Position numbers and translations under genes: made by a program. 64,000 nt of DNA from Siphonodentalium dalli (lineage: Eukaryota > Mollusca > Scaphopoda > Gadilida > Siphonodentaliidae), in the NCBI GenBank assembly GCA_032622095.1, contig CP136063.1:7295814-7359813 (forward strand), in the 5' to 3' direction. Positions 1 to 64,000 of the stretch are shown piece by piece. Each line of letters begins with the position of its first letter. Position 1 is the first letter of the stretch. Under the pieces are notes generated by a model. The model saw nothing but the letters and a program-made list of their open reading frames with translations, was not told where the DNA came from and did not search any database.

Positions 1-3000
1 CCCCCTCCCCGCCCGGTCACGGGCAGTGACCGTAACCTGGACAGCACCAGTGACAAACCTCGGTCATTTCTCTGTCGTGTGAGTACTCCCGCGAATATCC
101 CCCTCACCGTTCGGTCACGACCAGCGACCGTAACCTGGACAGAACCAGCTCTCTGCCGTGTGAGTATTCCCGCGAATACCCCTCCCCGACCGGCCACGGA
201 CAGCGACCGTAACTTGGACAGTACCAACGACAAACCCCGGTCAGCTCTCTGTCGTGTGTGTACTCCCGCGAATATCTCCCCCCGCCCGGTCACGGACAGA
301 GACCGTAACCTGGACAGAACCTGCGAAAACCTCGGCCAGCTCTCTGTCGTGTGAGTACTCCCGCGAATACCCCCTCCCCGCCCGGTTACGGACAGCGACC
401 GTAACCTGGACAGAAACAGCGACAAACCTCGGTCAGCCCTCTGTCGTGTGAGTACTCCCGCTAATATCCCCTTCCCCGCCCGGTCACGGACAGCGACCGT
501 AACCTGGACAGCACCAACGACAAACCTCGGTCAGCTCTCTGTCGTGTGAGTACTCCCGCTAATACCCCCTCCCCGCCCGGTCACGGTCAGCTCTCTGTCG
601 TGTGAGTAATCCCGCTAATATCCCCCTCCCCGCCCGGTCACGGACAGCGACCGTAACCTGGACAGCACCTGCGACAAACCTCGGTCAGCTCACTGTCGTG
701 TGAGTACTCCCGCTAATACCCCCTCCCCGCCCGGTCACGGACAGCGACCGTAAGATGTACAGAACCAGCGACAAACCTCGGTCAGTTCTCTGTCGTGTGA
801 GTACTCCCGCGAATATCCCGCACCCCGCCCGATCACGGACAGCGACCGTAACCTGGGCAGCACCAGCGACAAATCACGGTCAGATCTCTGTCGTGTGAGT
901 ACTCCCGCGAATATCCCCCTCCCCGCCCGGTCACGGACAGCGACCGTAACCAGGACAGAACCAGCGGCAAGCGTCGGTCATCTCTCTGTCGTGCGAGTAC
1001 TCCCGCGAATATCCCCCTCCCCGCCCGTTCACGGACAGCGAACGTAACCTGTACAGTACCAGCGGCACGCGTCGGTCAGCTCTCTGTCGTGTGAGTACTC
1101 CCGCGAATACCCCCTCCCCGCCCGGTCACGGACAGCGACAGTAACCTGGACAGCACCAGCGACAAACCTCGGTCAGTTCTCTGTCGTGTGAGTACTCCCG
1201 CGAATATCCCCCTCCCCGCCCGGTCACGGGCAGTGACCGTAACCTGGACAGCACCAGTGACAAACCTCGGTCATTTCTCTGTCGTGTGAGTACTCCCGCG
1301 AATATCCCCCTCACCGTTCGGTCACGACCAGCGACCGTAACCTGGACAGTACCAACGACAAACCCCGGTCAGCTCTCTGTCGTGTGTGTACTCCCGCGAA
1401 TATCTCCCCCCGCCCGGTCACGGACAGAGACCGTAACCTGGACAGAACCTGCGAAAACCTCGGCCAGCTCTCTGTCGTGTGAGTACTCCCGCGAATACCC
1501 CCTCCCCGCCCGGTTACGGACAGCGACCGTAACCTGGACAGAAACAGCGACAAACCTCGGTCAGCCCTCTGTCGTGTGAGTACTCCCGCTAATATCCCCT
1601 TCCCCGCCCGGTCACGGACAGCGACCGTAACCTGGACAGCACCAACGACAAACCTCGGTCAGCTCTCTGTCGTGTGAGTACTCCCGCTAATACCCCCTCC
1701 CCGCCCGGTCACGGTCAGCTCTCTGTCGTGTGAGTAATCCCGCTAATATCCCCCTCCCCGCCCGGTCACGGACAGCGACCGTAACCTGGACAGCACCTGC
1801 GACAAACCTCGGTCAGCTCACTGTCGTGTGAGTACTCCCGCTAATACCCCCTCCCCGCCCGGTCACGGACAGCGACCGTAAGATGTACAGAACCAGCGAC
1901 AAACCTCGGTCAGTTCTCTGTCGTGTGAGTACTCCCGCGAATATCCCGCACCCCCGCCCGATCACGGACAGCGACCGTAACCTGGGCAGCACCAGCGACA
2001 AATCACGGTCAGATCTCTGTCGTGTGAGTACTCCCGCGAATATCCCCCTCCCCGCCCGGTCACGGACAGCGACCGTAACCAGGACAGAACCAGCGGCAAG
2101 CGTCGGTCATCTCTCTGTCGTGCGAGTACTCCCGCGAATATCCCCCTCCCCGCCCGTTCACGGACAGCGAACGTAACCTGTACAGTACCAGCGGCACGCG
2201 TCGGTCAGCTCTCTGTCGTGTGAGTACTCCCGCGAATACCCCCCTCCCCGCCCGGTCACGGACAGCGACAGTAACCTGGACAGCACCAGCGACAAACCTC
2301 GGTCAGTTCTCTGTCGTGTGAGTACTCCCGCGAATATCCCCCTCCCCGCCCGGTCACGGGCAGTGACCGTAACCTGGACAGCACCAGTGACAAACCTCGG
2401 TCATTTCTCTGTCGTGTGAGTACTCCCGCGAATATCCCCCTCACCGTTCGGTCACGACCAGCGACCGTAACCTGGACAGAACCAGCTCTCTGCCGTGTGA
2501 GTATTCCCGCGAATACCCCTCCCCGACCGGCCACGGACAGCGACCGTAACCTGGACAGTACCAACGACAAACCCCGGTCAGCTCTCTGTCGTGTGTGTAC
2601 TCCCGCGAATATCTCCCCCCGCCCGGTCACGGACAGAGACCGTAACCTGGACAGAACCTGCGAAAACCTCGGCCAGCTCTCTGTCGTGTGAGTACTCCCG
2701 CGAATACCCCCTCCCCGCCCGGTTACGGACAGCGACCGTAACCTGGACAGAAACAGCGACAAACCTCGGTCAGCCCTCTGTCGTGTGAGTACTCCCGCTA
2801 ATATCCCCTTCCCCGCCCGGTCACGGACAGCGACCGTAACCTGGACAGCACCAACGACAAACCTCGGTCAGCTCTCTGTCGTGTGAGTACTCCCGCTAAT
2901 ACTCCCTCCCCGCCCGGTCACGGTCAGCTCTCTGTCGTGTGAGTAATCCCGCTAATATCCCCCTCCCCGCCCGGTCACGGACAGCGACCGTAACCTGGAC

Positions 3001-5310
3001 AGCACCTGCGACAAACCTCGGTCAGCTCACTGTCGTGTGAGTACTCCCGCTAATACCCCCTCCCCGCCCGGTCACGGACAGCGACCGTAAGATGTACAGA
3101 ACCAGCGACAAACCTCGGTCAGTTCTCTGTCGTGTGAGTACTCCCGCGAATATCCCGCACCCCGCCCGATCACGGACAGCGACCGTAACCTGTGCAGCAC
3201 CAGCGACAAATCACGGTCAGATCTCTGTCGTGTGAGTACTCCCGCGAATATCCCCCTCCCCGCCCGGTCACGGACAGCGACCGTAACCAGGACAGAACCA
3301 GCGGCAAGCGTCGGTCATCTCTCTGTCGTGCGAGTACTCCCGCGAATATCCCCCTCCCCGCCCGTTCACGGTCAGCGACCGTAACCTGGACAGCACCAGC
3401 GACAAACCTCGGTCAGCTCTCTGTCGTGTGAGTACTCCCGCGAATATCCCCCTCCCCGCCCGTTCGCGGACAGCGACCGTAACCTGGGCAGCACCAGCGA
3501 CAAATCACGGTCAGATCTCTGTCGTGTGAGTACTCCCGCGAATATCTCCCTCCCCGCCCGGTCACGGACAGCGACCGTAACCTGGGCAGCACCAGCGACA
3601 AATCCCGGTCAGATCTCTGTCGTGTGAGTACTCCCGCGAATATATCCCTCCCCGCCCGGTCACGGACAGCGACCGTAACATGTACAGAACCAGCGGCACG
3701 CGTCGGTCAGCTCTCTGTCGTGTGAGTACCCCCGCGAATATCCCCCTCCCCGCCCGGTCACGGACAGCGACCGTAACCAGGACAGAACCAGCGGCACGCG
3801 TCGGTCATCTCTCTGTCGTACGAGTACTCCCGCGAATATCCCCCTCCCCGCCCGTTCACGGACAGCGACCGTAACCTGGACAGCACCAGCGACAAACCTC
3901 GGTCAGCTCTCTGTCGTGTGAGTACTCCCGCGAATATCCCCCTCCCCGCCCGTTCACGGACAGCGACCGTAACCAGGACAGAACCAGCGGCACGCGTCGG
4001 TCATCTCTCTGTCGTGTGAGTACTCCCGTGAATATCCCCCTCTCCGGCCGTTCACGGACAGCGACCGTAACCTGGACAGAACCAGCGACAAACCTCGGTC
4101 AGCACTCTGTCGTGTGAGTACTCCCGCGAATATCCCCTCGCCGTCCGGTCACGGACAGCGACCGTAACCAGGACAGAGCCAGCGGCACGCGTCGGTCATC
4201 TCTCTGTCGTGTGAGTACTCCCGTGAATATCCCCCTCTCCGCCCGTTCACGGACAGCGACCGTAACCTGGACAGCACCAGCGACAAACCTCGGTCAGCTC
4301 TCTGTCGTGTGAGTACTCCCGCGAATATCCCCCTTCCCGCCCGATCACGGACAGCGACCGTAACCTGTACAGAACCAGCGACAAACCTCGGCCAGCTCTC
4401 TGTCGTGTGAGTACTCCCGCGAATATCCCCCTCCCCGCTCGGTCACGGACAGCGACCGTAACCTGGACAGCACCAGCGACAAACCTCGGTCAGCTCTCTG
4501 TCGTGTGAGTACTCCCGCTAATACCCCCTCAACGCCCGTTCACGGACAGCGACCTTAACCTGCACAGCACCAACTACAAACCTCGGTCAGCTATCTGTCG
4601 TGTGAGTACTCCCGCGAATATCCCCTCCCCGCCCGGTCACGGACAGCGACCGTAATCTGGACAGCACCAGCGACAAACCACGGTCAGATCTCTGTCATGT
4701 GAGTACTCCCGCGAATATCCCCCTCCCCGACCGGTCACGGACAGCGACCGTAACCTGGACAGAACCAGCGGCACGCGTCGGTCAGCTATCTGTCGTGTGG
4801 GTACTCCCGCGAATATCCCCCTCCCCGCCCGTTCACGGACAGCGACCGTAACCTGTACATAACCAGCGGCACGCGTCGGTCAGATCTGTCATGTGAGTAC
4901 TCACGCGAATATCCCCCTCCCCGCCCGGTCACGGACAGCGATCGTAACCTGGACAGCACCAGCGGAACGCGTCGGTCAGCTCTCTGTCGTGTGAGTATTC
5001 CCGCTAATACCCCATATCCGCCTATCCACGGACAGCGACCTTAACCTGGACAGAACCAGCGGCACGCGTCGGTCAGCTCTCTGTCGTGTGAGTACTCCCG
5101 CGAATACCCCACTCCCCACCCGGTCACGGACAGCGACCGTAACCTGTACAGCACCAGCGACAAACCACGGTCAGCTCTCTGTCATGTGAGTACTCCCGTG
5201 AATATCCCCCTCCCCACCCGTTCACGGACAGCGGCCGTAACCTGGACAGAACCAGCGGCACGTGTCGGTCAGCTATCTGTCGTGTGGGTACTCCCGAGAT
5301 TATCCCCCGG
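1..5310. repeat. GC-rich minisatellite array, ~95-bp unit, with higher-order repeats
   Basis: The stretch is made of tandem units of roughly 95-98 bp, with some shorter variants of 60-72 bp. Landmarks in each unit are 'gtgtgagtactcccgcgaat', 'cccggtcacggacagcgacc' and 'cctggacagcaccagcgac'. A higher-order period is visible. The block at 79-354 recurs at 2416-2691 and, with about 70 bp missing, at 1286-1579. The variant 'gagtaatcccgctaat' recurs near 604, 1731 and 2940. Units become more divergent after about 3.4 kb and stop near 5310. Open frames on both strands are a by-product of the repeat and are not called as genes. The array is cut by the left edge, so its full size is unknown. Confidence 0.95.
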
Positions 5311-5422
5311 CCCGTTCATGTCAACGTCGCCACATCCTATATTTATTCGTGTTCGAGGATAAACAGTATATTGGGTCAACAGTTTAATTTTACTGTACTG
5401 TAGACAATGTACACTGAAAAAC

Positions 5423-6226
5423 TTTACCCTGTGCCAATGCATTCTCTTTTATATGCGAGTCGACCAGAGGTCGCCTCACGTATATAAGAAAATGCATTGG
5501 CCTAACAAATGTTACATTAAGTTTTTTATAATTGTTAAAGAATGTAAGAACAAATTAAACAAATATTAAAAAATGTAAGAAATAATGATAAAAATAAAAA
5601 AAATGATATGTAATGTAAGAAAACAATTAAATAAATGATAAAATTTATTAAAGAATGAATTGAACATGATAAAAATGATAAAATTGTTAAAGTGTATAAG
5701 AAAAACAGATAAATTTGTTTATCACATAATTAACCACAAAACCAGCTTTATAATTATTGGTAAGACACACGTGTAATATTAGCGCGTGCGATAACTTGCG
5801 ATCGCTGAAGTTTATGATTCTTGTTTTCGTTGAATACTTCGCGTCGCTTCGCGCTTATTTGATCATGTGATAAATCGTATTTCAAACTCGTTCTATTTAT
5901 ACGTAATTTATCAACCTCGTTCACTAAATTCTATTTGAGCCTCAGTAAACCTCGGCTGAAATCGAATTTAGTGAACTCGGTTGATAAATTCCGTATAACA
6001 TAGAAACTCATGCGAGATCCTCTATTTATAGAATGTAAGAAAACATTATAAAAATGATAAAAATTGTTAAAGAAAAGTAAGCAGAAATTATAATAATTGT
6101 CAAAGAATGAACATGTAAGCAACATTGATAACAAATAATACACAATTATTAGGCCAATGTATCCTATTATATATGAGATGCGACTTATGTCGACTTCATA
6201 TGTAAGATAATGCATTGGCACAGGCT
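5423..6226. mobile_element. Foldback/MITE-like element with hairpin ends and an AT-rich interior
   Basis: The left end reads 'accctgtgccaatgcattc' and runs into a hairpin of about 70 bp. The right end is a second, diverged hairpin finishing 'gcattggcacagg'. These are relatives of the hairpin pair found inside the TTAA MITEs further right, here without the TTAA-type ends. The interior is AT-rich, with repeated 'gttaaagaatgtaagaaa' phrases, and holds the separate dispersed repeat at 5730-6040. No coding capacity is seen. Confidence 0.6.
5730..6040. repeat. Dispersed repeat, copy A, with internal palindrome
   Basis: Closely matches 39235-39580 in the same orientation. Shared phrases include 'agcgcgtgcgat', 'aacttgcgatcgctg' and 'tttgatcatgtgataaa'. 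Around 5900-5990 an inverted repeat pairs 'cgtaatttatcaacctcg' with 'cggttgataaattccg', so a hairpin is possible. Looks like a non-autonomous mobile element. Confidence 0.75.
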
Positions 6227-6229
6227 CAG

Positions 6230-7090
6230 GAACGTGGCGACAGGGGGTGTTGGAGAGGGGGGTGTCTCACCCCAACTTTGGTCAACATTTCAACAGTTGG
6301 AAATTTCACACCAGCAATATGTTGAACAAGTTCTTGTAGTTTGATTTTCAAGCCATTTAGTGAGGGGATTTATTGTTTTTGGACCAATATTTGAATATTT
6401 TCCTACGTTTGTTTCAAAAATTTTGACTGAAATGGCCATCAGTTGGAAATTTTCCAACCTTAGGGAGGTGTCAGGTCTGAAATTTGGGAAGCCTTTTTCC
6501 TGGTCCCTCCCCAGTGGCCAGTCAAGCATTGCTAGTTAATTTAAGAAAACAATACTGTCCTACATTTGGTCAACATTGTCATTGGAATTGTCATCAGTTG
6601 GACATTTTCCAACCTAAGTGGGGAGGTCAGGTTTGAAATGTTCAAGTTTATGAAGTCTTGAGGCTAGTCCAGATGCTAGGATTTTGCGATCTTCTTGTTC
6701 TTGTCCCTCTCACATCGCGAATAAAGAAAACTGCTAATTAGTTGAAGAAAACAATATCTTACTACGTTGGGTCAAAATTGTGGACTGAAATAGTCATCAG
6801 TTGGAGAATTTTCCAACCTAAGGGTGAGTATAAGGTTTGAAATGTCCCGCACTAGGAAAGCTTGAGGCCGGTCTAGATGGGATTTTTGCGATTTTCTTGT
6901 TGGGTTTTCAAAATGTTCTCACACCGGGCGTTCGGCCCTGTGTGTCCTGATATATTGTTCGTAGCCGTGTGCATTTGTCTGGATTTGGGCCACTCGATAT
7001 TAGGATTTATGCAACGTTCAGGTTCAAATATCTGAATGTTCCCATAGCGCGGGTATAGAATATCCATGGTTTATGAATACATAGGCTATT
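6230..7090. repeat. Dispersed repeat with diverged internal tandem copies
   Basis: Phrases such as 'catcagttgga', 'attttccaacct' and 'aggtttgaaatg' recur about three times at 200-250 bp spacing. The first part, from 'aacgtggcgacaggg' to 'caacagttgg', has an inverted match near 46130-46190. Related phrases occur at 25915-26120. No gene is seen. Confidence 0.6.
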
Positions 7091-7744
7091 GGGCCTGAGC
7101 AGTGATGCGCAAGGGGTGCAAATGGAATTCATTCAAACCTTGTGTTTGATCGGATTCAAGTGGGGGAGGGTGCAGTTGAATTTTTTCAAAGTGGACACCC
7201 CAACTGAAACCGACTAACCACGTGTCTGCACAGGGTTTCCAGTGTCGCACTCAACTCTGGTATAACGTAACCGTATTAGCAAACTGTGGACCCCATTATA
7301 GCATTATGTTGCATTGCAGGGTGACAGTGGTCGAAGTTAAAGTTACATATTGGGTGGCGAAGACACTGGCAACCATTACAGTAGGTGAGTGTCGCAGCGA
7401 TCGTTTGTTATTACGGACGGTGAGTGTCGCAGCGATCGCTTGTTTTAAATTCCTTTCAATGTAGTACGTTCTTAAATTATAGTCCATGCATCTCAGCTCT
7501 CAAATGGGCATATGTTCTTAAACTAACCAAGTCGCGTCGTAGTCGAATAAAGCAAGTGTTCCGTATCCCATGCATCTGACGTGCATACTCAATACAGGTG
7601 ACACACATATCCCAAACATGTGACGCGAATACTCCACACAGGTGACGCGAATAGTCCGAAATCAACAATTAATGAACAAAACTGTTGTACATGTATATAG
7701 TAAACAAGGCATATCATTATTGATGTCGATAGCTCACCAACTGG
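7091..7744. other. Unassigned intergenic sequence
   Basis: No convincing exon, RNA gene or mobile element was seen. There is a short local duplication of 'ggtgagtgtcgcagcgatcg' at 7384 and 7420, and degenerate repeats of 'acgcgaatactccacacaggtg' near 7560-7650. Confidence 0.4.
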
Positions 7745-9045
7745 TACTGACTGACTCACTGACTGACTTGGTTGGACCTTTTTTATTTTTGACGTATATA
7801 AACGACCTAGCAACGACAATACATTCCCTTACTCGCATGTACGCAGATGATACTTGCTTTTTCAGTGTCCAACCATCACTTGATGACTGTACACGCGAAC
7901 TTTTTGAAGATCTGGATAGAGTTTATTGTTGATCGAAACAATGGTTGGTTACTTTCAATGCAGACAAAACAAAATCAATGGTGTTCTCACTTACTCCCTC
8001 GACAGATTATTTGGATCTCGAACTTGGTGATAACGAAATAGAGCAAGTTGACTGTCATAAACATCTTGGAGTATCTATACAATCGAACCTTCATTGGGAC
8101 ACCCATATAAATGAAATGTGTAGCCGAGTGTCAACCAGACTGTCACAACTGAGGAGAATAAAATTTCTTGTAAATAGACAAGCCATCGAGATAATGTTCA
8201 AAACTTACGTACTTCCTATAATGGAGTACGGAGATTTTGTTTGGGATAATGCACCGATTGCCTCCTCCGGAAACTCAACCGCCTATATACAGACGCGGGT
8301 AGAATAGTCAGTGGTCTCACGCGTTCGGTGTCAGATGAAAAAGTCTTATGTGAACTTGGATGGCCTCCATTAAGCGAAAGACGAAACCTCCATAAAATGC
8401 ACACCTGGAACAAAATAATTACTCATCATGTCCCTTCCTACCTCATCAATCTATTACCAGCTACCGTCGCTGAAGCATCTCGATACCCCATCAGAACCCT
8501 TTGCGATACATAAACTACTTTACGAACACGACTCATTTCAAATCGAGTTTCGTCCCATCCATGATAGCTGAATGGAATCTATCATGTAAAACTACTACCG
8601 ATAACAAAAAAGTTGATGACCCCTCTTCAGAACCAAGTAAAGACGAAATCATAAGTAACATGTATAGAATATTCTGTAATAAAGAACTGAATTTGAAACC
8701 CACACCATATTTCAATACAGGTCAAAGGAGATTAAATATTTTGCACTGTAGACTTAGAAATAACTTTAGCGACCTAAACTTTGATAAATATGAAAACTAC
8801 ATTTAAGCTCATTCAAATTGTACTTGTGGAAATTCATGTGAAGACGCAAACCATTTTTTTTCCAGTTGTCCTCTGTTCGCAGAAGCGCAAAATCGGATGT
8901 GGGCTCGTATGGATGAACTTAACGTGACTATTGTCTCCGAAAAAGATCTCCTGTTTGGTGTACAGCACTACAACGGAAAGCTAAATGCGCGCCTGTTTGA
9001 GACAGTACAATCATTTATCTCATCTACAGACCGTTTCTCTTAATT
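7745..9045 (+). pseudogene. Decayed non-LTR retrotransposon (LINE), 3' part of reverse transcriptase ORF
   Basis: Translation in broken frames gives typical LINE reverse transcriptase pieces. A 'GPFLFLTYINDL' motif is followed by the catalytic-type 'YADDT' near 7840. Then come 'FNADKTKSMVFS' (from 7945), 'HKHLGVSIQSNLHW', 'LGWPPLSERRNLHKM' (from 8360) and 'SFVPSMIAEWN'. It ends with a cysteine/histidine knuckle, 'CTCGNSCEDANHFFSSC' (near 8820-8875), and a stop at about 9043. An in-frame TGA at 7930 and several frameshifts show it is dead. The 5' half is missing, as usual for truncated LINE copies. The subfamily cannot be named without comparison. Confidence 0.85.
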
Positions 9046-9905
9046 TCATAATTATCAGAATTTTATCGTTAATGTTTCCCTTACCCCAATTCTGCGAGAC
9101 CACAGCCACTCGAACAGCCACACGTTAACATTAACTTCTACAATACACCTGAATTAAAACCATCTCCGATATTTGAATTTATTAGCAATTGAATGCCAGG
9201 GGAGAGGAGCTCCGATAAGTTCGGCAACTTGTGCTCCGATCCTCTGTGCCCACACTCATAACCTTATTGTTATATTTAATATGTGTAATATATAGTGTAT
9301 ATAGTGGGTCACAATAAATATGTTCAAATCACTGACTGACACACCAACGGCCGCACACACAGGTGGACGTATATATCCCACCGACATCAGCATCGTCATA
9401 CAACAAGGCTGGCTAATGCATATCACAATGCTGCCCAATAGCAACAGCAACTAAGCAACCATAACCTAAACTTAATCAAAATTGTACTGGCCACATCATG
9501 ACGGAATAATATACATGTAGTTGCTCTGGTGGACGTATAACTCAAAACGTTGAATAACAAATTGTGTATTGTTCTTGAACAGAATATGTATTCACTAAAT
9601 TATGAAGTATAGCCTACATTAGGCAAACGTTTGTTCAATTAAATACAACACTATCAACCTCAATGTTGGTATATTGCAATCCACAATCTTCAGATTGTAC
9701 AATGCATATAGATCAACACAGCTGACATTATTGCACTCATTTGTCGTCCCGCGAGGTCAAACTCGACCTACTGTTCTCGTTTTACCATTGCGCCAATACA
9801 AACCCGTCCAATAACGTTAACCAGTTCACACCATGATGTCGTTCTATCTAAATATGCATTGTTTTCCGAAAACGTTTACCATACTCAAACACCACTGTGT
9901 TGCAA
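9046..9905. other. Unassigned intergenic or intronic sequence upstream of the first recognised exon
   Basis: AT-rich DNA without a clear exon. If the b561 gene starts further left, this would be intron. No signal-peptide exon or reeler-like exon was recognised here. Confidence 0.35.
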
Positions 9906-9908
9906 CAG

Positions 9909-10264
9909 GTACTACTACGCCAACACCTACAGCAACGGGAACGACCAGCACAACCACCACGACCACCACGTTAGCGACCACCACACAACCACAGGTAGGT
10001 TCAGCGGCGGCGACCACCACGTTAGCGACCACAAGACAACCACAGGTAGGTTCAGCGGCGGCGACTTTCACCAGTCATACGCCAGCACCAAGCACGGCAT
10101 TGGTCCCGTCGATCACGATTTCAACGACAGCGGTCTCGCCGACCAACGTCGCTACCCGGGCGCAAGAATCAACAACGACCATGGTTGTTGCAACGACCGC
10201 CGTTACAATGGCTACCGATACAACTACAATGTCGGCCACGGTTGCAACTACCACGCCGACTCAG
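9909..10264 (+). CDS. Exon 1 seen: Thr/Pro-rich mucin-like stalk
   Basis: Opens after an AG at 9907-9908 (phase 1 in) and ends at CAG before gtacac (phase 0 out). It encodes about 118 residues dominated by Thr, Ala, Ser and Pro, an O-glycosylation-type linker. A 51-bp in-frame duplication (9961-10011 and 10012-10062) gives two copies of 'TTTLATTTQPQVGSAAA', the second with one change. The Gln-Val of each copy is written 'cag gta ggt', which also looks like a 5' splice site. In-frame phase 0 joining to exon 2 supports membership of the same gene. The upstream pyrimidine tract is poor, so the 5' boundary is the least certain of all exons. Confidence 0.6.
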
Positions 10265-13200
10265 GTACACGGTCGTCTGTATTGCTATTGTGTTGTAATC
10301 ACCATTCACACATAATTGTCGAATACACCATTCACGCACGCTCAATCTAATAATAAAGAACCAAAACTTTGGTCCGTATTTATTCAAATCTGACATTGTG
10401 ACGTCAACAACTGTTTTTGTTTACAGATGCGAGCGCCTGTGTAGTGCAGTAGTACTATTGGCTGTAGTATATTGTGAATTCCCTGCTTGTATTTGCTAGT
10501 TGTGTTTGTGAATGTGTTTTTTATTTGCCTTTGTATTTGGTTTATTGTTCGTGTTTTTGTTTTTGTTTTTTTGCGTTTTCGTTTGTGTTTGTTTGTGTTT
10601 GTTTTTTTATTTTGTAATTTGCACACATACGTGTGTGTGGAAAGACACAACATACTACTACGCGATTTGTGCAAAACAAATGAATGAAGCTTCGTGTATG
10701 TTCTGTGATAATGTATATATATTTGTCAAAGCAAACACAATTTCAATCCAGTATAAACAATGATTTAACTATATAATTGTATGATTTAACTATATAATTG
10801 TATGATTTTAGCCCTTTAATTTATTATCGATATCAAACGGATAGGACACAGTATTCTCTAGCACTAGACGTTGTCTGTTTATGTTTCCTGAAGGGTTACT
10901 ACTACCATGATCTTAACATCACATAACACAACCGTATCACATGTAGTATTATGCAACCCATTGCATACTATTGATGCATTGCGCCTTCAATGACGATATT
11001 TACTTGCCAATTATCCACACATAAATATGATTGCGCCAACATGGAATCATCCGTCAGTTACTACGTGAAGGGTTACTATTACCATGATCTTAACATCACG
11101 TAACAAAACCGCATACCAGTACTCCGCAACCCATTGCATAATATCGATGCATTGCGACTTCAATGACGATATTTACTTGCCAATTTATTTCACACACGAA
11201 TACGATTGCGCCAACATGGAATCATCCGTCATTTACTATGTGCTTGCTACAGCGCACACTAAACTATACGCACCATAATTGTTCAGAATGTATTGCATAT
11301 TGATGCATGGACAATGGCACATTTGGGCGGTTTCGTCTACTGGTGCTGATCATCCACATTGCATAATTATAACGAACATGTTACACGTTTACTGTGAAAT
11401 TTCATGTACAACAATGTTTTTATCATTATTCAATTTAATAGTATAACAATAATTGTATCGTTTGAAATTTTAGGGTACGTTGGTATATGACACGGCATGC
11501 GGTTCAACGCAAGGCTGCTTCCACGATTGTTCTGCAGAAAGTTGCAGTTACCTCGTGGCTTGGTCCCAACACAACGACGCCATCAAGTTTCATTTGCGGT
11601 CCGTAGAACCCATTGGACGCTACATCGCTATAGGTTTCTCAAGTGACACAAACATGGTGAGTATCAATATAGCCCACTGTAGGTTACTTCGCTATATGTT
11701 TCTCAGGCGAAACTAACATGGTAGTTACAATGTGCGTTGTGGACGGTTCAGTTTACGCTACATCACTATTGGTTTATCAAGCGAGTAACAATGTTACTAT
11801 ATGTTTGTATGGTGAGTAACAATGTGAGTTGTGGACCTACCTGTGATGGAATTTGTGTTGACGGCCCGTGACTTGCATCAATCGGAAGCGGATGGATTAT
11901 CGATGGTAACAACATGTAGTTCAGTTTGGTATTGCATTAACACAATCATTCCAACACAGTTCAGCATAATTATTTCCCAATTCATCTGCCTTCCTGTTGG
12001 TTTGTGGCGCTACAGCAGTCATTAACTTAGTTAACAATTACCTTAGGTTACATAAATATATCATAAAATAGTTAGCTATGTTAGACTGTTTGCTGACTGA
12101 TATAAATTTATGGTCCGCCCGATATATTCATGGAAGTTCGACCGGTCTGGGCCGCCGCGGTATTAACCGTTCATGTGGTGGTGCGGGCGTTGGTGTAATG
12201 AATTGGTTTAGAAAATGATAGCAGTACAGCACGTACATGTACGTGTATTTCGATGGGATATCCACTATGTTATTTGACAAAGCATATATAATAGTTTAAA
12301 CGCTAAACATGTTTTATTTTGCAGGGATCTGACTCAGTGATGGAATGTTTCGCTGGTGGAACTAATGTCTACAACTCATATAACGAAGGCAGATCCAACA
12401 CAAGGTTGACGGGGGTAAGTTGTCATGGAAACGTCGACGCTGTTTGTGGTCAATGTTCACGCTGGGTCGACAATCCACTGTTTTTGGCCAATTCTGACTG
12501 GTTTGGGCCAAAGTAAAAAAAATACTTTGGCCAAATTGAATTTTTGTTTTCACATGTAATTGATATTTTCGTTTTATTTAACATCTAACATGTTGTATAA
12601 TTATGTCCAAACCTACAAATACCGTGTCTTTTTATGTTTATAGAGATGACTTATATATTGGGATTGAAGAGAGGGGATATAGAAATTGGTTATACCGAGG
12701 TTTATGTATTACACAATTGCATCCGCCCGACGATTTGGACACAGGTAATCACCGCGCCAAGAACATGCCTCGAACAACGTCGCATTTTGTCAATGCTCTT
12801 CGATTCTGACTAACCACGAAAAAGGATGTATGAAACGTTCAGTTACAATGCAGTGTGTGCCTTCGTGTCTGTGCATCCGCATGTGTGTTACACGGTATGT
12901 TTTGGTTGCAACTACTCAGGTTCAGTGTAAGCACAACATATATATACAACTGCATATCATAACAAACACATAAACAAATACATGTATAACAAAAGGCATA
13001 ACCATGTATGTACAAAGGCATGACCGGGTGCGAACCCGGCTTAGTGGTTCGCCGTTGCAACGTTCAGTACCAAATTGAAAACTTCCTTTCGACCAAGAAA
13101 GTTATGAACGTCTCGCCGTCATCCATATAGTGTGATATGTCCTCGTTTCAGGGTGAAGAACAGGCGGGTATATCAGACATAACTACATCGTATGACAACG

Positions 13201-16200
13201 GCGTCCTGGATTGTCAGTTCACTCGACAGAAGACAGTTAATAGCAGTAGTAAAATATTCGATCTCAACAACAAGTGGACACTGATTTATGCTCACGGCGC
13301 AGTGTATTCCGGTAAGTCACGGCGCAGTGTATTCCGGTGAGTCGATGATTTGCGCTCACGGCGCAGTTTATTCCGGTGAGTCGATTATTTACGCTCACGG
13401 CACAGTGTTTTCCGGTGAGTCGATTATTTACGCTCACGGCGCAGTGTCGGTGATTTACATCCACGGCACTGTGTATTCCATGAGTCGACGAGTTACGCTC
13501 GCGGCACAGTGCATTCTGGTGAGTTGATGGGCCCGCCCACGGCACAGTGCATTCCGGTGAATCGATGATTTACGTCCACGGCACTGTGTATTCCATGAGT
13601 CGACGAGTTACGCTCGCGGCACAGTTTATTATTATTATACTTTAATTTCCTCCAATATCATGAAGAGTTACAAACATATATACAGGCTAAACATATATAT
13701 AAAGGTTTTGGATGTATAGATATACACATAACAATATTCTATATACACGTCAAATAACTTATACACGGTATGTGAACGAGGGAAAAATTATAATGTGACA
13801 CAAAGGTATATTTCCAATTAATATGGGCTCTAGTACCAAAGTGCGCATTATGTGACTTGTGCTTAAGTTACAAGTAACTAATAATAATATTGAAAGAAGG
13901 TATTTGTCATTTTGTTAAAATGTTCACAGTATGTATCGACTGGTGTGATGAGCAAACTACTAGCCTGGTTCGATGTGATAAAATTTCCAAATATTCGCAG
14001 TCACTCTGACAAAAAAGATGACAAGATCCCTCCAATCCGAGTCAACTGGAATATCGGATGGGTGATGACCAAGGAAGCAGGCAAGTAGCTCATCCTTTTC
14101 CAGTCCGTCTACATGCAGGGAGGCATCAATCCCAAACTGGTCAAGAAAATCCTGCCATACACAGTTCCGTAATTCAGCAAGGAAGATACAATCAATAAAT
14201 ATGTGCATAATAAGACATTGGTATGGCATGCCACACTTTAAACAAATGCCACTATCGTGATATGCTGTATGTGCGAGCAAGCGAGCTACCAGTAAGAAAG
14301 TGAATTTTTCCTTTGGGTAGTCCCTGCATGTTACCCATAAAGGAGATATGCAAAGCGATGGATGTGCAGTGGCAAATACTGATAATTTCGGGTCAGTAGT
14401 CACAGAAGATATCCAAAAAATCCTTTCAAATTCGGATATTTGAGTCTGCACCAAGTTTTTCCACACATATTTGGAAGGGAATAAGCCAGATATTTCAAAG
14501 TTATATACATGCTCTAAAAGAGAGAATTTAGCTAAGATATGTCAGACATATGTGAGTGTAACTCTTGACGGCCAGAAAGGTGCTCGTATAATCTGAAAAC
14601 GAATATGCGTTTTGCAGCTTTGTCTGATGACAATTTACAGAGCGACCCGAACAGAGATAGCTTTTTCCTCTCGATGATGCTAGCAACGGAGCTAAGACCC
14701 ATAAGACCCTGTGTTATCACCTTTCGCGTCGCTCTGGGTAAACCCTGCATGTTTTTCAGGCACATGCGGTGTACTCTTTCTAATTTCATCATATCGGACT
14801 GTGACAAGCATCGTAACATCTCAGAACCGTACAAGCCACAACTTAATACAATAGACTTATATATTTTCAAGCAACTGAAAGGAGTTATACCACCAGGATA
14901 TATGCCTGCTTTGGTAAGAGAGAAATAACTACGCCGTATTTTATCACAAAGGTGATCTATCATATGTGAACTTTGTTTGTATTTAGCAAGAGGTATTCCA
15001 AGGTGGATTGCAGAATCAACTTCCCTCAATTTTGTAGAGTATTCGCAGAATGACCATGTACGGTTACATTTTTCAAATTCATGTTTTGTTTCATTAAATA
15101 CAAGGATAACAGTTTTTGTAGGGTTATACTTAAATCTCCAAAACTGACTGTACCGGAAACATATACGTATCAAGTTCGATATGCCTTCCTTAGTAAGAGA
15201 GAGGAGCATCATGTCATCTGCTTGAGTTATGGCAGAACAGTTTATACCTTGAATTTGAAGGCCATAGTATTGATTTTTTTAATTCCTGGAGTAGGTGCAT
15301 TCTGGTGAGTTGATGGGCCCGCCCACGGCACAGTGCATTCCGGTGAGTCGATGATTTACGTCCACGGCACTGTGTATTCCATGAGTCGACGAGTTACGCT
15401 CGCGGCACAGTGCATTCTGGTGAGTTGATGGGCCGCCCACGGCACAGTGCATTCCGGTGAGTCGATGATTTACGTCCACGGCACTGTGTATTCCATGAGT
15501 CGACGAGTTACGCTCGCGGCACAGTGCATTCTGGTGAGTTGATGGGCCCGCCCACGGCACAGTGCATTCCGGTGAGTCGATGATTTACGTCCACGGCACT
15601 GTGTATTCCATGAGTCGACGAGTTACGCTCGCGGCACAGTGCATTCTGGTGAGTTGATGGGCCCGCCCACGGCACAGTGCATTCCGGTGAGTCGATGATT
15701 TACGTCCACGGCACTGTGTATTCCATGAGTCGACGAGTTACGCTCGCGGCACAGTGCATTCTGGTGAGTTGATGGGCCGCCCTGGTGAGTTGATGGGCCG
15801 CCAAATGGTCATGTCTGCGGGGGTCATTGTCGATACTCACAATAGGCACTAATTTTCCTTATAGTGTGCCCCCCCCCTGTATAGTGTGCCGATGGACGTG
15901 GTCTATAGCTACACGGGTGTGTCATTTCTTACCTCGGTCTAATCGCAGAATGGTTAGTGCACATGACCGAGTCTACATGATTGAGTGGTTTGTGGTGAGT
16001 GTATTGACATAGCAACGATTCAGCGTACATGCATTTTATTTACGGAGTATGCAGCGCAACATCACGACGACCAAATTTCAGTAACGTCGGGGTGTTGAGT
16101 AAATACATCTGTCCGATAGTACATAATATAGTATAATAGATATAATTTGATGTGTTCCCGAATATGGGATAATCTGCCATTCCCCACTGTTGTATTGCTA

Positions 16201-19200
16201 TGGTTAATTGTATAGTGGTAAGCACTGTGTACTGGAGATATATAAAATACGATGAATACGAGCGTACACACATAATACATACCTTAATTGCTGATGAATG
16301 GTTGCAATCATTGTACAACACAGGTATGAGTAGAACAATAGAATAACCCAGTAACAGTATTGTGATATACGCTATAACATGGATATCATGATACATGTAC
16401 CTCATACCTTATATGGGCACATTATACCACCGATACTAGAACATAACTATCCGCTCTTGAGATAAGAACGGCACTTGACCTGGAACATTCCTCCCAGCAC
16501 ACCTCTCCATAACCTGTATGCATAGTGCTTACCAGAAAAGACTTATACACAAATATAAAAGTTATCAAAATTTCTGGACTCTGTTCCTTTACACGGCCAA
16601 TCTACAATTATCCACTAGTCTAGTTACGGGACACATCAATAGTAAATACATAGTACACTATTACAATATGAAGTATAACAATTGTTGCCGTTCTAATTTC
16701 ACTAAAACAAATTACCCGGACAAATTTGAATCGGGTAGCAGTCATTTATTGTATATGTATCTGAAAGAATCAATACTATAGACGAACGTAATCGATCGAG
16801 AGATATAACCTTGAAGTAATGGAGCGTTCCAATAATATTAACTAGTGGGTTGAGCTCACCGTTCACCATTCTTCATCATTATCAACAATAGCATCGTTAG
16901 CCGCCTCTGCCTCTGCCCAACTGGTTTGCCATCTGCGTTTGCCATTTAGGCACTTGCTTCTGTGTCGTAATGCATGTATATATACAATTTTAATTGTCCG
17001 TCCACACTGGTGGTATACATATGCTTTGCCAAAGTAATTTATTTAAGCCAATGTTTGTTGAGGTTTGCTTTGGACCTTCCCACAATATTCACATGTGTAA
17101 CGTTTATTTGGAGACGAAGCGTCTGCATACAGATTTAGTTTAACAGCTCTTGGCCTTATGATACGTATGCTATAATAAACATACGGATTTATTTGTAAAG
17201 ATTAAGTGCCAAGACAAAATGAAAAACGGTGGTGTGAATAATGCATGCATTTCAGTGCGTTAATATAACGTTAAGTGCATTATTATTTTACAACAAAAAA
17301 GTTATTTGAAAATAGGCGAGGATATCAAAATCAGGGTTAACAGAAACTTAGTAATGCAGAAAGCGACCGGCGTAGTCACTGACTATAATAATGTCCCTGA
17401 CTAGAAGAATGTCCCTGAAGAATGTCCCTGACTAGAAGAATGTCCCCGAAGAATGTCCCTGAAGAATGTCGCTGCAGAATGTCCATGAAGAATGTCCCTG
17501 AAGAATGTCCCTGAAGAATGTCCCTGACTAGAAGAATGTCCCTGACTAGAAGAATGTCCCTGACTAGAAGGACTAGAAGAATGTCCCTGACTAGAAGAAT
17601 GTCCCTGAAAATAATGATTTATTTGACAGCTGTGGAAAACTATATCAACCCTTTACCCAACAGAAGGGCCCTGTGCCAATGCATTCTCTTATATATGCGA
17701 GTCGACCATAGGTCGCCTCGCATATATAAGATAATGCATTGGCTTAACACATTAAAAATTATAAAATTGTTAAAGAATGTAAGAAAAAATGGTAAAAAGT
17801 GTTAAAAAAAGTTTTGTTTAGGCCAATGCATTCTCTTATATATGCGAGGAGACCTATGGTCGACTCGCATATATAAGAGAATGCATTGGCACAGGGCATA
17901 ACTGTAACTATCACAATGTGGTCAAGGAGCCGGTTCCAATGATATCCATATTTGTATGGTTCTATTGAGACAGACCGAAGATATTTTAGGCTGTTGAAGC
18001 TTTATTTGGCCGGTTTTGGCCGTTTTGTTGGGTAAAGGGTTAACCCATGGTCTGCACATATCTTTGGTATGCGATATTTAAGTTTATAATGATCGCTTCT
18101 ACCACAGTGACGGGCACAATATCACAATGTAGCACCTCTACATCTGACCTAGTATTTCCAATCCCCAAAGTTCAGTTTTATTGGTATACTGACACACTGC
18201 ATACGTCTCTGTTAAATCAGTAGTTAAATCACATCCTTCATAATTTACAGGGTACATATCACAGCATGACGAGATGCCGATCACTTCTGATGGAACCATA
18301 GACTTCCTATCGACGCAAGATGTCTCGGGTAGTCCGGATACTCTTGGTCCGAAGCTGGTCAAAGCGCATGGTGGGTACCAGGGCCAGGACATTACGTCAC
18401 TCCCGTAATCTCGTAATCGGGTAGCTGCTATATGAAATGCATGTAGTGGACGAGCTAGATATGTGTTACAAGATGTATTACACTTATGAGTGAAATCGAT
18501 TATGTAAATTTTACGAACCTTTATTGAATAGTTGATGTGTGTTCGATGTTCAAACAGTGCTGCAAAATCGATATATCTTTTTCTTTGTAAATTTCAGTAC
18601 TAACTATTTCAGTGATTACGGATTTGTTAACGTGCATTGTGAATGTCAACAGTTACGGTACTATCCCGTCGGAGAAGCTTTTATATATGTCGTCAACACG
18701 TTTAAAATAACACTGTTACAATTAATAACTTCACTTAATATGGCACTTTATATCAATGAGCGCGACGCTGCTAGGAACGTGCATTATCGCGGTCGGTGGA
18801 CACACAACTGTGCACGAATCATACAGTTTGTTAAAATGTGCGGACGTTTAATGTCGAGTCGCGTGATGATGGTTTGTTCCCACCAGCTGTCACGCGACCC
18901 ACGTGAACACATTATCTCCGCCAACCAATCGCGTCCTTCTAATGACCAATTACTCTTGGTCGGCGTCTCCTCGACATGGTACAATTATTATCACAACAGC
19001 ATGGCCGGAATTCAACTGTCACAAGTATGACAAACATCCACCTCATATACAAATACACCTATTTGGCCGCGATTAAGACTAATGTGCTGATGACCATGAA
19101 CAATTGATAGTGATTTAAGTTGACAATACCTGAATTGATTGCGTCAATAATGTAATGGTCTTAGTATATTCCGTTTCATGCTAACCGTTATTTCTGATTA

Positions 19201-22200
19201 TTCTGTAAACGAAGATTTCAGAGTCCAGTTTATCTATGTGCTTTCAGTATAATCGATTATTCTAATAAAATACAAACCCATTACCCCACCAGCAACATCA
19301 TCAATAATATCGCCGCAACACGAGAACCCCGTCTTGTGTAAGGACTGTGGACAACCGGCGCAGCCAAATATAAACCGCTCACGAGAACCCCGTCGTGTGT
19401 AAGGACTGTGGACAACCGGCGCAGCCAAATATAAACCGCTCACGAGAACCCCGTCGTGTGTAAGGACTGTGGACAACCGGCGCAGCCAAATATAAACCGC
19501 TCACGAGAACCCCGTCGTGTGTAAGGACTGTGGACAACCGGCGCAGCCAAATATAAACCGCTCACGAGAACCCCGTCTTGTGTAAGGACTGTGGACAACC
19601 GGCGCAGCCAAATATAAACCGCTCACGAGAACCCCGTCGTGTGTAAGGACTGTGGACAACCGGCGCAGCCAAATATAAACCGCTCACGAGAACCCCGTCT
19701 TGTGTAAGGACTGTGGACAACCGGCGCAGCCAAATATAAACCGCTCACGAGAACCACGTCGTGTGTAAGGACTGTGGACAACCGGCGCAGCCAAATATAA
19801 ACCGCTCACGAGAACCCCGTCGTGTGTAAGGACTGGGGACAACCGGCGCAGCCAAATATAAACCGCTCACGAGAACCCCGTCGTGTGTAAGGACTGGGGA
19901 CAACCGGCGCAGCCAAATATAAACCGCTCACGAGAACCCCGTCTTGTGTAAGGACTGGGGACAACCGGCGCAGCCAAATATAAACCGCTCACGTGTAAAG
20001 GTACTATTAAGATCGAATTCCCAGTTGTTTTAGTATAATTAATTTTAACACTTCGTGCTGCGATATAGCAAGCATTTGACATTAGACCAATAACCATGGG
20101 CGAACAAAATAGAAGGCGTCATATGAGCAAACGCAATTGAACTCCGTCACGGCTATAGTATCGATCAGACACATACACTGAGAACAAAAGTTTGGTCAAT
20201 ATGACTAACTTAGGGTAGTCAACAGCTTGTCCTGGAGATGACTACCTTTTGTTAGTCAAAATGACTACTTGGAAAAGTTAGTCATCATGACTAGGTTAGC
20301 AGTAGTCAACATGACCAACATATGCTTAGTCAACATGACTAACACTGAGTCATATTGACTAATATTGCATTAATCACAATGGCTACTATGATTTGAGTCA
20401 AAGTGACCAGGATCGGGTCATAATGACTAATTCTATTTGAGTCAAAATTACTAAAGTAAGTTTAGTCAGCATGACTAGAACCGAGTCAGGATATCCCCGG
20501 CCTGTTCCGTGCATGTGGAGTAAAACGTATCTGAATGTCTAAATTAATGGGCCGTAATTCTTAATGTATGTGTAATAATATAAACAAAAACTACTTTGCG
20601 TAAATCGCAAACTTCTATACAATAAATATATGCGATTTAGAGCAAAGGTTTTCGATTTATAACAAAGGTTTGCAATTAATCAAAACAATTTGCAATTAAT
20701 ACAGGGCTTTAACCGTATAAATATAAATCAGGCATCTTCAACAGGTCTGGGTGAACTCCAATCGCTCTATAATAGCACGGTCAGGCTAAAATAGACCAAT
20801 CGGTCATTCACAGCCAGAATGCATGTGTGATAAGGGGAGCAAATCTTTGCGATAAATCACAAAACGACTTTGTGAAAAATCACAAACACCTTTGCGATGA
20901 CTCGCAGACCTTTGGGATAACTCGCGAACCTTTGCAACAAATCTCAAGCATCTTTACGATAACGCTCAAACTACTTGGTTATTATACTTTACGATTTATC
21001 GTAAACATGTTTGAGATTTATCACAAAGGTTTGTGATCTATTGCAGATATAGAGGATATGAAATGAGTGTTTCGCTCATATGATATTTATGAAACAAGTC
21101 TAAGAATTTTCAGTTTTCTCGAGCCTCCGGCGAGAGAAAACTGAAAATTCGTGACGAGTTTCATAAATATCATATGAGAGAAACACGAATTACATATTCT
21201 ATTTATCATATGACACCTATAAATTGATTATGATGTCCAAAACGCACACAAATAACTAAATAGCTATATGACATCGGCAGCAAAAGGTTAATGTGACGTC
21301 ACTTCATTGCACCGGAAGCCCAATTACACCTGGTGAACTAGCAGAAATAATATGCACGCGAAGATATAGTGCGCTATTCTGTTCTCAGTTTGTGACATTA
21401 TATCGTATGTTTATTAGATAAATACGAATTACATATACTATTTATCGTATAACAATGCCCAAAACTATATATTTCAAGATTATAATTGCGAGAATTTCGG
21501 CATCGCGTTGATTGACGCGCACGAATTTGACCTGCATTTAGTCAGTGATGCGGCTCGGCACCCGGCTGCCATTCAGCCAATCATAACACACTTTTTGTCA
21601 ACAAACCAATCAAATTATCGGAAGGTGATATGAATTAGTAATTGATATGAAATTGATTTATGACATAGTTTCCAACGTAAATAATGATTGAGTCATATGA
21701 TAAATATTGTTATGTGTTGGCACTAATGGGCTTGAACCGAATAAACATAATAAATCAGACATCTTAAACCGGTCTTTCTCAGCCAACATGCAAGGGGAGC
21801 TAACCAATAGAATAAAAAAATAATTCATTCTCATCTATTTTGGAGATTATTTACTGAGAATATTCAAAATTAAGCAACTTTGCGATACATCACAAAACAA
21901 CTTTGCGATAAATCTCAAACATCTTTACTAATTAACTACTTGGTGATTATACTTTGCGATTTATCGCAAAGATGTTTGAGATTTATCACAATAGCCCGAT
22001 CAGGTTAAAATAGACCAATCATTCTTTTACAGCCAGCATGTATCTGCGATAAGCGGAGTCACTCTAAACGGTTCTATTATTATCGATCAACCAATACTTC
22101 AAAAACAAAACAAAAATAATTCCGATTGTTGTATCAAGACACTGTATTATTATTTACTGAGAACATTCATAGTTAAAACAACTTTGCGACAAATCGAAAA

Positions 22201-25200
22201 CATATTTCTGATAAATCGCCAACTACCGTACTTGACGATTAATCACAAAGGTTTGCGATTAATCGCAATGATTGAATTTTATTGTTATATGTGGGCAATA
22301 ATGGGATTGAACCGTATAACCATTATCAATCAGATATCTCAAACAGGTCTGGGTGAACCACTTACCGATCTATAATATACTAAAATAAACCGATCGGTCT
22401 TTCACAGACAGCATGCATCTGGGATAAGTGGAGTCACTCTAAACTGTGGTATTGGTATCTCTCAACCAATACGTACATGTAAACAAAATTAATTCTGATT
22501 TCTTTTGCAAGACATCAAATAATTATTTACTGAGAATATTCAAAATAAACATACATGTATACAGATATTCAAACAAACAGACTCAAATTGTCAAGAAATT
22601 TAGAGTTCCCTCTCTTACAACGGTGAGCAATGTGCCAGGAAGACCGATCGGTCTATTTTAGCCCGATCAGGCTATTATAGTTAATCTGTGGTTCGCTTAG
22701 ACCTTTCTTGATACCATAATAAATATCGCGTAAATAGTATGTACAGGTAATTGTTCTGGTTCCTACACTGCACTATGTGAACAAAGCCAAATTATGTTCG
22801 AGAACATGTTGTAAAGTATGTAAATAGCGTGCGATAAGAAAAATACTCAACAATAGGGATACCACACTAATGAGCGTTGGTTAATTAAAACTGGCACGAT
22901 GTTGTTTGCAAAATACTGTTATAGTGCTCACTAGTCCTCGCCACAAGATTTTTGTGTTGAATGGGTCACCGGAATCACTCTCCAAAAAACAATTGCCACA
23001 GTGTTGCGTGTTTTGCTTATAGTACACTTCTGATGTGCTGTATCGGTATATGAACAAACAAACAAACCTCACACAAAGGGAGTTTAATGTATTGGATATT
23101 TGATCCAGTTTGGTACAGCCATAGTGAATAAATTATTATCCATTCGCAGCTATGCGTCATCGAGTCAATGTCATTGGCTGATCACCAGAGCCATATAATG
23201 TAGGGTTTCGCGAATATGGTTTCCAAATATGGAAGAGGTTATTTCCTAGCAAAGCGGAAATGTATAGTACTGTAGAGAGATTACCTGCGGATGCCACGTG
23301 TCAACCACTTGACCATGGTTGAACGGCGGTATGGTATAACCGCTGTCATTAACGCCCTACATCAATTATTAGAAGCCCGTTATATTGTCCCTTTCATTTA
23401 CAAATATAATCCAGACAGTGCTAACAATATTCCAGGTTATTAAGAAGCAAGTTAGGTCCAATTATTTGCTAAAACAATCTAAACAAGATAAGTTTACACC
23501 AACAAACCCACGTGGGTCATACACCGGAAGCACAATTATTTCGATTTTTCGTTCGTACTATATAAACATCGTACCGGTATCATAAATGCAGGGCTAAAAT
23601 ATGTCGCTGAATGATAACGTTATAGTTTATGTGACACTTTAAATACATAAGTTATAAAACATAGCTTATGTTCAGTAGCTAAATGTCTACTTAATATGAT
23701 TTTTTGTTCATTGTCAAGTTGACTACTTCAGGATTTGTCATGATGACTCGTGGGACGGTACTGGTAATAGTCATAATGACTCCGAATACCCATGACTAAC
23801 CCAAAGGTAGTCATATTGACCAGTTATTTTTCTCAGTGTAACAGACATGTTGGGGACGCGACTTTTTGTTGAGGCAGATCTATACCAGACATGTTGTGGG
23901 CGTGACTTTTTGTTGGGGCAGACCCATACCAGACATGTTGGGGAAGCGACTTTTGGTTGGGGCAGACCCATAACAGGCATGTTGGGGACGCGACTTTTGG
24001 TTGGGGCAGACCCATAACAGGCATGTTGGGGACGCGACTCTTGGTGGGGGTAGACCCATAACATACATGTTGTGGACGTGACTTTTGGTGGGGGCAGACC
24101 CATAACATACATGTTGGGGACGGGACTTTTGGTGGGGGCAGACTCATTCCAGACATGTGACCATGTGTCTTATATTTGACTAACGTTTTTTTTTTCTTCA
24201 GAATGCCTGATGGTATTCGCGTGGAACAATGTGCCTTACATTTGATTAACTTTGTTGATGATGCCTGATGGTATTCGCGTGGATGGGGCGGCCCGTGTGA
24301 CTATGTGCCTTACATTTGATTAACTTTGTTGATGATGCCTGATGGTATTCGCGTGGATGGGGTGGCCCGTGTAACAATGTGCCTTACATTTGATTAACTT
24401 TGTTGATGATGCCTGACGGTATTCGCGTTGATGGGGCGGCCCGTGTAACAATGTGCCTTACATTTGATTAACTTTGTTGATGATGCCTGATGGTATTCGC
24501 GTGGATGGGGCGGCCCGTGTGACTATGTGCCTTACAATTGTATAACTGTTTTCAGAATGCCTGGCGGTATTCGCGTGGATGGGGCGGCCCGTGTGACTAT
24601 GTGCCTTACAATTGTATAACTGTTTTCAGAATGCCTGGCGGTATTCGCGTGGATGGGGCGGCCCGTGTGACTATGTGCCTTACATTTGATTAACTTTGTT
24701 GATGATGCCTGATGGTATTCGCGTGGATGGGGTGGCCCGTGTAACAATGTGCCTTACATTTGATTAACTTTGTTGATGATGCCTGACGGTATTCGCGTTG
24801 ATGGGGCGGCCCGTGTAACAATGTGCCTTACATTTGATTAACTTTGTTGATGATGCCTGATGGTATTCGCGTGGATGGGGCGGCCCGTTTGACTATGTGC
24901 CTTATAATTGTATAACTGTTTTCAGAATGCCTGGCGGTATTCGCGTGGATGGGGCGGCCCGTTTGACTATGTGCCTTATAATTGTATAACTGTTTTCAGA
25001 ATGCCTGATGGTATTCGCGTGGATGGGGCGGCCCGTGTGACTATGTGCCTTACAATTGTATAACTGTTTTCAGAATGCCTGATGGTATTCGCGTGGATGG
25101 GGCGGCCCGTGTGACTATGTGCCTTACAATTGTATAACTGTTTTCAGAATGCCTGATGGTATTCGCGTGGATGGGGCGGCCCGTGTGACTATGCGCCTTA

Positions 25201-28200
25201 TAATTGTATAACTGTTTTCAGAATGCCTGATGGTATTCGCGTGGATGGGGCGGCCCGTGTAACACTGTGCCTTACATTTGATTAACTTTGTTGATGATGC
25301 CTGATGGTATTCGCGTTGATGATCGTTTACCCGTGTGACTTTGTGCCTTATAATTTTGTCTAACTTTTTTTCAGGATGCCTGATGGTATTCGCATGGATG
25401 GGGGCGGCAACCATTGGCATTGTCTGTGCTACCTGGTTCAAGATGGTCTGGCCGGATACTAAGGTCGCTGGCTTACACGTCTGGTTTCAGGTTAGTCCAG
25501 CGTAACTAATTCAGTATCGAATGATACTAAGGTCGCAGGCTTAAACGGACATATTTCAGTAGGGAATGCTATTGGTCGCTGACAAAGTGCTCGACCACTG
25601 TGTAACATCGGTGGATGCGTTCATGCAAGTCGTTTATTAAATTTAAGTTATGATCATTTCGAATAAATGTTGCTTTTTGTTTCTATTGTTTTACTGCCAG
25701 TGAACATATAAGAGTTAAGTCTTATAAGCGGTAGTGAAATGTAACAGCTTCTTAATTAGATCAGACACTTATCATTGATATGTGGCCAAAATATGATTGC
25801 CACCGTCCGCCTACCATGTAGCGTGGCGGCATAAATGATTTAGACACAAGACTATGATGTTTAGACAAATAACAACATATTTTTACTACTGTTGGTACCA
25901 TGTTTGGTGTGACATGGCCATCAGTTGGAATTCGTCATACCTTCACTGGGGAGGGGATTCAGGTTGGAAATGTCAAGCATTTGAGGTATCAACCCGATGG
26001 GGTGCAAGTGGACTTTCGCGAACATTGATTTTGGTCTGTTTCAAGGCGACCGGAAGGGGTACAGTTGGAAATTTGAATATGGACACTCAGAACCGGGACC
26101 ACCTAGCCAATATACTGCCCCCTTCGTCACATCATATCGCTATAATGCTGTACATTTGCTTAAAGTGATGTGAAACACTCCGGTAGGGTGATCCAATAGA
26201 AATGGAGAGTAATCTTAAAGTGATGTGAACCACTCCGGTATGGTTATCCAATAGAAATGGAGAATAAAACTTAAAGTGACGTGAAACACTCCGGTAGGGT
26301 GATCCAATAGAAATGGAGAATAATCTTAAAGTGATGTGAAACACTCCGGTGGGGTGATCCAATAGAAATGGAGAATAATATTGCTCAAAGTTGTTCTTTT
26401 TACGAATATTAATCCAAATTACCAACACACACCGTCATTCTGATATATTAATTAAATTCTCTGACTCTGGATGGCGATATTTGTGTTTGTTTGTCACCGA
26501 TTGTTGCGTCCCGAATCCAGATGTAAATATTTACAATTGAGCATAGTTCAGACGATGTTTTCTATCGAGTGGTATTGTCGATTTCTTTTTAATTTTCGAC
26601 TATGTTAGTAGAATGCTACATTCTCCAGGTTGGCATAACGCCTGAATACTAACTTATCAGTTTCAAGGACTCGAACAAGTTCATAATTTGTCTTTAAATC
26701 CATGCATTTGAGATTTGCATCTTGGTTCTTATTTCGTGCATTGTTTGAATGTGTGTTCATTCTTCGCGCGAGCGTCATTTGTGCCCAAAATGTTGATCAA
26801 AATCAGAACTGGGAACCTTATACTGAGTATTTCAAGAATAATTCATATTCCCGTTGGTGCATGCATTGTATACATGTACCACTGAAATACAAACTTCAAA
26901 AATAAAAAAAATGTCGAAGTCAATATGCTATTCTCGAGTTAGTATTCTTCATTAATATGCGATATTTTACGTCTTGAATGACAGTACTAATATAAAAAAA
27001 GGTCTGGGAAGTGGCCATTACAATGATTACGTTGTACTAATAAAATACTGTTATTGTTGTTTTTAGATTCACAGAGGTGCCATGGTGTTCGTGTTTCTTG
27101 CTACGATCTCAGCCTTCATTATCATCTTCACGAAGAATGATTGGGAGCTCATCGATGTGAGTCTAAGTTGATGGTTCACGACAAATTGAAGATGGTCTCT
27201 CTCGTCAACTACTTTTATATTAATTTCGGGGTATAAAATAATAGATATGAATCCATGACACATGTCCGGAAGCCCTTTTATCAAGTTATATCAATCTTGT
27301 CGCTATCGCACCACGATATTTTAAACAAAATTATGCGAGAAAACGTTCAGAGCTCCAAGATTGATAACTCCTTCTTGTTAGCTCAACCAAGGCAATTTTT
27401 TTATTTCATAGCAAATTACGATATAAATCAATCACTTCATTATGACTTCTGTAAACAACTAAAATATCAAATCTAACAAAATAAACATGATGTTGATGTT
27501 ATTGCGGCCAGGAAGATGTACACCATTCTGACAGTGGTGTTGCGGTGATGGCGGTCACGTTACAGCATCATATCAATTGGACATGCGTGTTTTATATCAC
27601 TAACGTTTTTAAGCATATTTTAATTTATCATAAAGATAATATACATCGGGGTTTTGGGCACAAGTTACTAAACGTACAACATGGCGAAATTTGATACCAT
27701 ACATGGGTTTGTTCAAAACGTTTTGATTTAGATATGAAAGATTGAATAATACGAATTAAGGTAGTTAGATTTTGGTTTGCTATATAATTCTTAGAATGGA
27801 TTTCATAAATATGTACACATTGCTTACCTCAGTTGTGTTCATAATCGTAGGTGTTAAGTTATTTAACATGTTTTCAGTGTGAATGTTGAGCGGCGAAACA
27901 TGTCTGCATCGTGCATGCAGACATGTTTTTTTTTATGTGTGCGTACTGATACAAACTTATCAAGCAACAAACTCATATTTCTTTCGCTCGTTGTGAATAG
28001 AAATACATGATATACAAGCCATTATCAATAACATGATTGGATTGGTTCACACCATCAATGAACATAACATTTCTTGTATGGTTTGCTTGTAATGGATTAA
28101 AGCCATTCATACTTAAATTTCGAATAAAGTAAATCCTATGATCTCTAAATAAAGGACATACATGACAATAGTGATTTTTGGTATAAAGGACATACATGAC

Positions 28201-31200
28201 AATAGTGATTATGGTATAAAGGACATACATGACCATAGAGATTATGGTATTCAATGGCTTAGCTGCAGGGACATATAGGCGAATCGGATATGTGATTATC
28301 AAACATATCCTAACGGAGATCACTGCAAGGATTCTGCATTTTACAGTATATTTTACTAATTTTCCTTTTTCCGATATAAAAACAAGATGGGTTTGTTATT
28401 GGGTTTATTATCTCAAAAATGATATGCGTTAACCATAACTACTTGCTGTTATGGTGATAGCCGACCCAGCAACCAATTATTCCAGTCATTGCAGTTAGTT
28501 TGTTATTGCAGTTAACTTGTTAATACAGTTAATGGCGGACATTCATTATTTTTTTCTTCCAGAAATTACTAATAAAATTACACTACTGCATGTCAGTGAC
28601 GTATATGTGTATATACTAGTCATGACATCATCTGACGTGTATACTAGTCATTGCATCATCTGACGTGTATACCAGTCATGGCATCATCTGACGTGTATAC
28701 TAGTCATGACATCATCTGACGTGTATACTAGTCATGACATCATCTTACGTGTATACTAGTCATGGCGTCATCTTACGTGTATACTAGTCATGGCATCATC
28801 TTACGTGTATACTAGTCATGACATCATTTTACGTGTATAATAGTCATGGCATCATCTGACGTGTATACTAGTCATGGCATCATCTGACGTATATACTCGT
28901 CATGGCACCATATGACGTATATAATAGTCATGACGGCGCCTGACGTGTATACTAGCCATGACATCATCTGACGCGTATAATAGTCATGACAGCATAATTA
29001 TGACGAGCATAATAGTCATGACAACATCTGACGTGTATAATAGTCATGACAGCATCTGACGCGTATACTAGTCATGACAGTATCTGACGCGTATACTAGT
29101 CATGACAGTATTTGTACGATTATCTTAGTCATGACATCATATAACGAGTATAATAGTCATGAAAGCATCTGACGCGTATACTAGTAATGACAGCATCTGA
29201 CGTTTATAATAGGCATGACAGCATATCACGTGTATAATATTCATGACAGCATATGACGAGTATAATAGTCATGACATCAGCTGACGTGTATAACAGTCAT
29301 GACAGCATCTGACGTGTATAATAGTTATGACAACATCTGACGTGTATAACATTTATGACAGCATCTGACGTGTATAATATTAATGACATCATCTGACGAG
29401 TATAATAGTCATGACATCATCTGACGTGTATACTAGTCATTATAGCATATGACGTGTATAACAGTCATGCCATCATCTGACGTGTATAATAGTTATGACC
29501 GCATCTGACGTGTATAATAGTAATGACAACATCTGACGTGTATAATAGTAATGACAACATCTAACGTGTATAATAGTAATGACAACATCTGACGTGTATA
29601 ATAGTAATGACAACATCTGACGTGTATAATAGTAATGACAGCATCTGACGTGTATAATAGTCATGACATTATCTGACACTAGTGTTATCCACATCGTGTC
29701 CTCATCGTCGGCGGAAACGTGTAGTGTCATTGACAATGAATTACACATATTGTATGTATACATACTGGATTTATCTAAGATTCAGTGTTATTGAAATCGA
29801 ACGACACACAATGCATGCATACATGTACTATATATTAACTATTAATTCCAGATGACGTCAGGATCTATCATCAAAGCTTACCATCCTATATTCGGCATCC
29901 TCGCCACATGCCTGTGTGTTATTAATGTGAGTATATTTCGAATAACCGCCACATCCATGTGTAGTATAAATGCGAATATATTTCGAATGACCGCCACATG
30001 CATGTGTCGTATAATTTTGAGGATATTTCGAATGACCACCACATGCCTGTGTAGTATAAATGCGAATATATTTCGAATGACCGCCATGTGCATGTGTAGT
30101 ATAAATGTGAGTATATTTCGAATGGCCACCACATGCCTATGTAGTATAAATTCGAATATATTTCGAATGACCGCATTATGCATGTGTAGAATAAATTTGA
30201 ATATATTTCGAATGACCGCCATATGCATGTGTAGTATAAATGTGAGTATATTTGGAATGGCCACCACATGCCTATGTAGTATAAATTCGAATATATTTCG
30301 AATGACCGCCATATGCCTGTGTAGTATAGATTTGAATATATTTCGATTGAGAACCACATGCCTGAATAGTATAAATGCGAAAATATTTCGAATGACCGCC
30401 ATATGCATGTGTAGTATAAATTTGAATTTCGAATGACCGTCATAATTATGCATGTGTAGTATAAATTTTAATATAGTTCGAATGACCGCCACATGCATAT
30501 GTAGTATGTATGTTTATTATAAAGCTGAGTTTATGTGTTAAGTAACGTTGATGCGCCAAGATTTGAAGTTTGGAGATGGAGTGGAGCAAGCATGATATGT
30601 TCGAAATAGTTGTGTTTTTATATATTATTTTTGTATGAATATTTCATGAAGGATGTTATTACACAATGATTGATCCAGCTGCTATGGTCGTAACTCAAGA
30701 CCACATTTGGGAGCTGATTCATTGTGTTATGCATTTAATGCTCGGGGGTTGGTGCGAGCTTGTTGTTAGTGAACCGATGGTCAGCGCATGTGTGGACCAA
30801 TACTTATATACATGTTAATAGTATACATATATACATATATATGGTCCCTGCATCATTAAGTGGTACTGTGGAGATAGCTGATGTATACATGTCGGATTGT
30901 TGGATCTGAACGCCTGTCAGCTGCACCAATTATCTCTGAAATTTATGAGATAGAAACGCGTACAAACTTGAATGGTGTGTCATGGTCATGGGGTGTTATG
31001 CCTATAATTTTTGAAAGACAAGGAACGTTGAGAACATGTTTGAACAATAAACATAGTCTAAAGACAAATATTTCAATGGGTACGCGGGAGATCACTTGGG
31101 TATCACATCGTTAGAGCTTGTCCATGATTAATTATAGTACCTGTCGTTTACAGCCATTTGTGTCGTTGCTGCGGTGCGGTCCGAAAGATCCGAGGCGGTG

Positions 31201-34200
31201 GATATTTAATTTGTCACATTGGTTTGTTGGGCTAGCTGCACATGGATTCGCCAGTGAGTATAACAGTAAAATATCCGAGGCGGTGGATATTTAATTTGTC
31301 ACATTGGTTTGTTGGGCTAGCTGCACATTTATTCGCCAGTGAGTATAGTGGATATTTAATTTGTCACATTGGTTTGTTGGGCTAGCTGCACATGGATTCG
31401 CCAGTGAGTATAGTGGATATTTAACTTGTCACATTGGTTTGTTGGGCTAGCTGCACATGGATTCGCCAGTGAGTATAGTGGATATTTAACTTGTCACATT
31501 GGTTTGTTGGGCTAGCTGCACATGGATTCGCCAGTGAGTATAGTGGATATTTAACTTGTCACATTGGTGTGTTGGGCTAGCTGCACATGGATTCGCCAGT
31601 GAGTATAATAGTAAAATATCCGAGGCGGTGGATATTTAATTTGTCACATTGGTTTGTTGGGCTAGCTGCACATGGATTCGCCAGTGAGTATAACAGTAAA
31701 ATATCCGAGGCGGTGGATATTTAATTTGTCACATTGGTTTGTTGGGCTAGCTGCACATTTATTCGCCAGTGAGTATAGTGGATATTTAATTTGTCACATT
31801 GGTTTGTTGGGCTAGCTGCACATGGATTCGCCAGTGAGTATAGTGGATATTTAACTTGTCACATTGGTTTGTTGGGCTAGTTGCACATGGATTCGCCAGT
31901 GAGTATAGTGGATATTTAACTTGTCACATTGGTTTGTTGGGCTAGCTGCACATGGATTCGCCAGTGAGTATAGTGGGTATTTAACTTGTCACATTGGTTT
32001 GTTGGGCTAGCTGCACATGGATTCGCCAGTGAGTATAGTGGATATTTAACTTGTCACATTGGTTTGTTGGGCTAGCTGCACATGGATTCGCCAGTGAGTA
32101 TAACAGTATAATATCCGAGGCGGTGGATATTTAATTTGTCACATTGGTTTGTTGGGCTAGCTGCACATGGATTCGCCAGTGAGTAGAGTGGATATTTAAC
32201 TTGTCACATTGGTTTATTGGGCTAGCTGCACATGAATTCGCCAGTGAGTATAACATGAGGCGGTGGATATTTAACTTGTCACATTGGTTTGTTGGGCTAG
32301 CTGCACATGGATTCGCCAGTGAGTATAACATGGTGCTTAACCCTTTACCCAACAGAACGGCCCTGTGCCAATGCATTCTCTTATATATGCGAGTCGACCA
32401 TAGGTCGCCTCGCATATATAAGAGAATGCATTGGCTTAACACATTAAAAATTATAAAATTGTTAAAGAATGTAAGACAAAATGGTAAAAAGTGTTAAAAA
32501 AAGATTTTTGTTAGGCCAATGCATTCTCTTATATATGCGAGGCGACCTATGGTCGACTCGCATATATAAGAGAATGCATTGGCACAGGGCATAACTGTAA
32601 CTATCACAATGTGGTCAAGGAGCCGGTTCCAACGATATCCATATTTATATGGTTCTATTGAGACAGACCGAAGATATTTTAGGCTGTTGAAGCTTTATTT
32701 GGCCGGTTTTGGCCGTTTTGTTGGGTAAAGGGTTAACAGTTCATGGTGACATTTGAAAGTACAACCCAACGTGTGCACGAGACACATTCTTGGTTGGGGG
32801 CGTCTTAATACATTTGATCTAACCACCGGCGCAGGCTATGCTATTGTTGTTTTAAAATATTATTGTTTGCAGTTACCGTGGTTACCGTCGAAACCAGGGA
32901 ATAACTCACCCCTCGGAAATTCAGAAGTAGTTTAATATTTCGTAATAATAAATAATGTTTCAAAATGTCGTGCTTCACGCAAATCCAGTTAAAATTTACA
33001 TCTGGGTTGTCTATGCTTTACAAACACTGCATGTAATATTTCCGTGCGTGCATGTGTCGATTATTTTGTCCTTAGTGACACATTTTCGTATGTCATATGC
33101 ATGTCTTTAATGTGTGTGTACGGGGTGGTTATACTAATAAATAATATCACGTGACCAGACTAGTTGATGTGTTTAATTGCAGTAACGGCCATGTTTGGCG
33201 GAGTACAGCTCGGGCCGCTGGACATTCCCAGTTCCTCTGCGGACGTCATGGTGGTATTCACCGTATGGTATGCATTCATAATGCTGCTGTTACAAATAAT
33301 ACTCCTACAGCGCAATAACATAGGTGAGTATAATCTTCATCACTTAAGGGTAGTATTCACCGTATGGTATGCATTCATAATGCTGCTCTTACAAATAATA
33401 CTCCTACAGCGCAATAACATAGGTGAGTATAATCTTCATCACTTAAGGGTAGTATTCACCGTATGGTATGCATTCATAATGCGGCTCTTACAAATAATAC
33501 TCCTACAGCGCAATAACATAGGTGAGTATAATCGTCATCACTTAAGGGTAGCTCACTCATCTGGTAATTGAGGCGGCAATTAGCCTTAGAGGCCACAGTG
33601 CTCGAGTGTTTAACAAAATACTCATACTATGTGATGTGAGATTTAGTCAATCCCTTAATATTTTGATCTCAATCAGCATTCAAATATATGGCAATAATAA
33701 ATCGTGTAATCACTTGTTCCGTTTCTTGCTCTGATACGAGACACATGGGCGTTTTCGTTGAAAGGATACGACGTCTCTGAAACTATACCAGCAAGCAAAA
33801 TGCCGAAAGCGAAACATAATTTGTAAAATCCATAATAAAAATTGAGTGCATTGCCGTGGCTCAACAACAACTGGGCCATTTTAGTCGGTTAACATCAATT
33901 TCAATCTAAATCCCGACGCAGGTTATGATAATATCAAACAATCACGTGATATCGGCATTGGATATATATACATGCACAGTAACAACATACACAAGTAGTA
34001 CGTGTATGCGTTGCTTGAATACCTGGCCGTGAGTATAATACCCAAGCTCAGTACATATCGCCGATGAAGTGAAACTATTCTAATTTCAGTCAGACATCAG
34101 CCATCGTATTCACCAAAATTAGTTTATAATATAGTCCGGGTGGTTTCACCAGCCATCGACACAAAATGTCATTTGCATAACCTATACCCGAAAAACTTTA

Positions 34201-35900
34201 TTATAATGTAGTTGAACTGCGTTCGGGGAATCTGCTGAACTGCACCATATGAAGTACTGAACGGGATTGTGTACTGCTGAACTGGGGTGGATGTCCATCA
34301 AATTGTGTTACCTCCCTGTATTTGGTTATGGTCCATCGATACATTGCACAACATATAGTACACGAACATTGCAGCTATATTTTGTTTGCATAATATTGAT
34401 TTTAACATACAACACTGTGTTCGTTGTAAAACAATCAATCACGTACCTAAAAACTAAGTTGACATGTTGTATTACTCGAGGTTATTTTCTGTTGTCATGT
34501 TTTTAAATAAATTATGTATTTGCACATGTAACTACCTTCCGCGAGTGCACAGTGTTCCTTTAATCTTGATGCACGAACACATTAATTATAGAAATACAAA
34601 CCTGATGCAATAGCAGGTCATGTTCGCATACCAATACAACTCTGGTGTCATTTTCGCATGCTTGTTGTTTTTTATGCAACTTGTGTATTATTAACCCTTT
34701 CATAGCGGGAGCTGCGTTGGTGCAGCATTAAATACCATGTGCCATTGCAGTAGCTTATATATCGCATACAATGACGCCAATGCATTTTCTTATATATACG
34801 AGGCTCCCTATATAAGGCATATATAAGAAAATGCATGGCATATGGTTTTCGCCAATGCAGGATTCTCCAGTTTTGGGAAGGATATTAATTAATGATACAA
34901 ATAAACTGTTCGTGTTTGTTCATGTCTCTTTCAATACTATCTTAATTAGATCATGGTGTTACATTAATCTATATTTTAGGCAGCAGTTCTTCGGTTGATA
35001 TCAGTGGTAAAGATACATCAGAGAGTTTGAACTCTACGGTACGTATACGTGTTCATGACGGTGGTTAGATTTAAGATTAGGAGTATGGTATATGGTTGGG
35101 AAACTTATGGTTAGGGTTGGGGATATGACTTGTACTAGGTTTATGGTCAGGAATACCAGGGCTATTGTTAGAGTTCTAATACTTAAGCTTAGGGTCAGGG
35201 TCCGATATGTGTATGTCCACCATCTATGTATGTAGACTGTAACGTTTTGTAATGTTTCTATTTGTAGATATATCTATTCGAGCTTGAAGGTTGTTAATGT
35301 ATTTGAGCTCTCGCATGTTGTTCAAAAAAAAAAACCACGAGCTTCTCCTGAACGAGGTTGGTCAATAACTCGTCTGCATGTTCAGATGATCATGACGAGA
35401 ATGTTCGTAATTCATGTGTTAGTCGTCATAACACATGTGTTTCTTTTTTCAGGTTCGGATGATCATGACGAGATTATTCGTAGTGTATTCGTTCGTCGTT
35501 ATAACTCCTTTGTATATTATCAGGTTCGGTTGTTCATGACTGGATTATTCGTAGTTTATGCGTTCGTCGTTATAACTGCTTTGTATATTATCAGGTTCGG
35601 TTGTTCATGACTGGATTATTCGTAGTTCATGCGTTCGTCGTTATAACTCCTTTGTATATTATCAGGTTCGGTTGATCATGACGGGATTATTCGTAGTTTA
35701 TGCGATCGTCGTTATAAATCGATTTTTATATTTTAGGTTCGGATGATCATGACTGGATTATTCGTAGTTCATGTGATCGTAGTTATAAATCGATTTTTAT
35801 ATTTTAGGTTCGGATGATCATGACTGGATTATTCGTAGTTCATGTAATCGTCGTTGTTGCACTATCGATTACACTCGTCGCCATTATTGGCAAATCATGA
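9909..35900 (+). CDS. FRRS1-like DOMON / cytochrome b561 transmembrane reductase gene (12 exons seen, 5' end missing)
   Basis: This is the envelope of the gene; exons are listed separately. Coding lengths are 356, 183, 90, 160, 120, 116, 90, 75, 100, 141, 59 and 93 nt. Every junction phase matches, giving 526 codons and a stop. Order: threonine/proline-rich stalk, DOMON domain (exons 2-5), b561 core (exons 5-10), short serine-rich linker, final hydrophobic segment. Histidines expected as heme ligands are seen in 'KAHG', 'FQIHRG', 'YHPIFG' and 'LSHWFVG'. Proteins of this layout are membrane electron-transfer enzymes, and FRRS1 is described as a ferric-chelate reductase. Ferric iron as substrate here is inference. 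No reeler domain or signal peptide was found in the window, so the 5' end is probably to the left. Introns are loaded with minisatellites, many copied from the gene's own splice junctions. Confidence 0.9.
10384..10860. other. Intron sequence, T-rich low complexity
   Basis: Contains a G/T-rich low-complexity stretch near 10500-10620 ('gtttgtgtttgtttgtg') and a small duplication of 'atgatttaactatataattg' near 10760-10805. The open frames here come from composition. No exon is seen. Confidence 0.5.
10889..11243. repeat. Direct tandem duplication, ~177-bp period, two copies
   Basis: 'tgaagggttactactaccat' near 10890 is repeated as 'tgaagggttactattaccat' near 11067. The copies stay alignable through 'gcgccaacatggaatcatcc' at about 11033 and 11210. 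It lies in the intron before exon 2. Confidence 0.85.
11474..11656 (+). CDS. Exon 2: first part of DOMON domain
   Basis: Acceptor 'gaaattttag' and donor 'ATGgtgagt'; 61 codons, phase 0 at both ends. It starts 'GTLVYDTACGSTQGCFHDC' and ends 'GRYIAIGFSSDTNM'. The cysteine-rich start and the 'YIAIGFSSD' strand fit DOMON domains, which bind heme or sugar and sit N-terminal to the b561 core in FRRS1-like proteins. The exon tail and donor have weak, degenerate copies downstream (11683-11835), for example 'cgctatatgtttctcagg'. Confidence 0.88.
11657..11840. repeat. Degenerate copies of exon 2 tail plus 5' splice site
   Basis: Exon 2 ends '...cgctataggtttctcaagtg...aacatggtgagt'. Downstream are 'cgctatatgtttctcaggcg...aacatggtagtt' (11690-11725), 'tcactattggtttatcaagcg' (near 11764) and 'gtatggtgagtaac' (near 11809). 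About two to three decayed copies are visible. This is a weaker version of the pattern seen at exons 4, 8, 9 and 10. Confidence 0.65.
11841..12324. other. Intron sequence between exons 2 and 3
   Basis: No internal exon or mobile element was recognised. It ends in the good acceptor 'gttttattttgcag' at 12311-12324. Confidence 0.4.
12325..12414 (+). CDS. Exon 3: middle of DOMON domain
   Basis: Acceptor 'gttttattttgcag', donor 'ggtaagt'; 30 codons, phase 0 at both ends. Encodes 'GSDSVMECFAGG' followed by 'NVYNSYNEGRSNTRLTG'. 'GSDSVMEC' corresponds to the typical DOMON '(M)GxDxVxxC' strand that follows the 'GFS' strand of exon 2. No repeat flanks this exon. Confidence 0.88.
12600..13151. other. 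Intron sequence between exons 3 and 4
   Basis: No exon beyond those listed. A 'gaccgggtgcgaacccggc' palindrome at about 13021-13040 looks like an isolated T-arm but lacks the rest of a tRNA. Confidence 0.4.
13152..13311 (+). CDS. Exon 4: distal part of DOMON domain
   Basis: Acceptor 'cctcgtttcag', donor 'TCCGgtaagt'; 53 codons plus one base (phase 0 in, 1 out). It starts 'GEEQAGISDITTSYDNG' and includes 'GVLDCQFTRQ' and 'WTLIYAHGAVYSG'. This matches the DOMON order of 'DG.L.C.FTR' then a 'W.L.YA.G' strand. The 3' end and donor are the seed of the 39-bp array that follows. Confidence 0.9.
13273..13623. repeat. Exon 4 tail + 5' splice site minisatellite, left half
   Basis: Units of about 39 bp (the first step is 25 bp) repeat the exon end and donor: 'ggcgcagtgtattccggtga' then 'gtcgatgatttacg'. 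Many copies keep a consensus-like donor, 'ccggtgagtc'. Reading past the true donor shifts frame and stops near 13340. The array is split by the LINE at 13624-15291 and continues at 15292. Confidence 0.92.
13624..15291 (-). mobile_element. 5'-truncated LINE inserted inside the exon 4 minisatellite
   Basis: On the minus strand, 15212-14532 encodes the C-terminal part of a reverse transcriptase. The catalytic 'ADD' is read just upstream at about 15216-15224. 'YNPTKTVILVFNE', 'HLGIPLAKYKQ' and 'CGLYGSEML' follow. 14466-13960 continues with a Cys/His knuckle, 'CLKCGMPYQCLIMHIFIDC'. The 3' end on the minus strand is a short (ATA)n tail at 13625-13640, typical of several LINE clades. The 5' junction lies near 15291, just after the RT palm, so more than half of the element is missing. 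Repeat units flank both sides, so the element landed within the array. At least one frame break lies between 14532 and 14466. Confidence 0.88.
15292..15802. repeat. Exon 4 tail minisatellite, right half, with ~111-bp higher-order unit
   Basis: Continues the array interrupted by the LINE. Three slightly different 37-39-bp subunits alternate: '...cattctggtgagttgatgg', '...cattccggtgagtcgatga' and '...tattccatgagtcgacgag'. Together they form a higher-order unit of about 110 bp repeated four times. The first two subunits keep 'ggtgagt'; the third has 'catgagt', which loses the GT donor. Confidence 0.92.
15803..17380. other. Intron sequence between exons 4 and 5
   Basis: AT-rich, with no exon recognised that would fit the phase 1 gap. 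No clear mobile element was seen. Confidence 0.4.
17385..17612. repeat. Short minisatellite 'gaatgtccctgactagaa'
   Basis: Alternating 12-bp ('gaatgtccctga') and 18-bp ('gaatgtccctgactagaa') units, about fifteen in total, lie just left of a TTAA MITE. No relation to an exon is seen. Confidence 0.9.
17649..18039 (+). mobile_element. TTAA MITE with paired hairpins, copy 1
   Basis: Starts 'CCCTTTACCCAACA' and ends 'TGTTGGGTAAAGGG', a perfect 14-bp terminal inverted repeat. The right flank is ttaa and the left is tcaa (one change). TTAA targets and CCC-starting ends are typical of piggyBac-type transposition. Inside are two 69-bp hairpins (17683-17751 and 17823-17891) that are near-perfect inverted copies of each other. 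No ORF, so non-autonomous. Confidence 0.9.
18251..18370 (+). CDS. Exon 5: DOMON end and entry to the b561 core
   Basis: Acceptor 'taatttacag', donor 'CATGgtgggt'. It holds 2 nt, 39 codons and 1 nt (phase 1 in, 1 out). Encodes 'YISQHDEMPITSDGTIDF', then 'DTLGPKLVKAHG', with the Gly codon completed by exon 6. 'KAHG' carries the first conserved b561 histidine just before transmembrane helix 1. The minus-strand open frame across this exon is a shadow. No tandem array flanks this exon. Confidence 0.88.
18400..19300. other. Intron 5, first part
   Basis: A 163-codon open stretch at 18539-19030 exists but has no recognisable domain. It has no suitable phase relation to exons 5 and 6, which already join perfectly. 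It is not called as a gene. Confidence 0.4.
19312..19995. repeat. 61-bp minisatellite, about 11 copies
   Basis: The unit contains 'cacgagaaccccgtcgtgtg', 'taaggactgtggacaaccgg' and 'cgcagccaaatataaaccgc'. Period is 61 bp and copies are very similar, which implies recent expansion. Each unit contains 'gtgtaagga', a donor-like string, but no exon of this gene matches. Confidence 0.95.
20190..20490. repeat. Degenerate 'agtcaacatgacta' short repeat
   Basis: Loose repetition of a 15-20-bp motif such as 'agtcaacatgactaac' and 'gagtcatattgactaat'. The same motif returns at about 23710-23825, so it may belong to one dispersed repeat. Confidence 0.75.
20560..22690. repeat. Complex repeat cluster with 'ttgcgataaatcgcaaa' palindromic motifs
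   Basis: Many short phrases in both orientations, such as 'tttgcgataaatcacaaa' and 'gcgatttatcgcaaa', lie between copies of a longer block near 20740-20840, 21985-22070 and 22340-22440. The block includes 'aggctaaaatagaccaatcg'. An inverted copy at 22642-22680 opposes the one at 20767-20805, so the cluster may be a mobile element with inverted ends plus internal duplications. No coding capacity. Confidence 0.65.
21066..21188. repeat. Long inverted repeat (hairpin), ~55-bp arms
   Basis: 'gtgtttcgctcatatgatat' on the left pairs with 'atatcatatgagagaaacac' on the right. The inner arms 'attttcagttttctcg' and 'cgagagaaaactgaaaat' meet around 21120-21130 with almost no loop. A few mismatches are present. 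Part of the repeat cluster at 20560-22690. Confidence 0.85.
22690..23830. other. Intron 5, later part
   Basis: AT-rich with no exon seen. Ends with a partial copy of the 'gtcatgatgact' short-motif repeat (about 23710-23825). Confidence 0.4.
23836..24165. repeat. ~45-bp minisatellite, about 7 copies
   Basis: The unit contains 'acatgttggggacgcgactt' and 'ttggttggggcagacccata'. The minus-strand open frames are repeat artefacts. Some units keep 'ccagacatg', an acceptor-like AG, but no exon match was found. Confidence 0.9.
24185..25374. repeat. Exon 6 3' splice site + exon head minisatellite, 16 decoy copies
   Basis: Units of about 70-77 bp repeat an acceptor and the start of exon 6: 'ctgttttcag', then 'aatgcctgatggtattcgcg', then 'tggatggggcggcccgtg'. 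Sixteen copies precede the real exon. About eight keep 'ttttcag' directly before the exon-like part; the others read 'ttgttgatgatgcc' and have lost the AG. In the exon 6 frame each copy encodes 'CLMVFAWMGRPV' or similar and then a stop, so use of a decoy would truncate the protein. Two subfamilies alternate in blocks. Confidence 0.93.
25375..25490 (+). CDS. Exon 6: b561 transmembrane helix 1
   Basis: Acceptor 'taactttttttcag', donor 'TTTCAGgttagt'. It holds 2 nt and 38 codons (phase 1 in, 0 out). Encodes 'CLMVFAWMGAATIGIVCATW', then 'FKMVWPDTKVAGLHVWFQ'. Joined to exon 5 it reads 'KAHG-CLMVFAWM', the usual b561 entry to TM1, and it ends in the 'H.WFQ' that precedes TM2. Of all the copies in the array this is the only one with the complete helix. 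A degraded duplicate of its tail, 'gatactaaggtcgcaggctt', lies at about 25523. Confidence 0.93.
25491..25600. repeat. Degenerate duplicate of exon 6 tail
   Basis: Exon 6 has 'gatactaaggtcgctggctt'. The intron repeats 'gatactaaggtcgcaggctt' near 25523 and 'gctattggtcgctgac' near 25568. There are one to two decayed copies, and the donor is not preserved. Confidence 0.65.
25601..26155. other. Intron 6, first part
   Basis: 25909-26120 contains phrases related to the dispersed repeat at 6230-7090 ('ggccatcagttgga', 'aggttggaaatgtcaa'). No exon. Confidence 0.5.
26160..26700. repeat. Dispersed element with 4-copy internal ~56-bp tandem repeat, copy A
   Basis: 26160-26385 has four units with 'aaagtgatgtgaaacactcc' and 'gatccaatagaaatggagaa'. 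The following DNA to about 26700 matches 58318-58690, sharing 'gttcagacgat', 'tagaatgctacattc' and 'tgaatactaac'. At 58 kb only one tandem unit is present. So a dispersed repeat is present whose end expanded here. Confidence 0.8.
26701..27066. other. Intron 6, last part
   Basis: No exon or named repeat. Ends in the acceptor 'gttgtttttag'. Confidence 0.4.
27067..27156 (+). CDS. Exon 7: b561 transmembrane helix 2
   Basis: Acceptor 'gttgtttttag', donor 'GATgtgagt'; 30 codons, phase 0 at both ends. Encodes 'IHRGAMVFVFLATISAFI', then 'IIFTKNDWELID'. With exon 6 it forms 'WFQIHRG', carrying the second conserved histidine and Arg at the head of TM2. No tandem array on either side. Confidence 0.93.
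27157..28597. other. Intron 7, first part
   Basis: No exon. A short perfect stem, 'aacatgtctgcat' with 'atgcagacatgtt', lies at 27897-27928. A 'ggacatacatgacaatagtg' repeat of about three units lies near 28152-28240. Confidence 0.5.
28598..29690. repeat. 28-bp minisatellite, about 38 copies
   Basis: Unit 'gtatactagtcatgacatca' plus 'tctgacgt'. Early units favour 'actagtcatgacatcatctg' and later ones 'aatagtaatgacaacatctg', so variants are spatially blocked. The array ends about 160 bp before exon 8. Exon 8 begins 'ATGACGTCAGGATC', which only faintly resembles the unit, so a link is not claimed. Confidence 0.95.
29852..29926 (+). CDS. Exon 8: b561 transmembrane helix 3
   Basis: Acceptor 'attaattccag', donor 'ATTAATgtgagt'; 25 codons, phase 0 at both ends. 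Encodes 'MTSGSIIKAYHPIFGI', then 'LATCLCVIN'. 'YHPIFGI' carries the third conserved b561 histidine, and 'HP.FG.' at the start of TM3 is characteristic. Its last 23 bases and donor seed the downstream 45-bp array. Confidence 0.93.
29927..30510. repeat. Exon 8 tail + 5' splice site minisatellite, 45-bp unit, ~13 copies
   Basis: The exon end 'ccacatgcctgtgtgttatt' followed by 'aatgtgagtatatttcgaat' is repeated as 'ccacatgcctgtgtagtata' followed by 'aatgcgaatatatttcgaat'. The period is 45 bp and divisible by three, so long frames stay open on both strands (194 codons plus, 206 minus). Two of the early copies keep 'aatgtgagtat'; most have mutated the donor GT. Confidence 0.93.
30520..31153. other. 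Intron 8
   Basis: No exon or named repeat. Ends in the acceptor 'ctgtcgtttacag'. Confidence 0.4.
31154..31253 (+). CDS. Exon 9: b561 loop and transmembrane helix 4
   Basis: Acceptor 'ctgtcgtttacag', donor 'GCCAgtgagta'; 33 codons plus one base (phase 0 in, 1 out). Encodes 'PFVSLLRCGPKDPRRWIFN', then 'LSHWFVGLAAHGFA'. 'DPRR.IFN..HW.VG' is a typical b561/DOMON signature with the fourth conserved histidine (SHW). A second His (AAHG) follows in the helix. The exon's last ~66 bases with the donor seed the array downstream. Confidence 0.94.
31254..32336. repeat. Exon 9 tail + 5' splice site minisatellite, 15 further copies
   Basis: Units of about 67-68 bp, plus longer ones of 76-88 bp that include 'aaaatatccgaggcggtgg', repeat the exon end 'gctagctgcacatggattcg' followed by 'ccagtgagta'. 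All fifteen copies keep an intact 'ccagtgagta' donor; two read 'catttattcg' and one 'catgaattcg' just before it. Reading through the first donor reaches TAA after 13 codons, so later donors would truncate the protein. The two long blocks 31254-31620 and 31690-32100 look like copies of one higher-order unit. Confidence 0.95.
32341..32732 (+). mobile_element. TTAA MITE with paired hairpins, copy 2
   Basis: Flanked by ttaa on both sides (32337-32340 and 32733-32736). Ends 'CCCTTTACCCAACA' and 'TGTTGGGTAAAGGG'. Same orientation as copy 1 and nearly identical to it. Inserted right at the end of the exon 9 array, in intron 9. Confidence 0.95.
32737..33182. other. Intron 9, last part
   Basis: No exon or named repeat. 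Ends in the acceptor 'gtgtttaattgcag'. Confidence 0.4.
33183..33323 (+). CDS. Exon 10: b561 transmembrane helix 5
   Basis: Acceptor 'gtgtttaattgcag', donor 'CATAGgtgagta'. It holds 2 nt, 46 codons and 1 nt (phase 1 in, 1 out). Encodes (I)'TAMFGGVQLGPLDIPSSS', then 'VVFTVWYAFIMLLLQIILL' and 'QRNNI'. The start completes TM4 and the second part is TM5 with a basic end, as in the family. The last ~70 bases plus donor and 23 intron bases are the seed of a 93-bp repeat. Confidence 0.92.
33324..33550. repeat. Exon 10 tail + 5' splice site repeat, 93-bp unit, two extra copies
   Basis: 'gtattcaccgtatggtatgc' to 'aataacataggtgagtataa' recurs at an exact 93-bp period, with only a few changes (for example ctgctg, ctgctc, cggctc). 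93 is a multiple of three and the intron part is open in the exon 10 frame. Using the second or third donor would therefore add 31 or 62 residues, each including another copy of the TM5 segment, and keep phase. Confidence 0.94.
33551..34690. other. Intron 10, first part
   Basis: No exon or named repeat recognised. Locally AT-rich. Confidence 0.4.
34694..34862. mobile_element. Diverged foldback fragment related to the TTAA MITEs
   Basis: Starts 'ttaaccctttcatagcggga' and contains a hairpin 'gccaatgcattttcttatat' with 'atataagaaaatgcatggc'. The end 'gggagctgcg...' has an inverted partner at 56550-56586 ('cgcagctcccgtcg...aaagggtta'), so it is a second, older family with the same general layout. 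Confidence 0.6.
34980..35038 (+). CDS. Exon 11: serine-rich cytoplasmic linker
   Basis: Acceptor 'atctatattttag', donor 'ACGgtacgt'. It holds 2 nt and 19 codons (phase 1 in, 0 out). Encodes (G)'SSSSVDISGKDTSESLNST', a polar linker between TM5 and the final hydrophobic segment. No domain. Phase fit to exons 10 and 12 supports it. Confidence 0.82.
35380..35807. repeat. Exon 12 3' splice site + exon head repeat, exact 71-bp period
   Basis: Acceptor AGs lie at 35452, 35523, 35594, 35665, 35736 and 35807, exactly 71 bp apart. Each is followed by 'gttcgg', then 'atgatcatgac' or 'ttgttcatgac', then 'ttattcgtagt'. One more diverged copy starts near 35380. From each AG the exon 12 frame encodes a hydrophobic stretch such as 'VRLFMTGLFVVHAFVVITP', then a stop just inside the next unit. 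Early copies use 'tatattatcag' and late ones 'tatattttag'. Confidence 0.94.
35808..35900 (+). CDS. Exon 12: last exon, C-terminal transmembrane segment and stop
   Basis: Acceptor 'tttttatattttag'; 30 codons plus TGA (phase 0 in). Encodes 'VRMIMTGLFVVHVIVVVALS' followed by 'ITLVAIIGKS', a good sixth hydrophobic helix. It is the last of six consecutive 71-bp acceptor units and the only one whose reading continues past the unit into a longer helix. I chose it as the main form for that reason; upstream acceptors remain possible. No obvious AATAAA lies directly downstream, though 'caaataaaag' occurs near 36567. Confidence 0.85.
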   Translation, partial: VRMIMTGLFVVHVIVVVALSITLVAIIGKS

Positions 35901-36373
35901 CGGCGATCGTTACGCGGCGGAGACAACTGAGTACACCCGGCTTCATTAACTGTGATGGGGGTGACGGTGTCACGTGTGTACTGGCCACGTTTCATGTTTG
36001 AATACGGCGTCTTTGGTTGGAGTTACGGACTTCGGGCCGGCGATACTACCGTTCCAGGGAGTAGTAGATGATAATGGCGTGTTATTGATACGTGATAATA
36101 TTGTTATAGTATAAAGGATGACTGCATATATGTATGTCGGCATAACAAAATTACTAATGTTTGTTCACTCTATACTTCCTTGCAGCATTGTGGTTATGAT
36201 AATATATACAATCATCTATAACATACAGTACAAAGGGGAATTATATATCTGCTTATATTTACGGTGTGTACTCTTTGGCTACCGCTTACACGAATGCACC
36301 CTTGATTGAAATACCATCGGGTCCTGTCAGACTGTTGTACGCAAAGGAATCGAACAATTAAACGAGACTTACC
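35901..36373. other. Likely 3' UTR and downstream sequence
   Basis: No coding signal. The 3' end of the transcript cannot be placed with confidence. Confidence 0.4.
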
Positions 36374-36966
36374 TTAAAGGGGTACTGTACGCCAGATGTT
36401 GTTGTTGGTTTCTATAGTCTCCGAGTCGGAGAATAAGGTAACAATTTTTCCATTATTTGAAAGTCCGTTGAGTACGAAGTCATGTTACGGATGACAAATT
36501 TACCGGAATGCAAAAATACAAATTGTCGTTGTCGAGTAATTTTTGTAAAGTTTTCAACCAAATGAATCAAATAAAAGTTATATTATATGCATACTAGTCC
36601 CATATTATCATTTACGTTATTGTATCGTCGCTAGTCAGTGAGTGGCTTGAGTGTTCTCCCCGTATCATCATAATATTTTAAGCGATCGTGTGTGCGATCG
36701 GTTTAACAATCCAGTATCCCTCAATTACTGTTTTTGATTACGGTAATTCGTAATTTAATTGACGCCATTTTATGGCTCCAGTCATAAATTCAATTTATAT
36801 CAAATTATTAACTTTTAAATTATTAAATTTTAAGATAGCCTATTAACCTGAGCGTTTACAGAATACATCTTCGACTCAAATTACTTATGTTTCTATATAT
36901 TATCGATATTAGATCGTTGTTGTCACTGGACAAATTTAATGAAAATGGCGTACAGTACCCCTTTAA
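36374..36966. mobile_element. MITE with 21-bp perfect terminal inverted repeats
   Basis: The left end 'ttaaaggggtactgtacgcc' plus 'a' is exactly mirrored at 36946-36966 by 'tggcgtacagtacccctttaa'. The outer TTAA may be the target site. The inside is AT-rich with no ORF. The right-hand ~100 bp matches 48895-48996, including 'ctatatattatcgatat' and 'ttggcgtacagt', so at least one more, partial, copy exists. Confidence 0.85.
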
Positions 36967-36967
36967 T

Positions 36968-39230
36968 ACTTACACCAGGGCGAATGGATCCGTGCGTGTA
37001 CTTACTTCATGACGAAGGGATGCATACATGGCCTCCCAGTGGACCCAGTCAGTTGTCCCTTCGCTGGATATGCTTTATGTTACATGGTGACTGGTGTCGA
37101 CAGATTGCAATCTCATGTTGTCCCGTTGTCCTGGTGCACGAACAGGAATTATAATCCAACTCCAACTCAAGGTAACTCTGGTTTAATTGTTCATCAATAC
37201 AGGTATGACTATATAAAGCACATCATCGTGAATTCCGTTACTAAGTCCTTATTCCTTAGTTAGGCGATACGAAATGTTGGGTGACCAAAAATCAGGGTCA
37301 AACATTCACGAATGCCTCAGAAAGTACACGGGAATTGTCCGAAACAAGTTCCGGGCCATAAATGGCCACCTCGGCCAAACAATTTTGGTCGAAAATTGTT
37401 TGGGTAGAGTCGAAAAAAGTGGGTCGAATTTAAGTTTTCGCTCTGCTATATAGTGGCATCTTTAGAAGCCCGCGTCCACTGACAACATAGAGAGATAGTT
37501 TTATTCCTCCATATCAGAAGATAATGATTCAATCATGCACAATTATACAATACATGATATCACATTATAAAATATAAATATTGGCAATTCGTTGTCGATT
37601 ATCATAGGAATTTAGTGTACATGCGAAATTCATCAAAAATAAAAAATCAGGAGAGTTCGGAGAAACATATGTGGATATAGTGGCATCTTTAGAAGCTAGC
37701 GTCCACTGACAACATAAGGTTACATAAGGTTATCATGTTTAGCATATAGATCAATTGACAATTAAGTAATTATTAAAACCAAAGCTCAAATTCAAATGCG
37801 ACTAATGGTAGTTGATGAGCAGCCGTTTGGGCAAGCATTTTCAAGTTGCGTATGAAAAGCCATGCACTGATTAATACAATAAGATGTTTGGAATTGCGGA
37901 AAAGGCTAATCTAGCAAAAATTCAACGCGAATATAATAGAAACGAACAGCGCAGCTGAAAAAGTCGAACGAATTTAGATAACAATGAAATAATAGTCCAC
38001 AATTAATATAGATCAGTATGTAAACTAATTTAGTAAAATATGTGCCGTATAAGAAAGATCCTGACCCCAGACTGCATGATTTAGGTATCAATAATGAACC
38101 CATCTTTATTTACATCGCATACATCGTGTGATTTCTCCCGGGTAATCAATTCAATGCGTATTGCGATTCAAATTCGTTTGAATTCTTCTACCAAATACAT
38201 GGTTTGCATACCATATATAAATACATAAGCATTGAGTCAAAAAAGATCATTGCTCACAACCACAGATGATCAAGATGAGATAATAATTACACAGATAGTA
38301 ATTACACTGAAGAGAAATTCGCTCTCTCATTGATGCGGCAAATATATTTACACAAAACAGTCACATAAATAATGCAATATCGAGCTGAGACCACACGTGC
38401 TTTGAAATATATCATTAAGGGACAAGTATTGAAAGATAAATATATTCCCCGAGTTGTTCAATATAATAAAGTTGCCGGACGGAACAGGTTAGAACACCAA
38501 ACCGCCCCAGGTATTTAACAAGTGAAATTTCATATATACAGACGGAGCCATAGTAGACAATAATGATGGGATAGCTTGAATATAACACTGCGTAATGACA
38601 GTGTCTTGTGTTGTATTTCTCGACGGGAAGCCGACCCAAGACGCGTATAATTCCAACATTAAGATACATTATGCTCTGATTAGTTCCTTGTAGACTTGAC
38701 TATAACCAAGGTCAATAGTTCAATACACCAAGCTATATTCCGATAATGTAACTCTACAGTACCACCCTAAGCTTGGCGGTCATGCCGAATTTATATGATC
38801 ATGGTAGGGCAAAGCGATGTTGCTTAGAAACTGTACCGTTATATGTTTCTAAAGTTATCATTTTATTGGTGTTTATATGATATAAATAAATCGAAGAAAA
38901 GTCACTATGATTGTGTATAACAAACTTATATCTACTGTACATGCTAAACTATGTAATAATGGTTGTGTTGTTTGTTGCAAGTCGGCCTTAATTGAGATGG
39001 CTATCGCTATTGCAGAGATCAGCGCCAGCATTATCACACTACTAAAACAGATATGGTTTACAGGACAGTGAATTTTGCACAAATAGCTCCTAGTAGCCAA
39101 CACACCGCGAACATAAAGGTGAAATAATGGTACTTGTTATAAACAACATCGCGTCAGCAATATAGTCGGACCAACCAACATCATATCAACTTAGCAGGAC
39201 CAAAACCTCAAACCAAACAAATGTGGTGGA
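36968..39230. other. Intergenic sequence without recognised genes
   Basis: A phrase 'agtggcatctttagaagc' with 'cgtccactgacaacata' occurs twice (about 37452 and 37679), a duplication of about 55 bp spaced 227 bp apart. No gene, RNA or full mobile element was recognised. Confidence 0.4.
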
Positions 39231-39234
39231 ATAA

Positions 39235-39580
39235 GAATACATTTTATCACATAATTTGGCCATCAAAGCAGTTTCATAATTATCGGTAATAGACACGTTT
39301 AATATCAGCGCGTGCGATGACGTCACGGCGTTCTTCAAATAACTTGCGATCGCTGTAGTTTATGATTGTTGTTTCGATGAATATTTCGCGTTGCTTCGGG
39401 TTTATTTGATCATGTGATAAAAGGTATCTCACACTCGTCCTATTTTATACGTAATTTATCAACCTCGTCCTCTAAATTCTATTTGAGCCTCGGTAAACCT
39501 CGGCTCAAATCGAATTTAGTGAACTCGGTTGATACATTCCGTATAAAATAGAAACTCATGTGAGATCCTCTATTTATAAA
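39235..39580. repeat. Dispersed repeat, copy B, with internal palindrome
   Basis: Same-orientation copy of 5730-6040. Shares 'agcgcgtgcgatga', 'aacttgcgatcgctg', 'tttgatcatgtgataaa' and the inner inverted repeat 'cgtaatttatcaacctcg' with 'cggttgatacattccg'. Confidence 0.8.
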
Positions 39581-40036
39581 CAGCATCGCGTTGGTAATAC
39601 AGTTGGATCAACCAATACCATAGGAAATTAGCAGGACCAAAAAATTAAAACCTAACACATGTAGGCGGAATAACAGGGAGGGGAGTCAAGTTACCAATTG
39701 TTATTGGGGCTTTCCATGCAATTTCCCCAGCAAAAGTTATATATATATATATATATATGAAACAGTTGTCTGGGAACTAAGGCAGCCATATCGTCAAACA
39801 GACATAACATTTAACTGGCGGCTGGGCTTGGAAAACAGGGAATTTTTACTATAAATTAATTTTTCTGGAATTTCAACATTTGACATTAGTTTTGAAAAAT
39901 CAATTAAAAATAAAAAAATAAAATATCAACATTATTATGAACAAATTACCGGGCGATCCGCTACATAAGTGTGTATTGTTTTCAATACCGCACATAGTCA
40001 CACTCTGAGTGTGACACTCATAAACCTCCCCCTTAA

Positions 40037-40428
40037 CCCTTTACCCAACAAACCGGCCAAAACCGGCCAAATAAAGCTTCAACAGCCTAAAATATCTTCG
40101 GTCTGTCTCAATAGAACCATGCAAATATGGATATCATTGGAACCGGCTCATTGACCACATTGTGATGGTTATAGTTATACCCTGTGCCAATGCATTCTCT
40201 TATATATGCGAGTCGACCATAGGTCGCCTCGCATATATAAGAGAATGCATTGGCCTAAAAAAAATCTTTTTTTAACACTTTTTACCATTTTTTCTTACAT
40301 TCTTTAACAATTTTATAATTTTTAATGTGTTAAGCCAATGCATTCTCTTATATATGCGAGGCGACCTATGGTCGACTCGCATATATAAGAGAATGCATTG
40401 GCACAGGGCCCTTCTGTTGGGTAAAGGG
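40037..40428 (-). mobile_element. TTAA MITE with paired hairpins, copy 3 (reverse)
   Basis: Flanked by ttaa at 40033-40036 and 40429-40432. Opposite orientation to copies 1 and 2, so the 'ggccaaaaccggcc' end is on the left. Two hairpins at 40184-40254 and 40333-40402. Confidence 0.95.
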
Positions 40429-40439
40429 TTAACCAGGGA

Positions 40440-40800
40440 TAATTAAACATCATGCTGTGTAATTCCCCGGAGTGCGTTCCCGAGTTGTCCTTCGTACTCT
40501 GCTTGCGGATGCCATGATAAATCTGTCTCAACGAACGTCTCGGTACACACTTTAAATATGGGTTATCCTTTTCTATCACCACTTTCCACAAACGCATTTT
40601 TAGTGAACTCTTTATCGTTGCCCTGCACATAAGCCCATGATGAACGTTAGGTGTGACAAGGTTTTCAAGGTCTAACGGTGTTTTAACCGAAACATTGTCA
40701 TTGATGTCAAAGGAATCCAATAATACATGATTACGTTTAATCAGCATTGTAACCATGAATGGTCGCCTCGCATATATAAGAGAATGCATTGGCCTTATCA
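40440..40800 (-). other. Open minus-strand stretch of unknown identity beside MITE copy 3
   Basis: Minus-strand translation from about 40800 to 40440 is open for about 110 codons with ordinary composition. It includes 'SVKTPLDLENLVTPNV', 'HHGLMCRATIKSSLKMRLW' and 'CVPRRSLRQIYHGIRKQ'. It then runs into the MITE and stops. It could be an exon or a remnant of a gene, possibly tied to the GPCR-like exon upstream on the same strand. I do not recognise it. The half hairpin at 40762-40797 ('ggtcgcctcgcatatataag') is a foldback fragment. Confidence 0.3.
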
Positions 40801-41130
40801 ACAATTGTAGGTTGGTGACAATCAGAATTTAATGATTGTGGTGTGTCTGCTGAAACTGTTGTTGGGTGAATTTTTAATGTTCGATTGTTGGTCGTGTAAC
40901 ACTTTACTAACTGATCAGCAGCACGTTGTCAATACATAATACCAATGCAGGTATGCACGATTTCTTGGCTAAGTCTATTAGCGTCCAAACGTTGTGAAGG
41001 AATTATATGTAGTCCTCGTCTTGTCTGTAATTACAATACATTCCGCAAAGTATATCCAATCTTATTTCAACGCCATACAATAAATGTGAATTCAGTACTA
41101 TCAAAACTAGAATTTCACCAACGAGTACAA

Positions 41131-41590
41131 TTATCCTTGTTTTCTTCCCACACCGAACGCTGGGTGATCTGGAATAATATATCGTTTAATGCTCGCGTCC
41201 ACGAACAAGTTCGATGAAAACATAACCACGTTAGAAATGATGTGGTTTATCACATAAACGTCGTATTTGAACGTGAATTTAGCCCACATCGGCACCAATC
41301 CGACAAACAGTGTAAGGAGATCCGTGATGGCAAGCAGCGAGAAATATGTTACAGCGCTCCTCGCCCAATTCTTTGTTTTCTGGAGCACTATCAATGATAC
41401 AATATTGCCCAGCGTCCGCAACAACAGGATGATCTGGCTCTCATAACGCCACGCGGCTTCGACGTTTAGCTGCACGGCATGCCAGTCATGCGTTTGATGA
41501 ATGCCATGTCTTTGGCAAGTTGAGACGTTGCTGTCGTTGAAAGTTGAATGCTCGAATCCATATGGTCTACTCTTGACAGCCGTAATTTAT
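41131..41590 (-). pseudogene. Class A GPCR fragment, N-terminus to TM3 region
   Basis: Minus-strand reading gives an extracellular part with 'NDSNVSTCQRHG' (an N-glycosylation site), then TM1 'SQIILLLRTLGNIVSLIVLQ' with the conserved GN..V. TM2 follows as 'YFSLLAITDLLTLFVGLVP' with LA.TD. These are rhodopsin-family hallmarks, as in neuropeptide-type receptors. The TM3 region 'NHIISNVVMFSSNLFVDAS' lacks the usual cysteine and the D/E-R-Y/F motif. The frame ends soon after, so it is either a degraded copy or one exon with a misread end. No in-frame ATG close to TM1 was confirmed. Confidence 0.55.
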
Positions 41591-41599
41591 TTGACCAAC

Positions 41600-42363
41600 G
41601 TCGTTGTTGCAAAGGAGACCGGTAACTTTTGAATCGAATTCGTCGCAAAGCTCTTAGATTATGTTCTGTGTTCTGCTATCGATGGTTGTGTGTCGAGCGG
41701 CTGTCAACGTGAAATATAATGGTTGTATATATGTGTATCCATTATTGTTTCCAAAACAGTAACCACCAATGTGAGTAGGTCGCACTTGTAGTAGCGCCGT
41801 TTGTCCACGCGAATGCGTTAAACGTAGCCTTGAGAAAGAACTTGACATTGATTGGAACGTTAGCTGAAAAATCGAGCAATGCGAAGGTGTGCGGAAGTTT
41901 TGAAACTCTAACAATGCGCTAGAACATTGAATTATATATTTCGAATTCTTAATCCGCTATAATCCTCAAAATATAGTCTTCGGAATAATACCATTGAATG
42001 GCGTTGATTACATATTGGATCAGGACGTATCGGCACCTGGTCGTTCCGACGCCTGATTGTATGTCGATTAGTGGTGTGCAGCATTACACTCAATACGCAC
42101 TTTCGGTGTTTTTGTTTAATTGTTTGACATGTTAGTACGCTTGGCTATCGTTTTCCATGTAGTCATGCCCATGTGCTGCATGGTGTTGACACATCTAGCA
42201 TTCGAGAATATTCGAAAACGTGTTCCCATATGCCGATACGTTAGGTAATATACAGGTTCGGATATATGTACTGGATTCAACAAACCTGCGTCTCGTGATT
42301 CTATAATAGTTTAAACCCGAACGTGCGAAGTTGCGAACAATATTGGGACAGTCCGTTATACCG
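41600..42363. other. Intergenic sequence without recognised genes
   Basis: Nothing identified beyond short open frames. Confidence 0.35.
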
Positions 42364-42367
42364 TTAA

Positions 42368-42825
42368 CCCTTTACCCAACAGAACGCCCCTGTGCCAATG
42401 CATTCTCTTATATATGCGAGTCGACCATAGGTCGCCTCGCATATATAAGAGAGTGCATTGGCTTAACACATATTAAAAACGATAAAATTGTCAAAGAATG
42501 TAGACAAACATTATAAAAATTGTTAAAAAATGTAAGAAAACATTATAAAATTGTTAAAGAATGTAAGAAAAAATGGTAAAAAGTGTTAAAAAAAAAAATT
42601 TGTTTAGGCCAATGCATTCTCTTATACATGCGAGACGACCTATGGTCGACTCGCATATATAAGAGAATGCATTGGCACAGGGCATAACTGTAACCATCAC
42701 AATGTGGTCAATGAACCGGTTCCAATGATATCCATATTTGTATGGTGTTATTGAGACAGACCGAAGATATTTTAGGCTATTGAAGCTTTATTTGGGCGTT
42801 TTTGGCCGGTGTGTTGGGTAAAGGG
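42368..42825 (+). mobile_element. TTAA MITE with paired hairpins, copy 4 (long form)
   Basis: Flanked by ttaa at 42364-42367 and 42826-42829. About 66 bp longer than the others because the spacer between the hairpins has an extra copy of the 'gttaaagaatgtaagaaaac' phrase. End sequences are slightly diverged ('tttttggccggtgtgttggg'). Confidence 0.93.
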
Positions 42826-42879
42826 TTAACATCCCCATGTTGTTTTATCAAATACCGTGAGTGACGCATCGGCGGTATA

Positions 42880-43040
42880 AAAACGTCTTCATCATCATTA
42901 TCATCGTCATCATCATCATCATCATCACTACCATCATCACGCAATGATCATCGTCATCGCCATCCCCTTTATCATCGTCGTGATCGTCCCCATGTTGTTT
43001 TATCAAATACCGAGAGTGACGCCTCGGCGGTATAAACACG

Positions 43041-43079
<39 letters not shown>

Positions 43080-43360
43080 CTACCATCATCACGCAATGAT
43101 CATCGTCGTCGCCATCCCCTTTATCATCGTCGTGATCGTCATCATTACCGGCATCGTCGTATTCGTTATCATCGTCGATTCTAGTTTCACAGTCGTCTCC
43201 ATCATCCTCGTAATCACCATCTTCGTTATCATCACCATCGTCACCGTCGTCATGTTGTCATCATCAACACTAGTGTGGTCTTTATTATCGTCATCGCTCC
43301 TAGTCATCATCGGCATACTCATCGCCGTTATCATCACCAACACGCTGGACATTAACGGAC
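42880..43360. repeat. (ATC)n microsatellite and expanded cryptic ATC-rich DNA with an internal duplication
   Basis: Pure 'catcatcatcatcatcatc' runs at 42905-42930 and 43040-43080 lie in two copies of a ~135-bp block. Each block begins 'cccatgttgttttatcaaat'. The following 250 bp is impure ATC/GTC. The aspartate- or isoleucine-rich open frames are composition artefacts. Confidence 0.9.
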
Positions 43361-43409
43361 CTATCCCCGATACAATACCGGGACATACGGGAAGACCTTA
43401 TTCATAAGG

Positions 43410-44120
43410 AATATGTGTTAACACCGCCTGTCCGGTAAATCGTCCCTCTCCACGTTTAAACCACCGACACAGTAAAGCAACTTACAACCATGCCAAGATA
43501 CTCGTAGTTACTTCACAATCCTGCGCCTATCCGGATTTTGTTTGTAAAAATGGTTTATTTTTGGATAAGTGTCCTAAATAACAAGCACGAGGTCCGGTCA
43601 ACAGGAAATCCTATGTAAGACCAGACACAAAAGCAAATGATTTTAACACCTGATCAAGTGTAACAACGAACGAAGAAAAACAAAAAGAAACAACATAACA
43701 CGTCATTGCTCAGCAGACACTGGGCGGCTTCTGGTGATGATCGGGCAACCAGACACTATACGTATGCACGTGAGAGACAGCAGAGATATGGTGTTGAGGG
43801 GTGATCCAGTATATGATTTCCGACATTATGGATAACTTGAAGACATAACAAGTACCATAAAATGTGTGACTATTTGATCGGTGTAACACAAAAATGACAA
43901 TTGTACGTGAGGGTTGGGGCACATTGTACGTGAGGGTGTGGGCACACTGTACATGAGGGTGGGGCACATTGTGCGTGAGGGTGGGATACGACCGATTATC
44001 ACATATTGGAACCAACATACCATGAGGTGTTAGAGCAGGAAAATACTGATTCCTCTGTCAGACAATCAACATTATTCCTATCAAGGCCAGTCGGATGAGA
44101 CAACACACATAATCGCCAGT
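43410..44120. other. Intergenic sequence with a small ~24-bp repeat
   Basis: 43908-43985 has about three to four units of 'gtacgtgagggtgtgggcac'. Nothing else recognised. Confidence 0.5.
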
Positions 44121-44166
44121 ACTTGCTGTTAAATCCTCCACCACCCATATATTATATTGAAGAAAT

Positions 44167-44313
44167 AAATGTTGATTTGTTTGCGTTCCATAGAGTATGG
44201 ATGCATGTTGGTCTGACTTTGTTTGTGTGGAACGCGAAAGCATTCATTCCACACATAAACATATCAGATCAATTGACATCCATACTCTATGGAACGCAAC
44301 AAAATCAACAGCC
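44167..44313. repeat. Inverted repeat, ~34-bp arms
   Basis: 'tgttgatttgtttgcgttcc' plus 'atagagtatggatg' on the left pairs with 'catccatactctatggaacg' plus 'caacaaaatcaaca' on the right. Spacer of about 75 bp with a further inner pair, 'tgtgtggaacg' and 'attccacaca'. Probably a small foldback element. Confidence 0.85.
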
Positions 44314-44356
44314 ATTACTTATATTTACACTCAACAGCAGGTTAGAAAAGCATTAA

Positions 44357-44748
44357 CCCTTTACCCAACAAACCGGCCAAAACCGGCCAAATAAAGCTTC
44401 AACAGCCTAAAATATCTTCGGTCTGTCTCAATAGAACCATACAAATATGGATATCATTGGAACCGGCTCCTTGACCACATTGTGATGGTTACAGTTATGC
44501 CATGTGCAAATGCATCCTCTTATATATGCGAGTCGACCATAGGTCGCCTCGCATATATAAGAGAATGCATTGGCCTAAAAAAAATCTGTTTTTAACACTT
44601 TTTACCATTTTTTCTTACATTATTTAACAATTTTATAATTTTTAATGTGTTAAGCCAATGCATTCTCTTATATATGCGAGGCGACCTATGGTCGACTCGC
44701 ATATATAAGAGAATGCATTGGCACAGGGCCCTTCTGTTGGGTAAAGGG
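44357..44748 (-). mobile_element. TTAA MITE with paired hairpins, copy 5 (reverse)
   Basis: Flanked by ttaa at 44353-44356 and 44749-44752. Same orientation as copy 3 and nearly identical to it. One hairpin has the change 'gtgcaaatgcatcctc'. Confidence 0.95.
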
Positions 44749-44759
44749 TTAAGCTCCCA

Positions 44760-46560
44760 TTTCCAACGTTATTCTCGTGACTTGATGCAAGTTGCGTCTA
44801 CACAAAACTGGGTGCAAGTTGGTCCAGCGCGCGACGTCATTTAACGCAAGTTCGACCAGCCAACGTCCTGCATTCATGTTCCAAAACGCGAATGCATGTG
44901 TGAGTGTAAACATACTATCTGAAAGAAAAATATTTATTTAAATTTAAATTATGATATTGAGGGTTGACACCGTTGAGTTCATAATAGCGAGTTTGCGATA
45001 CCCGTCGGACGGGTACGGGTACCGGTAGATCCAGGTAGATCGGTGAAAATCGTCACGGTCATTTGCGTACTTTGAATGCAGCACATAAAGCGATAGGGAT
45101 TTGGAACGGGTAGATGTATCCCGTTGACTGGTAGTCTTTCGCTAAAGTTTTCTCACCCAAAAGTACATTAGTTATACGAAATAACAGTCAGCTATGCATT
45201 AATCTATTTATGGCACGATTTAATTGCCAAATCTCATTGATACATTTGTCATTTAAGCCATGTTTTATGTTCAAAGTATCGAGGCGGCTTCTAACACTAA
45301 GATAACTATGGAACGCCGATTTGTTTACTGACAACTGTCTTCACTCAAGTAATGACATGTTATTTTTTGGGAATGTGATTTGGAGGGGGTTAACCCCGGG
45401 ATTCTCGACATGTTATGATTAAGAGAGTGCTATACGCAGTCTCGACACAGGGACGTAATTATAGGGGGTCACCGCGTTGAGAAGGTGTGTCCACCTTCAA
45501 ATTCCCAACTATACACCCCCTTAAACCACACCAAACAGAGGTTTGTGCGTAATTCAAATTGTGCACGCCGTTGGGCTCTGATTCCCCCCAACTGATCCTT
45601 CACTGTCCTGAATATTATTGTGGACTGTTCTAAATGGATCAGTAGTCTTGTTGCAGAAGTCCTGTGATGGGGGGGGGGGGGGGGGGTCCACCTTGCCGAC
45701 CATGCAGTACGAGAACAGTTTTGTAGATATGAACCTGGAAATTGAAAAATCATAACATCTAGTGGTCTAACACCAGGCAAATTCACGCCCTGGTTCGTTT
45801 TTCACAATTCAATGATCAGTATTGACGAGCCACTGAATGTGGTTAGACCAGGGCATACCGGGTCGACCATGGTTCGGTCTGGTGTGAGAACGTTTTGAAA
45901 TCTGAACATGAAAATTGATAAATTATTGACTTTCCTCAAGCTTTACATTTGTTGGATATTTCCAACCTGCTGTTGACCATATAGCCCGAATGTTTTTCTA
46001 CCAAAAGTAGGAATATTTGCAAATGTTGGTCTAAATCTATAAAAAAAAATCCGCACTAATACATTTTTGGAAAATCAAACTGAATGACAGAATAATTTGA
46101 ACGTATGTTTTGGTGTGTTAGGTATATGCAATATCCAACTGTTGACAAAAGTTGGGGTGATACACCCCACCCTCTCGCCACGTCCCCTATCGACCCTTTG
46201 TGCATAAGTACACCGTGAATGTGTTACACGATTGAATACAACCGTTCAGTTATTGTACCTTATGTGGTGGTGACTGATTTCTCATTTTAATATAGATATT
46301 TGACTTTTGAACGGACATGGCGCATTTGAACCCTAAGACTGTTGTATATTGTAGTGGCCGATATTGACACCAAATACTGATATACACACCTCATAGTCGG
46401 CACAATCTTACCGTCATCAGATCGACTTTTAGCTGTTTTCTTTGTTTCGCATAGACGTGAAGCACACGCTCTTTATTCGAACCATATAATGAATAGTGTA
46501 CCATTAAACACCCTTTATATTTAACAAGTTTGATTTTTATACGCCCGTTTGAGAAAAAAA
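44760..46560. other. Intergenic sequence, with G-homopolymer and dispersed repeat pieces
   Basis: 45668-45686 is a run of G. 45985-46195 has the inverted counterpart of 6230-6300 ('ccaactgttgacaaaagttg', 'ctcgccacgtcccc'). 45000-45030 has 'gacgggtacgggtaccggta', also found in the palindrome near 47815-47880. No gene recognised. Confidence 0.5.
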
Positions 46561-46569
46561 CCGCCGCAT

Positions 46570-47190
46570 TATAGTATTGGTCTGTCCGTCCGGGCGTCCG
46601 TCCGTTAACCTGGTTTCCGGATGATAACTTTAGTTAGAGTGAACCAAATTCAATAAAATTTGGTATGTGGGTTTATTAGCAGTAAAGTAAGTTCAAGTTC
46701 GAATTTGGGTTCCGCCCGCCAATTTTCACCGGAGTTATGCCCCTTATTTGACGTTTTTTGACTTAGAAAATCCTTGAAATTTGTTGTCCGGATGATAACT
46801 TTAGTATAGTTTATCGGAATGAATCCAAATTTGGTATATTACTTTCTCCCACCAAAACACAGGTCAAGTTCGAACTTGGGTTCTGGCAGAGTTAGTTAGA
46901 GTGAACAGATTTCAATCAAATTTGGTATGTGGGTTTATTAGGAGAAAAGACAGCTCAAGTTCGAATTTGGGTTCCGTCCACCAATTTTCACCGGAGTTAT
47001 GCCCCTTATTTGACGTAATTTGACTTAGAAAATCCCTGAAATTTGTTTTCCGGATGATAACTTTACTAGAGCTTATCGGATTCAATGATAATTTGGTATA
47101 TTACTTTCTCCCACCAAAACACAGGTCAAGTTCAAATTTGAGTTCCGTCCGCCAATTTTTACCAGAGTTAAGCCCCTTTTTTACCAGTTT
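46570..47190. repeat. Invertebrate dispersed repeat with internal ~155-165-bp periodicity
   Basis: Repeats 'ccggatgataactttagt', 'aatttggtatgtgggttt', 'aagttcgaatttgggttccg' and 'ggagttatgccccttatttg' about four times. It starts near 'gtccgtccgggcgtccgtcc'. From memory, similar wording is common in mollusc genomes, but that is recall and not a search. Confidence 0.8.
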
Positions 47191-47199
47191 CCGCCGACC

Positions 47200-48890
47200 C
47201 AAGAGAGGGGGTATTTTGCACCCCCAGTGTAGCTCTTGTTCTACCTACATCCGGGTTTAGACCCAGACAAATATCCAAGTTCTTGGGATGAATATTCCCT
47301 TGCCCGACCCTTCGAAAGATTCCAACCCATTACCAGTTATATGACTAAATATTCCCCAACTAATATAAGGGGCAATTTCGGTCTTATATCTGACTAAAAG
47401 TGCATGCATGTAGGACATTCTTGGACCCTGGGTCTAAACCAACACATTTTACACCGAATAACGGTTGGATTATTAAATTAGCGTAATTTTATATTTGTGC
47501 TATCATAACATATTTTCTCAGTCAGAAAATTCCATCTGTTCTAGACGACACTCGAACGGTCTGGGAAATTATTGAAAATGAGTCAAAGAAAGACGCCAAC
47601 CCCTTCCACTTTCGCCTCGTCCCTGGTTAATGCAATCAATTATCCACGCAGATGTGCATCATATAACCATAATAACAAGTATAACGTCGGCCAAGAAAGC
47701 GAAGCGGATAACAATTTCTCTACATCATATATATTGTGCTGCAATTGGCTCACCATACACTACCCGTCGATATGCTTAATTCTACCCGTAAAACAGTTTG
47801 CGATTTCAAAACGTGTACCGGTACGGGTAGCTACCAGAACCCGTACCGGTACCCGTACCCGTTTGAAATCGCAAACTCGCTACTGTTTAAAAACCAGGGG
47901 ACCTCTAGGTGTGACACGACCAGAGCCGCGTGTTACCATGATAAGAGGAACCTTGAAATTATTTGATGCAAACTATGTATTTTATTTAGAAGCAAACATA
48001 ATTTAATGGATTCACTTACCTTATAATCACTTTTATTTGTTCGATGGGTAATAATGTTAGTGAAAGGATAGCTACTTTGATAATTATTTGAGAGTTTACT
48101 CCGAGCACATGTTTACAGTGACTTTGAACGCAAGCAATTTTGCAGCGAGATTTTCAAGGTACATTTATTATTTTTGTTATACAATTTCCATCTACAATAT
48201 TTGTTTCTGCATGTTTACAGATGGGTCAATGTGTGTGTAATTAACTGTAATTTTTAGATAGAGAAAAACTGGTTTCCAGTTTGAAACCAGTTGAGGCCCA
48301 TGACCCTTAAAACGAAGGCATTTCAGCATGTGCATCAATTACGATAGCGGCGGTCTCATCTGTTTCCCTTGACAACAGCCTTGTTGAAGTGCGGGTGACA
48401 TCTGGTAACCAGGTGTATATGTCACCAACATTCAGATTAATTATATAACCATTTAATACATGCTAATACAATCGATAACGTCGCCTTTATGACGACTCTA
48501 TTAACAGCTGATGGTGCAGATGATAACACTCTCCGCCTGATTACAGGTATGACACCAAATAATAGCGGTGATTGAGTACTAATTATACAGCGGGTACGCA
48601 TATGGTACATACCCCAGGACACCAATACCCAGCGCAGAGTAATCGGACCGCATGCACGTTCATGTGGTGAAGTTTAGTATGGCGGTGTATCGTTACCGGG
48701 TTGCATGCATGGTGGGGTAATTATATATATAATTCGTGCAGCACAACATCGTACTCGGATTCATTTATCGAAGTTGTTGAGGCACGGAATGCAGGTAAAT
48801 CCGGTGACAGGTAAGTTTATGCAACTAGTATACGCCAGTGTTTGAATATTCTAAATGGTGCATGCTATGTGTCGTGATGCACCCCCTGAT
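47200..48890. other. Intergenic sequence with one GC-rich palindrome
   Basis: 47797-47880 is an inverted repeat: 'gtttgcgatttcaaaacg' pairs with 'cgtttgaaatcgcaaac', and the middle pairs 'accggtacgggta' with 'tacccgtacccgt'. No gene seen. Confidence 0.5.
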
Positions 48891-48894
48891 TAAG

Positions 48895-48996
48895 TTTAGA
48901 CTCAAATTAGTTATTTTGCTATATATTATCGATATCATTTCGTTGCATGTTATTACCGGGAATTTATTAAATTGGCGTACAGTCTCACTTTAAGAT
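48895..48996. mobile_element. Partial copy of the 21-bp-TIR MITE
   Basis: Matches the right-hand end of the element at 36374-36966: 'actcaaattagttattt', 'ctatatattatcgatat', and an end 'ttggcgtacagtctcacttt' close to its terminal repeat. Confidence 0.6.
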
Positions 48997-49304
48997 ATTA
49001 GCAATATATATTGAGATCATACAAAGCACTCAAGTTGTTTTGAAATGGCAGCCATTTGTAAAGAGCCATGGCGCTATTCGCCCGCTATTCATGAGTACAA
49101 TTGTTGTGACATTATTCAAAGGTTTCAAGGAATGTCACTAGACCGAGGGTAGGTTCGAAACCACTTGTATGCATACAAGCGACGATATGTCATGTATACA
49201 TATTGTGGAGTAAGATACAAGATCTCTAATGTTATGTCAACTAAAAGAACAGAAGATAATTGGTAGCATGGCGGTGGGGTATAAATTTGATATGCTACTC
49301 ACAT

Positions 49305-49740
49305 AACGGCTATGTATGCCATGGGATAACTATGATGGGGTGCCATAACGGCTGTGTATGCCATGTGATAACTATGATGGGGTGCCATAACGGCTGTGTA
49401 TGCCATGTGATAACTATGATGGGGTGCCATAACGGCTGTGTATGCCATGTGATAACTATGATGGGGTGCCATAACGGCTGTGTATGCCATGTCATATGAT
49501 GGGGTGCCATAACGGCTGTGTATGCCATGTCATATGATGGGGTGCCATAACGGCTGTGTATGCCATGTGATAACTATGATGGGGTGCCATGTGATAACTA
49601 TGATGGGGTGCCATGTGATAACTATGATGGGGTGCCTTGTGATAACTATAATGGGGTGCCTTGTGATAACTATGATGGGGTGCCTTGTGATAACTATGAT
49701 GGGGTGCCATGTGATAACTATGATGGGGTGCCTTGCAAGA
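49305..49740. repeat. Minisatellite of 42-bp and 24-bp units
   Basis: The left part alternates 'gccataacggctgtgtat' and 'gccatgtgataactatgatg'. The right part keeps only the 24-bp 'gccatgtgataactatgatg' unit with 'gggt'. Open frames on both strands are repeat artefacts. Confidence 0.95.
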
Positions 49741-50269
49741 GGTCCAAATATTAAATATAGTTAAAGTCACGGCAAAATCACCGTCATCACAGTTAACAAA
49801 TGGGAGTACAAAGACCGTAACCTGATGTTGGGCTATTATCAATTTAGAAAGTAATTTGGAGCGTTAGCAAAGGGCCGAATTAAATGTATAGCCAAAGGGT
49901 TTAATTAGGAATTTAATATATACATGTATGTTGTAGGAGAAGAGCAAGAAATAGTGTATGCATATGTAGTGTTAAAAAGAGGTGTAATATGTTAAAATCA
50001 GAATTTTCATCGATATCATATATCTCGGTGACGAATCCTCTAAGCGAGGAACCGCCGCCTTTCGGCATGAAATGTAAAATTTGAATAATTTCACAACAAT
50101 TGTGTAAATATTTCCCACAGGCCTCAATGCGAATGTTTGAGTGTGCCACAACATTAACCCTTTGATGTGTGAAGTGTGAATTTTAATGCGAAAAAAATAT
50201 GTTATTCAGGTTCTGATCCCAGTTATAAAAACGCAAAATTTAAAGGGGAAATTCTCCCGGCATAATTTA

Positions 50270-51130
50270 TAGCAACCACCAAGGGTGCTTATATCTTAGG
50301 CAGGTGAATGACGTCATATATTTTGTTTCTATATCCATCAGTGATTTTTTAGATCGCGGGTATGGATTTTGGAGAAATTATCACGTGACTTCCGGTGCGA
50401 TTGCAAAAAAAAAAACGCGGAATTGGGAATGAAACATCGCGATGAAGATGAAAGTAACTAATTCACAATTTACGAAGAATTCGCATGTGATTTAGCTATA
50501 GGTCTATTAATTTCAATTAGTCCAATTTCTTTGGTTAGCTTAATGAAAACGATAAATGAAGACTCATGACACGGTTTATGACGTCATTTTGGATTTGTGG
50601 GCCAGAATCCAGACAAGATTGCACAATCCACGGCACGTCTTGTCAAGTTGACATGTCATCTCCATTTTGATCACTGCGTGATGTTACATAAATTATTCTT
50701 AGCGCTATGTCGCCGATAAAAGGCAAATTTGAGGCACATCATGTGTGGTTGCTCCACTACGTGTCACGTACGATTCATATTACCTTAGGCGCAGATGAAT
50801 GACGTCATATATTTTTTTCTATATCCATCAGTGATTTTTCAAAGATCGCGGATATGGATTTTGAAGAAATTGTCACGTGACTTCCAGTTAGCAACTGGAG
50901 ATTACCAAAGCGCGGAATAGGGAATGGACATCGCGATGAAATTTAAATTAGCTACTTCACAACTTACGAATAATTCCCATGTGATTTTGGCCTATTAGTT
51001 TCATTTAGGCCAATTTCGTTGGTTAGCTGAATGAAAACCAGCAAAGACGTCACGACAAGGTTTCTGACATTTTGGATTATTGGGCCAGAATCCGGACAAG
51101 ATTGCACAATCCACGATAAGGTTTTGGATA
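50270..51130. repeat. Direct duplication, ~490-bp spacing
   Basis: 'gaatgacgtcatatatttt' to 'gaagaaattgtcacgtgactt' near 50305-50390 recurs at 50795-50885. The later parts also match ('tggttagctgaatgaaaac', 'gggccagaatccggacaaga', 'attgcacaatccac' near 50535-50630 and 51020-51115). There are two diverged copies of one element or a segmental duplication. No coding potential. Confidence 0.85.
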
Positions 51131-51539
51131 ACCACTGTCTTGGTTTACATGTGATATTGACCCCATTAACCCTCTTATTAAGCCGACTATGTCAGTGTCT
51201 ACCAGTCGAATGCAGAATTCTACCCTGCGATCGCTTATCTGGCAAATTGTACTGCAGAACTATCCCATGCATTAAACAATTTCTCCTCCAATGGTATCAG
51301 AAAACAGTTATATGCTGGTATCTCACTCATCTCATTTGCATCTTTTTCAAAGTCGAGGTAATGACTAGTTGTCATTTTTTAAAGTGCATACAAAGCGTTG
51401 CAATCGCCAATATACATGTTTGTACATGTCATGACATCACAAGGTACAAATCTGCGTTCTACTGGTAGACAATGACCATTTTAGTCATAATAATCTAAAC
51501 TAAGTTACCAAGCACCTTCTCGTGAATTGTAACAATTTA

Positions 51540-51770
51540 TGATATACACTCCGGTGTTTTTTTCGGTTTCCGGTCAAACCGAGCTGTTGTCCGGCTGGGG
51601 TAGATTTGATTTTTCTGGGATGGAGGGGGGGGGGGGCAAATGGTAATGGAAAAAAAACTGCAGTTTTTGCTGTTTTTTTTGGGGGGGGGGGCTACCCAAA
51701 CTGAAGAAAACAGTTTTTTCCACCCTGTGTTTGCAGTTTTTCCCGCCGTCCCCCCCCCCGACATCATATT
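51540..51770. other. Low-complexity region with G and C homopolymers
   Basis: Runs of G at about 51627-51636 and 51681-51690, and of C at 51750-51759. Reads like a simple-sequence region of an otherwise unremarkable spacer. Confidence 0.7.
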
Positions 51771-54510
51771 ATATTATCCTGATCAGGTAATCCTGTGTTG
51801 CTAATTTACGATAATATAATATTTAGTTTACCCTTGAATGTCAGCGGTACATATTGAATGATACTCCCGGGTCAATTCACAACTAACAATTCCTAGCGAC
51901 CAGGGACCAGCCGTTTTGGGTATATTATTAATTAAAATTGTTTATTAGTGGCCGTTTAAATAGTCTGCGGTCAACGGTTCCTATCCCGTGACACTTTTCT
52001 GGTCAATAAATCACTGTGAATACATTTTCAGCGACATATTCCAACCACTTTGGGTATATAATTAATTAGCTATTTACTGTAAAATCCCTTTAATTCGTGG
52101 GGGTCTGTTATTCGTTTATTTCGTGGTTTTGCTCAACCACGAATTCAACAACCAACGAAATAATTTACTCTTGCGTTGAATGAGCAAAATACCCATAAAA
52201 TATAAGAGATGGAAATGAGATCGGGCATTACGTCTGTTTTCGACATGTTGCAAAATGTATTAAGAAAAACACAGAAGAAGAGATGAAACGTAACTTTTTC
52301 AATACAATATTCACCGAATACGAAACTGATCTCGCTATGAACAATGATGGACAACATGTTTTTATCCAAGGTTTAAAAAAAAAATTAGCAAAAAAAATAC
52401 CCTGCCCTGCCCTGCCTGGAAAATTTTCCCAATGTTATCGGAAACAGAGAATTTTTTTGTTTTGGCCTTAATGTAAAATTTCAAAATATGCTTCGTCAGC
52501 ATCTGATAGATAAAATTTGTTCAAAGGATTCGGAAAATTAGATTTAAACATTATGGCTGGCAACCGGCCCAATTTAATAACATTTTGCATAGATAAAGGC
52601 CAGAAATAGGTTGGAATCAATTTATGGAGCAATCTGATTTCGCTATGATAGTTTGCATAACAGTGCTCAATGCACGGTATCTTTAAAGGGATATTGGTTT
52701 ACTAGTAACCACGTGCAGACTACACAATACAATAAATACCAACTTGGCCCAAGTGTGAAATGAAGCTGGTAGCTATTATGATAATGAATACCTTGGGGTC
52801 TAATTTCTCAATAGTACACAGATAATGTTATGTCATGCTGGCTGCAGCTGCTATTGTAGGACCTGTTGATGTGCATAAAATGATATCTGATCCACGAATT
52901 CATGTACCAACGAAAAAGCATTTTGATGACAGACCACGAAATTTGATGCCAACGAAATCAAAGCCAACCGCAGTAGCTAAATTAGTTACTATTGCCCTTT
53001 TAAGACATCTGATGTCATATATCCCATGACACTTCACGTTTGGTCGCTCATTTATAATCGGGCAGACAACGAACGAGCAAGCAAACAAACACACACAATT
53101 TAGTTGTAATAGTATCATCCTGGTAAACGAAAAGCACCAAATCATTATTGGTATTAAACGTCTTTCAACTCAGCGTCTAAACTGACAATAGTGAATGCAA
53201 TGGAGGGGATTGAAATATGCTATTGTCAACAGCTAGTCCGGAGACACATAGCTGTTTGTGGTACAACTGCTGTCAATATATTGTTGTGTAATGAATCTGT
53301 TACATTCGAATGACTCCTTTATTTCCATCAAGCCACATTCTTTCAACTTACTGATAACTAAATCGTCAGCCTTTTCACTTTGTTTTAACAACACGGCGTG
53401 GTTCGGTTGTGATGAACCCTTGGCCCAAACTCCATGCAGCGCCCTCTACGTTATCACTGCGATATAGCACTGCCACATGGTGGTACTTTGCGGACCGATA
53501 CATCTATTTTTATATATATATCGTCCGAACTATATTTAGTCACCTATTATCTTATTTTGGTCACCAAAAGTTTGCAATAATGGTAATTCTTTCGGTATTG
53601 ATAAGAACAATATGAACTGAGACATACATCGATAATTTTAATCATAAAACATAAGAACTAAGAACACGTAAGAAATCCTTACCAAATGTCCTTTTAGCAG
53701 TGATATCTCAGCGGAGCGATGGGAGATAACTCTGCCTGGAGTTTGCCCTAGGCCTGAATGACTTTGACTATAAACGATGTAAAATACCAAGCGGAAGGAA
53801 TTTACTACACATATGATATCAGATTAACGCCGATGCATGATGTATTATCACTATAGTTTGGGTACGTTTTACTAAACATATTGTACTAAACTGTCCAACA
53901 CCAGATAGGTGTTGGGCTAAAATCTTACCCAACGGGATTTAGAGCGGAGGTCTGTCGCACGCATGGTTCAATATGGTTTATTGAATCATCTGGATACAAT
54001 ATGTTGATCAAACAACCGAACAAACCCAGCATATCGTCATCACAGGGCGAACAGTTTAGGACAGTTTCGGTTTGGTGTGGGGGTTTCGATTTGGTGAGGG
54101 GCTTTCGGTTTGGTGAGGGGGTTTCGGTTTGTGGTTGGCATTTCGGTTCGGTTTGGGGGCTTCGGTTTGATGTGTGGGTGCCGACCAGGGTCCGCACTGG
54201 ACCTAAATTTATTTTTGCCAAATAATATGCCAAATGAAAATATTTTTTGCCAAATTCTATCAGAATTTGCCACATGCTATCCCTCATAGTTTCATTTGCT
54301 GCAACCTTCGTTGAGTTTCATGTTTCGACACTCACGGTTTGAACGTTTGAAATCGTTAGGAAAGCAGTTATTTAATAATTATACTTGCATCTATATTGTG
54401 GCTTAACACAACAATAAACCAATCACCGAACAATTAAACGGTAGAAGAGTTGCTTCATCAGAAGCTATGTAAACACCACATCACACTATATACTGATAAT
54501 CCCTCCACCC
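51771..54510. other. Intergenic sequence without recognised genes
   Basis: 'ttcgtggttttgctcaacc' with 'accaacgaaat' at about 52120-52165, and 'ccacgaattcatgtaccaac' at 52893, look like pieces of a dispersed repeat. 54060-54170 has a loose 22-bp 'ggtttggtgaggggctttc' minisatellite. Confidence 0.45.
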
Positions 54511-54515
54511 ATTAA

Positions 54516-54904
54516 CCCTTTACCCAACAGAACGGCCCTGTGCCAATGCATTCTCTTATATATGCGAGTCGATCATAGTTCGCCTCGCATATATAAGAGA
54601 ATGCATTGGCTTAACACATTAAAAATTATAAAATTGTTAAAGAATGTAAGAAAAAATGGTAAAAAGTGTTAAAAAATTTTTTTTAGGCCAATGCATTCTC
54701 TTATATATGCGAGGCGACCTATGGTCGACTCGCATATATAAGAGAATGCATTGGCACAGGGCATAACTGTAACTATCACAATGTGGTCAAGGAGCCGGTT
54801 CCAATGATATCCATATTTGTATGGTTCTATTGAGACAGACCGAAGATATTTTAGGCTGTTGAAGCTTTATTTGGCCGGTTTTGGCCGTTTTGTTGGGTAA
54901 AGGG
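54516..54904 (+). mobile_element. TTAA MITE with paired hairpins, copy 6
   Basis: Flanked by ttaa at 54512-54515 and 54905-54908. Same orientation as copies 1, 2 and 4. Hairpins at 54541-54609 and 54687-54755. The first loop has small changes ('gatcatagttcgc'). Confidence 0.95.
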
Positions 54905-55219
54905 TTAATTAATTAATGCTATCATATTAACTGCATCTTAATGGAGGTGATAATTTTTCCGAAACCATATAAAACACCACTAATATAGTTATATTGTAAT
55001 GTTGTTGTTGTTGTATCATTTATTTTCGTGACATATGCATGATTACAAATTATACAAATAGTATACATCAATAACAATTCGCACCCGGCCCGAAGTACCT
55101 ATATGTCACGTCAAAATGTTTATAAACCGCATGTCACGGTCGAGCTGTTGATCATCTCGGGAATAAAATATAAAATATATATATGTGTGTTATGTAATCA
55201 TTTCAGAAATATTTAATAT

Positions 55220-55570
55220 ATTTTTTTTTTTTAAGTTTCATTCTGATTTTTTTGTATTAAAAGTCTTTTCTTTTATTGAGGGCAGCGTCAATGTATTTTG
55301 CTAATTTTCGGGGGTGGGTGTTAACAATTTCGGTCAGTGCTGTATCAACTAAATTGTGTTCTATAAGATCTGATATTCTTTCGTGTATCGACACTAAAAG
55401 TGTATTTCTAAGTTCTTTATAGAATGAACATATCAAGAGAAGATGTTTTTCATCTTCATCTTTGTTCAAGTTGCACATGAGACAGGTGCGTTCTCCGACT
55501 TTTTCATTCCGGAATCGACCGGAATTCTTAATGGAAGAATAGCACACACTGTATTTTGTCACTGTTGGTT
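55220..55570 (-). pseudogene. LINE 3'-terminal fragment
   Basis: Minus-strand translation 55562-55257 reads 'RTCLMCNLNKDEDEKHLLLICSF' in two parts: 'CLMCNLNKDEDEKHLLLIC', a C-x2-C-x(n)-H-x4-C knuckle typical of the end of LINE RT ORFs, and then 'YKELRNTLLVSIHERISD'. The RT core is missing. The poly-T run at 55222-55231 on the plus strand corresponds to an A-rich 3' tail. Confidence 0.75.
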
Positions 55571-55599
55571 TAACAATATGATACCGTTGGTTTGCCTAC

Positions 55600-56030
55600 G
55601 GTATTATACCGTTGCTAGTTTTGACGGCCAAGTACCGTTGCACAAACACGAGGTATGGATAGGATCACCTCCCTTGTGAGATTCGCAATGCATCTCGGGT
55701 AAATTCGCCATTAATTGATGTATCAGTGTCTGATTCCGTCATTCGCGGGAGATTTGTTTTATAATTTAGTAGGCCTACTTTTTAATATGTTTCAACAGCT
55801 TGGGACAGGTTCCAAGCCGTTTAAATAGCACTAACGGTCTACCGAACGGGCTAAAGAAAGTGTAAACAAGCCCTATTTAACCACTTGCGATGTTTTAATT
55901 GCGACCGCGAAAATAGGTCACCTAGTAAAATTGGTTTGCACTGCAGTCATTCACTCTATAAGTATTAGTTATAACGGATCACTTTTCACATTTTCGCTAA
56001 TTTCTCTACTAATAAACGAATCAAAGTAAT
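55600..56030. other. Intergenic sequence without recognised genes
   Basis: Nothing identified. Confidence 0.35.
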
Positions 56031-56074
56031 TATTTTTGTTGGATCTTCTAGTCAGCTATATTACTACTTTGTAC

Positions 56075-56250
56075 CGTTTATTCCAACAGTACAATGTATC
56101 GACGGTGTACTGTTATTTCAACAGTATCCTACCGTGTATTCCAACAGTACAATGTATCAACGGTATACTGTTATTTCAACAGTATCCTACCGTTTACTTC
56201 AACAGTACAATGTATCAACGGTATACTGTTATTTCGACAGGGATTGTACT
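56075..56250. repeat. ~65-bp tandem repeat, about three copies
   Basis: Phrases 'aacagtacaatgtatcaacg' and 'gtatactgttatttcaacag' with 'tatcctaccgt' recur at about 65 bp. The unit holds an inner imperfect palindrome around 'cggtatactg'. Confidence 0.85.
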
Positions 56251-56329
56251 GGCAACTAAGTTGACGGTGCATTACCGTAGTTATAACATTATTAAATTTT
56301 ACAGTGCATCTAAATTGTGCTAATATCGA

Positions 56330-56586
56330 GCACATAAATAAATAAATGATAAAATATATATAGAATGTACGAAAATAAGCGAAAATGATAAACATTGTTA
56401 TAGAATGTAAGAAACAATTATAAGAATGTAAGAAAGAAAAAAAAATGATAAAAAAAAAATAAAGAATAAAATGAAACATGATACAAACATGATACAAATT
56501 GTTAAAGAATGTTAGAAATATTGATACAAAAAATGTTAGAATATTTAATGTTGTGCCAGCGCAGCTCCCGTCGTGAAAGGGTTAGC
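56330..56586. mobile_element. Remnant of the older foldback family
   Basis: AT-rich 'gaatgtaagaaa' phrases end in 'cgcagctcccgtcgtgaaag' and 'ggtta'. This is the inverted counterpart of the element end at 34694-34730. Confidence 0.5.
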
Positions 56587-56589
56587 AAA

Positions 56590-57520
56590 TATTCGTCACA
56601 CATTTGTCTTACTGGGCTGAAATGCTTGCGGCTGCCGAATTTGTTCTGTTACTCTCCCATGGTCAAATGGTCCTGCTAATGTGCCATAATGCTGATGGTC
56701 CTGCTAAATTGCTATGATATTGTGAGGGCAAACTGATGTGTTCTGTACCGTTATTTTTCTCGCTGTTCGTATAATCTGAACATATCCAGGAGAAGCCAGG
56801 ATGTGTATCAAACATCGAAAAACATATATTTTTTCGAAATATTTATAATACTGGTTGTACTAGTTGTTTCAAATCGACTAAAATGAAGATGGCTATTCGC
56901 GTTGTTTGGCTTGTTGTCAACTCGCTCGGATTAGCCAAATGAGGCGAAAATGACCACTTCAGAAAAAAATAACGGTAGTTGTTCGTATTAAACGGCATCA
57001 GTTTGCCCTACCAGCATCATACCAATTCACCGGGTCCCCCAACATCATAACAATTTAGCAGGACCACTTGACCAGGAGTGTTCAATGTCAAGTCAAAACA
57101 CATTGAACTCAACACTAAATGTAGGCCTTTAGAGCAGTCAGTTCTTTATTTATAAATCGTCCGCGTTGTGAAGAGAGTAACAGCACATTGTGTACATTGT
57201 TCAAATAAATCGATCGCCGATCACTATGCACGCGTGTGTAAAGCCGGTTCGTTTCGCGCACACCGATAGTAAATAATATTGCCCGGAGTCCTGTTTACCG
57301 CGGACTGAAGTACATAATGTGACAAATATAAAGTAAATACAAACCGCCTCACGAGGATGACATGACGGATTTTTAAGTGACATGGGGATGGATTGATATA
57401 GTGATAACCGTGAGGCCAGTGAGTGTGTGGTAATCACGAGGGCGCAATCTCTGTTTAATTCTGACATTGAGTCGAGTGATATTCCGACAACAGTACGTAA
57501 GTACCAGCGCTAGCGTCGAG
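56590..57520. other. Intergenic sequence without recognised genes
   Basis: Nothing identified beyond short open frames. Confidence 0.35.
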
Positions 57521-57527
57521 TGTGTTG

Positions 57528-58065
57528 TCAGATTCGGGAGGGCCCCGTCGCTTAATCCCGCGAGGTTCACCGCGGATTCGGGAGGGCCCCGCAGCTTAAT
57601 CCGGCGAGGTTCACCGCGGATTCCGGAGATCTTCGTTAGATATTCGGGAAGCCCCCGTAGCTTAATCCGGCGAGGTTCACCGCGGATTCCGGAGATCTTC
57701 GTTAGATATTCGGGAGGCCCCCGTAGCTTAATCCGGCGAGGTTCACCGCGGATATCGGAGATCTTCGTGAGATATTCGGGAGGGGCCCCGTCGCTTAATC
57801 CGGCGAGGTTCACCGCGGATTCCGGAGATCTTCGTGAGATATTCGGGAGGGGCCCCGTCGCTTAATCCGCCGAGGTTCACCGCGGATATCGGAGATCTTC
57901 GTTAGATATTCGAGAGGCCCCGTCGCTTAATCCGGCGAGGTTCACTGCGGATATCGGAGAACTTCGTGAGATATTCGGGAGATCTTCGTGAGGTATTCGG
58001 GTGGTCTCCGTGAGAGATTCCGATGATCTTCGTGAGGTATTCGGGTGGTCTCCGTGACCTGATCG
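57528..58065. repeat. GC-rich ~62-bp minisatellite, about 8 copies
   Basis: The unit contains 'cttaatccggcgaggttcac', 'cgcggattccggagatcttc' and 'gttagatattcgggagg'. The last units (57965-58060) shorten to 'gatcttcgtgaggtattcgg'. Arginine/proline-rich open frames on both strands are by-products. Confidence 0.95.
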
Positions 58066-58317
58066 GGTAATCGATTTATTTAAGAAATGAATGCAGCGGG
58101 TGTGTGTCTTATTGTGAGATAGGGCGCTGTGGTCGTTGGGTGATATTGTGTGCCCCAACAAACCACAGCGCCGTATACCCCCAATACGCACATACCCACT
58201 ACATTCATTTCTTATATTGATGTCGATTTTGGATGATTTATTTCCATCATCAAGCTGAATTTATTCGTATTTATTTCCACAAAATATGTCGAAAACGTGA
58301 GACAAGCCGACGCAGCA

Positions 58318-58690
58318 AATTAAAGTGATGTTAAACACTCTGGAATGGTGATCAAATAGAAATCGAGAATAATCTTGCTAAAATTAGTTATTGTATACAC
58401 ATATTATATCCAAATTGACACGACAAACCATTATTCTTATATATTAATTAAATGTAGCGACTCTCAATAGTGAACTCGTTAACGTTAGTTTATCGCCTGT
58501 AGTTGTGTCCCGAATCGAGAAGAAAATATTAACAATGGAGAGTAGTTCAGACGATATTTTCTATGGATTGGTACGGTCGATTTGCTTGAGATTTTCGGTG
58601 ATGTTTGTAGAATGCTACATTCCACCAGTTGGGACAGTGTCTGAATACTAACTCATCAGTTTTACGCACCCGAATAAGTCCATAATATGT
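58318..58690. repeat. Dispersed element, copy B
   Basis: Diverged copy of 26336-26700, same orientation, with one instead of four tandem units at its left end. Shared phrases include 'gtgtcccgaatc', 'tagttcagacgat' and 'gtagaatgctacattc'. Confidence 0.8.
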
Positions 58691-59024
58691 CTTTAAGTCA
58701 GCCATAGCTTCCAAGCAGTTAGCTATGGTTAAGCGATCGATATGAATAACTGACCTCAGATTCAATTCGGCCGAACAGTTAAATGCATTCCCAATTAATC
58801 TGCTGACCGCTTTTATTAATAAGGTCAACATTTCCTGACGTCACCCAACTGGTTGTTGACCAATCATTGAATTATTAGGGTTATCGTCGTTTAAGTCGCT
58901 AGTTTCTGTTTCATACACATGTACTTAATTAAGCCGGGGAATGACCCACTGCAGATAGAAACAACCGACATCAAACTGACACACTTGCCCAGATACACGA
59001 GTTGGGTGAACCGCCCTCCGCGTG

Positions 59025-59115
59025 GATCACAGGTCAGATTCGAACCTGCTTCTCGATTGTTGGACGGATTGCATTGTCATACTTCGCCATGCACCTTATC
59101 AACTGAGCCACCTGT
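59025..59115 (-). mobile_element. tRNA-like SINE head or tRNA pseudogene
   Basis: On the minus strand 'gtggctcagttgataagg' resembles an A box. About 63 nt later 'aggttcgaatctgacctg' matches a B box (GGTTCGANTC type) with a T-arm stem. The spacing is too long for a normal short-variable-arm tRNA, and no clear acceptor stem was seen. A tRNA-derived SINE is more likely than a functional gene. Confidence 0.55.
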
Positions 59116-59159
59116 ATTCCGGGTAATCGGACGAGCTTGGCCGATTTGACACATTGCAA

Positions 59160-60560
59160 ACTGTTGTGCCCCTTTAACTAATGTGTTTCTGATGAATTGT
59201 CCAGATCGCTACTGAATACACAAAGCATATTAAAGTAGGCACCAACCGGCCAACCAAATACCAAATAGTATGTGTGAAATTGTAAATACGACATCATAAT
59301 ATGTCCATATTGCACTTATCATTCGGAAGCAGCGGGAAGACGGCCAGCTAGATCATCCTGCTCCTGTATAATAATATACTTTTGTTTAATATGTTGTTAA
59401 TGTATTGTATATTACTGTGCAAATACAGATCTATCTGTCTTCAGACTTGAGCTGTTGCTGGTATCGGTATATTTGGTTTATATGGTTAAAGTTAATTACG
59501 CCACTCGTAATTGTTTGCTTTTTGTATATTGAATATCATTGAATATTTATAGTATGCTAGACAGGGGCAGATCGCCTGCATCGTGTGTGATTAACGTACC
59601 CGATCGACAGGGGCAGGTCGCCTGCATCGTGTGTTATTGCCGCCGATCGATATGGATTTGCATATTGATGAGCCCGACGAATTCGATTTGATGTTTGAAC
59701 ATATTTATTGATTGTGCCCCACATACTTATGCATGCAATATTTTTACAAAACGCATAATTGTATACACAATGACTTGGGTGCACAGGGGACCGGAGCTCA
59801 AGTTAACATACTCCCCTGGCGTTAAGATTTTGATGAATTAAAATAGATGGAATTTTATGAGAGTTTTTGGTTTGTTTTTTGAATTTTTGAATTTCGGTGT
59901 CTCATGTGACCGGATGTGACACATATATAGTTACACCGGCTCTAAAACCAGGCAAGTTGTTATTGTGGCTATGCTAGTGGGCGGAGTCTGACATCGATCC
60001 GACTTGATATAAGGCATTTTCACATTTGCGGACGCATTGGGGTGAATTAGAAGATTACTCGATCTGTTCGACCATCCCGGGCGCTTCGGGCCCAACAACT
60101 CTCCCCTCTGCGGACGCACCGCGGGCGATACAATACGGTGACGTTTGAGGTCGAGCTCCATAACCATTCAATTGATTCTCTCTCACCGCGTGGTCGCTGT
60201 TCGTGTCTCGGGGGTGGCCAATATCAACGGCTTAGTAATATACATAGTTATAGCCATTAAAAACATTAATGCTTTACTTTGCATAACAAATGGTTCGATG
60301 TCGGTTTGAATTACAGTAAATCTGCATAGCATCATCATAACAAAGATACTTAATTACGGATATTCTTTACAAACTATAAATACTTAATTGTTCACCGAAT
60401 GCGCCTATCGAGCACATACAATTAATACAAATCTTATGAACTTAAACAAATATTCTATAAACGTTTTTTTCCGAAGAAATGTAAAGTGACTAAATAACGG
60501 AGATGTTCAGAACTGAACATATAAATACAAAATATAGTTCAGTCCCCTCTCTACGCTATC
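59160..60560. other. Intergenic sequence with one short duplication
   Basis: 59562-59640 has two copies of 'gacaggggcagatcgcctgc' plus 'atcgtgtg', 42 bp apart. Nothing else recognised. Confidence 0.45.
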
Positions 60561-60764
60561 AGAGCACTTACAGGTGGATTATCTCTTTGTAAACATGTAT
60601 TATCAGGCAATACGCACAAGCTTGACTACCAAGAGATATCTTATCGGGGTCCACGATATGATGGCTCTTGGTATACAATCGCGACCACGGGAGGCACGTG
60701 ATGTTCGATTGAATATCAGAATGTTGGGTATCATATAATACCATATCCCATAATATGTCAAATA

Positions 60765-61015
60765 TAGCGAAATATCGAAATATAAAATAAAACGAAAAAG
60801 CGAAATAGGAAAATACATCGAAAATCGAAATAGGAAAATACAGCGAAATAGCGAAATAGCGAAATAGAACGAAAACTCGAAATAGGAACATACAGCGAAA
60901 TAGCGAAATAGGGAGAAATATAGAACGAAATATATAAATATGAAATTATTTTTATAAACGAAATAACGGAGATATTTGAAAAGGTGTCTTTGACGAAATA
61001 ACGGACATATTTGGA
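60765..61015. repeat. 'gcgaaatagcgaaata' simple repeat
   Basis: Degenerate 8-9-bp repetition of 'cgaaatag'. The phenylalanine-rich minus-strand frames come from it. Confidence 0.9.
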
Positions 61016-61159
61016 GAAGTGTTTTAAAGAGCGTATCCCAAACCTCCCCCAAACCCACCCACCCACACTCGATTTCATACAGACAAAACTAGAATGTATA
61101 TTCCAATGTATATAAATGTATACTGCTCAATGAAATTACTGTTGTTATTGTTAAGTATA

Positions 61160-61225
61160 ATGTGCATGATACCCCACCCTTCCCCTGATACCCCACCCTT
61201 CCCCTGATACACCCACCCTTCCAAT
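61160..61225. repeat. 21-bp tandem repeat, three copies
   Basis: 'gataccccacccttcccct' repeated about three times. Confidence 0.9.
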
Positions 61226-61639
61226 CGTAGCAGGTTTTGTCAGGGTATTTTGCGATCGATATTACTCTTAATTTAATTATGATTTTAATGCGTTTTTAAT
61301 TTGTTCTATACATAGCCTAAGGTAGTATGCATCAGGTCTGTGCATAATATGGCTTGAATCTGCCAGTTCGTTCTATATATTTCTGAATGTTAGCGAATAT
61401 CTCAATATGTTTGGATAAGGGAACTGATTTTGAACTTTCTAAGAGGGTTTTTTTTATCCAAATTATTAAGGTTGCTGAGACATGTATCTCTCTCGGCTTC
61501 ATCTACTGTTTGTTCAGTTTAGCAAAATATCACGAACATGACAACTTTAAAGCAAATCACGGTAACATTGCTTAACGAAATCATTCAGTATAGAAATGTA
61601 TCGGGAACCACAGCATTATAACACATCAGCAGGACCACT

Positions 61640-62060
61640 TGACTTGTGGTGTATATATCCCATAGGGATCCCCAAACACATTGCAGAATGCACTGCTTAT
61701 TGTCGTCTGCTCAACGTTATGCGGCGGTCGTTGCAGGTTAACCGGGTGAATGTATATATCCCATGGGGATCCCCAAACAAACCGTAGAATATACTGTTGA
61801 GTGTGGTCTATTCAGCGTTAAGCGGGGCTCACTGCAGGTTAACCAGGGCAAGTTAACCCACAGGGAACCTCGAATATATAAGAGAATGCATTGGCCTAAC
61901 AATATTTACCTTACTCCCATAGGGATCCTCGCATATGTAAGCGGATACATTGGCTTAACACTATATGCCTTACTCCCATAGGAGCCTCGCATATGTAGGA
62001 GAATACGTTGACTTAACAATATATACCTTACTCCCATAGGGAGCTTCGCATATATTAGCA
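61640..62060. repeat. Degenerate tandem repeat related to foldback hairpin arms
   Basis: Units combine 'accttactcccatagggatc' with 'ctcgcatatgtaag' and 'gaatgcattggc'. The last part is the hairpin-arm sequence of the TTAA MITE family. 'atatcccatagggatcccca' with 'aaca' occurs twice (about 61655 and 61757). Confidence 0.75.
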
Positions 62061-62139
62061 TCCTAGTATCACGCGAAGGAAATAAGCACTTAGCAATGGG
62101 AGATAACTCTACTTAGCTGTCCGACGAACAGTCCACCTT

Positions 62140-62500
62140 ACGTTTCTGGTCTGGCTACATAGACCCCCGACCACTTCTCACATTGAGTTGTCTGTCGAGG
62201 ATCGGTCTCGGTGGAATGACACTAACATATTCCATAGACTATGTCCGCTGTGCACTAAAATACATATCGGAGATGAACTGCACTATTTATTAAAATGTGA
62301 ATGTTGCTGTGATGCCAGACATCGCTTCTTACCTAGCAAATATACCAGCATAGAACATGCAACTATTGATATGTTATTACATTCTGAATTTGGAAGATGT
62401 GGATTGCCTGCGCAGACTATGTCCATTCATCCGACTGATAGACCTTAAGTTAAATGATATTGAATAATATGCAGTTTGTTGCTGTTGTTGTTGTTGTTGT
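62140..62500 (+). pseudogene. LINE 3'-terminal fragment with (GTT)n tail
   Basis: Translation 62188-62448 contains 'CPLCTKIHIGDELHYLLKC', a C-x2-C-x(n)-H-x4-C knuckle, then 'RHRFLPSKYTSIEHATI' and a stop. A (GTT)n run at 62477-62508 follows, as LINE 3' tails often do. The RT core is absent. Confidence 0.75.
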
Positions 62501-62509
62501 TGTTGTTGA

Positions 62510-62660
62510 AGATAATGATGATAATGATTCTAACGATTGTGACGATGAGTAGACGAAGACGATAACCTGATGACAACGAAGACGGTGACGAGGTTACGGT
62601 GATGATGTCTGGACGACGAGGACGACTATTGTTGATAACGATGACGATGATGGGAAGTTC
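62510..62660. repeat. Impure GAT/GAC-rich simple sequence
   Basis: Cryptic trinucleotide repetition such as 'gatgatgtctggacgacgag'. Confidence 0.8.
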
Positions 62661-62934
62661 GTGTATATATTGTGCATATACTGTAATATCCTCAATCTTT
62701 TGTATATATCTTCTACTTGTATCTCAATAGTTTTTTGATCAGAGAATAAACGTATTAGGTGTCACTCAACTGTTGACTGCCAGCATCAACATACATTGGG
62801 TTAATGCATTTAAATTTGGACTCGAGTATTTATACACATTTGTTCTAAGAGTGTGGGAAATTTGTTGTATTTAGACCAACAGTAGCATATGTGACCCGAC
62901 ATATCAAATCCAGTCGTAAGTCGGGATTTTTTTT

Positions 62935-63279
62935 ACCCTGTGCCAATGCATTATCTTATATATGCGAGTCGACCATAGGTCGCCTCGCAATGCATTTGCC
63001 TAACAATTTTTACAATTTCATACAATTTTTAGGACATAAAATAAAAAAAACATCCATTACCCTGCAGGGAGCCCCACACATATATAGAAGAATATAGAAG
63101 AGTGTCGTCTTCTCATGTTTGTCTGGGGCTCTGTATGGGTGAAATTATAAAATTGTTAAAGAATACAAGAAAAAAATATTAAAATTGTAAAAAATTGTTA
63201 GGCCAATGCATTCTCTTATATATGCGAGGCGACCTATGGTCGACTCGCATATATAAGAGAATGCATTGGCACAGGGTTT
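62935..63279. mobile_element. Stand-alone paired-hairpin element
   Basis: Starts 'ccctgtgccaatgcatt' and ends 'aatgcattggcacaggg', a terminal inverted repeat. The two hairpins match those inside the TTAA MITEs. The first is shortened ('gcctcgcaatgcatttgcc'), and the spacer differs. The CCCTTTACCC...TTAA outer part is absent, so the hairpin module exists on its own. Confidence 0.85.
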
Positions 63280-63324
63280 TCACAAAATCAAAATCAAACT
63301 TGCACATCAAAAACATGAAGGACA

Positions 63325-64000
63325 CTATAATAGTAGCTATAATAATAGTACCTATAATAATAGTAGCTATAGTAATGACACTATAATAGTACCTATAATA
63401 ATAGTAGATATAATAATAGTAGCTATAATAATAGTAGCTATAAATAATAGTAGCTATAATAATGGTAGCTATAATAATTGTAGCTATAATAATAGTAGAT
63501 ATAATAATAGTAGCTATAATAATAGTAGCTATAATAATAGTAGCTATAATGAAGACAATATAGTAGTAGCTGTAATAATAGTAGCTATAATAACGACACT
63601 ATAGTAGTAGCTATAATAATAGTAGCTATAATAATGACACTATAATAGTAGCTATAATAATAGTAGCTATAGTAATGACACTATAATAGTAGTTATAATA
63701 ATAGAAGCTATAGTAATGACACTATAATAGTAGCTATAATAATAGTAGCTATAGTAATGACACTATAATAGTAGCTATAATAATAGTTGCTATATTAATG
63801 ACACCATAATAGTAGCTATAATAATAGTATCTATTATAATGACACTATATTAGTAGCTATAATAATATTAGCTATAGTAATGACACTATACTAGTAGCTA
63901 TAATAATAGTTGCTATATTAATGACACTATAATAGTAGCTATAATACTAGTATCTATTATAATGACACTATATTAGTAGCTATAATAGTAGCTATAGTAA
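63325..64000. repeat. 'tagtagctataataa' minisatellite running off the window
   Basis: 15-bp units with a longer periodic variant carrying 'tgacactataatagtagc' about every 48 bp in the right half. The array continues past the right edge. Confidence 0.95.

Follow-up and report, generated by a model that had tools for sequence, protein, structure and literature searches.

Six minisatellite arrays within a single predicted gene copy an exon edge together with its splice site, namely the donor edges of exons 4, 8, 9 and 10 and the acceptor edges of exons 6 and 12. Judged by their layout in the sequence, these arrays belong to the mirages, minisatellites that span exon-intron boundaries, and form a dense example of this known kind. 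We consider it probable (roughly 0.75) that the arrays are mirage minisatellites that arose by repeated junction-straddling duplications, which were tolerated, with the exon-proximal site being the one spliced. According to this proposal, a short tandem duplication with a unit of 39-99 bp would have spanned an exon-intron junction on separate occasions, the copy attached to the remaining exon would have kept the splice function and the other copies would now be intronic. These intronic copies, being near-neutral, could then increase in number through unequal exchange or slippage, become homogenised and decay. The duplications would be tolerated because the exon-proximal copy keeps splicing, and this exon-proximal site is most likely the one used by the spliceosome. 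Each of the six arrays, as well as each of two decayed remnants, matches its own exon edge and lies on the intron side of it.

The gene model is a prediction from sequence, in which exons were placed by splice signals and reading frame. Exons 2 to 12 (11474-35900, plus strand) join into one open frame of 408 residues with consistent phases and comprise exon 2 (11474-11656), exon 3 (12325-12414), exon 4 (13152-13311), exon 5 (18251-18370), exon 6 (25375-25490), exon 7 (27067-27156), exon 8 (29852-29926), exon 9 (31154-31253), exon 10 (33183-33323), exon 11 (34980-35038) and exon 12, for which the last copy (35808-35900) was taken and which encodes a hydrophobic C-terminal segment followed by a stop. 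The 5′ end of the gene was not found upstream of this model; a candidate exon 1, rich in threonine (9909-10264, plus strand), ends in phase 0, matching the start of exon 2. Pfam analysis of the protein encoded by exons 2 to 12 identified a DOMON domain (PF03351, E 5.2e-19) at residues 23-140 of 408, and the protein outside this domain is hydrophobic. By eye, the spacing of histidines in the predicted protein resembles what we take to be the pattern of FRRS1/b561 proteins. Searches for the cytochrome b561 helices gave no match in Pfam at E 10 and no credible relative in the PDB. The gene thus appears, from its predicted product, to be a DOMON-domain gene that is FRRS1-like, a type of gene that points to an animal.

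Arrays were located with Tandem Repeats Finder, which returned 104 rows across the window, that is, the whole 64-kb stretch of DNA that was analysed; all six that copy a splice site lie on the plus strand. The exon 4 array, composed of exon tail and donor, is in two parts: a left part (13292-13630) with a period of 39 bp and a first unit of 25 bp, and a right part (15295-15802) with a higher-order unit of 115 bp and 99% matches. The 1.66-kb insert that separates them (13631-15294) contains long minus-strand frames that have no match in Pfam and, judged by eye, is a probable retroposon fragment. Since like higher-order units flank the insert on both sides, the array presumably predates it. The exon 6 array, composed of acceptor and exon head, extends from 24158 to 25409 (24229-25408 in the Tandem Repeats Finder output) with a period of 74 bp and has 16 copies upstream of the authentic acceptor. 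Exon tail and donor are again the copied elements at exon 8 (29902-30507, period 45 bp, with the frame open to 30436), exon 9 (31184-32327, units of 65 and 85 bp within a 430-bp higher-order repeat) and exon 10 (33250-33551, period 99 bp, three copies, frame open), the unit of the last encoding a hydrophobic segment as judged by eye. The exon 12 array (35380-35855, period 71 bp) repeats the acceptor and exon head. Two decayed copies complete the set, both on the plus strand: one of the exon 2 tail and donor (11685-11731, offset about 64 bp) and one of the exon 6 tail (25523-25547, offset about 68 bp), which is a 25-bp match to exonic sequence only.

To establish which boundaries have copies, we used both an ungapped scan and local alignment. 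In the ungapped scan of the boundaries of exons 2 to 12, the donor edges of exons 4, 8, 9 and 10 and the acceptor edges of exons 6 and 12 were found to be repeated, and the remaining boundaries matched once, with the exception of the exon 2 donor, for which there was an additional match of 0.71 at 11720. In the local alignment, 23 boundaries of exons 1 to 12 were each compared with the adjacent 500 bp and with 300 first-order shuffles. Eight of these boundaries exceeded every shuffle: the same six, the exon 2 donor (score 49, highest shuffle 27) and the exon 6 donor (score 40, highest shuffle 25). The other 15, including both sides of exons 3, 5, 7 and 11, did not rise above their shuffles; of these, the exon 4 acceptor had the lowest p, 0.04. 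In the boundary scans, shuffles, placement nulls, matched alignment test and frame tests, exon 12 was ended two bases before its stop, so that a result of ‘no stop’ in the frame test means that the frame is open. These data bear out what the earlier note had proposed: that the six arrays are copies of exon-intron boundaries, with exons 4, 8, 9 and 10 copied as exon tail plus 5′ splice site and exons 6 and 12 as 3′ splice site plus exon head, that decayed versions are present at exon 2 and on the donor side of exon 6 (exonic match only in the latter), and that exons 3, 5, 7 and 11 have none. Its argument that each array arose separately was also right, as six different exon edges are copied. 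The periods that it gave agree with ours for exons 4, 8 and 12, but those for exons 6, 9 and 10 require correction from about 72, about 68 and 93 bp to the values given above.

The arrays differ in how well their copies have been preserved. Copies in the exon 6, 8 and 12 arrays retain 78-81% of the authentic bases, and the arrays of exons 9 and 10 and the right part of the exon 4 array show 97-99% matches in Tandem Repeats Finder; decay is therefore graded, from the three near-identical copies at exon 10, through exons 6, 8 and 12 at about 80%, to the remnants at exon 2 and the exon 6 donor. GT or AG is retained in 45 of 68 non-authentic copies recovered by a greedy search, which missed some exon 4 copies. 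For donors, GT is kept in 12/16 further copies at exon 4, 15/15 at exon 9 and 2/2 at exon 10; at exon 8 it is kept in three of 13, two of which have a complete GTGAGT, and is lost in the other ten. For acceptors, AG is kept in 8/16 further copies at exon 6 and in 5/6 at exon 12, the sixth being partial. The earlier note offered selection for extra splice sites as one possibility, and we rejected it for the exon 8 and exon 6 arrays, where the junction dinucleotide is no better retained than the other bases of the unit (0.50 versus 0.79 over 12 further copies at exon 8, and 0.73 versus 0.78 over 15 further copies at exon 6). There is no sign of selection in these two arrays, which are the ones able to tell. 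The dinucleotide is fully retained in the exon 9 array (15 further copies) and the exon 12 array (five further copies), and the result at exons 8 and 6 does not account for the full retention at exon 12. The other possibility, that extra splice sites are tolerated, fits the data, since so many copies keep GT or AG and yet use of those at exons 4, 6 and 9 would truncate the protein; in the accessible text of the lancelet reports regular splicing is described as undisturbed.

Splice-site strength was scored with frequency tables entered by hand. Every copy at exons 9 and 10 scores equal to the authentic donor, and four of the five intact exon 12 copies are stronger acceptors than the last copy (8.1-9.9 versus 5.8). 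As a consequence, exclusive use of the exon-proximal site is not evident from the sequence. In the exon 6 array, the outermost acceptors (24201 and 25374) are strong, at 11.3 and 11.6, and the inner copies are weak (4.2) or have no AG.

An alternative explanation is that the repeats are splice sites in actual use that give rise to protein variants, with longer forms of exons 8 and 10 and alternative C-termini from exon 12. We therefore inserted the copied sites into the transcript by script and checked the reading frame. Both exon 8 sites with a complete GTGAGT are in frame and open, adding 180 and 315 nt, as are both copied sites at exon 10, which add 99 and 198 nt and would extend the protein by the hydrophobic segment that this unit encodes. 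Each of five exon 12 acceptor copies, with scores of 5.8-9.9, gives a hydrophobic C-terminus of 26-28 residues with its own stop, compared with 30 residues from the last copy. The choice of spliced exon 12 copy could accordingly differ from that in our model, and the true start of the exon may lie at the most upstream copy; if an upstream copy is spliced, the copies downstream of it would be 3′ UTR. However, copied sites at exons 4, 6 and 9 yield truncations only, early stops being encountered for 7/7 sites at exon 4 (one of which, at 13480, is not GT), 8/8 at exon 6 and 15/15 at exon 9, and regular use of those copies would therefore break the protein. Furthermore, only three of the six main arrays have periods divisible by three (39, 45 and 99 bp), where two are expected, most of the exon 8 copies have lost GT, and the lancelet precedents also argue against regular use of the copies. 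We regard the use of the copies as alternative splice sites as unlikely.

Whether copies adjoin exon boundaries more often than expected by chance depends on the null that is applied, and we used two kinds: a seed-level null, in which a single unit is placed at random in the gene, and a null based on array coverage. The placement nulls drew on a hand-merged list of 21 arrays and were run in six settings that varied the score cut-off and the counting of the split exon 4 array, the right part of which was excluded in five of the six; all P values concern a single gene that was picked after inspection, with non-independent positions. At the seed level, six of the 12 arrays with a score of at least 150 straddle one of 20 boundaries, compared with 0.41 expected (P ~1e-5), and over the six settings 3-6 arrays were observed against 0.18-0.48 expected, with P at most 0.00032. 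When whole arrays were dropped at random, 1.9-3.4 were expected and P ranged from 0.03 to 0.28 over the six settings. A matched alignment test, with a score threshold of 38 that was chosen after the shuffle maxima were known, compared the boundaries with 921 intronic positions. At seven of the 23 boundaries, a spanning copy is present solely on the intron side, and such one-sided copies occur at 6.8% (donor-like) and 7.8% (acceptor-like) of intronic positions, giving P 0.00095 at 7.3%. If any adjacent spanning copy is counted, the shares rise to 27.7% and 28.8%, and seven of 23 boundaries then does not stand out (P 0.49). For 1153 positions of the 3′ flank, the same test gave shares of 7.5-7.8% and 10.1-10.5%.

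The coverage results are what would be expected if there were no junction preference, the gene simply being rich in minisatellites so that boundaries adjoin copies by chance, an explanation that is compatible with the arrays being mirages. The one-sided copies and the random single-unit seeding stand against it, and we prefer the seed-level null because, when a duplication copies a junction, it must be the terminal copy that provides the functional edge. On balance, we consider the absence of any junction preference doubtful, though a possibility to be taken seriously. The claim of the earlier note that the number of junction arrays exceeds chance thus holds at the seed level (P ~1e-5 to 0.001), but not for the array-coverage count, and its suggestion that exon boundaries are favoured starting points for tandem duplication is in the same position: the seed-level tests suggest it, but there is no excess by coverage and the gene was a single one chosen after inspection. 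Junctions as favoured seeds are a fair hypothesis, not a result. A wider proposal, in which junctions would be preferred duplication seeds throughout the genome and the arrays would feed protein variation by adding or exchanging hydrophobic segments through the open-frame arrays of exons 8, 10 and 12, strikes us as improbable. Least probable of all, at only a slight chance, is that the arrays are an assembly artefact in which repeats were expanded or misjoined. Arrays with 97-99% matches, such as those of exons 9 and 10 and the right part of exon 4, are difficult to assemble, and according to the accessible text of PMC3087553 a lancelet draft misassembled one globin mirage; however, the divergence of the exon 6, 8 and 12 copies, the insert that splits the exon 4 array and the involvement of six different exons all argue against an artefact.

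The interpretation of the arrays as mirages draws on precedents in lancelets, which we cite from the portions of the papers that were accessible. Mirages have been reported in the globins BflGb6 and BflGb9, in a paper that cites two further loci (PMC3087553), and in PGBD5, in a paper that also cites a case in troponin C (TnC) (PMC3902484); the Adh3 mirage, originally described by Canestro et al. (2002), is known to us through citing papers. The arrays described here resemble these in that their units contain an exon-intron boundary of the host gene, that donors and acceptors are both involved, that the unit lengths fall inside the published range of 10-160 bp (PMC3087553) and that many, not all, copies keep AG or GT. 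The lancelet mirages likewise occur at 5′ and 3′ boundaries with copies that keep AG/GT (PMC3087553; PMC3902484), and length instability, germline or somatic, is among their published traits. Unlike the lancelet mirages, the present arrays comprise six arrays and two remnants in one gene, with as many as 16 copies, and are known here from one sequence. We found mirages described only for lancelets in the open literature, to which the search was confined.

Mirages bear on how the spliceosome selects one of many equivalent splice sites, and on whether new introns or exon extensions arise from tandem duplication at junctions; a role in the origin of introns was proposed in PMC3087553. In a related model, reviewed in PMC3443670, introns are gained by tandem genomic duplication of exonic segments that bear AGGT. 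The two have in common a tandem duplication that multiplies splice-like signals, but the model, as far as the accessible text describes it, duplicates exonic sequence to give a new intron, whereas the units here combine exon with existing intron, their copies sit to the intronic side of a single boundary, and no additional intron is apparent; the arrays do not match intron gain of this type. Introns of amphioxus VCBP3 contain sequences that resemble adjacent exons and in some cases possess canonical splice sites (PMC2632668); the available text describes them, with data not shown, as complete or partial exons and does not term them tandem minisatellites. The accessible part of a paper on earthworm metallothionein (PMC12783039) describes intronic minisatellites and does not mention copying of exon edges. 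The present gene, whose six arrays have decayed to different degrees, offers a natural series for both splice-site choice and the origin of new introns or exon extensions, and a concrete example from which junction seeding could be tested genome-wide.

Within candidate exon 1, a 51-bp segment is tandemly duplicated in frame (9960-10065), with CAG/GTAGGT at 9994 and 10045, both in phase with the exon end at 10264, and it is possible, from the sequence, that this is a further junction-seeded duplication. Among 21 of the other repeat units in the Tandem Repeats Finder output, this is the only one whose donor-like score ranks within the top 1% of background, followed by one at 6%, and we rejected the rest of these units as hidden mirages. 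A GC-rich array with a 98-bp unit containing CGTGTGAGT occupies positions 1-5308, is at least 5.3 kb long and comes near the left end of the window. An upstream exon might have given rise to it as a mirage, but its donor score is unexceptional (16% of background equal or better).

Neither six frames from about 36-51 kb nor three plus-strand frames from 5.3-11.5 kb, examined for neighbouring genes, gave a Pfam match above the cut-off, and no RNA families at the gathering score and no tRNAs were found. Upstream of the gene, frames at 7624-9044 appear reverse-transcriptase-like by eye, with a YADD motif, and an open frame at 41131-41586 on the minus strand resembles, again by eye, the first helices of a rhodopsin-type receptor; neither has a match in Pfam. 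A 152-bp duplication at 42832-43140 carries TCA repeats that read as polyhistidine and underlie weak Pfam matches below the cut-off, those to ZIP and DUF3290 overlapping the TCA repeats near 42.9-43.3 kb. Finally, a short inverted-repeat element with CCAATGCATTCTCTTATATATGCGAG, 24 bases of which had no exact match in viral and prokaryote collections, occurs 32 times in the 64 kb at up to three mismatches, with 0 expected. Examples are found at 17676-17889, 32368-32582, 40187-40401, 44507-44721 and 54543-54754, and one of the copies is located shortly after the end of the exon 9 array.
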